Shown here: positions 1 through 44,048 of the stretch, one piece after another
Position numbering within the stretch: the first letter of the stretch is position 1
Layout of the letters: the number at the start of each line of letters is the position of its first letter
Origin: Muribaculaceae bacterium Zag1
GTDB lineage: Bacteria > Bacteroidota > Bacteroidia > Bacteroidales > Muribaculaceae
Assembly: GCA_002633115.1 (NCBI GenBank)
Contig: NWBJ01000070.1
Span: 53,515-97,562 of the forward strand
Length of the DNA stretch: 44,048 bases
Reading direction: 5' to 3'
Notes under the pieces: generated by a model
What the model saw: the letters and a program-made list of their open reading frames with translations, nothing else
What the model was told of the DNA's origin: nothing
The model's database searches: none
Position numbers and translations under genes: made by a program

Positions 1-20
1 CCAAAAACCAAAAACCAAAG
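1..20. repeat. CCAAAAACC-type spacer repeat before hisC
   Basis: An A/C-only tract of CCAAAAA and CCAAAG units. The same style of tract stands before hisA (3161-3191), before aroB (6463-6490) and between two minus-strand genes (13855-13883). It is cut by the window edge. Its role is unknown. Confidence 0.6.
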
Positions 21-43
21 GCCCTAAGACGCCCCTCGCCTGG

Positions 44-1060
44 GTGCGTCCCAATATACGGGCTCTGGCCCCATACTCGACTGCACGCGATGATTACAAG
101 GGCGGTGCTATCGACACTTGGCTCGATGCCAACGAGAGTCCTTACCCGTCGGGCGTTAACCGCTACCCTGACCCGCGCCAAAAGGCCCTGAAAAAGCAAA
201 TCGCTCAGCTCAAGGGTGTTACACCCCAGCAGACCTTTATCGGCAATGGCAGCGACGAGGCTATCGACCTTTGCTACCGCATATTTTGCCGTCCCGGCAA
301 GGACAATGCCGTGGCAATCACCCCGAGCTATGGCATGTATCGCGTGGGGGCCGACATCAACGACATCAAGCTGCGCGAGGTAGAACTGAATCCTGATTTT
401 TCTCTGCCGGTCGACCGTCTGCTCGAGGCCACTGACGAGAATACGCGCCTGATGTGGATATGCTCGCCCAACAACCCTACCGCCAACGCCTTCCCCATCG
501 CCCAGATCGAGGAATTGCTTGAGCGATTCGATGGCATGGTGATTGTCGATGAGGCCTATGTCGATTTTTCTGACCAAGGGTCGATTTTGCCGCTGCTCGA
601 CAAGCATCCCAATCTGATTGTGCTGCAGACCCTCTCCAAGGCTTGGGGCATGGCCGCTCTGCGCTTGGGCCTCGCCTTTGGGGCAGAGCAAGTGATGGAG
701 CTGTTTGGGCGCGTCAAATATCCTTACAATATCAGCGCCATAGTGCAAGACACGGTGGCTCGCCTGCTCGAATCTGAGGACAAAGCCGCACACGTGGCAG
801 AAATTAAGGCCGAGCGCGACCGCCTGGCCGAGGCTATCAAGCCGCTGCCCTGCGTGCTTGAGGTCTATCCGTCGGATGCCAATTTCCTGCTCGTCAAGGT
901 CACCGACCCAATCGTCATCTATGACCGCCTGATTGATGAGGGCGTGATCGTGCGCGACCGCTCGCGCATGCCCCTCTGCCACGGCTGCCTGCGCATCACC
1001 ATCGGCACCCCCCACGAAAACAAAAAAGTAATCTCCATCCTCTCCACCCTCCCTGGATAG
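44..1060 (+). CDS. hisC: Histidinol-phosphate aminotransferase
   Basis: A PLP-dependent class I/II aminotransferase that converts imidazole-acetol phosphate and glutamate to histidinol phosphate. The N-terminus RPNIRALAPYSTARDDYKG is the usual HisC opening. WLDANESPYP, the GNGSDEAIDL stretch, CSPNNPT, the VIVDEAYVDF aspartate/tyrosine segment and LQTLSKAWGMAALRLG (Schiff-base lysine in SKA) all match the family. The length, 338 residues, is slightly short. The start is a GTG at 44. The frame stays open to the window edge without an ATG, so a start further upstream, giving a few more N-terminal residues, cannot be excluded. The stop TAG lies in a GGATAGCG unit that recurs in the spacer. The next gene is hisB on the same strand. 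Identification is secure; only the start is uncertain. Confidence 0.95.
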   Translation: MRPNIRALAPYSTARDDYKGGAIDTWLDANESPYPSGVNRYPDPRQKALKKQIAQLKGVTPQQTFIGNGSDEAIDLCYRIFCRPGKDNAVAITPSYGMYRVGADINDIKLREVELNPDFSLPVDRLLEATDENTRLMWICSPNNPTANAFPIAQIEELLERFDGMVIVDEAYVDFSDQGSILPLLDKHPNLIVLQTLSKAWGMAALRLGLAFGAEQVMELFGRVKYPYNISAIVQDTVARLLESEDKAAHVAEIKAERDRLAEAIKPLPCVLEVYPSDANFLLVKVTDPIVIYDRLIDEGVIVRDRSRMPLCHGCLRITIGTPHENKKVISILSTLPG

Positions 1061-1126
1061 CGCCCCCTGGCCGCATAGCGGACCCTGCTGGATAGCGGCT
1101 ACTGTGGGGCGCCACTTGGTGGCGTC
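1057..1126. repeat. GGATAGCG spacer repeats plus small hairpin (hisC-hisB)
   Basis: Three ATAGCG units (two GGATAGCG and one GCATAGCG) occur between 1057 and 1098; the first supplies the hisC stop codon. They are followed by an imperfect GGCGCCAC/GTGGCGTC hairpin around 1107-1126. No RNA gene or T-tract terminator is visible, so this looks like an internal operon spacer. Confidence 0.5.
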
Positions 1127-1157
1127 CGTCCCCTCTTCCCCTATAAATCCCAATAAG

Positions 1158-2312
1158 ATGAAAACAGCCCTATTTATAGATCGCGATGGCACTATCCTGG
1201 TTGAGCCACCCGTTGACTACCAAGTAGATAGCTACGAAAAATTTGCCTTTGTGCCCGATGCCATCTCGGGCCTCAAGGCCCTGGCTGCCCTCGACGATTA
1301 CGAGCTGGTGCTCGCCACCAACCAAGACGGCCTGGGCACCCCGGCCTTTCCCATGGAATCATTCCAAGGACCCCACGACCTGATGCTGCACACTCTGCGC
1401 GGCGAGGGCGTGGAATTTGACGACCAGCTAATCGACCCCACCATGCCCGACGAGAATGCGCCCACGCGCAAACCGGGCACCGGCATGTTTGGCAAATACC
1501 TCTCTGGCCAATACGACCTGGCCAACAGCTATGTGATTGGTGACCGCATCACCGACATGCAGCTCGCCAAGAATCTTGGCGCCCGTGGCATCATGCTCTG
1601 CAACCCCGAGGTTGGAGAAATGACCCCCGAGGACGGCCTAAAGGCCGTCAAGGATGCCGGCCTCGATGACACGGTCGACCTGGTAACCGATTCCTGGCTC
1701 GAAGCAGCCGACTTTGTGCGCATCGGCAAGCGCCGCGCCACTGTCAAGCGCACAACCCGCGAGACCGACATCGAGGTATCGATCGACCTCGACGGCCGCG
1801 CCGACGGCGACTGGAAAATCTCGACTGGTCTGCATTTCCTCGACCACATGCTCTCGCAAATCTCCCACCACGGCGGTGTGGCCCTCTCAATCAAAGCCAA
1901 GGGCGACCTCGAGGTCGACGAACATCACACCATGGAGGATGTCGCCATCGTGCTTGGCGAGGCCATCGACAAGGCTCTCGGCAGCAAGGTGGGCATCGGC
2001 CGCTACGGCTTCGCCTTGCCTATGGACGACTGCGCAGCTCTGGTGCTGCTCGACTTTGGCGGACGCATTGATTTTGAGTGGGATGCAGAATTTAAACGCG
2101 AATACGTGGGCGATGTGCCCACCGAGATGCTGAGGCATTTCTTCATGTCGCTCTGCGCCGCCTCGAAGTGCAATCTGCAGATTTCCGCCAAGGGCGAAAA
2201 TGAGCATCACAAGGCCGAGGCCATCTTCAAGGCCTACGCCCGCGCTCTGCGCATGGCCCTCGCCCGCAAAAAATTTGAATACGACCTGCCCTCCAGCAAA
2301 GGGGTGCTATAG
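1158..2312 (+). CDS. hisB: Bifunctional histidinol-phosphatase / imidazoleglycerol-phosphate dehydratase
   Basis: A fusion of two histidine-pathway enzymes, 384 residues. Residues 1-170 are a HAD phosphatase: FIDRDGT gives the nucleophile D8 and general acid D10, and GDRITDMQLA is the acidic motif III. Residues about 192-384 are imidazoleglycerol-phosphate dehydratase, with HFLDHM (about 227), HHTMEDVAIVLGEA (256) and HHKAEAIFKA (350) supplying the metal-binding His and Glu residues. The ATG at 1158 is chosen because MKTALFIDRDGT begins exactly as the HAD fold does; the longer open frame from 1104 only adds spacer-derived residues. The Cys/His zinc loop of the E. coli HisB phosphatase is absent here: the equivalent stretch is IDPTMPDENAPTRKPG. 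The gene sits between hisC and hisH, in normal Bacteroidales order. Confidence 0.97.
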   Translation: MKTALFIDRDGTILVEPPVDYQVDSYEKFAFVPDAISGLKALAALDDYELVLATNQDGLGTPAFPMESFQGPHDLMLHTLRGEGVEFDDQLIDPTMPDENAPTRKPGTGMFGKYLSGQYDLANSYVIGDRITDMQLAKNLGARGIMLCNPEVGEMTPEDGLKAVKDAGLDDTVDLVTDSWLEAADFVRIGKRRATVKRTTRETDIEVSIDLDGRADGDWKISTGLHFLDHMLSQISHHGGVALSIKAKGDLEVDEHHTMEDVAIVLGEAIDKALGSKVGIGRYGFALPMDDCAALVLLDFGGRIDFEWDAEFKREYVGDVPTEMLRHFFMSLCAASKCNLQISAKGENEHHKAEAIFKAYARALRMALARKKFEYDLPSSKGVL

Positions 2313-2314
2313 CC

Positions 2315-2393
2315 GGGTAGGAATCCTAGGCAGCATAGGAGTTCTACAGGGCTGGGGTCTCTAGGATGCCTAGGCTGCCTAGGATTCCTACCC
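2315..2393. repeat. 20-bp perfect inverted repeat between hisB and hisH
   Basis: Arms at 2315-2334 and 2374-2393 are exact reverse complements (GGGTAGGAATCCTAGGCAGC and its complement) around a 39-base loop that itself contains CCTAG and CTAGG words. The transcript could form a strong hairpin two bases after the hisB stop. There is no T-run after the right arm, so a Rho-independent terminator is unlikely. Confidence 0.85.
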
Positions 2394-2422
2394 TATCAGC
2401 AATGCCTAAAATTAAAATTATT

Positions 2423-3025
2423 ATGGTAGCTATAATTGATTATGATACGGGTAATCTGCGGTCGGTGATCAATGCTTTCAATAGATTGGGAGCCGAGATT
2501 ATCGTCACCGCTGATCACCAACAGATACTGCAGGCCACGCATGTGGTGCTGCCGGGCGTGGGCGAGGCATCATCGGCAATGGAGAAATTGCGCACACGTG
2601 GCTTGGATACCCTCATACCCACTCTCACCCAGCCCACTCTGGGCATCTGCATCGGCTTGCAGCTGATGTGCAAGAGCAGCGCCGAGGGCGATGCCAAGTG
2701 CATGGGCATATTCCCAACTGAGGTGAGGTTTATGTCGCCAGCGGCCGAGGTGGGCCTGAAGATACCCCATGTGGGCTGGGACAATGTCAACTGGACCCTC
2801 CCCGAGCCGCCCATCGCCAAGGATATCCCCGAGGGTGCGCATTTCTACTATGTGCACTCTTATGCCGCGGCCCTATGCCCCGACACCATCGCCACCACCG
2901 ACTACGGAGCCCCATTCAGCGCCGCCCTCCAGCACCGCAACTTCATCGGCGTCCAATTCCATCCCGAAAAAAGCGGCCCCATCGGCGAACAGCTGCTCCG
3001 CAACTTCCTAACCCTAAAACCGTAA
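2423..3025 (+). CDS. hisH: Imidazole glycerol phosphate synthase, glutaminase subunit
   Basis: A class I glutamine amidotransferase that hydrolyses glutamine and channels ammonia to HisF. With the ATG at 2423 the protein is 200 residues, the normal HisH length. It opens MVAIIDYDTGNLRSV and has the catalytic triad C76 (LGICIGLQ), H180 and E182 (VQFHPEKSG), plus the LPGVG oxyanion-region motif near residue 43. The same frame is open from 2366, but those residues come from the right half of the hairpin spacer and an AT-rich leader, so the internal ATG is preferred. The stop TAA at 3023-3025 lies inside the first unit of the 33-bp tandem repeat. The partner hisF is two genes downstream, with hisA between. 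Confidence 0.96.
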   Translation: MVAIIDYDTGNLRSVINAFNRLGAEIIVTADHQQILQATHVVLPGVGEASSAMEKLRTRGLDTLIPTLTQPTLGICIGLQLMCKSSAEGDAKCMGIFPTEVRFMSPAAEVGLKIPHVGWDNVNWTLPEPPIAKDIPEGAHFYYVHSYAAALCPDTIATTDYGAPFSAALQHRNFIGVQFHPEKSGPIGEQLLRNFLTLKP

Positions 3026-3163
3026 GGACATAAAACCATAAGGGCATAAGATGCGTAAGGACATAAAACCATAAGAACACAAGATGCGTAAGGACATAAA
3101 ACCATAAGCACATAAGTTGCGTAAGTACTTAAGTCCTTATGTCCCTTATGTCCTTATGGTCCA
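3021..3163. repeat. 33-bp tandem repeat (three units) with inverted tail
   Basis: Units at 3021-3053, 3054-3086 and 3087-3119 share the core CGTAAGGACATAAAACCATAAG with a few substitutions in the last third. A fourth unit begins at 3120, then turns into CTTAAGTCCTTATG-type sequence, the inverted form, to 3163. The hisH stop is in unit 1. The period is a multiple of three, which explains an 11-residue repeat seen in a spurious minus-strand frame. Confidence 0.9.
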
Positions 3164-3191
3164 AAAGCTAAAAACCAAAGACCAAAAACCC
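3161..3191. repeat. CCAAAAACC-type spacer repeat before hisA
   Basis: CCAAAAGC, TAAAAACC, AAAGACC and AAAAACCC units end two bases before the hisA ATG, so any ribosome-binding signal of hisA would have to lie in this A/C-only tract. No Shine-Dalgarno sequence is visible. Confidence 0.6.
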
Positions 3192-3193
3192 AG

Positions 3194-3898
3194 ATGACGA
3201 TTATTCCTGCTATTGATATTATTGATGGGCATTGCGTGAGGCTCTCTCAGGGCGATTACGACAAGGCCAAGACATATTACCGCGACCCGCTCGATGCGGC
3301 CAAGCAGTTTGAGGACTGGGGCCTAAGCCGCATACACATCGTGGACCTCGACGGCGCCAAGGCAGCCCAGCCCAAAAATCTGGCAGTGCTTGAGCGCATA
3401 GCCTCGCAGACAAGCCTTGAGCCCCAATTTGGCGGCGGCATCAAGTCGACCGACTCGCTGCGCAGCGTATTCTCGGCTGGCGCCTCGCGCGCCATCGGCG
3501 GCAGCGTGGCTGCCCTGCAGCCCGAGATGTTTGAGGAGTGGCTGCGCCTATTCGGTGACGAGCGCATCATCCTCGGCGCCGACATCAAAGAGGGGCAGAT
3601 TGCCGTAAAGGGCTGGCTCGAAAAGAGCGCCGCGACCCTCGACGACCTGCTGCAGCGCTTTATGCGCCTGGGCTTGTCGCAAGCCATCGTTACCGACATA
3701 GCCGTCGATGGCATGCTTTGCGGACCCGATGTGAAATTCTACGCCGAGCTGCAAAAGAAATACCCCACGGTCGACATCACCGTGAGCGGCGGCATCTCCT
3801 CGCAAGCCGACCTCGACGCCCTAGCCTCAGCCGGCCTCCGCTCCGCCATCGTCGGCAAAGCCATCTACGAGGGTAGAATCAAACTAAATGAAAAATGA
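3194..3898 (+). CDS. hisA: Phosphoribosylformimino-5-aminoimidazole carboxamide ribotide isomerase
   Basis: A TIM-barrel isomerase that carries out the Amadori rearrangement of ProFAR to PRFAR, the substrate of HisF/HisH. The 234 residues fit the family. MTIIPAIDIIDGHCVRLSQGD contains the catalytic D8; ILGADIKEG contains D130, the second catalytic aspartate. QFGGGIKS and VSGGISS are the two phosphate-binding glycine loops. The stop codon is formed within an AATGAAAAATGAATAATG tract, the start of the next spacer repeat. The ATG at 3194 directly abuts the CCAAAAACC tract. The call is secure from catalytic residues and operon position. Confidence 0.97.
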   Translation: MTIIPAIDIIDGHCVRLSQGDYDKAKTYYRDPLDAAKQFEDWGLSRIHIVDLDGAKAAQPKNLAVLERIASQTSLEPQFGGGIKSTDSLRSVFSAGASRAIGGSVAALQPEMFEEWLRLFGDERIILGADIKEGQIAVKGWLEKSAATLDDLLQRFMRLGLSQAIVTDIAVDGMLCGPDVKFYAELQKKYPTVDITVSGGISSQADLDALASAGLRSAIVGKAIYEGRIKLNEK

Positions 3899-4030
3899 AT
3901 AATGAAAAATGAATAATATCCCTATTCTCCATTTTTCATTTTTCATTTCCCCATTCTCATTATTTTTCAATTTTCATTTCCCATTTTTCATTTCTCATTC
4001 TCATTATTTTTCATTTTTCATTTTTAATTT
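3886..4030. repeat. ATGAAAAATG spacer repeat, direct then inverted (hisA-hisF)
   Basis: A direct ATGAAAAATGAATA tract (3886-3918) is followed by about 100 bases of its reverse-complement form (CATTTTTCATT, with T/C variants). The transcript could form a long AT-rich hairpin. The direct part overlaps the hisA stop; the inverted part ends just before the hisF start. Confidence 0.85.
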
Positions 4031-4034
4031 AATT

Positions 4035-4784
4035 GTGTTAGCCAAACGAATAATCCCCTGCCTCGATATACGCGAGGGCCAAACCGTCAAGGGCATCAAC
4101 TTCTTGCAACTCAAGCAAGTAGGCGACCCGGTCGAACTCGGAGCCAAATACGCTGCCGAGGGCGCCGACGAGTTGGTCTACCTCGACATCAGCGCCACCC
4201 TCGAGGGTCGGCGCACCTTTGCCGACCTGGTGGCCCGCATAGCCCAGCGCATCAACATCCCATTTACGGTGGGTGGCGGCATATCATCGATTGACGATGC
4301 CGCTCGTCTGCTCGATGCCGGCGCCGACAAGATATCGATCAACAGCGCCGCTGTGCGCGACCCAGGCCTGATTGACCAGATTGCCCGCAAATATGGGCGC
4401 CAATTTGTGGTTGTCGCCATCGATGCCAAGGTCATCGATGGCCAGTGGCGCGTCACCACCCACGGTGGCCATAAGCTATCCGACCGCGAGCTATTCACCT
4501 GGGCTCGCGAGGCTTGCGACCGAGGGGCCGGCGAGATTCTCTTTACCTCGATGGACCATGACGGCACCCAGAATGGCTATCCCTGTGAGACATACTCTCG
4601 CCTGGCCGAACTGCCAATCCCCATCATCGCCTCCGGCGGAGCCGGCACAGCCCAGCACATCGCCGATGTGCTGACCCTGGGCCGCGCCGACGCGGCCCTC
4701 GCCGCCAGCATATTTCACTATGGCACCCTGCCAATCCCCACCCTCAAATCAGCCCTCCGCGCCCAGGGCATCCCAGTGAGATAG
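4035..4784 (+). CDS. hisF: Imidazole glycerol phosphate synthase, cyclase subunit
   Basis: A TIM-barrel cyclase/lyase that uses ammonia from HisH to make IGP and AICAR from PRFAR. The GTG at 4035 gives the family start (M/V)[11 protein letters not shown] and 249 residues. Catalytic D11 (CLDI) and D130 (VVAIDAK) are present, with the GGGISS and ASGGAG phosphate-binding loops. The open frame begins at 3909, but the first 42 residues of it are Phe/His/Ser low-complexity sequence read from the ATGAAAAATG repeat and are not protein-like, so they were left out. HisH and HisF form the synthase complex. hisIE lies 148 bases downstream after a palindromic spacer. Confidence 0.96.
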
Positions 4785-4837
4785 GCAGCTCAGCCCACGC
4801 GCGTCAGCCGCCTCGATTCCAATCTATTCCCCACCAT

Positions 4838-4912
4838 GCGTCAGCCACCTCGAGAATTCTCGACAATTCTCGAGAGCTCTCGATAATTCTCGACCCCCTC
4901 GATAATATCGAT
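4838..4912. repeat. TCGAGAATTCTCGA palindromic spacer element (copy 1)
   Basis: GCGTCAGCC is followed by the 36-bp core at 4848-4883, made of nested palindromes (CTCGAGAATTCTCG, CTCGAGAGCTCTCGA), then AATTCTCGA. The core occurs identically, in reverse orientation, at 9747-9782, also next to GCGTCAGCC. A related GCGTCAGCCGCCTCGATT stands just before at 4801-4818. Confidence 0.9.
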
Positions 4913-4932
4913 TACAATTAATCCAAATAATT

Positions 4933-5547
4933 ATGCTGCAATTTTCTGATCTCAACAGCGCCAAGCAGCCCGATGGGCTGATCCCAGTGATAGTGCAAGA
5001 TGACCTCACCTTGCGTGTATTAATGCTCGGCTACATGAATGCCGAGGCTCTCCTCGCCACCCAGCAGACCGGCAAGGTGACATTTTACAGCCGCACCCGC
5101 CAATGCCTCTGGACCAAAGGCGAAACCAGCGGCAACTACCTCGATGTCGTCTCAATCACCCCTGATTGCGACCGCGACACCCTGCTGATCCGCGCCATCC
5201 CCCAGGGCCCAACCTGCCACACCGGAGCCATCAGCTGCTTCGACTCGGCTTGCAAAAAGTCGGAGGGCTTTATCCGCCAGCTGCAGCAGGTGGTCAAGGA
5301 GCGCCACGAGCAGATGCCCGAGGGTTCATACACCACCAAGCTATACACCAAGGGCGTCAACAAAATAGCCCAAAAGGTTGGTGAAGAGGCAGTCGAGACT
5401 GTCATCGAGGCCGTGCGCCCCGATTTCAGTCGCTATGACTTCATCTACGAGGCCTCAGACCTAATTTACCACCTGCTTGTCCTCCTTGAGGAGCGCGGCT
5501 GCTCCATCTCCGACCTCGAATCCGAGCTCCTCTCCCGCCACAAGTAA
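4933..5547 (+). CDS. hisIE: Bifunctional phosphoribosyl-AMP cyclohydrolase / phosphoribosyl-ATP pyrophosphatase
   Basis: Two early histidine-pathway activities in one 204-residue protein. Residues 1-115 are the HisI cyclohydrolase, with FYSRTRQCLWTKGETSGN, the metal-binding DCDRDTLL and the cysteine-bearing GPTCHTGAISCF. Residues about 118-204 are the HisE pyrophosphohydrolase, an all-alpha MazG-like fold, with GVNKIAQKVGEEAVETVIEA and DLIYHLLVLL. It is the last his gene here; the stop TAA opens an ATGAAAAATG tract. The 148-base gap from hisF contains the TCGAG palindromic element and no recognisable promoter, so cotranscription with hisF is plausible but not shown. Confidence 0.97.
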   Translation: MLQFSDLNSAKQPDGLIPVIVQDDLTLRVLMLGYMNAEALLATQQTGKVTFYSRTRQCLWTKGETSGNYLDVVSITPDCDRDTLLIRAIPQGPTCHTGAISCFDSACKKSEGFIRQLQQVVKERHEQMPEGSYTTKLYTKGVNKIAQKVGEEAVETVIEAVRPDFSRYDFIYEASDLIYHLLVLLEERGCSISDLESELLSRHK

Positions 5548-5595
5548 TGAAAAATGAATAATGAAAAATTAAAAATTAAAAATGAAAAATGAAAA
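5548..5595. repeat. ATGAAAAATG spacer repeat (hisIE-HAD gene)
   Basis: A 48-base tract of TGAAAAATGAATA and TTAAAAATTAAAA words with no inverted partner. It runs straight from the hisIE stop into the ATG of the phosphatase gene, so that ATG may itself have arisen from the repeat. Confidence 0.75.
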
Positions 5596-6366
5596 ATGCC
5601 CATAGATAATCATATCCCCTCCCGGTTCTGTGCCTCGCCGCTTAGCGGCGAGGATCCCATCACCCGCTATCTGCGGCGCACCGGCTACCAGCGCTTTGAG
5701 CCACTAGCGGCTCTAATCGACATGGATGGCACCCTCTACGATTCCATGCCCCACCACGCCGATGCCTGGAAAGCCATGGCCGACAGCGCCGGCATCCCAG
5801 CCGAGAGAGATGAATTTTTCATGTACGAGGGGCGCACCGGGGCCTCGACCATAAATATCCTATTCCAGCGCACCTACGGCCGCGATGCCACCCCCGAGGA
5901 GGCAAAAGAGCTGTACGGCGTCAAGAGCCGCAACTTCCAGGCGATGCCCCCAGTCGACCCCATGCCCGGTGCCGACCAGCTGCTGCGTGAGTTTATGGAG
6001 CATCACATGCGCCTGGTGCTGGTCACCGGCTCGGGCCAGAGCAGCCTGATTTCGCGCCTCGACCACGACTATCCCGGCGCCTTCGCGCCCGATATGCGCA
6101 TAACTGCCGCCAATACCACCCAGGGCAAACCCCATCCCGACCCCTATCTGCGGGCCATGGCCCTGGCCGGCGTCGAGCCTTGGCAGTCGGTAGTACTCGA
6201 GAATGCGCCGCTCGGTGTCGAATCCGGCTTCCGCTCGGGCGCCTTTACGGTGGCTGTCGCCACGGGCCCCATCCCCATCGAGGCCCTCTGGGCTGCCGGA
6301 GCAGATATAGTTTACAATTCAATGGAGCAATGTGCCAATTCCCTCCCAAAATTGTTATTTAGATAA
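5596..6366 (+). CDS. HAD-superfamily phosphatase (beta-phosphoglucomutase-like)
   Basis: A HAD subfamily IA hydrolase, 256 residues. LIDMDGTLYDSMP is motif I, with the two catalytic aspartates about residues 42 and 44. LVTGSGQSS is motif II, GKPHPDPYL carries the motif III lysine, and VLENAPLGVESG is the motif IV region. The cap contains MYEGRTGASTINILFQRTYGRDAT. Substrate unknown; possible roles are sugar-phosphate or metabolite-repair phosphatase. The region from ITRYLRRTGY onward resembles what I recall of Bacteroides homologues. The first 20 residues look extra and are partly encoded by a perfect GC palindrome (5632-5652), but no alternative ATG lies between 5596 and motif I. Its position after hisIE suggests coexpression, not necessarily a histidine role. 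Confidence 0.85.
   Translation: MPIDNHIPSRFCASPLSGEDPITRYLRRTGYQRFEPLAALIDMDGTLYDSMPHHADAWKAMADSAGIPAERDEFFMYEGRTGASTINILFQRTYGRDATPEEAKELYGVKSRNFQAMPPVDPMPGADQLLREFMEHHMRLVLVTGSGQSSLISRLDHDYPGAFAPDMRITAANTTQGKPHPDPYLRAMALAGVEPWQSVVLENAPLGVESGFRSGAFTVAVATGPIPIEALWAAGADIVYNSMEQCANSLPKLLFR
5632..5652. repeat. GC palindrome inside the HAD gene N-terminal codons
   Basis: CCTCGCCGC, a TTA loop and GCGGCGAGG form a perfect 9-bp stem within codons 13-19 of the HAD gene. It resembles a spacer hairpin more than coding sequence and may mark a 5' extension of the gene. Confidence 0.6.
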
Positions 6367-6497
6367 TCCTCCCCTCAAGTTCGATTACTTCGACCTTCCC
6401 TTGCGTTAGCCCACTCGAGCGGCCACGATTTCCACAAGCGGCCACGAGCGCCCTCGAAATAGACCAAAAACTAAACACCAAAAACCAAACACCCTCT
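6367..6497. repeat. Spacer with TCGAGCGGCC words and CCAAAAACC tract
   Basis: This gap before aroB combines CTCGAGCGGCCACGA and its echo GCGGCCACGAGCGCC (6414-6453), related to the word at 41246-41260, with an A/C tract ACCAAAAACTAAACACC (6463-6490). No promoter or terminator was recognised. Confidence 0.5.
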
Positions 6498-7568
6498 ATG
6501 GCACAAGAAATAATCTACACCAATCTCGTAATCGAGGCAATCGATGACTTGGTCGCCTCTCTTGGCACACCCTCAGTCTATGTCATCGTCGACGTAAACA
6601 CAGCCAAATTCGTGCTTCCCATCCTCCAAAGCCAGTCAGAGGCAGTAAAGAATGCCGAGATTATCACCGTGCTGGCTGGTGATGTCAACAAAGGCCCAGA
6701 CGCCTTGCAAAAAGTGTGGAAGGAACTCTCTGACAAGGGAGCCACGCGCAAGTCGGTGGTTATCAATGTCGGCGGTGGCATGATTACCGACCTCGGAGGG
6801 TTTGCCGCCGCTACATTCAAGCGCGGAGTGCGCTTTATCAACCTGCCCACCACTCTGCTCGGCGCTGTCGATGCCGCCGTCGGCGGCAAGACTGGCATCA
6901 ACTTCAATGGCCTGAAAAATGAGATCGGAGCATTCCAGGATGCCGTAGCGGTGATTATCTCTACCCTATTCTTCAACACTCTGCCCATGCAGCAGATGCT
7001 CTCGGGCTATGCCGAGATGCTCAAGCACGGTCTGCTCGACGACAAAGCCACCCTGGCCGAGCTGATGCGCTACAATATAGAGAATCCGCCAGCTACTCCC
7101 GACCTGCTGCTCCACCTGATTGAGAAGAGCGTGGGCATCAAGCAAGCCGTTGTGGCCTCAGACCCCCACGAAAATGGGGCGCGCAAGACCCTCAACCTGG
7201 GCCACACCGTGGGCCACGCCTTTGAGAGCTTCGCCATGGATGTTGAGCATTCGCCCATCCCTCACGGCTATGCCGTGGCTTGGGGCATGGTGGTCGAGTT
7301 GATCCTCTCGCACATGAAGCTGGGCTTCCCATCCGACACCTTGCATCAATTCGCCCAATACATCAAGGAGCATTACGGTTACTTCCAGATTACCTGCGAG
7401 CAGTATCCTCAGCTGCTGCAACTGATGGCCCATGACAAGAAAAACGATACGCCGGAGCATATCGTTTTCACATTGCTAAAGGATGTAGGGCAGCCGGTCA
7501 TTGACCAAACTGCCACTGCCGATGAAATCAAGTCGGCTCTGGATATCTATCGCGACTTAATCCAATAG
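6498..7568 (+). CDS. aroB: 3-dehydroquinate synthase
   Basis: The second step of the shikimate pathway: NAD+- and metal-dependent conversion of DAHP to 3-dehydroquinate in the cytoplasm. The 356 residues fit the family. NAD-binding GGGMITDLGGFAAATFKRG, then LPTTLLGAVDAAVGGKTGIN with the family's K/N substrate-binding signature, are clear. The metal ligands are visible as the Glu in SGYAEMLKHG, the first His in LGHTVGHAFE and the His in IPHGYAVAWGM. Its 3' end overlaps the convergent transglutaminase-like gene by 12 bases, so no terminator fits between them. It follows the HAD gene on the same strand after a repeat-filled 131-base gap. Confidence 0.97.
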   Translation: MAQEIIYTNLVIEAIDDLVASLGTPSVYVIVDVNTAKFVLPILQSQSEAVKNAEIITVLAGDVNKGPDALQKVWKELSDKGATRKSVVINVGGGMITDLGGFAAATFKRGVRFINLPTTLLGAVDAAVGGKTGINFNGLKNEIGAFQDAVAVIISTLFFNTLPMQQMLSGYAEMLKHGLLDDKATLAELMRYNIENPPATPDLLLHLIEKSVGIKQAVVASDPHENGARKTLNLGHTVGHAFESFAMDVEHSPIPHGYAVAWGMVVELILSHMKLGFPSDTLHQFAQYIKEHYGYFQITCEQYPQLLQLMAHDKKNDTPEHIVFTLLKDVGQPVIDQTATADEIKSALDIYRDLIQ

Positions 7569-9044
7569 GAGAGCTGTTGCCTTAGACACAGCAAACATCG
7601 ATCTGCCGACTGGTGCGCGCGTGTATGTGGGATCAGTGATAGTATATCGCTGGTCCCCTACTGTTACATAGTCGCCAGGACCATCGTCGCCAAAATCGAC
7701 CGCGGCTGCCAAATGGCCGGGATAGTAAATAAGCACTACGGGCAGTTGCACCAAATCGCGCACGAGGTGGCTGAAGAGAATGGCCCTGTCTTCGCAATCG
7801 CAATAGGGATAGAATAGTGTTTCCTCGGCAAAGAAAGGACGGTCGTAGCCCCAAACTTCTTCATCTAATTTATATGTCAAACCAGTCTGCAGGAAATTGA
7901 GAATCTTGGCTACAGCCTTGCGCGGGGTGCATCCATCTATAGCTTGCGCTATTTGGGGATATAGTTGCTTTTTTACTTCAGTATCAAGCGGGGTATTGGC
8001 ATAGAATGCCCAGCGAGAAAGGTTATTATCACTGAGTGCGAATGAGGGGTAATCATTAAAGAAATCAATCAGATTCTTATCCACATTCACATCAACCTTC
8101 ATATCGGGATAGCGCTCGGATTGTATAGTGCGCACATTGCTGAGGTTGCGGTTGAGTTTGGGCTCATCAATAAGCGCAAGCTCAAGAGCCTGCTCGTTGG
8201 GGAAGGCCATATTCATGTACTCGATGCCACGGAAACTGTCATCGATGCTGTAGAACCAATATTCGCCCTCTCTTAGACGCGGTTTTCCGAAGATAGTCTG
8301 AGCCGAAGAGTAGAGCAGACCCAGATGGTCGCCAGCGCGGAGCAGACGCATCTTGTAGCCCGACTGTGCATATAGATATGCTGTCAGGAATGTAGCCTCA
8401 TCGGCGGTCTCGCCATACACCTGCTTGGCAAATTTGAAAAGCATCTGGAAATAAGCCCAGTCGTTGAGTTTGAGCGAATTGCGCAGACCGAGGAAGTCAT
8501 TGATGGTGTTGTTATATTCCTTGCCCGACATTTTCAGCCATGTGTCGGCCAGCAGGTCGTTGTCGAGGCTGGTGAGTTGGAATTCTTGGTCATCATCATA
8601 TCTGACTGTGCAAGTGGTGCCGTAGTAGTCAAAGTCAACCTTTGCCTGCTGGGGCCAAGGGTATTCCTTGATCGGAGCGATTGGCACGGGTTGGGGCTTT
8701 GGCTTGGGAGCATACATGTCGAGCGACAAGTAGTTGACGCAAGCGTTGGTCGAGAGACCATCATCGATTTCGACATCATCGGCGTTTCCCTCGTACACCA
8801 AAGGCTCAACGCTGTCATCTTGGGGTTTCTCAACTGGATCAAGCAGCTCATACTGCGCCCAAGCGCGACGCATAAAGTCAGCGTACTCTTGGTTGGCGCG
8901 CTGACGGAAGTCGTCGTATTCGTCCTGAGCCTCCCGCTGGAATTGCTTGAATTGGTTCTTCAGGTCGTCGAGTGATTGAGCGCTGACGCTCGCGGCGCCG
9001 AGAGCGGCAACCGCGAGACTTAGCGCTGATAGCTTAAGCTTCAT
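7557..9044 (-). CDS. Exported transglutaminase-like protein
   Basis: A 495-residue secreted protein. A signal peptide (MKLKLSALSLAVAALGAASVSA) is followed by a charged helical stretch (residues about 23-66, QFKQFQREAQDEYDDFRQRA and similar) and a proline-rich linker near 112-128. The C-terminal region has a transglutaminase/papain-like arrangement: Cys in YCDCEDRAIL (C415 or C417), H444 in PGHLAAAVDF and D471 in DPTY. I infer a cysteine protease or transglutaminase-type fold acting in the periplasm; substrate unknown. It is the last gene of a minus-strand trio, 17 bases after the small LPP20-like gene, and its end overlaps aroB by 12 bases. The fold call rests on the spacing of Cys-His-Asp and local motifs only. 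Confidence 0.75.
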   Translation of the reverse strand: MKLKLSALSLAVAALGAASVSAQSLDDLKNQFKQFQREAQDEYDDFRQRANQEYADFMRRAWAQYELLDPVEKPQDDSVEPLVYEGNADDVEIDDGLSTNACVNYLSLDMYAPKPKPQPVPIAPIKEYPWPQQAKVDFDYYGTTCTVRYDDDQEFQLTSLDNDLLADTWLKMSGKEYNNTINDFLGLRNSLKLNDWAYFQMLFKFAKQVYGETADEATFLTAYLYAQSGYKMRLLRAGDHLGLLYSSAQTIFGKPRLREGEYWFYSIDDSFRGIEYMNMAFPNEQALELALIDEPKLNRNLSNVRTIQSERYPDMKVDVNVDKNLIDFFNDYPSFALSDNNLSRWAFYANTPLDTEVKKQLYPQIAQAIDGCTPRKAVAKILNFLQTGLTYKLDEEVWGYDRPFFAEETLFYPYCDCEDRAILFSHLVRDLVQLPVVLIYYPGHLAAAVDFGDDGPGDYVTVGDQRYTITDPTYTRAPVGRSMFAVSKATALLLD

Positions 9045-9061
9045 AGGTCGATGCGGATTCT

Positions 9062-9709
9062 TTATTTACCTAAGCCGTCAGCTATTTTCTGACGTGTTTC
9101 GTCGTCAAGGCTCAAATCTTGCATGAGCATCTTGCGAGCGATGTCAATCGATGTCTGAGAGTTTACAGCATAGCGAATCATTACCTCGGTGTTGCCATTG
9201 GCGAGAGTGCGATAGCCCTCAACCATGGGGAGCACGTTGGTGAGGCTTTGCGAGATCAGCTGCTTGCCTTCTGAGATTACTTGGGTTACGCTGGCAGCCT
9301 GCTTGGGATCGAGCTGTTGGTTGCCCACTGAGGTTGATACCAGGGCGGTAGCGTCGGTAGCGATGTTGCTGGCGAGCTCTTGGCGAGCCAGAGCCTGGGC
9401 TTGCAGCTTGGCTGCGTCAAAGCTCTGAGCGGTAGCTTGGCCAGTGCCCATCACGTATTGGGGACGCAGGTCCTCATTGTAGGTGTATTGGGCCTCCCAT
9501 GAGCGCTCGATCTGCTTGTCGAGGGGCAGAGCGCCCGGCACGGGCATCCAGCCCTCTTTTTTGAGGCGCTTAGCCTCGTTGCGAGCCTCTTTGGTGGCCT
9601 TTTGCTTGAGTTCTTTCTTGGCGGCTGATTCGTCATTACCGGCCATAACAGCTGGGGTGGGCGCTGCAATCAGGCAAGCGAGCGCCAGGAGAATAGTTTT
9701 AGCTTTCAT
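9062..9709 (-). CDS. Small exported LPP20-like protein
   Basis: A 215-residue protein with a signal peptide (about residues 1-23) and a Lys/Glu/Ala-rich helix (about 28-52). The core YVMGTGQATAQSFDAAKLQAQALARQELASNI fits the LPP20-like pattern, in which a G-x-G-x-A strand is followed by a helix that organises envelope lipoproteins of that family. It lacks a lipobox cysteine, so it is predicted periplasmic. The corresponding stretch in the large neighbour (IVYGEGTGETQSEADKNALN) has the same arrangement, suggesting related domains. The upstream spacer holds the second copy of the 36-bp TCGAG element. Function unknown; an envelope structural or assembly role is an inference. Confidence 0.65.
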   Translation of the reverse strand: MKAKTILLALACLIAAPTPAVMAGNDESAAKKELKQKATKEARNEAKRLKKEGWMPVPGALPLDKQIERSWEAQYTYNEDLRPQYVMGTGQATAQSFDAAKLQAQALARQELASNIATDATALVSTSVGNQQLDPKQAASVTQVISEGKQLISQSLTNVLPMVEGYRTLANGNTEVMIRYAVNSQTSIDIARKMLMQDLSLDDETRQKIADGLGK

Positions 9710-9737
9710 ATTAGTGGAGATTTTAAGATGTTATTAT

Positions 9738-9797
9738 CGAGAATTTTCGAGAGCTCTCGAGAATTGTCGAGAATTCTCGAGGCCGAACGGCTGACGC
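9738..9797. repeat. TCGAGAATTCTCGA palindromic spacer element (copy 2)
   Basis: The 36-bp core at 9747-9782 is the exact reverse complement of 4848-4883, and the flanking GCGTCAGCC is also conserved (complement at 9789-9797). In both copies the element precedes a start codon on the same relative strand: hisIE at 4933 and the small LPP20-like gene at 9709. Identity continues past the core for another nine of ten bases. Confidence 0.9.
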
Positions 9798-9805
9798 GGT
9801 GAGGC

Positions 9806-11677
9806 TTAGAAATTGCCGGGGCCGATCAGGCCGTAATCGGGGTGGGATTTGGGGTAATGGCCGTTGATGCTGGGATCGCGATTGGGCTGCCAGGTGCGCA
9901 CCTTGATCAAGGGCTTCTCCGGGTCGTTGATATCGACAATCAAGAATAGGTAGCCAGTGTCGCAATAGGTCGACGAGTAATAGTCCTGATGGATCTGTAT
10001 GCTGAATGTTTCGCCTCCGGCGCCCATCATGGTCACATCATTGTCGGTGAATCGCAGGTTGACAAATTCCTGAGTGGCAAAGGTATTCTTGAGCTTTTTG
10101 ATATACTCGTCTTTTGAATACTTGTTGTATTTGACCACCTCGTTGATCTGCATCTGGCCATTGTCGGCGACCTCGGGTCGCTTCATCACCGTGCCGGTGA
10201 TGATCACAGCATTGTCGTCAAATACGCCCTCGAGATAGTCGAGCTTTTTGAGGGCAAAGGCGGTCTTGTAGTTTTCGAGGAAAGTTGTGAGAGCCAACAC
10301 AGATGCCTCGCTCCAGATGCGGGTGCCATCGTCGGCGATGGCGCGGTTGAAGATGTCATCGTTGGCATCGGCGCCAAGGCCGAACGACACGGCCTCGATT
10401 TTCTTGTCGGCATTGAATGTGAATGTCACATCCTCGGTGAATGTGCGGTTGTTGTTGGGAAATGAGAATGTCATCACCAAGCTGCGGCACACCACGCGGT
10501 TCTCGCCCAGGTCATAGAAGCCGTAGCTCTGCTTCGACAGCATCTTGGCGCGGCCAAAATGCAGCAGCTGGTCCATCATCTGCCAGCCATCGTCGGTGAA
10601 CAGGTCGCGCGCCTCATCGTATTTGCCGCGCAGCACAGCCAGCTCGACTTGCTCCATGGCTTTTTGGTAGGGCTTGCGGCCGTCAACCTCGTCGAGGGTG
10701 CTGGTCTTGGCCTCTTTGATTGTGGCAACTTGCTGTTGGAAAGCCTTTTTCGAGACTGCTTCTTTCCAGGTAGTGGCATCGCCAGCCAGGGCGATTTCAG
10801 CGCTCTGGAAGAATACGGGGTCGAAGATATTGAGCACGCCCTCTACCTCAGTGTCCATACCCGATTGGGCGGTGTATTCATATTCGTAACGGATTTTCAG
10901 GTTGTTGACCTCGACGCCGGGGCGCAACTCGATGTGAGCCATGCCGTTTTTCACACCATTGAGGGTGGTCCAGCTATTGCCGTTGTAAAATGTGAAATCA
11001 ACCTCCTTGATGGGTTGGTCCTCGTAGGTGAAAAATAGGGTTGCGTCGGTCTCAGAGTGCTCGGTCACCTTGACGGTGATGTTGCTCATCACATCCTCGA
11101 TTTGCTGGGGCAGCCATACTATCAAGAAATGCTGCTGGCCCTCGCTGTCGGTATAGATGGCCTTGTCGGGGTATTGCAGGCTCTTGACCAGGGCCAAGCT
11201 CCAGTAATAGTAGCGCAGGGCTGTGCCGAGTTTGAGGTGCTCAAGGGCTTTTTGGGCCTCTTGGGTGTAGATTACGGCCTTGTCTTGGCGGGCTGTGAAC
11301 ATCGCGTTGATCTCGTCGCGCGAGATGTAGCGCATCACGTGGGCGTTGGGGGCGCGGCTGATAATCAGGCTCTGGGTGTTGTTGAGATGGCCTTGCGAAT
11401 AGGTGTCGATCACCATGCGCATCGACGAACTCTCTGAGATTTCGCCATTATGGCTCATGCTCTCCATGCGGCTGGCGTATTGGCTCTTAACGTTGACCGA
11501 GATTTTGCTCATCAGGTCGTTGAGGGCGTTTTTGTCGGCCTCGCTCTGGGTTTCGCCCGTGCCTTCGCCATAGACAATGGTGTCGTCGTTGCGAATCTCC
11601 TCGGCGCGTTCCTCGTTGAGGGCCCAGCCTGACAGAGCTGTCACAGCCAATAACAAGAATGATAATATACGGTTCAT
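9806..11677 (-). CDS. Large exported protein with LPP20-like N-terminal domain
   Basis: A protein of 623 residues from the ATG at 11677, which opens MNRILSFLLLAVTALSGWA, a good signal peptide. The upstream frame (to 11710) adds only a polar Asn-rich stretch, so it was not used. After the signal, NDDTIVYGEGTGETQSEADKNALNDLMSKI resembles the LPP20-like domain of the next gene. The middle (about residues 190-310) is beta-rich. The C-terminal half is mixed alpha/beta, with KIEAVSFGLG and ETFSIQIHQDYYS and a Pro/Gly-rich tail. No catalytic motif was recognised. It is the first gene of the trio, with a TACATTTG -7-like box at 11746-11753. A periplasmic or outer-membrane-associated role is inferred from the signal peptide. 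Confidence 0.7.
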   Translation of the reverse strand: MNRILSFLLLAVTALSGWALNEERAEEIRNDDTIVYGEGTGETQSEADKNALNDLMSKISVNVKSQYASRMESMSHNGEISESSSMRMVIDTYSQGHLNNTQSLIISRAPNAHVMRYISRDEINAMFTARQDKAVIYTQEAQKALEHLKLGTALRYYYWSLALVKSLQYPDKAIYTDSEGQQHFLIVWLPQQIEDVMSNITVKVTEHSETDATLFFTYEDQPIKEVDFTFYNGNSWTTLNGVKNGMAHIELRPGVEVNNLKIRYEYEYTAQSGMDTEVEGVLNIFDPVFFQSAEIALAGDATTWKEAVSKKAFQQQVATIKEAKTSTLDEVDGRKPYQKAMEQVELAVLRGKYDEARDLFTDDGWQMMDQLLHFGRAKMLSKQSYGFYDLGENRVVCRSLVMTFSFPNNNRTFTEDVTFTFNADKKIEAVSFGLGADANDDIFNRAIADDGTRIWSEASVLALTTFLENYKTAFALKKLDYLEGVFDDNAVIITGTVMKRPEVADNGQMQINEVVKYNKYSKDEYIKKLKNTFATQEFVNLRFTDNDVTMMGAGGETFSIQIHQDYYSSTYCDTGYLFLIVDINDPEKPLIKVRTWQPNRDPSINGHYPKSHPDYGLIGPGNF

Positions 11678-11745
11678 CAACAGGTTGTTGCTATTAATTT
11701 TTAGGGACAATCACCGACCGCCCCTTTTTACAAGTTTAATAACTG

Positions 11746-11753
11746 CAAATGTA
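11746..11753 (-). promoter_or_regulatory. Candidate -7 box for the LPP20/transglutaminase trio
   Basis: The minus strand reads TACATTTG, matching the Bacteroidetes -7 consensus TAnnTTTG, about 70 bases before the ATG at 11677. No clear TTTG lies at the usual -33 spacing, so only half the promoter is supported. Confidence 0.4.
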
Positions 11754-11825
11754 CAAAAAATTTTTAGTAATAAACCCTATTCTCCTCACTTTTAACACTT
11801 AAAATCAGCAATTTTAATAAAAATA

Positions 11826-11849
11826 CCCTCCCCGACGCATCGGGGAGGG
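11826..11849 (-). terminator. Rho-independent terminator of the surface-protein unit
   Basis: A 10-bp perfect stem (CCCTCCCCGA / TCGGGGAGGG) with a four-base loop. Read on the minus strand it is followed by TATTTTTATT. It lies downstream of the BACON gene and the sorting-domain remnant and ends the long minus-strand unit that starts at 22066. Confidence 0.85.
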
Positions 11850-11875
11850 CGTAATGATTATTGGGTGGCGCCTTT

Positions 11876-11968
11876 TTATCTCACCACCACCTTGTTATTG
11901 CCGACGAGGTAGAGACCGGTGGGGAGGCCGTGCACCTCGGTGACGCGGCCCGTAGGGTCGCCTCTGTC
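11876..11968 (-). pseudogene. Remnant of a T9SS type A C-terminal sorting domain
   Basis: Minus-strand translation between the BACON stop and the terminator gives LILDRGDPTGRVTEVHG, LPTGLYLV, GNNKVVVR and then a stop. The pattern GRV..v.gLPtGlYlV..nKvvvR is the C-terminal half of T9SS sorting domains, closely like the ends of the two cargo genes upstream (LPAGIYIASGKKLLLQ and LQRGVYVVRVGQSTTKVVVK). It has no start codon or body and is out of frame with the BACON gene (one-base difference). It is best read as the tail of a lost or truncated cargo gene, or as the tail of the BACON gene cut off by a frameshift. Confidence 0.75.
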
Positions 11969-11973
11969 TAGAA

Positions 11974-13791
11974 TTAGTCCACGCTGGGTGGGTTGTTGTC
12001 ATCTTCGTTGGGGATGGAGCCGCCAGTGGTGACAGTGAGGACATTAGAGGTGTAACCATCTACTGCATTCACTGCATAACCAACTATATAGTAGGTCTGC
12101 CCTGCCTCAAGGTCTGTAAATTCATATTCGGTATCAAATTTTGTGAACCCATCATTGTGAACAAATTGAGTGCCCCATACATTTGTTGCGAAATCTGGAT
12201 CTGTGCTTATGTTGATACCGGCATCATCAACTGGTTGAACTGAATCAAAGTGATAATAAACCGTAATTGAATTCTTTTCTACACTTACCAAACCAATAGA
12301 AATTACAGGCCGAGTACCCTCGTATTGATGCACCTTGAAAGTAACACTCTTCTCGGGATTTTCTACCACATACACAGTAATCTCAGCATCACGTGGTGAT
12401 GTATCCGTATTGGTATCCACAGTAAATGTCAATTGGCTGGTAGTCACATCCAAATGTATCCATGATGCATCTGTCGTGGCATTCCAAAGAGCATAAGCAG
12501 CTACGGAAACGGTAGCTTGACCTCCGAGTTCCTCAAAGATGTATTGCTCCTCATTACCTACATTCAAGTATTGGTCAGTTGCTTTTTGCTCTACATCGAC
12601 ACGAACACTCTGCGATGAAGCACCAGCGAGCGAGAATGAGATGGATACAGTCTTATTATTCTGAGTAGTGTTGGCTGGAGCAGACACGCGATAGGTGTAG
12701 AGGTTGGATACCGGACCAGAAATGAGTTCGCAAGTAAACCATTCCTCTGATGACAAAGCCACCACCGGCTCATGAGTTGCCTCAATGGTAATATCCTCCT
12801 GACCACCTGTTGCGGGGAACTCTATCTTACCATCCGAGGGAGTAACCAGCGTCAAAGCATAACCGGGTGCTTCCTGGTTTATCGTAATCACTTTATCAAG
12901 AGAACTATCAACTGAGTGCTGAGCCACAAGGATGCACGAGCGCGAATTGGCAGTAGTATTGGGAGTAACCTCGATGGTTACAGGCACACTGCCACCCTTG
13001 GTAGCGCTGCTCGGAGAGATAGTAAACCAAGCATTATCGGGTATGCCTACAATTTCCCAGGCATCACTACAAGCCAGCACAAATTGCGCTGAACCGCCAT
13101 CAGCGGTAAAGTTAAATTCAGATTGTGTGACGGTGAGAGTAGGTGCATACTTCGTTTGGGTCACCTCAATCTCCTTGGTGCCCTGAGTGGTAGTGTTTTT
13201 TACTGTCAGGGTAGCATGGCGATCATTATCTTTGTCCTCATAGTTTGCGGCAGTGAGTTCTATGGTTCCATTGCCCTTACCTGAGGTGGCGCTGAGCGTG
13301 AGCCAAGATGTAGCTCCGGAAATCTCCCAACTGTCATTGCAAGTAATGGTAAATTCTTGGGTGCCACCGACGCAACTGAAGCTGAAAGTCTGTGGCGAAA
13401 CAGAGATTGTCGATTCGCCAGCAGTGCGGGTCACGGTTACCGACTGCTTGATTTGGGTGTCATCCTTCATGGTGACGGTCAGGGTTGCGGTATCCTTGTC
13501 GCCCGATGAGTTGGCAGTATTCACGGTAAGGGTAATCACAGCATCGCCGTTGCCAGAGGTGGCAGAGAGGTTGAGCCAGCTGACATTGCTCGAGATGGTC
13601 CATTCGCAGTCAGACGAGATATTCAATTCGGCAGTGCTGCCATAGTCGCCGCCTATCTCAACCGAAGTATCAGCCTTGAGATAGTATTTGCTGATCAGAT
13701 AGTTGAAGTCGTCGCTGTCCTCGCATGAGGTGGTGGTGAGGCCAAGCAGACCTATCACCATCATTAATATATATGAATATTTACGTATCAT
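11974..13791 (-). CDS. BACON-domain surface lipoprotein
   Basis: A 605-residue lipoprotein. The lipobox LTTTSC puts the acylated cysteine at residue 23, followed by an acidic EDSDD stretch that may favour surface export. At least four BACON-type modules follow (about residues 40-120, 130-215, 218-310 and 315-400), each with the typical W-x-I...WL-x-x-S-...G...G-x-x-x-I/V-x-x-T pattern, for example SSDCEWTISSNVSWLNLSAT and CNDSWEISGATSWLTLSATS. A further BACON-like module (about 405-490) and a fibronectin-like C-terminal domain (about 495-590, DLEAGQTYYIVGYAVNAVDG) end in an acidic tail. BACON domains usually bind carbohydrate or mucin or act as spacers; the ligand here is unknown. It is the last intact gene before the terminator. 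Confidence 0.88.
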   Translation of the reverse strand: MIRKYSYILMMVIGLLGLTTTSCEDSDDFNYLISKYYLKADTSVEIGGDYGSTAELNISSDCEWTISSNVSWLNLSATSGNGDAVITLTVNTANSSGDKDTATLTVTMKDDTQIKQSVTVTRTAGESTISVSPQTFSFSCVGGTQEFTITCNDSWEISGATSWLTLSATSGKGNGTIELTAANYEDKDNDRHATLTVKNTTTQGTKEIEVTQTKYAPTLTVTQSEFNFTADGGSAQFVLACSDAWEIVGIPDNAWFTISPSSATKGGSVPVTIEVTPNTTANSRSCILVAQHSVDSSLDKVITINQEAPGYALTLVTPSDGKIEFPATGGQEDITIEATHEPVVALSSEEWFTCELISGPVSNLYTYRVSAPANTTQNNKTVSISFSLAGASSQSVRVDVEQKATDQYLNVGNEEQYIFEELGGQATVSVAAYALWNATTDASWIHLDVTTSQLTFTVDTNTDTSPRDAEITVYVVENPEKSVTFKVHQYEGTRPVISIGLVSVEKNSITVYYHFDSVQPVDDAGINISTDPDFATNVWGTQFVHNDGFTKFDTEYEFTDLEAGQTYYIVGYAVNAVDGYTSNVLTVTTGGSIPNEDDNNPPSVD

Positions 13792-13854
13792 ATCTTGTAT
13801 ATTTTTTCATCTAAACTTCTTGGCTCTCAACCAGCGGCTATTGGTATTATTTTC

Positions 13855-13883
13855 AAAAGCCAAAGACCAAAAGCCAAAAACCA
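13855..13883. repeat. CCAAAAACC-type spacer repeat between BACON and PEGA genes
   Basis: AAAAGCCAAAGACC, AAAAGCC and AAAAACC units lie just past the stop codon of the minus-strand PEGA-like gene. This matches the tracts before hisC, hisA and aroB but follows, rather than precedes, the nearest gene in the plus-strand sense. Confidence 0.6.
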
Positions 13884-13884
13884 T

Positions 13885-15465
13885 TTAGAAGTTGAGGATT
13901 ATACCAACGTGGCAGAAAAAGCCTCCGGCCGAGAAGCCAATGGCGTCAGACAGGGCCTGATATTGCTTGCCCTTGCTGACTGCGATGTCATACTCGGGAG
14001 CGGCGAAGAGACAGAAATGCTGCATAGGCGAGTAGATGAACTTGGCGCCAACAGTTGCGCAAGCGGCCTTGGCATCCTGGTCGGGCACTGTGCCATCAAG
14101 CACTGAGCTCGAGAGCAGATGAGCGGCAAAGCCGACCTGCGGCACGATACCGAAGTGGGTAACGAGAGGTATCTGATAACCCAGCTTGGCACCGATCACA
14201 TTGAGCTTGTACTCGGCGCGGCCTGTCCACTGCGTGTTGTTGCTCAGGTCATAATAGTTGGCGACATCGCTCTTGCTGATGCCGAAGGTATAAGACACTT
14301 GCACATCAATATTAGCATAGGTGAATCCCAACAGAGCGGTTGCGCCTGAGAATGAGCCAAAGGTGTAAGCGCCGCCGAAATAGAACTGATTCTTATGCAG
14401 ATACTGGATACGCTCCATATTGAGGGTATCCATCACAGTTTGACGATTGGTGATGCGATACTCCTTTTCGAGATCGTAGTAATCCTTGCGGCTCAGGCCA
14501 ATGACATGGTTGCCCACGGGCAGCTCGATGGTCTCTTTGTGGTCAATGTGCTTGCCATCGATGCGCAGCTCGGCATCCACAGGACGGGTGTAGAGGCTAA
14601 GATAGCCGCGATGCGGCACTGGGGGCAGAGCCTGTACGCGATTGACCTGCTTGGGCTTGACGGTGAATGTGGTGCGAGACGGATCGGCATTGATTTTGCG
14701 AGTCTCGATCACATAGTCACCCTCATGCAGCTCGGCAACCCACTCGCCTACGCCCTTGATTTCGCCTTGGTAGACGATGGCAGCGTCGGGGTCGGTGGTC
14801 ACGAACACCTGTCCGTAGTGAGCGCTCTGGTCCTCCATGGGGATGGTGACTGCCAGGTCGGCGCCGGTGCCGTCGTTGACCACGTCAAAGTCTATTTCGC
14901 CCTGCATGCGGTCGTTGCGGGCCATCAGGTGATGCTTGCCATAGAGCAGGTAGTGATTTACGAGAGGAGATATGCCCACGCTGTCGCCATTGATGAAGAC
15001 AGCCGAACGAGCCACTGCGGTATTGATGGTCACATAGCGCCCCACGCCCGGGTCAAGCACCATCAGATAGGTTTTGCCGCTCTCGATAGGCAGCGGGAAG
15101 AAATAGTCGCGCAGCTGGCCAAAACGCGGATGCGAGATGGTAATCTTCTGGGTGCGCGATGGCAGGTAGATCCAGATTTCGCCAGTCTTGTACACCGGGT
15201 CGCCTACCAGGGAGATAGAACCGACATCGAAGTTGAAATCCTTCTCGCGGGTCTGGATTTTGATTACGGCGGCATCGCGGCCGTCGGTGCGCGATGTGCG
15301 CTTGGTGTCAGCGAGGGTGGCGGTGAGGTCGTTGGGCAGAGCCTCAAACGACTTGACCGTCATGTTCTGCGCCACCGCAGCCGTAGCTGCTCCAACCAGG
15401 AGCAAAACCACAGCAGCACAGCGGCTCAGAATGCCTCGGCAAGTTGCAATTGCCTTGTTTGTCAT
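13885..15465 (-). CDS. PEGA-like domain protein with C-terminal outer-membrane barrel
   Basis: A 526-residue exported protein with a signal peptide (cleavage probably after AVAQ, about residue 33). The middle has repeated PEGA-like beta modules: TAVARSAVFINGDSVGISPL near residue 150, a second near 220 (FVTTDPDAAIVYQGE) and a third near 290-330 (TRPVDAELRIDGK, then LPVGNHVIGLSRKDYYDLEK). The last 170 residues alternate like a porin barrel (YFGGAYTFGSFSGATALLGF, ANIDVQVSYTFGIS) and end in an aromatic residue (ILNF). PEGA domains are surface or envelope modules of unknown binding partner. It sits 29 bases downstream of a T9SS cargo gene. An anchoring role for that cargo is a guess. Confidence 0.75.
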   Translation of the reverse strand: MTNKAIATCRGILSRCAAVVLLLVGAATAAVAQNMTVKSFEALPNDLTATLADTKRTSRTDGRDAAVIKIQTREKDFNFDVGSISLVGDPVYKTGEIWIYLPSRTQKITISHPRFGQLRDYFFPLPIESGKTYLMVLDPGVGRYVTINTAVARSAVFINGDSVGISPLVNHYLLYGKHHLMARNDRMQGEIDFDVVNDGTGADLAVTIPMEDQSAHYGQVFVTTDPDAAIVYQGEIKGVGEWVAELHEGDYVIETRKINADPSRTTFTVKPKQVNRVQALPPVPHRGYLSLYTRPVDAELRIDGKHIDHKETIELPVGNHVIGLSRKDYYDLEKEYRITNRQTVMDTLNMERIQYLHKNQFYFGGAYTFGSFSGATALLGFTYANIDVQVSYTFGISKSDVANYYDLSNNTQWTGRAEYKLNVIGAKLGYQIPLVTHFGIVPQVGFAAHLLSSSVLDGTVPDQDAKAACATVGAKFIYSPMQHFCLFAAPEYDIAVSKGKQYQALSDAIGFSAGGFFCHVGIILNF

Positions 15466-15494
15466 AACTTGGTATTTAGGTAATAATTATTATG

Positions 15495-18400
15495 TCATTG
15501 TAGGAGTAGTTTTTTGCCGGAGGCAATGTAGATGCCGGCGGGGAGGTCGGTGATCAAGGTGGTGCCGGGGCGCAGATCGACGCTGCGCACCAACACTCCC
15601 ATCACATTGTAGACATCGACATGAGCATTTCGGTCGGCCACGATGCGGATGGTGCGGTCGATGGCGCTGATAGCCACGGGACTTGCCTTGAACAACATGG
15701 CATCGATGATGCCAGCAGCTGAGCCGGTCATCGCTGACACGCGCTGCGGTCCGCGCATGGACTCGGAGCCCATAGTGAGGTAAGCCTCAAACGGCTCGGC
15801 ATCCCTGAGCGATGGCACAAATGCCTCGCCGGGCACGTATTCATCCATAGCCTCGCGATTAAGCACGGCAACCGTGTCGGATGCAGCCACCCTGACTGTG
15901 GTGCCGCACAGGCGGTAGTCGCCCATCTCGCCCTCAATCGGCTCGGTGACAGGCACCAAGGCATCGGTGGCTGAGAAGGTGACATTGCCAGCGAGGATGT
16001 ATGATGCCATATAGGCCTCATTGTTGGGCATGCTGATCACATAGGGCTTGTTGGCCTCAATATTGGCAGCCGGCACAAAGCCTGTGGCCTCAAGCTCGTG
16101 CAGCCAAAATGGCTTAGCCTCATCGGAGGGCAGTCCCGCAGCGAAGGGCGCAATCGGCCCCTGGCTTTCGTGGCGGATGGCATCGACATCGAATGGCATG
16201 GTGATGGCTTCCCAACCAGCGGTGAGGCCGTTGAGGGCCGTGGTCATAGTGTACTCGTGGGTATAGCTGATTGAGCCAGCGGTAAATGCCTCGGGACAAT
16301 AGAAATTGCCAGCCTCGGTATCGGTCAGCACCACGGCATCAGCATAACCATCGACAACCACATTGGTATAGTCATCGCGCTCGGGCAGATAGCGCTCAGC
16401 CGAGACATACAGCAACAGGTTGGGATTGCTGATGTCGCCAAGGACATCGTCGGTGAATTGTATGGGTGCGGGCCATACCACTGCGGCAAGACGCGAACAA
16501 CCGGCAAACAGCGGGGTCGAGAATGAAGTTATAGCCTCGGGCATCACCACGCTCACGATATTCGAGCCAGCGAGGGCCTGAGCCGGGATTGTGGCATAGT
16601 CGGCATTGCGCAGGTCGAGATGGTCGAGCATCGGCATCGCTACGATGAAGCGCACATCTTGCTCGCCTACTGGGCCGCTCACTGACAGACGCTTAACCAA
16701 GTCTGAGTCAGTCCAGCGGAACGCTGTGGCCAAGCTATCGGCAATGCCAATCTCGGCGTACACGCCATCGAAATAAGCTGGGGTGTAGTAGCTTGCCTCC
16801 TCGCTATCCTCCAAATCCTCGCGCATCGAGATTGCGCGGATAGTGACCACGCCATAAGTGTCAAATGGCTCGGTGTAGGTCGGCGAATACTCAGTCGGCT
16901 CCGACCCATTTATAGTATAATGTATGGTCGAGCGGTCAGAATTGTCCAATGTAGCATAGCGGCCATCAAATGAGATGGTCGGGGTCTCGCATTGGATAAT
17001 CTCCAAGGCATCGTACACGGCGCCAATCACCAACGACTCCTCAGCCACAAACACGTAGGGATTGGTAGTGGTGTCGTCAGTCCAATGGCTGAACTCGTAT
17101 CCATAATAAGGTATGGCCTGGAGGGTCACGGTGTCGCCGAGCTTGTACTTGCCGCCGCCGGTGATGTAGCCGTAGAGACTGCTACTGGTGGTGATGCGGC
17201 AATAGCCCTCCTCCATGATTTGCAGACCCCCATTGTGGGTCTTGAGAGGCGTCTGGCTATCGTCCATATTGGTTAGCACGCCGTACTTGACCATGACGAA
17301 GTAGGTGGAATCGACCACTGCATCAGCGGGTATTGTGACGGGTATGCGCATCACGATGCCGCAGGCGTTCTCGAGGGTATTCTCGGTGCCGAGGGTGGTG
17401 ATGCGGTAGTGGTTGTCGCCCATATCCTCAGTCGTGAGGTCTTGGGTGGTGGTCAGCACGGTCTTCTCGATAGCATCGGGCTCAACGGCAAATCCCTCAG
17501 GGAATTGCACATCGATCACCATGCCCTTGGCCTGGTGGAGCGAGTTGTCAAGATAGATGGGATATTTGAATCTCTGCTTCAGCGCCACATACTCGGTCAG
17601 ACCATACACTCCCGCAAAATTGTCGGGCTCTTCCGGTTCGCTTGGGCTATCGGGGGTATAAGTAAAGCTGGCGATGATATGCACATCGGCCTCGGTGACG
17701 GTGTAGGTGTAATAGTAATCGGTGCTCAGCAACTGGCCATCGAGGGTCCAACCCTTGAACACAAAGCCAGTATTATTGCTATAGCTCAGTCTGACTGTCT
17801 TGCCCACGCGGTGACGGTCGCCCGACGATGTGTAGCTGCCCGTAAATTCGTCATAGATATTGATGCTGCCAGCCTCCGAGTCGCTCATCGTGACATACAA
17901 CCGCGAATACGCTATCTCGCCTGGATCCTCTGGCTCGCTCGGGCTATCCGGCGTATAGTCAAAATTGGCAGTCAGATAGGAATCATCAGCAGTCACTACA
18001 TAGCTCAACGATGCGCTCTCAGAAATCACTTCGCCGTCCTTGGTCCAGTTGCGGAAAGTGAAATATGAGTTGGCATAAGCGTGGGCGGTGAATGTCTCGC
18101 CAACAAGCAGAGGATTATCAGCCGAATAGCGTGAAATTGAGCCACCTGCCGCAGGGTTGCAGAGCAGATACACGTTGGAATAACGGATATCATCGGGTTC
18201 GTCTGGCTCGTCAGGACTCGATGGGTTGTACTCAAATCGGGCAGTCAGAACCACATCGCGCGTAGGCATGGTGTAGCTGAAGCTGCGCGAAGTAGATACG
18301 ATGGTACCCAGATCGTCCTCCCAATGCACAAAGGTGAAGTTGCTATTGGCATAACAACTCACCGACACCTGAGCATCAGGGGCATACGAGTTGCCACTGC

Positions 18401-18557
18401 TCGGCGAGAACGAGCCGCTATCATCGGGATACACCTGCAGATAGAGCGTGTAGCTCGCTCCTGGCTCTGGTGGATCCGCGGGGTTATATTGGCCTTTTGC
18501 AGCAACGCACATTATGAGCGTTGCCACAAAAAGCATTAATCTCAAGGGCTTCATCAC
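15495..18557 (-). CDS. T9SS cargo with InlB-type repeats and chitobiase-like domain
   Basis: A 1,020-residue surface protein. A signal peptide (1-23) is followed by three related modules of about 85 residues (roughly 35-115, 126-208 and 212-315), each with a NS.FTF..W..DG pattern typical of divergent InlB B-repeats and joined by Pro/Glu linkers such as YTPDSPSEPEEPD. A cohesin-like beta region (about 320-450), a fourth InlB-like module (WTDDTTTNP), a chitobiase C-terminal-like domain (IHYTINGSEPTEYSPTYTEP, about 565) and a leucine-rich stretch near 650-710 follow. The C-terminus (VDVYNVMGVLVRSVDL then LPAGIYIASGKKLLLQ) is a T9SS type A sorting domain. The start overlaps the previous stop by ATGA. 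Probably secreted and attached to the surface. Confidence 0.88.
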   Translation of the reverse strand: MMKPLRLMLFVATLIMCVAAKGQYNPADPPEPGASYTLYLQVYPDDSGSFSPSSGNSYAPDAQVSVSCYANSNFTFVHWEDDLGTIVSTSRSFSYTMPTRDVVLTARFEYNPSSPDEPDEPDDIRYSNVYLLCNPAAGGSISRYSADNPLLVGETFTAHAYANSYFTFRNWTKDGEVISESASLSYVVTADDSYLTANFDYTPDSPSEPEDPGEIAYSRLYVTMSDSEAGSINIYDEFTGSYTSSGDRHRVGKTVRLSYSNNTGFVFKGWTLDGQLLSTDYYYTYTVTEADVHIIASFTYTPDSPSEPEEPDNFAGVYGLTEYVALKQRFKYPIYLDNSLHQAKGMVIDVQFPEGFAVEPDAIEKTVLTTTQDLTTEDMGDNHYRITTLGTENTLENACGIVMRIPVTIPADAVVDSTYFVMVKYGVLTNMDDSQTPLKTHNGGLQIMEEGYCRITTSSSLYGYITGGGKYKLGDTVTLQAIPYYGYEFSHWTDDTTTNPYVFVAEESLVIGAVYDALEIIQCETPTISFDGRYATLDNSDRSTIHYTINGSEPTEYSPTYTEPFDTYGVVTIRAISMREDLEDSEEASYYTPAYFDGVYAEIGIADSLATAFRWTDSDLVKRLSVSGPVGEQDVRFIVAMPMLDHLDLRNADYATIPAQALAGSNIVSVVMPEAITSFSTPLFAGCSRLAAVVWPAPIQFTDDVLGDISNPNLLLYVSAERYLPERDDYTNVVVDGYADAVVLTDTEAGNFYCPEAFTAGSISYTHEYTMTTALNGLTAGWEAITMPFDVDAIRHESQGPIAPFAAGLPSDEAKPFWLHELEATGFVPAANIEANKPYVISMPNNEAYMASYILAGNVTFSATDALVPVTEPIEGEMGDYRLCGTTVRVAASDTVAVLNREAMDEYVPGEAFVPSLRDAEPFEAYLTMGSESMRGPQRVSAMTGSAAGIIDAMLFKASPVAISAIDRTIRIVADRNAHVDVYNVMGVLVRSVDLRPGTTLITDLPAGIYIASGKKLLLQ

Positions 18558-20596
18558 TTCACCACTACTTTGGTTGTCGATTGGCCAACACGCACTACAT
18601 AGACTCCGCGCTGCAGCTTGACGGTGGTTTCGCCGCCTTGCAGCTCAGCGTTGTAAAGTGTCACACCAGCTGTGCTTGCGATCATTGCGCGCTCGCCAGC
18701 GGGAGCAGTGATTGAGATGCCATCAGCCACAGCCTTGACGCTGACCTTGCCCTCAACGGCACTCACGATACCCGAAGCATCAGCCGAAGCGTAGAGATAG
18801 AAGCGGTCAGTGATTGTCTCGGCTCCGTCGGCACTGAATGTATAGGTGTCGGTCGAGAGGTCGGTCACAGTGTTGGTCTTGGTGTCAAGCAGTGTGAGCT
18901 CGCCATCAACACGCGATGCTGAGAAGGTGTAATCACCTGCTGCGCCGAGGGTTACGCCGAGGGCGATGCGGCCATCCAAGCGAGGACGCTCGTTGATTGC
19001 CATGCGGGTGCCGTCAGCATCGTAGGTGTAAATCTGAGGCACGGTGGCATCGAGGCTGGTGAACTTAGAAGCATCGCAATTGAGCTCGTAGCTCAGGCTG
19101 CTCTCTTCGTTGAGCACCACGCGGGTCATATCCTCACCGGCAGCGCCGCTAATCTCGATGTTGAAGAGGAAGCGGCTCTGGGTCTGGGCATCCTTGGCAG
19201 GAGCGCTCAGCTTTGAGGCGATGGTCGAGGTGTTTTGGCGACCAGCGATGGGGAACACGATGTTCTCAAGTTCATCGGGCTTTTGCACGAAGAATGCTTG
19301 CATAGGTCTCAGAGCGAACTCATCATCGGTAATTGAATATGCGGTATAGTTGCGCTTTGAGGTATTCCATACGGTGATGGGAGCGGTAAAGTCAAGATAG
19401 TAGATGTCGTAGTAGCAGGGGAACGGGTTGCCCACTAGGTTCCAGCTCTTATGGGCGCTGCTCTCCGACTGATTCTCCTCGAGCACAGTAGCGGCAGCCT
19501 CGGTCTGGAAGATTGAGGTGCGGGTCTCAGCCACTGTGGGCAGATAGATGTCGCCAGCCTTGTTGGATTGGATGATGTAGCCGATACCAGCGTGGAGCTG
19601 CTCGGATACAACGTTCTTCCAACCGCCAGAACCGTTGGTAGCGCGAGTTGCGCCATCATAGTAACGGATTGCGAATGAGGCTGATGAGTCGCTGTGGCGG
19701 ATGTCATCGACATTCACCTCGTAGAGAGGAGTAAAGAAGTACCAGTAGTTGGCCGAAATCGGGAATACGGTGCAGATGCTGTCGGTATTGACGCTCTCGG
19801 TGCGGTTGACCATGCTGCCGGGGTTGCTCTCGCCAGCGTAGTAGACGAAAGTTTTCATATTCAGAGGATTGCTACCGCTGACAGTGAACTTGCCGCCATA
19901 GTAGAGGTCAACGTCAGGCTTCTCGCCCCAGCGCTGGTCATTGCTCATACCGAGGGTGCTGGAGATACGCCAGTAGTCGAGGTCGATATCGATGGCCTGG
20001 ATATTGCCAAACTGCTGCCAGTAGTTGTCGAGTTTATACTCAGCGATAGCAAACGATGGAACAAGCAGGGTCATTTCTGATTTGGAGCGACCATTCTCAA
20101 ATGGATCATGGCTCACAGCCGGAGGAGTTGGCGATTTGCACACTACAGTCTCAACTGAAGTGCATTTATAAAAGTTCCTATTGTAACTCTCAATGTATGA
20201 TGGCAATTCAATATATGTCAGATTGGTACAATCTTCAAAAGCATAATCAACCAAAGTGTTTAATCTGATAGGCAATATTACTTTTTGTAATGGAGCATAG
20301 CGGAAAGCCTCATATCCAATGCTTGTGAGTGTCTTTGGAAAATCGAATTCCTGGATTGCGGTATTGTAGAATGCATATTGCTCGATAGTCTCAAGCTTGC
20401 TCGGCACAGTAACATCAGTCAGAGAAGTACAACCATCGCAAATACCATGAGATAGGTTGGTAAGGTCATCAGAGAATACAATCTTGGTGAGGCTGGTGCA
20501 GTCGCGGAATGTTTCTGTGCCGTAGTCTACACGGTCGTGGTTGTTGTTATAACGGCCAAATGATACCATCGACTTAGGCATAACCACTTCTTTCAA
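18554..20596 (-). pseudogene. 3' half of split BspA-like T9SS cargo gene
   Basis: An open frame of about 680 residues that begins inside a leucine-rich repeat and lacks any signal peptide. Going back beyond the nominal TTG at 20596, the frame reads GLKAFASCSLLKEVVMPKSM, an LRR_5 (BspA-type) repeat that joins directly to the end of the upstream frame. LRR units continue to about residue 155 (AFRYAPLQKVILPIRLNTL, AFEDCTNLTYIELPS). A beta-rich stretch follows, and the end (TAGVTLYNAELQGGETTVKL, then RGVYVVRVGQSTTKVVVK) is a T9SS type A sorting domain. The stop overlaps the next gene's start by ATGA. Without the upstream half it should be neither exported nor properly started. Confidence 0.85.
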
Positions 20597-20619
20597 GAGG
20601 CTGCAGCTTGCAAATGCTT

Positions 20620-21945
20620 TTAACCCATATAGTATAATTGACTAGTTCCTAGGAAATTAACTTCCCTAACTTTAGTCCCATAAAAAGCTTGATACCCAAT
20701 AGAGGTCACGGCTGCCGGGATATCAATTTGGAACAATTGTGTGCCTTGGAATGCATAGTCACCTATAGAAGTAACATTGTCAGGAAGCACTACATAAGAA
20801 AGATAACCAAGGTTCTCCAAAGCATTATTAGGCATTTCGTCAAACTGAGCCTCTGACAGGTCGAGGCCCATAAGGTAGGTCATATTACGCAAGTCGTTCC
20901 AGTCATCTTGCTCGGCACTGCCAACTGGGCCCACTATCTTTATGAAATTGAGTTCTGGATTGTCTAGGCGGTCAAAGGCATATATGGCTTGCTTACCAAC
21001 CTGGCCATAAGTATCAGTCGTTAGGGTAGTCACTGCTGAGGATAAACGCACATTACTAATTATGACATAAGTTTCCCATCCAGAGACATACTGATCTATA
21101 GCAGCAATCCATTTCAAATCCCATGTGCCAGGGGTAAGTACAACGCTACCCTTACCGCTATTGGAGCGCCCTGAAACAAACAGATATTGAGAATCGTTAA
21201 TAGTAAATTTGAACCAATCATAAGATGAGCTATATCCCACTTGAGTGTAATCAAAGGTCAACAGTGTAGGTGTAAGAACAGTAACTGTAGTAGACAATAC
21301 TGATTCAGTATTTGCTGCTCCCATATTATAGCTTTTCATCCCATCATCAGTCTCCAACCAAGGCCATAATGAATTGTTATCAATTTTAATATCAACATTG
21401 CTCTCAGTCACTATACCAGTTGCATCTTCACCTGCGTATAAGCCAAAATCAATAGTATTAGGAGAACCCCCTCCATGTATTTTGACAGCAATAACATTAT
21501 CACCCTCTGCAATATTACAGGTTTCTGAATCAATTGCAATCCTAATATGAGAAGCTCCAGCATATCCGTAATTATACACCTCTTGACCATTGATATAGAC
21601 TACTACTCCGTCATCATGGGTTATAAGCAACAGGTATGACTTAGCTGTTTCATCAACAGTGAAATGACGGCGAAGCCAATAGGTCGACCAAGAGACTTCC
21701 CATTCAGTTACATAATAATATGATGTAGATGAGTTGGAGATAGGTCCTTGGATATCGTCCCATTCGGAATCATCAAAATCCTTAGCAAACCAATTTTCAT
21801 CGGGTGCAAGCCCATTGGAATCTGTTCCATAGAAGTACTTAGCCGTCCAGGGTTCTTGGCTCCATTGGCCATAATCCAAGCCAGCGGCTTGGGCGCTGAT
21901 GAGGCCCACCAGCGCTACAAGTAGCAAGGTAAAAGTTTTTTTCAT
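20620..21945 (-). pseudogene. 5' half of split BspA-like T9SS cargo gene
   Basis: A 441-residue frame with a signal peptide (MKKTFTLLLVALVGLISAQA), then a jelly-roll/galactose-binding-like domain (about residues 30-175) with HDDGVVVYINGQEVYNYG and GDNVIAVKIHGGGSPNTIDF, like the sugar-binding domains beside glycoside hydrolases. A second beta domain (about 185-310) and the first BspA-type leucine-rich repeats (YLSYVVLPDNVTSIGDYAFQ, TSIGYQAFYGTKVREVNF) follow before a stop at 20620. It has no sorting domain, yet the next frame has one and starts mid-repeat. One extra base in the C-run at 20624-20626 would fuse them into a protein of about 1,130 residues. A consensus promoter lies at 22036-22066. 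Confidence 0.85.
20624..20626 (-). other. Frameshift site in a short G/C run
   Basis: The minus strand reads TATATGGGTTAAAAGCA. In the upstream frame this is Tyr-Met-Gly-stop; with one more G it becomes ATG GGG TTA AAA GCA, giving MGLKAF and continuing the leucine-rich repeat. A four-to-three G contraction is the simplest explanation. It could be a real mutation, a phase-variation tract or a sequencing error. Confidence 0.8.
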
Positions 21946-22035
21946 AAGTTATATCTAGGTTTATTATTCGTCATCACAAATAGGAGTGGCACCCGACCTT
22001 TGGGCCGAGTCCCCTCAGTTAAACTATTTATCACG

Positions 22036-22066
22036 CAAATTTATATATTTTAAACAATTCCACAAA
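22036..22066 (-). promoter_or_regulatory. Consensus Bacteroidetes promoter of the surface-protein unit
   Basis: The minus strand has TTTG (22063-22066), a 19-base spacer, then TAAATTTG (22036-22043), matching the TTTG-N19-21-TAnnTTTG consensus of the Bacteroidetes housekeeping sigma factor. The start codon is at 21945, so the leader is about 85 bases. It probably drives the split BspA gene and the three genes behind it. Confidence 0.8.
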
Positions 22067-22217
22067 AATATTTTCGCTAAAAATCACCCCTACCCCCATT
22101 TTATCGATAAATTTGTTACATCCCCCACCCCTGAGAAGCCCCCAACCTTCTCAACTATGTGGCAAACAATGGCCGAAAGACATCGTATTCTATGGTGCAA
22201 CTCGGGGATGGTCATCT

Positions 22218-23087
22218 TCAGGGACAAGACCTACTCAGCCATTTAGACAAGAGAGAATCCTTTATAAAGTATCGAGTACCTCGTTTGATAGTTCTATCAT
22301 ATCCTATCACTCCCATGGTGTTCAGTCTCTTGAGATATGCAGTCAAGATATTGGTAGGTAGACCACTCTCTACCCTCATTTCCCGTAATGTCATTCCGGT
22401 ATTGGCTTTACTCAGAGCATTCAGAATCTTTTGAGAATAGGTCGATAAGGAACTATACAAGTCATAATATTGAGAGGCTAAAATGGAAAGAAGACAGTCT
22501 ATATCTTTCTCGGCGTCTGGATTAGTCAGCAGGATGTTTTTTGTAAGATTAAGGGATTGGATTGTGGGCGGCAACAATTTCCAAAGGACTGTAGCACGTT
22601 CCAATTCTTTAGGGTTCTTAAACTGGTCAGATAACACCTCTTCCTTTATAGGATTTAAATAAACTACCTTGAGCCCTTCAAAAAAGGGAGCAGAGTATTC
22701 TGCAATTGCAGGCAAAATGCGATTAGCTGTGGCTATTAACATCGGTGCTCCCTCGTTATATAGAAATCTGCGCAATCGGTATTGCTCTTCGAAGGAGCAT
22801 CGAGTAAGATAAAAATTCCAATCATCGATGAATACGATTGGGTGCTTTTGATCCTCCAATGGCTCTAATATATCCGAAGTGTTAAATAGGAATCTACCAT
22901 CTATCCACAAAGGGTTATGCTCAAAGCAGATTTCATACAACTGTCTGAGCAGGGTAGTTTTGCCTGTCCCTTCAGGTCCGATTATCAATATTGGCTGTGG
23001 AATTTGTGCCCCCACATTATTGGAAATCTCAGACCTGATGGCACTAAAAACATCTTTATGGATATTTACATACTCGGTATGGGCCAT
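22218..23087 (-). CDS. AAA-type ATPase with C-terminal winged helix (second of pair)
   Basis: A 289-residue P-loop ATPase: Walker A GPEGTGKT at 37-44, Walker B IVFIDD at 84-89 and a probable sensor segment MLIATANR near 119-126. The last 70 residues (YSQKILNALSKANTGMTLREMRVESGLPTNILTAYLKRLNTMGVI) look like a winged helix-turn-helix. The ATG at 23087 is chosen because AGGAG stands five bases upstream. A GTG at 23099, overlapping the previous stop as GTGA, is the alternative. It is translationally coupled to the larger ATPase. The resemblance is to Orc1/Cdc6- or archaeal-type ATPases found in mobile and defence-like loci. Function unknown. Codons look AT-richer than the neighbours. Confidence 0.75.
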   Translation of the reverse strand: MAHTEYVNIHKDVFSAIRSEISNNVGAQIPQPILIIGPEGTGKTTLLRQLYEICFEHNPLWIDGRFLFNTSDILEPLEDQKHPIVFIDDWNFYLTRCSFEEQYRLRRFLYNEGAPMLIATANRILPAIAEYSAPFFEGLKVVYLNPIKEEVLSDQFKNPKELERATVLWKLLPPTIQSLNLTKNILLTNPDAEKDIDCLLSILASQYYDLYSSLSTYSQKILNALSKANTGMTLREMRVESGLPTNILTAYLKRLNTMGVIGYDRTIKRGTRYFIKDSLLSKWLSRSCP

Positions 23088-23095
23088 AGTTCTCC

Positions 23096-24256
23096 TCACT
23101 CAACGAATTTGTAATACCACCATTGTTTGAGCAGAGAGGATCGGAAACATCTTATTCCACCTTTTGCTCGCATTATATATCCATCGTGTTCAAGCATATT
23201 GAGTATGAGACTAAGCTGATTGTCAGCATCGTAGGAAGAAAGGCCGGTGTTTAGTGAGAAGATGGCAAATAGTTGATCCCGAGAAAGACCTTCTGCAGAT
23301 TTGCTTAATTCTTTAAGAATAATTTTGGCTCCTGGCTCTTGGCCATTATATTCCGTGAGTCTTTCTCCCCAAGTCCCAAGATCATCACTGCGCACAAGTC
23401 TTTCATAGGCATCATCCACTATTTCTTTGGTTATGCCTTTGCGTGAATTAGGGTAGTCTTTGATATTGGTGAACAGAAGTTGGATGAAATAAGGGACATA
23501 CCATTCTATTTTGTTGAGAATGAAATTTCTTATTTCTTGGTCAATGGGGATTTTTTCTCCCTCTGAGAGGGCTTCAACCAACCCATTGGCTTCTGCATTT
23601 GACAATGCATCAAAGTCAAATGATACCATATCATTGATGGTCATAGACAGGCTTCGGCTGCGAGTAAAATTATGTAATCCCACAGAACCACAAAATATCC
23701 ACCGTATTTTGCTGTTAGTTACTTGTCTTAGACTTCTGAACCAATTAAGGAAAAATTCCGATTCTCTTCTTCCCTCCTCTCTATCAAGTATATTTAGGAA
23801 TAGAGTAAGTTCATCGATTACGATGAGAGTGTCTTTAGAATGGTCTATCACTTCAAATAGTGAAGTATATAGGTTTTCACTTGATTCTCTGTGAGTAAAG
23901 TCAAATTTAACTGGCCCTATACCCTTGATGGCTTCTATCAGTCGGTTTGCCATGCCTCCAACTTTAGTGGCGGCTTCTGACCAAATTCCCGACTTGTCAA
24001 ATTCATTTATTAAGATTTTTAGGAAATCTTCTTGTGTGCGTACTCCTTCTAAGTCAATATATACGCATGACCATCCCAGAGCCTTTTGGTCTTCGATAAG
24101 TCTTTTTGCAAACGAAGATTTACCTATTCGTCTTGGAGCAGATAGCACCAGGGAATGGTTAGTTCTAAGATAATCATGAGCTTGGGAGAGTTCTTTAACT
24201 CTCCCATAGAAATCATCACCCGTAACAGGTGGCCCTACTCTGTTTGATATAGCCAT
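23096..24256 (-). CDS. Archaeal-type AAA ATPase (first of pair)
   Basis: A 386-residue ATPase of the kind often annotated ATP-binding protein (archaeal ATPase/STAND-like). The N-terminus RVGPPVTGDDFYGRVKEL is the usual entry before the P-loop. Walker A APRRIGKSS is at 40-48, Walker B TLIVIDEL at 142-148, and a sensor 1-like region IRWIFCGSVGLH near 184. The C-terminal 90 residues (ILKELSKSAEGLSRDQLFAI, DNQLSLILNMLEHDGYIMRA) look like a winged helix with a DNA- or peptide-reading role. The promoter at 24278-24309 is consensus and overlaps an iterated AT-rich sequence, suggesting tight regulation. It forms a two-gene cassette with the next ATPase. Possible conflict, regulatory or transport-related role; none is shown. 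Confidence 0.8.
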   Translation of the reverse strand: MAISNRVGPPVTGDDFYGRVKELSQAHDYLRTNHSLVLSAPRRIGKSSFAKRLIEDQKALGWSCVYIDLEGVRTQEDFLKILINEFDKSGIWSEAATKVGGMANRLIEAIKGIGPVKFDFTHRESSENLYTSLFEVIDHSKDTLIVIDELTLFLNILDREEGRRESEFFLNWFRSLRQVTNSKIRWIFCGSVGLHNFTRSRSLSMTINDMVSFDFDALSNAEANGLVEALSEGEKIPIDQEIRNFILNKIEWYVPYFIQLLFTNIKDYPNSRKGITKEIVDDAYERLVRSDDLGTWGERLTEYNGQEPGAKIILKELSKSAEGLSRDQLFAIFSLNTGLSSYDADNQLSLILNMLEHDGYIMRAKGGIRCFRSSLLKQWWYYKFVE

Positions 24257-24277
24257 AGCATATTAGTCTTAATGTGG

Positions 24278-24309
24278 CAAAATTACATAAAAATTTTTAT
24301 GTATACAAA
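24278..24309 (-). promoter_or_regulatory. Consensus promoter of the ATPase pair
   Basis: The minus strand has TTTG (24306-24309), a 20-base spacer and TAATTTTG (24278-24285), a full match to the Bacteroidetes promoter. The -7 box is about 21 bases before the ATG at 24256, so the leader is very short. Confidence 0.8.
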
Positions 24310-24352
24310 TTTGTATGTATAAAATTTTGTATGTATAAAATTTTGTATACAT
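24299..24352. promoter_or_regulatory. Iterated operator-like site over the ATPase promoter
   Basis: Two perfect 16-bp direct repeats TGTATGTATAAAATTT (24312-24327 and 24328-24343) plus the start of a third are bracketed by inverted ends (ATGTATACAAATTT at 24299-24312, AATTTTGTATACAT at 24339-24352, one mismatch). The left end is a perfect 14-bp palindrome ATACAAATTTGTAT covering the -33 box. This layout fits cooperative binding of a dimeric regulator, possibly a gene product of the cassette. Confidence 0.65.
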
Positions 24353-24386
24353 GATCCAGCCACCCTTTTTCTGATTTTACCTTTCC

Positions 24387-24416
24387 AAACGTAAAAATCG
24401 CCCAAAATTTACGTTT
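24387..24416. repeat. AAACGTAAA / TTTACGTTT inverted repeat
   Basis: Nine-bp perfect arms at 24387-24395 and 24408-24416 with a 12-base loop. It stands between the ATPase promoter and the end of the DUF4369-like gene. It could end transcription of the latter, although no T-run follows on the minus strand. The rest of 24257-24479 is AT-rich and has no other feature I recognise. Confidence 0.45.
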
Positions 24417-24479
24417 CGATAAGTAAAAAAAACAAAATCAAGTTGCCAATAAAAACAAAACTCACTAGTTTGGCCTTCG

Positions 24480-25493
24480 TCAGGGCTTAATGGGGATTAG
24501 GGCGCGCTCGGCGCTGGAGGGGCTCGAGGTGCGGTGGAGCTGGTGGCCGAGGGAATCGGTGATGATGAAGAAGGGGAGGCGGGGGATGGCCAGGCGGTCG
24601 AGGCCGGATGCGAAGATGGTGCCGGGCACCCAGCCCTGCTCCCATTTGGCGCTGTCGACACGGACAGTGCGACGCCAAGTCGAGGTGTCGGAGCACAGCA
24701 TGATATCCAGAATGTGCACATCTCCCCCCTCATGCACGCGCTTGAGCATGGGCACAATCGAATCCTTGCGGTCATTCTTCTCCTGCGAGATCACCAGCAG
24801 CGACAGCGCATTGTCGCTGGGACGGAAGATGCGCACAGTATCGCGCACCAGGGGACGGTAAAGCAGCGAATCGATCGGCTGGCTCGCCTCCTCCTCGGCA
24901 TAACGGCCACCCACCATGGCATAGCCATCGAGCACGCGCCCCATGCGTGCCTCCGGGTCGATGCTCTTAAGCACCGAATCGGCCCGGAACGGATCGACCG
25001 ACGAATCATAAGTGGTGACAAACAGCAAGGTAGACACGAAATTCTGCGGATTCTTGGCAATATACTCCTCAACGATGCGGTTGAGCGCTGCCCCCTTGGC
25101 TGTGAGCAGAGAGTCGGCCTTAGGATTGATGGCGCGGCTCCAGTCCTCATTGATCTTGGTGCCAGAGGCTTGCATCTTATAGGGATTGTGACGGTCGAGC
25201 TTGACATTGACACTCTGCTTGTTGGCGATGTACACGCGCCCGAGGATACGGTACTCATTATCAATGATTTCGACTATGGTCGGTTGCTTTGAGCTGCCAA
25301 AAAATTCAAACTTGCCATTCTTGACAGCCGTCACTCCCGACATCACCCTATCGTCGCCATAATAGCGCATATACAGGTTCATCGTGGGATTGCCAGCCAC
25401 CTCGCCAGTAATATCAAATTTCTCCTCATCGCCACACGAAGAGACCATAAGCACACAAGCCAGCATAAGGACATAAGACCATCTCCGTGCCAT
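24480..25493 (-). CDS. DUF4369-like lipoprotein, possibly thioredoxin-related
   Basis: A protein of 337 residues from the ATG at 25493. MARRWSYVLMLACVLMVSSC is a lipoprotein signal with the acylated cysteine at residue 20. The frame is open to 25553, but the added residues spoil the signal peptide. Residues about 25-125 (FDITGEVAGNPTMNLYMRYY, AVKNGKFEFFG) have the beta-sandwich pattern of DUF4369, which usually precedes a thioredoxin domain in Bacteroidetes. The C-terminal half (about 220-337) has a thioredoxin-like layout (LLVISQEKNDRKDSIVPMLK, WVPGTIFASGLDRLAI, FFIITDSLG) but no CXXC, so redox activity is doubtful. The signal-peptide DNA (25444-25480) closely matches the 33-bp spacer repeat near hisH. 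It follows the histidine kinase gene. Confidence 0.7.
   Translation of the reverse strand: MARRWSYVLMLACVLMVSSCGDEEKFDITGEVAGNPTMNLYMRYYGDDRVMSGVTAVKNGKFEFFGSSKQPTIVEIIDNEYRILGRVYIANKQSVNVKLDRHNPYKMQASGTKINEDWSRAINPKADSLLTAKGAALNRIVEEYIAKNPQNFVSTLLFVTTYDSSVDPFRADSVLKSIDPEARMGRVLDGYAMVGGRYAEEEASQPIDSLLYRPLVRDTVRIFRPSDNALSLLVISQEKNDRKDSIVPMLKRVHEGGDVHILDIMLCSDTSTWRRTVRVDSAKWEQGWVPGTIFASGLDRLAIPRLPFFIITDSLGHQLHRTSSPSSAERALIPIKP
25444..25480. repeat. Copy of the CATAAGGACATAA spacer repeat inside a signal-peptide coding region
   Basis: Aligned with 3068-3103 in the hisH-hisA tandem, 31 of 37 positions agree with one gap. Shared words include ACCATAAG, ACACAAG and TAAGGACATAA. On the minus strand it encodes the hydrophobic core of the DUF4369-like lipoprotein signal. 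Confidence 0.7.
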
Positions 25494-25589
25494 TTTATTT
25501 AAAAATTTCTGTAGAACTGCCATTAAAGTCAAATTCATATTTCCACCCAACATTATATTGAATATTTTATTTGTGTTTTACTGTTTTTA

Positions 25590-25618
25590 GGCCCTTATGT
25601 ATCTTATGTACTTACGGT
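25590..25618. repeat. GTACATAAGATACATAAGG spacer tract at the kinase stop
   Basis: Read on the minus strand, GTAAGTACATAAGATACATAAGGGC begins within the last codons of the histidine kinase and supplies its TAA stop. It belongs to the same word family as 3021-3163. Confidence 0.55.
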
Positions 25619-26848
25619 CTCAAACACCACTATTGGGATTTCGATGCGGAAGGTGGTGCCTTGGCCCACAATGGATTGCTTGACAAATATGCGCCCGTGG
25701 TGATACTCCTCGATAATGCGCTTGGCCAGGGTAAGGCCCAAGCCCCACCCGCGCTTCTTGGTAGTGTAGCCCGGACTGAACACATTCTTGAAATTCTTGC
25801 GGGCGATGCCCTTGCCGGTGTCCTCGACCTCGATGGCCGCCAAGCCTCGGTCCTGCAGCACAGTCACCGTCAGGTCGCCATGGCCCTCCATGGCATCGAC
25901 AGCATTCTTGATCAGATTCTCCATAACCCACTCAAACAGAGGGCGACATGCCTGAGCTGGCAATGGCTCATCGCCCAGATGCCACGCAAATTTCACCTTG
26001 GGCGACACGCGAGTGCTCATATACCCGCAGGCGCTGGCGGCTACCTCGTTGATATCAACCAGCTCCATATTAGGAGCCGAACCAATCTTGGAGAATCGCG
26101 ACGCGATAGTGCTGAGGCGCTGCACATCCTTATTCATCTCCCCTACCGTGTCGGCATCCACGCCCATATCCGGCAGCAGCTCCATCCACGCCATAAGCGA
26201 CGAGATAGGCGTGCCCAGTTGATGGGCAGTCTCCTTGGATAGGCCAACCCACACCTTGTTCTGCTCCGCCTTCTTGGTCGAGAGCACTGCAAAATACACC
26301 ACGGCGATAAACGCCAGCATCACAGCCAATTGCACATAGGGGTAATAGCTAAGGCGCTTGAGTAGGGTCGAATCCTCATAGTAAAGATGTTGGTCATTGC
26401 CCGGCGAGATGGTGATGTCAATCACATTGGGCGTACCGGCCAACTCCTTGAGCTTGTCCTTAAGGAATCGCTGATTTGCGGGTGTCATATCAGTGACCAC
26501 AAACGCCTCATCGTCGGGTTGCGGGAGGCTGAAATTGCGATGCTGCAGTATGTTGCCCTCATCATCGGTGAGCAGCACCGGGATGGTGGTATTGCGTTCT
26601 ATGATGCTGAGCAAGAAGTCTATATCGGTGGTGATTGGCTGAGTGCCAAGGGTGTCGGCGCTCTCGAGGGTGCTGAGGTTAACAATCTCCTTGGTGGCAT
26701 CGGCCCAAATCTCCATGCGTTCGCGCTCCTGCACGGCCAGGTCTTGGATCAGTTTGTCGGAGGTATAGAGGAAGAATGCCACAACACATGCCGCGACAAT
26801 CAAAAACCACACGCGCCCATATTGGCGCAAATCTATAATCCGAGTCAT
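25604..26848 (-). CDS. Membrane sensor histidine kinase
   Basis: A 414-residue two-component sensor. It has two transmembrane helices (about 13-29 and 172-190) around a periplasmic sensor domain of about 140 residues with a charged helix and a short beta core. The DHp domain holds the phosphoacceptor H209 in SKETAHQLGTPISSL. The HATPase domain has the N-box ENLIKNAVDAM (N315), G1 VEDTGKGI (about 341-348) and G2 GWGLGLTLAKRII. The ATG at 26848 is preferred over a TTG two codons earlier. No response regulator is encoded nearby, so it is an orphan here. The stop codon falls in a CATAAG repeat. It may be cotranscribed with the DUF4369-like gene 110 bases downstream. Signal unknown. Confidence 0.9.
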   Translation of the reverse strand: MTRIIDLRQYGRVWFLIVAACVVAFFLYTSDKLIQDLAVQERERMEIWADATKEIVNLSTLESADTLGTQPITTDIDFLLSIIERNTTIPVLLTDDEGNILQHRNFSLPQPDDEAFVVTDMTPANQRFLKDKLKELAGTPNVIDITISPGNDQHLYYEDSTLLKRLSYYPYVQLAVMLAFIAVVYFAVLSTKKAEQNKVWVGLSKETAHQLGTPISSLMAWMELLPDMGVDADTVGEMNKDVQRLSTIASRFSKIGSAPNMELVDINEVAASACGYMSTRVSPKVKFAWHLGDEPLPAQACRPLFEWVMENLIKNAVDAMEGHGDLTVTVLQDRGLAAIEVEDTGKGIARKNFKNVFSPGYTTKKRGWGLGLTLAKRIIEEYHHGRIFVKQSIVGQGTTFRIEIPIVVFETVST

Positions 26849-26861
26849 ACTCAATGACTAA

Positions 26862-26933
26862 ATGAAACAAACCCTACAGGGTAGTAAGGAATGATTGAAC
26901 TCTTAGGCTAAGTGAAATAACCCCTACGGGGTA
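26862..26933. repeat. REP-like units, two copies
   Basis: Units at 26862-26884 (ATGAAACAAACCCTACAGGG) and 26912-26933 (GTGAAATAACCCCTACGGGG) carry the CCCCTACGGGG palindrome or a variant behind a TGAAAYAA lead. They match the four units at 31543-31727. They lie between the kinase start and the AsmA-family stop. Confidence 0.8.
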
Positions 26934-26944
26934 TTCTTTCCAGC

Positions 26945-26989
26945 CTTACTTATTACTTATTACTCATTACTTATTACTCATTACTTATC
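26945..26989. repeat. GTAATGAGTAATAA spacer repeat at the AsmA-family stop
   Basis: On the minus strand, AAGTAATGAGTAATAAGTAATG words begin within the last codons of the AsmA-family gene and provide its TAA stop. The tract has stop codons in all three frames. Confidence 0.75.
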
Positions 26990-29900
26990 AAGCAGGCCTT
27001 GTTGGCGCAGGTAGAAGGAATCGGCGGCTGAGATGGTGTCGGTGGCGGCATCGATGGTGGGAGCCGTCTCAGGCCGCTGGTTGATGTTGAGCTCGGCAAA
27101 GCGCGAGTTGCGCACGCCACGGCGGAACACATTCTCAAACTGATTGATCAGGTTGACTCGGGTGGTGTCGACCAGCGCAACCTCTTCGACAGCCTGTTTC
27201 TCGTTGAAGTGAGCCTTGCCAAGGCGTATCTTGTAATCGTCGGTGTTGCCCTTGATGTTGAGGCCGAATTTGAACGGCAAGGGCGACTTGAGCACCGCCA
27301 CATGGTAGTCAAAATTCATATCTAAGTCATTATGCCCTTGCACGCCCAAGCGGTATCGGTCAAAGTCGAACACAAACGGATACAGCTGCATCATATTATT
27401 CTCGACAATCAGCTGCACCGCCATGTGGTCAATCAGATTCTTCTGTTTATCTTTGAAGAACAGCCACTTAGACATTGTTTTGAAAGTCTCCTCATCGAGG
27501 AACACCAGCGAATCGCCCTCAAGGCTGATAGCAGCGTTGAGAGTGGGTATCAGCAGGTTCATCTCTTGGTCGACATCGGCCGTAGCGGCAATGTCGGCCT
27601 TGATGATACCGCTGATATCCTGCATCAGCGGCATGATCGAATCGATGGCGGGCACCAGCTGCAAGAAGTCGTGGATGTTGAAATCCTTAAGCTTCATGCC
27701 AAAGGCAAATTTCATATCCTCGACATTAGGAGCCGAGTAGAGGGCCGATAGGTCAATCGAACCTACCGATGACGCAGCCCTGAGCCCATGCAGATTCAAG
27801 GCTCCGTCATAAGCCATGGCCTCGCCGCGCAGACTGTCGAGCACAAAGTCGGAATACAGCACATGGTTGGCGCGCAGCTTAAAGCGGGCGTCAATGTTGA
27901 CGGGAATCAGGAAGGGTCCTACCGAATCGCTATTCTCGTTACCGACCTTTATGGCGTACTCATCATCCAAGTCGCCGCTCAATGCGGTGCCAGATGCGGC
28001 AGCGCCGGTAAAGAAGGCATTGGCCAACTCATTGACGTCAATCGTATCAGAAATCAGGTCAAAGTTGATCTTGAGGCTCTGGCGACTGCCACGCGCCGTG
28101 AAGGCGCGCTTCATATTTGATATGCTGCCAAGCACCGAGAAATCGCTATTGCCAGCCATATACTCGATACCGTCGAGTACAATCGAATCGTTGTTGAAAT
28201 GCGCATTGAGGTTGGATATCCTGTTGCGCAGCGGGAAGGCCGTGGTGAACAGACGCGCACGGTCGGCCGACAGCGTGCCTCCCATATTCCACTCGAGCAA
28301 CAGGCGCTTGAAGCCTCGGCTCATACCCCAGTCAATCACCTCATTGTCGGCTTGTTCCATCTCGGGCTGTGGACGCGGACGCATGCCCTTAGCCTCCATT
28401 CTCGCACGCTGGATCTTCATAGCCTGGCGGAATATGGTATCCATAGGCAGCTCGGGAGCGGCCTGGTGCAACGAGTCGGCAAGATGCTTCACCTCGCGGC
28501 GCCCCTGCGGCAGTTCGCTATCGGGCAACTTGTAGAGATGGGTATTTAGCTTGGCATTCCTCACCATAAAGCGGGTAGACTTGTCGCCAGCGCTCACGCG
28601 GCCCAGCTCGGCATTGAGCCGGAACAGAGGCAGATGGGCATCGCCATGATAGCGCTGCATGGCCACCGTACCGCTGAGATTGCGTATGCGCGCCCCAGAG
28701 GAATCCTCGCGAGCCAATAGCGACAAGTGACCGATATTCACCTTGCCGCCAAAGGGTATGATAGCCGTGGTGTCGCTGCTGTTGGCCTTATTGAGCGAAC
28801 CCACACCAATCTTGAAGTTCTTGAGGTTGACATCGATATCCGACACCAACAGCTTGGCGCTGTCAATAGCCACCGAGGCGGTAAGCAGACTGTCGAGCTG
28901 GCCGCGCTGGGTGTCAATCGATCGGCTGGTGCCGAAATTGAGTTCGGCCTTGTGGGCATACAGCATGGTCAGGGTGTCGGGCGATAGGTAATACAGATTG
29001 AGGGCGTTGACCTTGCCATCCACCTTGAGCTTGTGGAAATTCTCGCGCGAGAGCATCGACTGGCGCCCGCGTATGCGAGTGTCCATAGTGATGGTGCCGG
29101 TGGTCTGGGCTCCGCCAAGCAGGGCTTTGAGCTGAGCCGGAAGGCGAGTGAGAATGATGCGGGCATCGACCGTGCCGTTGAAATAGGGGTCAGAGAGCAA
29201 ATAGGCCAGATTGCCCTTGACATCGATGGTGGTAGCGGGACCTCCGATTACGAGCTTGTTAATCTCGACCTTTGCGGCGTTGAGGTCTGACCCAGCCAGG
29301 GTGATGGTGGTGCCAAGTATGATTTTGCGCAGGTCTACCTGCTGCCATTTGAATTGGCTCTCGGGTATGTCGATGGTCAGCACTCCGTAGGGTATCATAT
29401 CCGATGCCATATCGTAAGGCTTGTCCAAGCGGAATGTCATTCCTACCTCGGCATTTGTCTTGATGCCCGAGGGGATGCTATAACTGCGCTTCACCGAATC
29501 GGGAAGGGTCTCAAGCACCTCGGCGATAGCCAATGGGCCTACCTCGCCCTCAAGCGATTCGATCAGCAACTGGTCGGTGAAATCGAGCCACGCCGAGAAG
29601 CGCCCCCTGAGCACACTGGCGGCAAAGTTGAAGTTGGTAAGGCCGAGCTGTGAGGGCCGGTCGTGCTTCCAGTCGAGGGTGCCGTTGATAGCAATAGGCA
29701 TTGACGACTGCCCTATCATATCTAACATCGGCGAAGCCACATTGCTGTCGATGATTATCTTGTAGGCCGGGGCCACGGTGGGCTCTTCGCCTTTTTCAAA
29801 TAGGTCGGCGCTGTCGAGGCGAGCCTCAATCTTCATGCCGGTCGAGAGGTCGGCATAGCGGATGGGGCGCGGGTCGGTGAGTTTGAAGCTGCGGATGCGT

Positions 29901-30382
29901 ATGTCGGGCATCTCTATGGCCGTGGTGTCGGTGTCTTCGGTTTTGTAGATGTCAAAATTGGTGAGATGGTCGTTGACTATCACCAAGTTGGCCTGGAGGG
30001 CCGAAATCTCCACGTCGTTGAGGACGATGGTACCTTTGGAGAGAGCAGCCAGATTGATGCCACCCTTGAACTTGCCTACCGATGCCAAGGTATCGGCCCA
30101 GACGGGCAGAGTGTCTCGGGCCTCTTTGGGTAGCTGCGCGATGTCGCGGCTGACCACAACCAGACTGTCGACCGTGAGGTTGAGAAATGGGAAGGTGTGC
30201 TGCAGATTCAGCTCAACGCGCCCGATGGTGACATCGGCGTTGAGCATCTTGTTGGCTACTGTCTCAACCACCGGCGTGAGGCGCTGGGGCTTGAGCAGCT
30301 TGACAGTGGCCAAGAGCGAACCGATGACAATCAGCGCGATCGCCATCACTGTCCAGAATACTATTTTAAGGAGGGTCTTCAT
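26981..30382 (-). CDS. Large AsmA-family envelope protein
   Basis: A 1,133-residue protein with one N-terminal membrane anchor (about residues 5-27, IVFWTVMAIALIVIGSLLAT) and a long periplasmic beta-rich body. It opens like AsmA proteins: LTPVVETVANKMLNADVTIGRVELNLQHTFPFLNLTVDSL, where the start of the body sets up the repeating beta-groove. The C-terminal part (PFVFDFDRYRLGVQGHNDLDMNFDYHVAVLKSPLPFKFGL) matches the conserved end region of the family. AsmA relatives span the periplasm and move lipids to, or influence assembly of, the outer membrane; the substrate here is not visible. It is followed by the kinase and preceded by the DUF5715-type gene on the same strand, so one operon is likely. 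Confidence 0.85.
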   Translation of the reverse strand: MKTLLKIVFWTVMAIALIVIGSLLATVKLLKPQRLTPVVETVANKMLNADVTIGRVELNLQHTFPFLNLTVDSLVVVSRDIAQLPKEARDTLPVWADTLASVGKFKGGINLAALSKGTIVLNDVEISALQANLVIVNDHLTNFDIYKTEDTDTTAIEMPDIRIRSFKLTDPRPIRYADLSTGMKIEARLDSADLFEKGEEPTVAPAYKIIIDSNVASPMLDMIGQSSMPIAINGTLDWKHDRPSQLGLTNFNFAASVLRGRFSAWLDFTDQLLIESLEGEVGPLAIAEVLETLPDSVKRSYSIPSGIKTNAEVGMTFRLDKPYDMASDMIPYGVLTIDIPESQFKWQQVDLRKIILGTTITLAGSDLNAAKVEINKLVIGGPATTIDVKGNLAYLLSDPYFNGTVDARIILTRLPAQLKALLGGAQTTGTITMDTRIRGRQSMLSRENFHKLKVDGKVNALNLYYLSPDTLTMLYAHKAELNFGTSRSIDTQRGQLDSLLTASVAIDSAKLLVSDIDVNLKNFKIGVGSLNKANSSDTTAIIPFGGKVNIGHLSLLAREDSSGARIRNLSGTVAMQRYHGDAHLPLFRLNAELGRVSAGDKSTRFMVRNAKLNTHLYKLPDSELPQGRREVKHLADSLHQAAPELPMDTIFRQAMKIQRARMEAKGMRPRPQPEMEQADNEVIDWGMSRGFKRLLLEWNMGGTLSADRARLFTTAFPLRNRISNLNAHFNNDSIVLDGIEYMAGNSDFSVLGSISNMKRAFTARGSRQSLKINFDLISDTIDVNELANAFFTGAAASGTALSGDLDDEYAIKVGNENSDSVGPFLIPVNIDARFKLRANHVLYSDFVLDSLRGEAMAYDGALNLHGLRAASSVGSIDLSALYSAPNVEDMKFAFGMKLKDFNIHDFLQLVPAIDSIMPLMQDISGIIKADIAATADVDQEMNLLIPTLNAAISLEGDSLVFLDEETFKTMSKWLFFKDKQKNLIDHMAVQLIVENNMMQLYPFVFDFDRYRLGVQGHNDLDMNFDYHVAVLKSPLPFKFGLNIKGNTDDYKIRLGKAHFNEKQAVEEVALVDTTRVNLINQFENVFRRGVRNSRFAELNINQRPETAPTIDAATDTISAADSFYLRQQGLLDK

Positions 30383-30406
30383 CTATTTGAGAGGGAGCGA
30401 ACCAGC

Positions 30407-30480
30407 TTACTTTTGACTTTTGACTTTTGACTTATCACTTATCACTTTTGACTTTTGACTTTTGACTTTTGACTTATCAC
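30407..30480. repeat. GTCAAAAGT / GTGATAAG spacer repeat
   Basis: A plus-strand tract of ACTTTTGACTTTTGACTTATCAC words fills the gap between two minus-strand genes. On the minus strand it begins GTGATAAGTCAAAAGTC, and the TGA in that word is the stop codon of the DUF5715-type gene. Confidence 0.8.
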
Positions 30481-31286
30481 CTTGCCGTGATATGGAAGCA
30501 CGATTGCTTGCGCTCGTGCTTGACATAGCAGCGGCCATCGCTGCGCAGGTCGTAGAGCACCTCGGCCAGCAGATTTTTCAGGTCTTCCTGGTTGCGGCGC
30601 ACTCCAGTCGAGTCATTGCAAATAAACTTGAGATAACTGATGTCGAAGGTCGTGCCATACTGGTGGCATGATTCCTGGGTGGCATTGCGGTTGATGCGCC
30701 TCAGCTGCCCCACAGTGAGCGGTGTGCGCGTCACGCTGGTCACCTTGATGCGATAATTGCCTCCGCCGCGCTCCATCAGGGCGCGGTTGAAGCGGCGTCC
30801 GATCTCGGTGAGCAGCTGAGCGGCCTCTGGCACGAGATAGGGATACGAGTGAGTGAGGGTATCGACATAATACTCGGGGCAGGAAGCTATCTCCACAATC
30901 GGGCGGCGCAGATGCCAAGCGTCCCACACTCCATTGATGGGAGCGATGCCCAGGGCGCGGGCTGCCTGTAGCTGCACATGGTTGCTGTCGTTAAATGCCT
31001 TGTTGAGGCCTCCGCCGATAGCTCTGACCTTGAGCTTGACACACCCTTGGTCGGGCATCTCGGCAAGGCGCGCCTCGTAGGTATTGGGAACGTCTTCAAA
31101 CAGGTAAGCTATCGTGCACGGCTGCTGTGGAGCCGGCTCCTCAAGAGTCTCGACTGTCGGCACCGTCGGGCGCGACAAGGCCCAGAGCACTATGCCAGCG
31201 CAGAGCAGTCCCACCCCAAGAAACATGGCGCGCAGCAGGCGCCATACCGGGGTTGTCTTTTTATTTTGCTTTTTTGTTGTAGCCAT
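30477..31286 (-). CDS. DUF5715-type protein with M15-peptidase-like motif
   Basis: A protein of 269 residues from the ATG at 31286; the frame extends to 31325 but adds only AT-leader residues. One membrane anchor (about 15-37) faces the periplasm. The C-terminal region has SVTRTPLTVGQLRRINRNAT, then SCHQYGTTFDISY (H208, six residues, D215) and a final SCFHITAR (H265). H-x6-D...H is the zinc triad layout of M15 D-Ala-D-Ala peptidases, and I recall Bacteroidetes DUF5715 proteins of this pattern. The catalytic Glu that normally stands three residues before the last His is a serine (Q-S-C-F-H), so peptidase activity is uncertain. It is the first gene of the minus-strand cluster running to 24480. 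Confidence 0.65.
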   Translation of the reverse strand: MATTKKQNKKTTPVWRLLRAMFLGVGLLCAGIVLWALSRPTVPTVETLEEPAPQQPCTIAYLFEDVPNTYEARLAEMPDQGCVKLKVRAIGGGLNKAFNDSNHVQLQAARALGIAPINGVWDAWHLRRPIVEIASCPEYYVDTLTHSYPYLVPEAAQLLTEIGRRFNRALMERGGGNYRIKVTSVTRTPLTVGQLRRINRNATQESCHQYGTTFDISYLKFICNDSTGVRRNQEDLKNLLAEVLYDLRSDGRCYVKHERKQSCFHITAR

Positions 31287-31384
31287 AGAAATATACGGCG
31301 TAAAGTTACGAATTATTTTCGACATAGAAATGTCAACCTCGGCCGTTTGGCATTATTTTGTAATTATCCCCACTTATTCCTCCT

Positions 31385-31460
31385 CAAAACCACGGATTAC
31401 ACGGATTACACGGATACTATCCGGATGGAATCCGTGTAATCCGTGGTTTCCGTGGTTTTG
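31385..31460. repeat. 31-bp near-perfect inverted repeat
   Basis: Arms at 31385-31415 and 31430-31460 pair except at three positions around a 14-base loop. The arms are built of CCACGGATTACACGG words. It lies upstream of the DUF5715-type gene start and far from the OmpA start. No T-run follows, so it is not a classical terminator. Confidence 0.8.
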
Positions 31461-31542
31461 AATCCCTGTATATATTTCGGTACAATCCATAGTTATTAAA
31501 AATACTAAGTAAGGGCTCAATTAAGCTTCATTCTCAGATGTA

Positions 31543-31727
31543 CCCGGATGGCTACCCCGTAGGGGTTGTTTCATCTAGTATACAGGTTAACACCCGGATG
31601 GCTACCCCGTAGGGGTTGTTTCATTCTAGTGCTCAGAATGTTAGTGAAACAACCCCTACGGGGTAGGAGGGGGAGGGGTATGGGGCCATAGCTAGATGAA
31701 ATAACCCCTACGGGGTAGCCATCCGGG
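31543..31727. repeat. REP-like array, four units in two orientations
   Basis: Two 32-base units in one orientation (31543-31574, 31593-31624) share CCCGGATGGCTACCCCGTAG followed by GGGTTGTTTCAT. Then come a truncated inverted unit (31645-31666) and a full inverted unit (31696-31727, one substitution). Each has the ACCCCGTAGGGGT palindrome. Paired inversion is typical of REP/BIME elements. The rest of 31287-31900 is an AT-rich leader with no gene I can support. Confidence 0.85.
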
Positions 31728-31900
31728 CGACCTCCAGATTTATCTTCTAATTGACCCATTACTTATTGTGATTATGTTAAAAAATCAATGTTGCAAATGT
31801 TAATTGGTCAATTGTGCCGACAAACCAAACTGTACAGATAAAACCTTTCTTTATTTGATTCGTTTCACTAATACAAACATAACCAAAAACTATCTTATTT

Positions 31901-33061
31901 ATGAAAAGCCATTTACTCATCGCTGCTTTGGCTTGTGGAGCCCTCGCAGCAAATGCACAAACCGGAGTTGAGCCTACTTCGCTCGCTAATGACTGGGCAA
32001 TAGGTGTAACGGGTGGCGTAACCACACCGCTCAATGGTGGCCGCACTGTAGGAAATCATAGCTTCTTTGGAAGCATGAGAGGCACCTTCGGCTTCGATGT
32101 CCACAAGCAAATCAGCTACTATTTCGGTTTGGGAGTGGAAGGAAGCTGGAGCGTTAACACCAGCAGCTGGTACAACTATGTGTCATCCAGAAACTCGATC
32201 GACGGCCAATATCTGGGCGTCTATGGCACATTCAGCATCTCGCGCTTATTCCAAGGCTTCAGATGCGGCCTCGCCAACCTGAATGTCGACGCTGTGCTCG
32301 GCGCTGGTTGGGGTCATGAATTCTGGCCCAGCTCGCAGCAGCCCGACTGGAACTACTTTGCAACCAAGACTGGCCTCAACATCGACTACAACTTCGACCG
32401 AACCTGGACTCTCTCGCTGCGCCCATCAATCACCTGGGACATGAGTGACGCCCGCACAAAACAAAGCTCAGTTTCGTACAACAGCAACTGCGCTTCGTTC
32501 AACCTCTCGCTTGCTGTGATGTACCACTTCGGTGCTCGCACCCACTGCATCACCTGCCCGCCCGACCTCAGTGGCGAAGTCGCTGCTCTTAACAACCGCG
32601 TCAACGAACTGCGTGGAGCTCTCGCCGAGGCTAACAATTCCGCACAGGCTCAGGGCGCTCGCGCCGACCGTCTGGCTCAAGAGCTCGCTGCTTGCCAGAG
32701 CCGCGAACCTGAGGTGATCACCAACACCACCAATACTCTCGAAAGCGTCCGCTACGTGTACTTCGGCCTTGGCAAACACACCGTATCTGCCGACCAAATG
32801 CCTAACGTAGAGATGATTGCCAACTACATGAAGAATCATCCTGAGAGCACCGTGCTCATCAAGGGTTATGCTTCACAAGACGGTAACCTCGACTTCAACA
32901 TCAAGCTCGCCAAGAACCGCGCTGAAGCCGTCAAGACTCTCCTTATCAACAAGTACAAGATCCCCGCAAGCCGCATCACTGCTGAAGGCGAAGGCATCGG
33001 CCACATGTTCAAGGAAGAGAGCTGGAACCGCGTAGCAATCTGCATCCTCGACGCCGATTGA
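31901..33061 (+). CDS. OmpA-family outer-membrane protein
   Basis: A 386-residue porin-like protein. The signal peptide MKSHLLIAALACGALAANA is followed by an N-terminal eight-strand-type barrel (about 28-215) with alternating aromatic strands such as YYFGLGVEGSWSVN and FNLSLAVMYHFG. A coiled-coil/linker (about 228-265, EVAALNNRVNELRGALAEAN) precedes a C-terminal OmpA-like peptidoglycan-binding domain (about 280-386) with VLIKGYASQDGNLDFNIKLAKNRAEAV, whose Asp and Arg bind diaminopimelate in the family, and NRVAICI at the end. It anchors the outer membrane to peptidoglycan. It is monocistronic, with a strong terminator at 33151-33184. The AT-rich leader upstream has no full promoter match that I could find. 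Confidence 0.92.
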   Translation: MKSHLLIAALACGALAANAQTGVEPTSLANDWAIGVTGGVTTPLNGGRTVGNHSFFGSMRGTFGFDVHKQISYYFGLGVEGSWSVNTSSWYNYVSSRNSIDGQYLGVYGTFSISRLFQGFRCGLANLNVDAVLGAGWGHEFWPSSQQPDWNYFATKTGLNIDYNFDRTWTLSLRPSITWDMSDARTKQSSVSYNSNCASFNLSLAVMYHFGARTHCITCPPDLSGEVAALNNRVNELRGALAEANNSAQAQGARADRLAQELAACQSREPEVITNTTNTLESVRYVYFGLGKHTVSADQMPNVEMIANYMKNHPESTVLIKGYASQDGNLDFNIKLAKNRAEAVKTLLINKYKIPASRITAEGEGIGHMFKEESWNRVAICILDAD

Positions 33062-33074
33062 AGTAACAAGTAAT

Positions 33075-33108
33075 AGTGAATAGTGAATAACGGCTATCAC
33101 TATTCACT
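33075..33108. repeat. AGTGAATAGTGA / TCACTATTCACT inverted repeat
   Basis: Twelve-bp perfect arms with a 10-base loop just after the OmpA stop. They are part of a TAATAGTGAATAGTGAATAA tract rich in stop codons, in the style of the other spacers. A true terminator follows at 33151. Confidence 0.75.
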
Positions 33109-33150
33109 TTTCACTAAAAAGACACGTCTGTTCAATTACATAGTTAGTTT

Positions 33151-33184
33151 AAGGGCGCTCCCTGTGACAGGAAGCGCCCTTTTA
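33151..33184 (+). terminator. Rho-independent terminator after the OmpA-family gene
   Basis: AAGGGCGCTCCCTG pairs with CAGGAAGCGCCCTT (one mismatch, three-base loop) and is followed by TTTT at 33180-33183. It suits the plus-strand gene ending at 33061. Confidence 0.88.
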
Positions 33185-33256
33185 ATGAGAAATGAATAAT
33201 GAAGAATGAAAAATGAAGAATTATTTGAGGATTCTTCATTCTTCATTTTTCATTAT
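33183..33256. repeat. ATGAAGAATGAAAAATG spacer repeat with inverted partner
   Basis: A direct AATGAATAATGAAGAATG tract is followed, after ATTATTTGAGGA, by TTCTTCATTCTTCATTTTTC, the inverted form. It lies between convergent transcription units, with a terminator on each side, and may fold into a hairpin on either strand. Confidence 0.75.
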
Positions 33257-33262
33257 AGAAAA

Positions 33263-33286
33263 AGGGGGCGCCTGGCGGCGCCCCCC
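33263..33286 (-). terminator. Rho-independent terminator of the tonB-exb operon
   Basis: GGGGGCGCC pairs with GGCGCCCCC around TGGC. Read on the minus strand the stem is followed by CTTTTTC. It stands 34 bases past the tonB stop. Confidence 0.8.
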
Positions 33287-33319
33287 TTGGCATTGGATAT
33301 GGAATTCAAAAGCTAAGAA

Positions 33320-34177
33320 TTATTTCTGGAGCTTGAATGTCACAGGAAGTACGAAGGTAACCTTCACGGGCTGGCCGTTGTTACGTCCGGGATTCCACTT
33401 AGGCATCGACTTCACCACGCGGATTGCCTCGGCCTCGAGAGCCTTGTGCGGACCGCGGAGAGCCTTAACGTTCTCGATGTCGCCGGTCTTCGATACGATG
33501 AACTCAACGATCACCTTGCCCGAAACACCCTCTTCGGCTGCGGTAGCCGGATATTGGATGTGGTCTGAGAGCCATTTGTACATGGCTGCCTCGCCGCCGG
33601 GGAACTCAGGTTGCTGCTGCACATTAGCAGTGGTGTAAACGATGTTGTCTTCCTTCGGTTTCTCTTCCACTACGATAACCTCTTGGGTGATGACGTTCTT
33701 GGTGAGGTCGTCCACACCGTCAGAGATGTCCTTGCCACCGATCATACGGTTGTCGTCGCGGAGTTCTTCCTGGGTCTTTACCTCGTTGACTACTTGTTCG
33801 TCTTCAACGATGTCGATAATTGTATTCTGGATCTGGTTTGCCACCTCTTCCTTAACCATTACCTCTTCAGGCTCTGGAGGAGCGATGTATTCCATTTCTT
33901 CTTCCTCCTCTACTTCCTCCTCGGGATCGTAGAGCTGCACGTTCTCCTGAACGGCTGCAGCGGCGTCGCTGTCGTCTTCAGCTTTGGTGAAGACACCATT
34001 GACTGAGAGGATAAGGAGAGCCAGAATCACAGCGAGGGCGCAAAGCACGATGATAACGGCTTTGTTGTGGCGCGAGGTTGCTGTTGCGCGCATTTCGTAT
34101 GCGCCAAAGTCCTTGTTTTTGCCATCAAAGACTATATCGAGCCACTCTTTTGATGAAAGATCTACGTCTTTTGCCAT
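33320..34177 (-). CDS. tonB: TonB family energy-transducing protein
   Basis: A 285-residue protein that carries inner-membrane energy to outer-membrane TonB-dependent receptors. A cytoplasmic N-terminus (AKDVDLSSKEWLDIVFDGKNKDFGAYEMR, typical of Bacteroidetes TonB) precedes one membrane helix (about 41-60). A Glu/Pro-rich periplasmic stretch follows (EEEVEEEEEMEYIAPPEPEE). The C-terminal TonB domain (about 190-285) has FPGGEAAMYKWLSDHIQYPA, GKVIVEFIVSKTGDIENV and PKWNPGRNNGQPVKVTFVLP. It is the last gene of an exbB-exbD-exbD-tonB operon on the minus strand, ended by a terminator at 33263-33286. The gene could serve several receptors. Confidence 0.95.
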   Translation of the reverse strand: MAKDVDLSSKEWLDIVFDGKNKDFGAYEMRATATSRHNKAVIIVLCALAVILALLILSVNGVFTKAEDDSDAAAAVQENVQLYDPEEEVEEEEEMEYIAPPEPEEVMVKEEVANQIQNTIIDIVEDEQVVNEVKTQEELRDDNRMIGGKDISDGVDDLTKNVITQEVIVVEEKPKEDNIVYTTANVQQQPEFPGGEAAMYKWLSDHIQYPATAAEEGVSGKVIVEFIVSKTGDIENVKALRGPHKALEAEAIRVVKSMPKWNPGRNNGQPVKVTFVLPVTFKLQK

Positions 34178-34207
34178 AATCTTACTTACATTAATAAGGT
34201 TAGAAAA

Positions 34208-34966
34208 TTAGTAGACTACACTTTTACGTACAGTGGGTCGGATAACAGTCTCGCCAGTGCGCTGCTGATAGTTTTCAAGCAGGAGGGTGTCAGTGTGAGT
34301 AGGCAGCTGGATGCTGTAACGTGCGATCTGGTTGATTTGCATCTCATCGAGAGCATTGATCAGGGCCTCGTAGGTCGTGTTGGGACCCGGCTTGATGATC
34401 ACAACGGGACGAGTAAGGGTGGAGTCAGCTGCGTTTTTCTTTGCCAATGAGTCGAATGTCTCCTTGGAGATTTCGCGGTTCTTCCATTGAGCCTTCAGTT
34501 CGTCGTAGTTGGTCATTACGTCCTTGTTCTGCTCGCGGAGGATTTTGCGGATACCCTGTTGCACCTTCACACCGTTCTCCTTGGTGTCGCCCATGAACGA
34601 TTCCTTGGCGAGTAGGTTGGTCTGGAAAGTGGTGTCGGGAAGTCCGGCGAACCAGTACACATTGTGCACGGTCTTGCCTGTGGCCTCATCGGTTTTCGGG
34701 AGGTTATTGTCCGTATATTCCGTGTCGAGGATGAGCGTAAGTGCCTCAGATTTCTTCGCCTGGTTTTGCTGCTCTTTCTGCACCTTCTCATTGGTAGGGA
34801 GGGTGAGTTGCAGAGTCTGCGACTTGATCATAGTCGTACAGAGCATGAAGAATGTGATCAGAAGCATGTTCATATCCACCATGGGGGTAAAGTCCACGCG
34901 GATGGTCATCTTTTTCTGCGCGCCTTTTTTCTTTTTGCCGCTGTCGTGTTCTTGTACTTCTGCCAT
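34208..34966 (-). CDS. exbD: ExbD-type biopolymer transport protein (second copy)
   Basis: A 252-residue inner-membrane protein with a short basic cytoplasmic tail, one membrane helix (about 28-45) and a periplasmic domain. FTPMVDMNMLLITFFML holds the conserved ion-pathway aspartate D31. The periplasmic part is longer than in E. coli ExbD, with an inserted stretch (about 70-180) and a C-terminal ExbD core (VVIIKPGPNTTYEALINALDEMQINQIARYSI). It works with ExbB and TonB. It lies five bases after the first exbD-like gene, showing close coupling. Having two ExbD paralogues beside one ExbB is common in Bacteroidetes. Confidence 0.93.
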   Translation of the reverse strand: MAEVQEHDSGKKKKGAQKKMTIRVDFTPMVDMNMLLITFFMLCTTMIKSQTLQLTLPTNEKVQKEQQNQAKKSEALTLILDTEYTDNNLPKTDEATGKTVHNVYWFAGLPDTTFQTNLLAKESFMGDTKENGVKVQQGIRKILREQNKDVMTNYDELKAQWKNREISKETFDSLAKKNAADSTLTRPVVIIKPGPNTTYEALINALDEMQINQIARYSIQLPTHTDTLLLENYQQRTGETVIRPTVRKSVVY

Positions 34967-34971
34967 GGTCG

Positions 34972-35808
34972 TTAATGTTTAGCCGGTGCTGCCTCCTCTT
35001 CCGAGGTGAGAGCGGTCATCAGTGAGAATTTGTTGAGCGACATAGTCTGCAGATTGTCGAAGACAGTCTCCACGGTGGTGAAGGGGGTGTCCTTGTCAGC
35101 CTTGATGGCGATGCCAGTACCGTCTTTGGTGATGGCGTTGTAGAGGTCACCCAGAGTCTTGGCCTCGTCGACGGTGAGTCCCATGTCGGTGGCCATATTG
35201 TCATGCAGTTCTTTGGATACGGTGTAGATAGCGCGGCACCAGATTTGGAAATCGTTGAGGTGGCCGTTCTTGTCTTTGTTGCCGTCGATTGGAATACCAG
35301 TGTTGGGGTTGTACATGTCGCCTTGCTCCTTGTCGATCTCGGTGAGCGACTTGCTCAGGAGTTCGGGGAGGTACTCGAACGATGTACCCAACATGTTAGT
35401 CTCTTGGAATACCTTTTTCTGCGCGTCGGTCAGAGCGATCTTTTTGCTGTCCTTAGCTTGAGCGTTGTAAACCTTCAGGGCCTCATCGAGCATTTTGCCT
35501 CGGATCACGGGAGCGACCTGGGTCGAGTCCATACCGCCCGAGAAGGAGATGAAGATTTTACCTTCAGCTTCAGTAGCGTCTTTGCCTTCGGGCACCTTGC
35601 CTTTGTCAGCCGATGAGATCAGGATGGTCACCAGATTGGAGACGGGCACCTTCTCTTCAGACACCGACGAGGGGGTGTAGACGATGGTAGGCTCCTTCTG
35701 CAAGAAGGTTGAAGTCAACATGAAGAAAGTAAGCAAAAGAACAGTCACGTCCGACATGGCGGTCATGTCGATAAAGGTACTCTTCTTTTTAATTTTTACT
35801 TTTCCCAT
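34972..35808 (-). CDS. exbD: ExbD-type biopolymer transport protein (first copy)
   Basis: A 278-residue protein with a short basic N-terminus, then TFIDMTAMSDVTVLLLTFFML, which carries the conserved aspartate D20 in its single membrane helix (about 18-35). The periplasmic domain is long and contains a large insertion (about 60-225) compared with classical ExbD, ending in the core GIAIKADKDTPFTTVETVFDNLQTMSLNKFSLMTAL. It is next to exbB and should form the ion-conducting stator with it. Both ExbD copies keep the aspartate, so both are likely active. Confidence 0.92.
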   Translation of the reverse strand: MGKVKIKKKSTFIDMTAMSDVTVLLLTFFMLTSTFLQKEPTIVYTPSSVSEEKVPVSNLVTILISSADKGKVPEGKDATEAEGKIFISFSGGMDSTQVAPVIRGKMLDEALKVYNAQAKDSKKIALTDAQKKVFQETNMLGTSFEYLPELLSKSLTEIDKEQGDMYNPNTGIPIDGNKDKNGHLNDFQIWCRAIYTVSKELHDNMATDMGLTVDEAKTLGDLYNAITKDGTGIAIKADKDTPFTTVETVFDNLQTMSLNKFSLMTALTSEEEAAPAKH

Positions 35809-35856
35809 ATTACCTTAGTTTATTATTAGATGGTTGTAAACTCGGATAATCAGGGA

Positions 35857-36690
35857 TTAGTGAGTTGCGGCGAAGGTTTGTACGATCGAGAAACCGATTT
35901 CGTCGATAGCGTAGGTGAGGGTATCGATCTTGTTGGAGTAGTAGTTGTAGCTGATTACAGCGAATGCACCGGTGGCGATACCGAAGGCGGTGTTGATAAG
36001 AGCCTCGGAGATACCAGTCGAGAGTTCGGTTGAGTCAGGAGCACCTGATTGAGCCAGAGCCTGGAACGACTTGATCATACCCATCACAGTACCGAGAAGA
36101 CCAACGAGGGTACCGAGAGTGGTGAGGGTAGCAACGATGGGGAGGTTCTGCTGCAGAGCGGGCATCTCCAGTGCGGTAGCTTCTTCAACTTCCTTCTGGA
36201 TGGTAGCGATCTTCTGCTCCTTGGTGAGAACGGTGTTGCGGTCCATTTCCTCGTAGCGAGCGAGAGCGGCTGAAACGACAGCGGCTACTGAGCCTTTCTG
36301 CTGAGCGCAGAGCTTCTGAGCACCTGCGATGTCATTCTTGAGGAGGCAAGCCTTGACGGCGGCCACGAACTTGGTGATAGAGCCTTTGCCTTTAGCACCT
36401 GAGAGAGCGAACCAGCGCTCGAACGAGATGACGATCACAGTCAGGAAGAGGGTCTGGAGGATAGGCACGATGAATCCGCCCTTGTAGATGGTTCCCCAGA
36501 GGTCCACGGGATGTCCGTCCTCGAAGTGCATGGGGTGGCCGAACCAGAAGATGAAGAGGCATACGGCGATGATGCAGCATACGACGATCACCCAGAAGGC
36601 GTTCTTGATGCCAGGGGCATTGCTTTTTTGGTTTGCGGGCTTAGCCTGCTTGGTAGCGGGCTGTGCGGTTGCGGGCTTTTGAGCTTCCAT
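35857..36690 (-). CDS. exbB: ExbB/TolQ-type proton or ion channel
   Basis: A 277-residue MotA/TolQ/ExbB-family inner-membrane protein. After a polar Pro/Ala/Lys-rich N-terminus, membrane helices lie at about 31-50, 72-90, 167-190 and 215-235. The conserved channel region TLTTLGTLVGLLGTVMGMIKSFQAL and EALINTAFGIATGAFAVISYNYYSNKID is clear. It forms the pentameric channel that drives ExbD and TonB. The operon starts here; a consensus promoter is at 36872-36903, giving a leader of about 170 bases with possible stem-loops. The neighbouring NQR operon, transcribed divergently, makes a sodium gradient that might power it, which is an inference. Confidence 0.95.
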   Translation of the reverse strand: MEAQKPATAQPATKQAKPANQKSNAPGIKNAFWVIVVCCIIAVCLFIFWFGHPMHFEDGHPVDLWGTIYKGGFIVPILQTLFLTVIVISFERWFALSGAKGKGSITKFVAAVKACLLKNDIAGAQKLCAQQKGSVAAVVSAALARYEEMDRNTVLTKEQKIATIQKEVEEATALEMPALQQNLPIVATLTTLGTLVGLLGTVMGMIKSFQALAQSGAPDSTELSTGISEALINTAFGIATGAFAVISYNYYSNKIDTLTYAIDEIGFSIVQTFAATH

Positions 36691-36871
36691 TTTTTGAAAA
36701 ACTTGATTAATAATTTAGTTTATTGATATGTATTGGTTAAAAATTCACGGCACTGTTGTTGGCGCCCGAGGGCGCTGGTATTGGGGTTCGCGTTTGCGAA
36801 TTGTTGCATTTTACGCCATTTTGTGACGGCTTTCGTTTCAGTGGTATTGGTTGCTTCCCAAAACCTATGTG

Positions 36872-36903
36872 CAAAATTATCAAATAATTTTTTTACCACC
36901 AAA
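36872..36903 (-). promoter_or_regulatory. Consensus promoter of the exbB-exbD-tonB operon
   Basis: Minus strand: TTTG (36900-36903), a 20-base spacer, TAATTTTG (36872-36879). Transcription should begin about 36865, roughly 175 bases before the exbB ATG. Confidence 0.8.
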
Positions 36904-37101
36904 AAAAAATTGAGCAAATTTCGCTTTGACCGTTCAATATATGCTTTTTTAGGCCTTATCCACCGCTTTTTCCTAAAGTTTTGAGCATTTATCTTAACAA
37001 ATGCTACTTTTTCAGACCGTCCATTAGTTATTTGTCAGAAAATTATTTGCTACCCCTATTTTTCTTTCAAGATTAATGAGCTTTTCTTAAAATATTTTTT
37101 G

Positions 37102-37109
37102 TAATTTTG
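37102..37109 (+). promoter_or_regulatory. Candidate -7 box of the nqr operon
   Basis: TAATTTTG matches the -7 consensus, 27 bases before the nqrA ATG. No TTTG lies at -33, so the promoter is only half supported. Confidence 0.5.
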
Positions 37110-37136
37110 CGCTTATAAATAAGTATAGCAATTATT

Positions 37137-38465
37137 ATGGAAATCAATCTCAAGAAGGGTTTCGATTTGAGGCTTGCCGGAGCCGTGCCTCCGGGGTCCA
37201 AGCCCCGCGCTGTGGCTGCCCGGGTGGTGGCCATAGTGCCCGATGACTTTCCGGGGCTCTCTCCTAAGCTCGAGGTCAAGGAGGGCGACCAGGTGATGCG
37301 CGGCCAAGCCCTGCTGCGCGATAAAGCATTTGAGTACCTCAAGGTGGCCTCGCCGGCCGCCGGCACCGTCAAGAGCGTCGTGCGCGGCGCGCGCCGCAAG
37401 ATCGAGCGCGTGGTGGTGGAGGTGGCAGCCGACAAGCCCCAGGCTTTTGACACCAAGGCCACCGACCGAGCCTCGGCCCTGAGCCTGCTCTGCGCCTCGG
37501 GCATGCTGGCTCGCATGCGCCAGCGCCCTTACGACATCGTGCCGCGCCCCGACCGCGTGCCGCGCGACATATTTGTCACCGCCATCGATAGCGCTCCCCT
37601 CGCCCCGAGCCTCGCATCTCTGGTGCAAGGCAAGAGCAAGGAGCTCGCCGCTGCCGCCAAGCTGCTGAGCCTAGTCACCGATGGCAAGGTCTACGTCACC
37701 GTGGGCGCTGACTGGACGCTCGGCGACATCGCCGGGGCCCAGATGGTCAAGGCCCAGGGCAAGCACCCTGTGGGCAACGTGGGCGTGCAAATCGCCAACA
37801 TCGCTCCGGTCAACAAGGGCGAGACCGTATGGGGCCTCGACGTGGTGACAATGGCCAAGATCGGCTCCCTGGTGCTCACCGGCCAAGTCGACACCACCGC
37901 CAACGTGGCTATCACCGGCTCTGAGGCCAAAGACCCCTGCATGGTATTGACCACTGAGGGCGTAGCCCTGGCCGAACTGCTCAAGGGCGAACTGCCCGGA
38001 GACGACAAGCATGTGCGCATCATCTCGGGCAACGTGCTCACCGGCGTGGCCGAAAAGGAGGACTCTTTCCTGCGCTTCCCCTACCGCCAGGTCACCATCA
38101 TCCCCGAAGGCGACGATGCCGACGAGTTTATGGGCTGGGCTTCGCTCTCGCCCAACAAGATGAGCGCCAGCCATTCGTTCCTGAGCTTCGGCAAAAAGCT
38201 CTTCAAGCCGGATGCCCGCATCCTGGGCGGACGCCGCGCCATGATCATGTCGGGCCAATACGACAAGATGATCCCCATGGACATCATGGCCGAGTATCTG
38301 ATCAAGGCCATCCTGGCCAAGGACATCGACCAGATGGAGAAACTCGGCATCTACGAGGTGGCTCCCGAGGACTTCGCCCTGGCCGAATGGGCCGACACCA
38401 GCAAGATCCCACTGCAGCAAATCGTGCGCGACGGTCTCGACTACCTGCGCAAGGAACTGGAATAA
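37137..38465 (+). CDS. nqrA: Na+-translocating NADH:quinone reductase subunit A
   Basis: The peripheral cytoplasmic subunit of NQR, 442 residues. MEINLKKGFDLRLAGAVPPG is the family start, followed by the biotinyl/lipoyl-like N-terminal fold (VKEGDQVMRGQALLRDK, VASPAAGTVKSVVRGARRKI). FITAIDSAPLAP-type sequence (about 140-155) and the quinone-region TRHEEDSFLRFPYRQVTIIPEG-like stretch (here EKEDSFLRFPYRQVTIIPEG, about 305-325) follow, and the end has EMAEYLIKA-like MDIMAEYLIKAILAKDIDQM. NQR pumps sodium while passing electrons from NADH to quinone. It is first in nqrABCDEF; a repeat-filled 129-base gap separates it from nqrB. Codon use is strongly GC-rich, as in the other nqr genes. Confidence 0.96.
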   Translation: MEINLKKGFDLRLAGAVPPGSKPRAVAARVVAIVPDDFPGLSPKLEVKEGDQVMRGQALLRDKAFEYLKVASPAAGTVKSVVRGARRKIERVVVEVAADKPQAFDTKATDRASALSLLCASGMLARMRQRPYDIVPRPDRVPRDIFVTAIDSAPLAPSLASLVQGKSKELAAAAKLLSLVTDGKVYVTVGADWTLGDIAGAQMVKAQGKHPVGNVGVQIANIAPVNKGETVWGLDVVTMAKIGSLVLTGQVDTTANVAITGSEAKDPCMVLTTEGVALAELLKGELPGDDKHVRIISGNVLTGVAEKEDSFLRFPYRQVTIIPEGDDADEFMGWASLSPNKMSASHSFLSFGKKLFKPDARILGGRRAMIMSGQYDKMIPMDIMAEYLIKAILAKDIDQMEKLGIYEVAPEDFALAEWADTSKIPLQQIVRDGLDYLRKELE

Positions 38466-38467
38466 AC

Positions 38468-38570
38468 CAATGAAAAAAAATGAAAAGTTAAAAATGAAAA
38501 ATGAAAAATCCCCTCAGTAGTCATTTTTTATTCTTCATTATTCATTTTTCATTATTCATTATTCATTTAA
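38468..38570. repeat. ATGAAAAATG spacer repeat, direct then inverted (nqrA-nqrB)
   Basis: Direct AATGAAAAAAAATGAAAAG words (38468-38508) are followed by inverted CATTATTCATTTTTC words (38521-38570). This is the same arrangement as between hisA and hisF. The transcript could form a long AT-rich hairpin inside the operon. Confidence 0.85.
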
Positions 38571-38594
38571 ATTTTAACCCTTAACATAATAATC

Positions 38595-39809
38595 GTGAAG
38601 TTTTTAAAGAGATCGCTCGATCGTATCAAGCCGCAATTTGAGGAGGGTGGCAAGCTCCACTCCCTGAAATCGGTCTACGACGGCTTTGACACCTTTCTCT
38701 TCACTCCCAACGAGACGGCTAAGCCCTCTGGCGGAGTGCAAGTCCACGACAGCATCGACTCAAAGCGCACGATGATCATCGTGGTGCTGGCGCTGATGCC
38801 ATGCTTCTTCTTCGGCATGTACAATACCGGCTACCAGCACTGGCTGGCCGCCGGCGAGACCTCGTTCCCATTCTGGAGCCTGATGCTCTACGGCTTCCTC
38901 GCCATCCTGCCCAAAGTGATTGTGGCCTACGTGGTGGGTCTCGGCATCGAGTTTATCGTGGCACAAATCAAAAAAGAGGAGATCCAAGAGGGTTTCCTCG
39001 TGACTGGCATCTTGGTGCCGATGATTTGCCCGGTTGAGACCCCCAACTGGATGCTTGCCGTGGCTGTGGCCTTCGCCGTGATTTTCGCCAAGGAGGTATT
39101 CGGCGGCACGGGCTACAACGTGTTCAACGTTGCCCTTATCACCCGCGCATTCCTATTCTTCGCCTACCCGGCCAAGATGTCGGGCGACCATGTATTCGTT
39201 GCCACTGGCAAGATGCTCGGCTTCGGCCCGACAGTGTCCGACGGCTTCTCATGCGCTACCCCGCTGGGACAGATTGCTACCAGCACTGGCGGCAACCTCG
39301 ACCTGACCGGCATCGGCGGCTACGCCCTCAGCTGGTGGGACGCCTTCCTGGGCCTGATTCCCGGCTCGTTTGGCGAGACCTCGGTGCTCTGCATCTGCGT
39401 CGGCGCCCTCATCCTGCTGCTCACCGGCATCGGTTCGTGGAGAATCATGCTGTCGGCAGTGGCCGGCGGCTTGCTGATGGGCTGGATCGCCTACTGGTGC
39501 CAAACTCCTACCTACCCCGCCAGCTATCTCAACGGTTGGGAGCAGCTGCTCTACGGCGGCTTCGCCTTCGCCGTGGTGTTTATGGCTACCGACCCGGTGA
39601 CCGCCGCTCGCACCGAGACTGGCAAATATATCTATGGCTTCTTGATTGGCGTGATCGCCGTGCTCATCCGCACCTACAACAATGGCTACCCCGAGGGAGC
39701 CATGCTGGCAGTGCTGCTGATGAACGCCTTCGCTGCGCTGATCGACTACTGTGTGGTGCAATCCAACATACGCCGCCGCCTGAAACGTGCAACCGCTAAA
39801 ACCGCCTGA
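38595..39809 (+). CDS. nqrB: Na+-translocating NADH:quinone reductase subunit B
   Basis: A membrane subunit with covalently bound FMN, 404 residues. The start is a GTG at 38595 giving (M/V)KFLKRSLDRIKPQFEEGGKL, matching the usual NqrB opening. Several hydrophobic helices are visible (for example about 60-75, 105-125, 135-170, 250-270 and 340-365). The FMN-acceptor threonine lies in SDGFSCATPL (T222), the SGAT-type flavinylation motif. NVFNVALITRAFLFFAYPA is a conserved helix. nqrC begins three bases after its stop, so the two are translationally coupled. Confidence 0.96.
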   Translation: MKFLKRSLDRIKPQFEEGGKLHSLKSVYDGFDTFLFTPNETAKPSGGVQVHDSIDSKRTMIIVVLALMPCFFFGMYNTGYQHWLAAGETSFPFWSLMLYGFLAILPKVIVAYVVGLGIEFIVAQIKKEEIQEGFLVTGILVPMICPVETPNWMLAVAVAFAVIFAKEVFGGTGYNVFNVALITRAFLFFAYPAKMSGDHVFVATGKMLGFGPTVSDGFSCATPLGQIATSTGGNLDLTGIGGYALSWWDAFLGLIPGSFGETSVLCICVGALILLLTGIGSWRIMLSAVAGGLLMGWIAYWCQTPTYPASYLNGWEQLLYGGFAFAVVFMATDPVTAARTETGKYIYGFLIGVIAVLIRTYNNGYPEGAMLAVLLMNAFAALIDYCVVQSNIRRRLKRATAKTA

Positions 39810-39812
39810 GCC

Positions 39813-40526
39813 ATGAATAAGCAAAGCAATGTCTACACCATTATATATATAATAGTGCTTGTGGCAGTGGTGGGCACAGCCTTGGCCTTCATCTCGATGG
39901 GCCTCAAGGAGCGCCAGACCGCAAATGTCAACGCCGACAAGATGCGTCAAATCTTGGCCTCGGTGCATATCACCCCCGACAAGAGCCAGATCATACCCGA
40001 CTTTGAGAAATACATCACCGCTCAGCTGGTGGTCAACTCTGAGGGCCAGCAGATCGGCACCGACGCATTCTCAATCAATGTCGAGGAGCAAAGCAAAATC
40101 TCAGACCCGGCCAAGAGGGAACTCCCGGTGTATGTGTGCACCCTCGCCGACGGTTCAGTCAAGTATATCCTGCCTGCCTACGGCTCTGGCCTGTGGGGCC
40201 CGATTTGGGGCTACCTGTCGGTCGATTCCGACGGCTCTACACTCTACGGAGCATACTTCGGACATGAGGGCGAGACCCCGGGCCTCGGCGCCGAGATCGA
40301 GAAACCGATCTTCTGCGACCAGTTCAACTCAAACCTCCACATGTTCAAGAACGGCCAGTTCCATCCCATCGAGGTGGTCAAGGCCGGGCAGAAGCCAGCC
40401 AACCCCGACGCCGACTATGTCGATGGCATCTCGGGCGGCACTATCACCAGCAAGGGCGTGGGTGCTATGATCGACAATTGCATAGCTCCCTACCAAGCAT
40501 TCCTCAACTCACTCTCAAACAATTGA
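39813..40526 (+). CDS. nqrC: Na+-translocating NADH:quinone reductase subunit C
   Basis: A 237-residue subunit with one N-terminal membrane helix (about 8-30) and a periplasmic FMN-binding domain. The flavinylation motif is DGISGGTITS at about 204-213, with T210 as the likely FMN attachment site. YGSGLWGPIWGYLSV and FGHEGETPGLGAEI are the conserved FMN-domain stretches. It passes electrons within the complex. It follows nqrB by three bases and precedes nqrD by four. An ApbE-type flavin transferase is needed for FMN attachment and is not in the window. Confidence 0.96.
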   Translation: MNKQSNVYTIIYIIVLVAVVGTALAFISMGLKERQTANVNADKMRQILASVHITPDKSQIIPDFEKYITAQLVVNSEGQQIGTDAFSINVEEQSKISDPAKRELPVYVCTLADGSVKYILPAYGSGLWGPIWGYLSVDSDGSTLYGAYFGHEGETPGLGAEIEKPIFCDQFNSNLHMFKNGQFHPIEVVKAGQKPANPDADYVDGISGGTITSKGVGAMIDNCIAPYQAFLNSLSNN

Positions 40527-40530
40527 AGCC

Positions 40531-41157
40531 ATGGCAGAGAAAATAAACTACAAGGACGTCTTGTTCAATCCTTTCTCAAAGAACAATCCTGTGGTAGTGC
40601 AGGTGCTGGGTATCTGCTCGGTGCTCGCTGTCACTGCCAAGCTCGCGCCCGCCATCGTGATGGGCATTTCGGTGATCGCCGTGTTGGCATTTGCCAACGT
40701 GATCATCTCACTCTTGCGCAACACCATCCCTACCAACATCCGCATCATCGTGCAGCTTGTGGTTGTGGCCGGCTTGGTGGTCATCGTCAGCCAGGTGCTC
40801 AAGGCTTTCGCCTACGATGTGAGCGTACAGCTGTCTGTGTTTATCGGCCTGATCATCACCAACTGTATCCTGATGGGTCGCCTCGAAGCTTTCGCCATGG
40901 GCAATAAGCCTTGGCCGGCATTCCTCGACGGCATCGGCAACGGCATCGGTTACACTATCATATTGGTGATTACCGGTTTCTTCCGCGAGCTGCTCGGCAG
41001 CGGCACTCTGCTCGGATACCAAATCATTCCGCAATGGTGCTATGACCACGGCTACGCCAACAACGGCCTGATGATCCTGCCCCCGATGGCCCTCATCGTG
41101 GTGGCCTGCATCATCTGGGTACAACGCTCATACAACAAAGACCTGCAAGAACCGTGA
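40531..41157 (+). CDS. nqrD: Na+-translocating NADH:quinone reductase subunit D
   Basis: A 208-residue integral membrane subunit with about six helices. NPFSKNNPVVVQVLGICSVLAVT at the start, RNTIPTNIRIIVQLVVVAGLV and FVGLIITNCILMGRLEAFAM-like IGLIITNCILMGRLEAFAMG are NqrD signatures; the latter carries the paired-cysteine region shared with NqrE. ELLGSGTLLGYQI is also typical. The TGA stop is followed immediately by TGAAAAATGAAAAATG repeat, and nqrE is 139 bases downstream. Confidence 0.95.
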   Translation: MAEKINYKDVLFNPFSKNNPVVVQVLGICSVLAVTAKLAPAIVMGISVIAVLAFANVIISLLRNTIPTNIRIIVQLVVVAGLVVIVSQVLKAFAYDVSVQLSVFIGLIITNCILMGRLEAFAMGNKPWPAFLDGIGNGIGYTIILVITGFFRELLGSGTLLGYQIIPQWCYDHGYANNGLMILPPMALIVVACIIWVQRSYNKDLQEP

Positions 41158-41265
41158 TGAAAAATGAAAAATGAAAAATGAGTAATGGCCTCGATTCCCA
41201 TCGATTTTCTCGATTAGTCGCTCGGCCTCAATAATCTCGATTACCTCGAGCGGCCTCGAAAAAAA
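41158..41265. repeat. Compound spacer between nqrD and nqrE
   Basis: An ATGAAAAATG tract (41158-41184) is joined directly to TCGAT/TCGAG words (41190-41262), including CATCGATTTTCTCGATTAG and CTCGAGCGGCCTCGA. It places two of the spacer families in one gap. No promoter is evident. Confidence 0.7.
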
Positions 41266-41296
41266 ATAGCTATTACTCTCCTAATTCACAGATTAT

Positions 41297-41914
41297 ATGG
41301 AAAATTTCAATTTATTCATACGGTCGATTTTTGTCGACAACATGGTGTTTGCCTACTTCCTGGGCATGTGCTCATTCTTGGCCGTTTCCAAGAATGTCAA
41401 GACTGCCTTCGGACTTGGCGTTGCCGTGACTTTCATGTTGGTGATCACCCTGCCCATCAACTACTTGCTGCAGAACTATGTGCTCAAGGCTGGCGCCCTC
41501 ACCTGGCTTAGCCCCGACTATGCCGATGTCGACCTCAGCTTCCTCTCGCTCATCATGTTTATCGCTGTGATTGCCTCGATGACCCAGCTCGTCGAGATGG
41601 TGGTCGAGAAATACAGTCCCTCGCTTTATGCCTCGCTCGGCATCTTCCTGCCCCTGATTGCTGTAAACTGCGCCATCCTCGGCGGTTCGCTCTTCATGCA
41701 GCAGCGCGACTTCCCGTCGATTGTCACCGCCGTATGCGCCGGTGGCGGCTGGGGTATCGGCTGGCTCCTGGCTATCACTGCCGTGGCTGCCATACGCGAG
41801 CGCCTCGCCACTTACAGCGACATCCCCAAGCCCCTGCGCGGCATTGGCATTACTTTTATTGTCACTGCCTTGATGGGCATAGCTTTCATGAGTTTCTTAG
41901 GTATAAAATTATAA
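41297..41914 (+). CDS. nqrE: Na+-translocating NADH:quinone reductase subunit E
   Basis: A 205-residue membrane subunit homologous to NqrD, with about six helices. The start MENFNLFIRSIFVDNMVFAYFLGMCSFLAVSKNVKTAFGL is the NqrE signature with the first conserved cysteine, and FLPLIAVNCAILGGSLFMQQRDF holds the second. NqrD and NqrE share an inter-subunit iron cofactor bound by such cysteines. nqrF begins three bases after the stop. A longer upstream gap than elsewhere in the operon suggests a separate unit with nqrF, or a processing point. Confidence 0.96.
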   Translation: MENFNLFIRSIFVDNMVFAYFLGMCSFLAVSKNVKTAFGLGVAVTFMLVITLPINYLLQNYVLKAGALTWLSPDYADVDLSFLSLIMFIAVIASMTQLVEMVVEKYSPSLYASLGIFLPLIAVNCAILGGSLFMQQRDFPSIVTAVCAGGGWGIGWLLAITAVAAIRERLATYSDIPKPLRGIGITFIVTALMGIAFMSFLGIKL

Positions 41915-41917
41915 GCG

Positions 41918-43228
41918 ATGGCAATCAACTACATACAAGCTTATCTGCTGGCCTCGGTGCTTTCTCGCACCGTGCTCACCGGTGTGGGCATTTTCTTGCT
42001 CATCACCCTGCTATTAGTGGCTATATTGCTGATAGCCAAGCATTACCTGGTACAGAGCGGCGATGTCACCATCAATGTCAATGGCGACACCGACATCAAG
42101 GTCGAGTCAGGCAAGAGTCTGCTCTCGGCCCTGGCCGACAAGAATGTGTTCCTGCCCAGCGCCTGCGGCGGCAAGGGCTCGTGCGGACAGTGCAAGGTGC
42201 AAGTGTTTGAGGGCGGAGGCGAGATCCTCCCCACCGAGACTGTGCATTTCAGCCGCAAGCAAGTGCAAGACCATTGGCGCCTCGGCTGCCAAGTCAAGGT
42301 CAAGGGCGACATGAAGATTGGCGTGCCCGCATCGGTGCTCGACGTGCGCGAGTGGGAGTGCGAGGTCATCTCAAACAAGAATGTGGCCACATTTATCAAG
42401 GAGTTTATCGTACAGCTGCCCCCGGGCGAGCACATGGACTTCCTGCCCGGCTCCTATGCCCAGATCAAGATTCCGCCTTATTCGATGGACTACGACAAGG
42501 ACATCGACAAGGCCCTCATCGGCCCCGAGTATCTGCCCGCTTGGGAGAAATTCGGCCTGTTCTCGCTCAAGTGCCGCAACGATGAGACCACGCTGCGCGC
42601 CTACTCGATGGCCAACTACCCGGCCGAGGGCGACCGCTTCATGCTCACCGTGCGTATCGCTACGCCGCCGTTCAAGCCGAAGCCCCAGGTTGGATTCCAG
42701 GATGTGATGCCGGGTATCACCTCGAGCTACATCTTCTCGCTCAAGCCGGGCGACAAGGTGATGATGAGCGGCCCTTACGGAGACTTCCACCTTATCCTCG
42801 ACAGCAAGAAGGAGATGATGTGGATTGGCGGTGGCGCCGGCATGGCTCCTCTGCGCTCCCAGATCATGCACATGACCAAGACCCTCAAGTGCACCGACCG
42901 CGAAATGCACTACTTCTACGGTGCCCGCGCCCTCAACGAGGTGTTCTATCTCGACGACTTCTTGGCTATTGAGAAGGAGTTCCCCAATTTCCACTTCCAC
43001 TTGGCTCTCGACCGTCCCGACCCGGCAGCCGATGCCGCTGGCGTGAAGTACACCCCGGGATTTGTGCACCAAGTGATTTACAACACCTACCTCAAGGACC
43101 ACGATGCGCCTGAGGATATCGAGTACTATATGTGCGGGCCCGGCCCGATGAGCGCCGCCGTCAACCAGATGCTCGACAGCCTCGGCGTCGACCCCGAGAA
43201 CATCCACTACGACAACTTCGGCGGCTAA
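41918..43228 (+). CDS. nqrF: Na+-translocating NADH:quinone reductase subunit F
   Basis: The NADH-oxidising subunit, 436 residues: one N-terminal helix (about 20-42), a 2Fe-2S ferredoxin-type domain and an FAD/NADH reductase domain. Cluster cysteines C83, C89 and C92 lie in SACGGKGSCGQCKV, and C124 in RLGCQVKV. FAD binding is at RAYSMANYP (about 226); NAD binding is at GGGAGMAPLRSQI (about 307) and MCGPGPM near the C-terminus, with the end sequence YDNFGG matching the family. It completes nqrABCDEF. A 33-bp perfect inverted repeat lies just downstream. Confidence 0.97.
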   Translation: MAINYIQAYLLASVLSRTVLTGVGIFLLITLLLVAILLIAKHYLVQSGDVTINVNGDTDIKVESGKSLLSALADKNVFLPSACGGKGSCGQCKVQVFEGGGEILPTETVHFSRKQVQDHWRLGCQVKVKGDMKIGVPASVLDVREWECEVISNKNVATFIKEFIVQLPPGEHMDFLPGSYAQIKIPPYSMDYDKDIDKALIGPEYLPAWEKFGLFSLKCRNDETTLRAYSMANYPAEGDRFMLTVRIATPPFKPKPQVGFQDVMPGITSSYIFSLKPGDKVMMSGPYGDFHLILDSKKEMMWIGGGAGMAPLRSQIMHMTKTLKCTDREMHYFYGARALNEVFYLDDFLAIEKEFPNFHFHLALDRPDPAADAAGVKYTPGFVHQVIYNTYLKDHDAPEDIEYYMCGPGPMSAAVNQMLDSLGVDPENIHYDNFGG

Positions 43229-43236
43229 CCCACTCG

Positions 43237-43346
43237 AAACGTAAGCACGTAAGCTTTACGTAAGCACACCTAAGATGATTTTAATCAAACAAAATAAAAA
43301 ATTTCCCTTCTGAGTGTGCTTACGTAAAGCTTACGTGCTTACGTTT
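43237..43346. repeat. 33-bp perfect inverted repeat after the nqr operon
   Basis: Arms at 43237-43269 and 43314-43346 are exact reverse complements around a 44-base AT-rich loop. Each arm is built of GTAAGCACGTAAGC words and is itself nearly palindromic (ACGTAAGCTTTACGT). It starts eight bases after the nqrF stop. It could act as a long hairpin that stabilises or ends the nqr transcript, though the long loop and only a short TTTT at 43344-43347 argue against a classical terminator. Confidence 0.9.
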
Positions 43347-43393
43347 TCAGCCTCCACCTTATCACTTATCCTTTATACATTATCCCTATCCCC

Positions 43394-44048
43394 ATGCGTC
43401 ATTTCTTACTGCTAATATTTCTTACATCTATGCTTGGCTTGAATGCTACACTCCGGCCCAATTCGCTGTTTTCTGACGGGATGGTGCTGCAACAGCAGAC
43501 CGAGGTGAAACTTTGGGGCACTGCCGAGCCCGACGCCCTGGTCAAGGCTCGCGTGTCGTGGAGCGACGCTCCCTACTCGACCCTGGCCGACAAAGATGGC
43601 AACTGGGCCCTCACCGTGCAGACCCCCAAAGGCTCGTTCAATCCCCAAAACATCATATTCACCGAGAATGAGACCCAAAACCTGATGATTCGCAATGTGC
43701 TGATCGGCGAGGTGTGGCTCGCCTCGGGCCAGAGCAACATGGAGATGCCCCTCAAGGGATTTGACGGCTGCTGCGTCGAGGGTGGCCTCGATGAGGCCAT
43801 TGCCGCCTCCGACATCAAGGGCATCCGATTCTACACTGTGCCTAAGCGCAAGGAGTGGACCCCCATCGAGGATGCCAACGGCCATTGGGCCGGAACTCGC
43901 GACCTGAGGGATGTGCAAGAGTTTAGCGCTACGGCTTGGTATTTCGCCAAGTCGCTCCACGGAGCCCTGCAGGTGCCAATCGGCATCATCACATGCGCCT
44001 ACGGCGGTTCGCGCGTCGAGAGCTGGCTGCCAAGGCATATCCTCGAGA
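43394..44048 (+). CDS. Sialate O-acetylesterase (partial, runs off the window)
   Basis: The first 218 residues of an exported SGNH-type esterase. It has a signal peptide (MRHFLLLIFLTSMLGLNA), an N-terminal beta domain (LRPNSLFSDGMVLQQQTEVKLWGTAEP, with the usual DGMVLQQ start), then GEVWLASGQSNMEMPL, where the Ser of GQSN is the nucleophile, and TCAYGGSRVESWL, a conserved block of the family. It would remove acetyl groups from sialic acids or other glycans in the periplasm or at the surface, fitting a gut-glycan user. The frame is open to the window end. The 33-bp inverted repeat lies upstream. Confidence 0.9.
   Translation, partial: MRHFLLLIFLTSMLGLNATLRPNSLFSDGMVLQQQTEVKLWGTAEPDALVKARVSWSDAPYSTLADKDGNWALTVQTPKGSFNPQNIIFTENETQNLMIRNVLIGEVWLASGQSNMEMPLKGFDGCCVEGGLDEAIAASDIKGIRFYTVPKRKEWTPIEDANGHWAGTRDLRDVQEFSATAWYFAKSLHGALQVPIGIITCAYGGSRVESWLPRHILE

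Follow-up and report, generated by a model that had tools for sequence, protein, structure and literature searches.

The window, a stretch of 44,048 nucleotides from Muribaculaceae bacterium Zag1, contains his and nqr operons in which many gene junctions are occupied by short tandem words. At the end of hisC, (CTG)GATAGCG words in the hisC/hisB spacer (1053-1098, plus strand) include the stop codon TAG (1058-1060) in their first unit, and a 33-bp unit of CGTAAGGACATAA words in the hisH/hisA spacer (3021-3132, plus) likewise includes the hisH TAA (3023-3025). The hisH array is opposed by an antisense arm of CTTATGTCCTTATG (3128-3162, minus), and CCAAAAA words lie directly 5' of the hisA ATG (3161-3190, plus). 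At the other end of hisA, a sense AATGAAA array (3886-3917, plus) runs across the stop codon (3896-3898) and encodes the HisA tail -NEK*; an antisense AATGAAA arm lies 5' of hisF (3930-4030, minus). Palindromic CTAGGATGC/TCCTAGG words in the hisB/hisH spacer (2361-2390, plus) are not anchored at a stop, and their family recurs in the orthologous spacer of L001. Palindromic CTCGAGAATT words occupy the middle of the hisF/hisIE spacer (4849-4906), and in the L001 counterpart of this spacer a 46-bp stretch matches a different part of the window, 9737-9782, at 98%. The whole hisIE/HAD spacer is an AATGAAA array (5546-5598, plus), from the hisIE stop (5545-5547) up to the called ATG, and CCAAAAA words are found again directly 5' of the aroB start (6463-6493, plus).

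Further along, three minus-strand genes have arrays at their stops. There are CATAAG words (25594-25614) at the stop of a HATPase_c kinase gene (25604), a GTAATRA array (26946-26988) at that of an AsmA/DUF748-like gene (26981), and a GTGATAA/GTCAAAA array (30409-30480) at that of a DUF5715 gene (30477). In the sister genome G014, the kinase stop has CGTAAGC words and the AsmA/DUF748-like stop GTCAAAA words. Inverted GAATAGTG arms lie about 10 nt 3' of the OmpA-gene stop (33072-33116), and inverted AATGAAA arms sit mid-spacer between convergent genes without contacting a stop (33184-33254). In the nqr operon, sense and antisense AATGAAA arms begin 10 nt past the nqrA stop in the nqrA/nqrB spacer (38476-38568), as also in G014. 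An ATGAAAA array (41157-41181, plus) starts on the nqrD stop (41155-41157), where G014 has a short, array-free nqrD/nqrE spacer, and ACGTAAGC arms with an inverted copy lie about 10 nt past the nqrF stop (43239-43344).

A preliminary description of this DNA had placed the stop within the first repeat unit at several genes. This is correct for hisC, hisH, the AsmA/DUF748-like gene and the DUF5715 gene, but the hisA stop lies in the second heptamer (the first 14-bp unit) and the kinase stop in the second CATAAG-type word. Repeats said to begin at or next to the stop do start on it at hisIE and nqrD, but that of the OmpA gene is near and not abutting. Nor does each gap have a family of its own as was thought. 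A few recur: AATGAAA at hisA/hisF, hisIE/HAD, nqrA/B, nqrD/E and 33184-33254, CATAAG/CGTAAG at hisH, the kinase and nqrF, and CTCGAGAATT at hisF/hisIE and 9733.

We analyzed a 444 kb sample of the source genome (G000), a 320 kb sample of G014, and a genus set of 49 genomes that includes both. Genes were called with our own codon-usage script, for which stops are firmer than the unreliable starts, and which misses the window ORFs 22218-24256 and 43412-44038. The G000 sample has 139 intergenic tandem arrays, compared with 1 after base-shuffling every spacer and with 40 in coding sequence, although the called CDS is 5.5 times longer. The period is 7, or a multiple of 7 no greater than 42, in 66 of the 139 intergenic TRF arrays; periods of 8-10 and 16-18 also occur. 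In the window, arrays are present in 16 of 24 spacers of at least 20 bp, so that the claim that most spacers are repeat-filled is true locally, but in the whole sample the figure is 83 of 206 tandem spacers of at least 20 bp.

Array edges are concentrated at stop codons. In G000, 47 of 129 array-stop pairs have an edge within -20 to +6 of the stop against 17.4 ± 3.7 under random placement (0/5000 simulations), and G014 replicates this with 31 of 105 against 12.6 (0/3000 simulations). Strict 7-periodicity starting at the stop is found at 18 of 318 gene ends in G000 and 14 of 219 in G014; strict arrays with periods of 4-6 or 8-12 are absent from stops, and none occur inside CDS control windows or in shuffles. 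The mean overhang at the stop is 2.9 nt (G000) and 3.2 nt (G014), whereas entry at random positions and in random frames predicts 9.7 and 8.7 nt. At starts, array edges are depleted in G000 (5/127 v 14.7 expected) but not in G014 (8/91 v 9.6). The proposed link between repeats and stops therefore exceeds chance, but it is specific to certain families. CACGGATTA was not found within -20 to +10 of any stop, CCAAAAA favors starts and is the only family tried that does so in the sense orientation, and arrays are present in 10 of 22 divergent intervals, where there is no stop.

The orientation of the words is nearly invariant. For three families at stops the sense:antisense ratio is 74:2 over both genomes, being 25:0 (G000) and 24:0 (G014) for ATGAAAA, 7:0 and 3:1 for GTAATAA-type words, and 10:0 and 5:1 for CATAAG-type words. 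The families were defined by loose regular expressions and controlled against reversed sequence. CACGGATTA and CTCGAGAATT pass that control cleanly, and AATGAAA and TCCTAGG counts lie well above it. Whole-sample counts of GTAATAA-type words (7 v 27; 20 v 24) and of CATAAG in G014 (12 v 13) do not exceed it; reversed AATGAAA arrays can fit these loose patterns, so the control is not clean for them, nor is it for CCAAAAA (15 v 8; 6 v 4). Among other Bacteroidota, at loci picked for carrying AATGAAA hits and with ORFs of at least 120 aa as a proxy for genes, 13 of 49 arrays are sense at a stop and 0 antisense; in G289 just 1 of 13 arrays is sense at a stop, and in G601 none of 4.

The words AATGAAA, GTAATAA, CATAAGGA and ACGTAAGC have a stop in every sense frame but in no antisense frame, so the arrays might be selected as insurance against read-through. 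Units lacking a stop are fewer in sense arms (8/254) than in antisense arms (19/221; p = 0.016), although the expression used favors word-like units, and weak selection for stops may act on the sense arms. Yet GTCAAAA, which has no stop in any sense frame, takes the same place and orientation, with 5 sense and 0 antisense copies within 14 nt of stops (small numbers; nearest antisense copy 19 nt), and 202 of 221 antisense-arm units keep their stop-bearing words. Stops are likewise lacking from GGGAATC and GGGGATT, the words published for Xanthomonas and Nostoc, and AATGAAA is absent or nearly so in 46 of the 49 genus genomes. We therefore regard selection for three-frame stops as very unlikely, and the supply of stops is probably not the driver of the arrays. 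The role in translation termination suggested earlier is disfavored on the same ground, since the polarity extends to a stop-free word.

The sister genomes, which are 83-98% identical, reveal turnover at the same stops. One or both sisters have a stop-word at 16 orthologous gene ends, of which 6 have the same family, 5 another sub-family and 5 are one-sided; four of the five different pairs are related sub-families, C34|66 being counted as different although it looks alike by eye. In this comparison C34|67 was labeled CATAAG but is a GTAATAA array, and C45|13 was excluded for its short C-terminal alignment. One clean two-unit (14 bp) length difference separates the sisters at C45|10. This step and the short overhangs support the earlier suggestion that repeats grow from 3' ends, and the step fits slippage. 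Across the genus set there are 802 AATGAAA hits in G000, 668 in G014, 32 in G038 and 0-2 elsewhere. The two array-rich genomes are also large, at 4.46 and 4.1 Mb where the other 47 span 1.8-2.9 Mb, but the arrays were rejected as the cause of this enlargement, comprising only about 10% of intergenic bases.

The arrays have changed the his operon and some protein tails. With our caller's starts the his gaps are 97, 89, 168, 136 and 148, and with the longest ORFs 43, 53, 168, 10 and 148; the corresponding medians in relatives are -4, -4, -4, -19 and 11 (63-74 of 79 relatives' loci). Junctions that overlap or nearly do so in most relatives have thus been opened here by arrays, which shows that even tightly coupled genes in an operon can be moved apart. 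HisA is about 8 residues shorter, its stop being encoded by the array. NEK is the commonest C-terminal tripeptide, at 5 of 318 gene ends in G000 and 6 of 219 in G014 where 0.05 and 0.01 are expected. Some protein tails are therefore array-coded, and such repeats can write new ones (-NEK*).

Heptamer repeats have been known for decades, and we know of no accepted origin or role for them. The preliminary description knew of no element family of this kind, but heptamers at or over stops have been published (PMC4692102; PMC4679880), and the present arrays belong to a repeat type documented in other bacteria, of which they are a variant with strong patterning. Passages of Rehm et al. (2015; PMC4692102) describe mostly intergenic GGGAATC words in Xanthomonas and GGGGA(C/T)T words in Nostoc/Anabaena, lying on the coding strand 3' of ORFs, mostly 0-50 bp from the stop (a class that includes all stop-overlapping repeats). 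Intergenic 7-mers on the coding strand near stops are thus shared, as is variation in length and sequence between relatives; a role in phase variation is judged unlikely in those passages. Unlike those repeats, the words here are A-rich, mostly stop-bearing, begin on the stop codon, fall into several families and are often accompanied by a complementary arm; AATGAAA, GTAATAA, CATAAG, ACGTAAGC and GTCAAAA are not of the G-tract or G-quadruplex type. In the relevant parts of MacGregor (2015; PMC4679880), TAACTGA direct repeats are described in marine Beggiatoaceae, some Cyanobacteria and five Bacteroidetes. Those are also intergenic heptamers with stops in three sense frames, and 13 sets overlap the upstream stop, but the majority lie directly upstream of starts and a single word dominates, whereas the anchor here is the stop and several words coexist. 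Two tandem copies of TAACTGA occur 0 times in the 444 kb of G000 and the 320 kb of G014. Filamentous cyanobacteria have short tandemly repeated repetitive (STRR) heptanucleotides, which reportedly form intergenic tandem arrays with several words per genome (Mazel et al. 1990) and so resemble the present arrays. Three Calothrix heptanucleotides are mentioned in the text of Rehm et al. (PMC4692102). For the long simple sequence repeats (LSSR) of Mrazek et al. 2007, polymerase slippage was proposed (as cited in PMC4679880 and PMC4692102), and the accounts of LSSR in those citing passages contain no gene-end grammar of the sort found here. As in STRR and LSSR, 7-bp units dominate and are mainly intergenic, while the fixed-length conserved palindromic unit of REP/BIME is not seen, unit number and family both varying. 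This lineage is an unusually clean case, in which a given stop may be filled, changed or empty between the sisters, genus-mates are nearly without the main word, and position and strand follow a strict grammar; that contrast and grammar make the question of origin testable.

Farther downstream of the A/purine-rich sense arm there is often a complementary arm, and the arrays might be 3'-end hairpins recruited by selection, with A-rich 5' and U-rich 3' arms forming (bidirectional) terminators or mRNA-stabilizing stems. By a loose two-unit test that has no chance control, the arm is present at 18/18 stop-anchored arrays at convergent stops (9 G000, 9 G014, each region being counted from both stops) and at 24/56 at tandem stops (F1 16/33, F3 8/16, F2 0/7). 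In intrinsic terminators a purine-rich part precedes a pyrimidine-rich part, and the arms have the same order, some with GC-rich cores between them (C45|11, C34|88). We nevertheless consider this explanation rather unlikely. Over half of the tandem-stop arrays have no arm, arrays lie within the his and nqr operons, and for gaps of 20-300 bp there is no excess at convergent over tandem stops (8/26 v 32/172, p = 0.19; 8/28 v 18/91, p = 0.43). The median folding z is -2.1 with arrays (n = 62, from both genomes) and -2.5 for array-free gene ends of similar length (n = 80, the first met; gaps of at least 90 bp follow 160 gene ends in G000 alone), giving no support to the earlier idea of a role in mRNA folding.

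Survivorship alone, with arrays landing or growing anywhere and persisting only past the last sense codon or where they supply a stop, is an unlikely account. It agrees with the empty CDS control windows, the start-side depletion in G000, the lost HisA residues and array-coded stop, and the -NEK tails. But the overhangs are far below the random-entry prediction, G014 lacks the depletion, and antisense ATGAAAA directly after an intact stop, which should be tolerable, occurs 0 times in both genomes. The same families at many loci, the displaced 46-bp L001 stretch and the inverted arms could suggest a mobile REP/MITE-like family with a transposase; we think this highly improbable, as neither fixed ends nor fixed lengths are seen and Y1_Tnp, the sole transposase family tried, does not follow the arrays (5 copies in G000, 2 in G014, 0 in G038, 0-4 elsewhere). 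None of four gene families separates G000 and G014 from the other genus genomes: Y1_Tnp is present in 33 of 49, mostly array-free; RVT_1 has no match in G014; Rho is present in both array-rich genomes, against its loss as a cause; and SbcD is over the cut-off in 17 of 49, including both.

We favor, with about as much confidence as doubt, a recent, lineage-restricted and mostly neutral proliferation in which tracts, predominantly of period 7, nucleate at stops and then grow into the spacers. Short words would nucleate on the stop codon or be captured by it, and would lengthen by unit slippage. Template switching or gene conversion at short TAA/TGA matches may copy families from one locus to another, and fold-back copying could produce the antisense arms. 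Purifying selection would clear arrays that invade coding sequence or lie too close to starts, but the site just past the last sense codon would tolerate them; any terminator-like effect would be secondary. Against this reading, local slippage alone cannot place one word at dozens of stops. A directed process that writes or swaps heptamer tracts at stops is a doubtful alternative. Orthologous genes would then receive different tracts, attached to the same final sense codon or no more than a few codons from it, and a new tract could restore the stop itself. If true, the gene 3' end would be an exchangeable cassette site, with the same word rewritten independently across unrelated Bacteroidota. 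The stop codon differs in 4 of the 12 pairs that are swapped or one-sided and in 5 of 36 array-free pairs (p = 0.20), suggestive at most.

Two further ideas were set aside. An origin of the words as iterated stop/start or stop/Shine-Dalgarno junctions is at most weakly compatible with ATGAAAA. Of the 8060 7-mers that occur at the stops of relatives, ATGAAAA ranks 8, GTAATAA 274, CGTAAGC 1103, GTCAAAA 1671 and CATAAGG 2584, although repeated his loci bias this set. The notion that overlapping ATGA start/stop sites form a 'ribosome ladder' was dropped because starts called within arrays are unreliable and arrays are equally frequent at convergent genes. Arrays that span from stop to called start are seen at hisIE/HAD and in three called pairs in G014.

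The window is a 44-kb part of contig C70 in the 4.46-Mb draft genome of Zag1 (G000). Pfam assigns its his/aro genes to HisC, HisB, HisH, HisA, HisF, HisIE, a HAD hydrolase and AroB, and other genes to a HATPase_c kinase, DUF5715, OmpA, TonB/ExbD/ExbB, Nqr subunits and, below cut-off, a DUF748-like (AsmA-type) protein. Two ATPase-like ORFs overlapping by 4 bp (22218–24256), with weak AAA_22 and nSTAND-like matches, were missed by the codon-usage gene caller. The his region is 92–95% identical to that of the MAG 'Bacteroidales bacterium U_126944' (L001) over the shared part, and the MAGs that match next best carry the names Alistipes, Rikenellaceae or Bacteroidaceae. The main compared pieces of a sister genome, G014, share 83–98% DNA identity with G000.

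Tandem Repeats Finder places arrays of short words in most his-operon spacers and two nqr spacers. Across the window they occupy 16 of the 24 spacers of at least 20 bp, in agreement with the preliminary description that most spacers inside operons are built this way. A 444-kb G000 sample, made up of the window and four contig pieces, contains 139 intergenic arrays, against 1 once spacers are shuffled; the 376 kb called as coding hold 40 arrays. Of the 139, 66 have a period of 7 or a multiple of it. Arrays are present in 83/265 tandem, 8/26 convergent and 10/22 divergent intervals and make up 10.3%, 13.4% and 6.0%, respectively, of the bases in each class.

It had also been proposed to test whether arrays adjoin stop codons beyond chance, and an edge peak at stops was found in both genomes. 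Among the 129 array–stop pairs of G000 with room to move, 47 have an array edge within −20 to +6 of the stop (random placement 17.4 ± 3.7; 0/5000); for G014 the figures are 31/105 and 12.6 expected (0/3000). Array edges at starts are fewer than expected in G000 (5/127 versus 14.7), a depletion absent from G014 (8/91 versus 9.6). When a constant lag from the stop with at least 18/21 matches was demanded, lag 7 alone scored among lags 4–12, at 18/318 gene ends in G000 and 14/219 in G014; CDS windows and shuffled flanks gave none. Among the 251 gaps 110 bp or longer, 20 are periodic at the stop and 7 at +60 (p = 0.016). Arrays reach on average 2.9 (G000) and 3.2 (G014) nt upstream of the stop, compared with 9.7 and 8.7 nt under a random entry point and frame. 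The stop therefore normally falls in the first unit since the array begins there; overrunning of the gene by an array, with use of the first in-frame stop, is not the usual cause. A minority do overrun, as in HisA and the -NEK tails. In both samples NEK, encoded by arrays whose reading frame is AAT GAA AAA TGA, outranks every other C-terminal tripeptide (5/318 in G000 and 6/219 in G014, some being mutual orthologs; expected 0.05 and 0.01).

The words are oriented. Within −20 to +10 of stops, ATGAAAA occurs in sense 25 times in G000 and 24 times in G014 and never in antisense, antisense copies lying farther downstream. Sense:antisense ratios at stops are 7:0 (G000) and 3:1 (G014) for GTAATAA-type words and 10:0 and 5:1 for CATAAG/CGTAAG. 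Bulk counts against reversed sequence gave no excess for the GTAATAA-type pattern, nor for CATAAG in G014; reversed AATGAAA arrays can match these patterns, so that positional and not bulk counts bear the argument. A complementary arm accompanies 18/18 stop-anchored arrays at convergent stops versus 24/56 at tandem stops, the latter comprising 16/33 for ATGAAAA, 8/16 for CATAAG/CGTAAG and 0/7 for GTAATAA-type words. CACGGATTA lies at least 11 nt past stops, and the palindromic CTCGAGAATT and TCCTAGG are without clear positional preference. CCAAAAA/CCAAAGACC words (window 1–19, 3161–3190 and 6463–6493, and other sample loci) are a start-side counterpart, in sense no more than 30 nt from starts (9:0 in G000, 3:0 in G014).

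Comparison with relatives reveals turnover. Across 79 loci their his genes overlap or nearly touch, with median gaps, junction by junction, of −4, −4, −4, −19 and 11 (n = 70, 74, 70, 69 and 63) and gaps of at least 100 bp in 2, 2, 5, 4 and 7 loci. The window gaps are 97, 89, 168, 136 and 148 bp with our caller's starts, or 43, 53, 168, 10 and 148 bp from longest ORFs. The ends of HisB and HisIE match those in relatives. HisA terminates ~8 residues early, both in the window and in L001; its tail is coded by an array, which runs in sense in one of them and in antisense in the other. Opposite the window's nqrD/nqrE array, G014 has a short spacer that holds a Shine-Dalgarno-like GGAG; the kinase stop has CATAAG words in the window and CGTAAGC in G014, and the AsmA-type stop GTAATRA and GTCAAAA respectively. 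From 57 reciprocal orthologs of at least 85% protein identity one was dropped; of the remaining 56, 36 have a listed word at neither stop, 8 the same word, 5 different words and 7 a word in one genome only. Without palindromic and CCAAA words our table gives 16 pairs: 6 with the same word, 5 with different words and 5 with a word in one genome only. Related sub-families account for four of the five differing pairs, and in one of these four, C34|66, the words look alike by eye. The genomes differ at C45|10 by exactly 14 bp, or two units.

Allowing two mismatches, three tandem copies of AATGAAA match 802 times in G000 (control 95), 668 in G014, 32 in G038 and 0–2 times in each of the 46 remaining among 49 genus genomes. 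With one mismatch they are present in 8/297 family and 31/395 phylum genomes; besides G000, 29 of the 30 phylum positives have one to five matches, and G609, from another family, has 38. In six other genomes, at loci chosen for AATGAAA matches, 13/49 arrays lie in sense at the stop of an ORF (G124 4/13, G289 1/13, G609 5/11, G603 1/4, G164 2/4, G601 0/4) and none antisense. G000 and G014 (4.1 Mb) are much larger than the other 47 genus genomes (1.8–2.9 Mb); arrays do not account for the difference.

Selection for stop codons explains the arrays poorly. GTCAAAA has no stops in sense and stops in all three antisense frames, and near stops it is found in sense 5:0, albeit in few cases. Antisense arms, which present no stops to the ribosome, keep stop-bearing units in 202/221 cases versus 246/254 for sense arms (p = 0.016), a difference compatible with weak selection. 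At 3' ends, folding is no stronger with arrays than without them (median z −2.1 versus −2.5). None of Y1_Tnp, RVT_1, Rho and SbcD separates array-rich from other genus genomes. Given the poor fit of stop selection, folding and these four gene families, we favor tract growth nucleated at stops: tracts would nucleate at stop codons and lengthen by slippage, words would be copied between loci, and purifying selection would filter the resulting arrays. The hairpin nuclease SbcD (TIGR00619) itself looks patchy across the genus, above cut-off in just 17/49 genomes; some drafts in the set are incomplete.

The preliminary description knew of no such element family, but heptamers at or over stops have been described. 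Excerpts of Rehm et al. (2015, PMC4692102) report intergenic heptamers of Xanthomonas and Nostoc that follow ORFs on their coding strand, for the most part 0–50 bp from the stop and including stop-overlapping ones. In excerpts of MacGregor (2015, PMC4679880), TAACTGA heptamers generally precede starts, and 13 sets overlap an upstream stop; two tandem copies of TAACTGA were found in neither of our samples. The literature searched, thin on subscription journals, yielded no paper on A-rich, stop-anchored, family-switching heptamers, and we file the present arrays as such a variant of intergenic heptamer repeats.

Two further spacer features were seen. A dispersed element (window ~31500–31800 and 26860–26940) has a ACCCCGTAGGGGT-like palindrome with TTGTTTCATCTAG/TGAAACAACCCCTA flanks, and several copies of it stand in both direct and inverted order; other spacers and G014 hold similar ones. 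On G000 contig C45 (L092; 8344–8500), a 52-bp stop-to-ATG unit recurs as three tandem copies, as though a whole intercistronic spacer had been duplicated.
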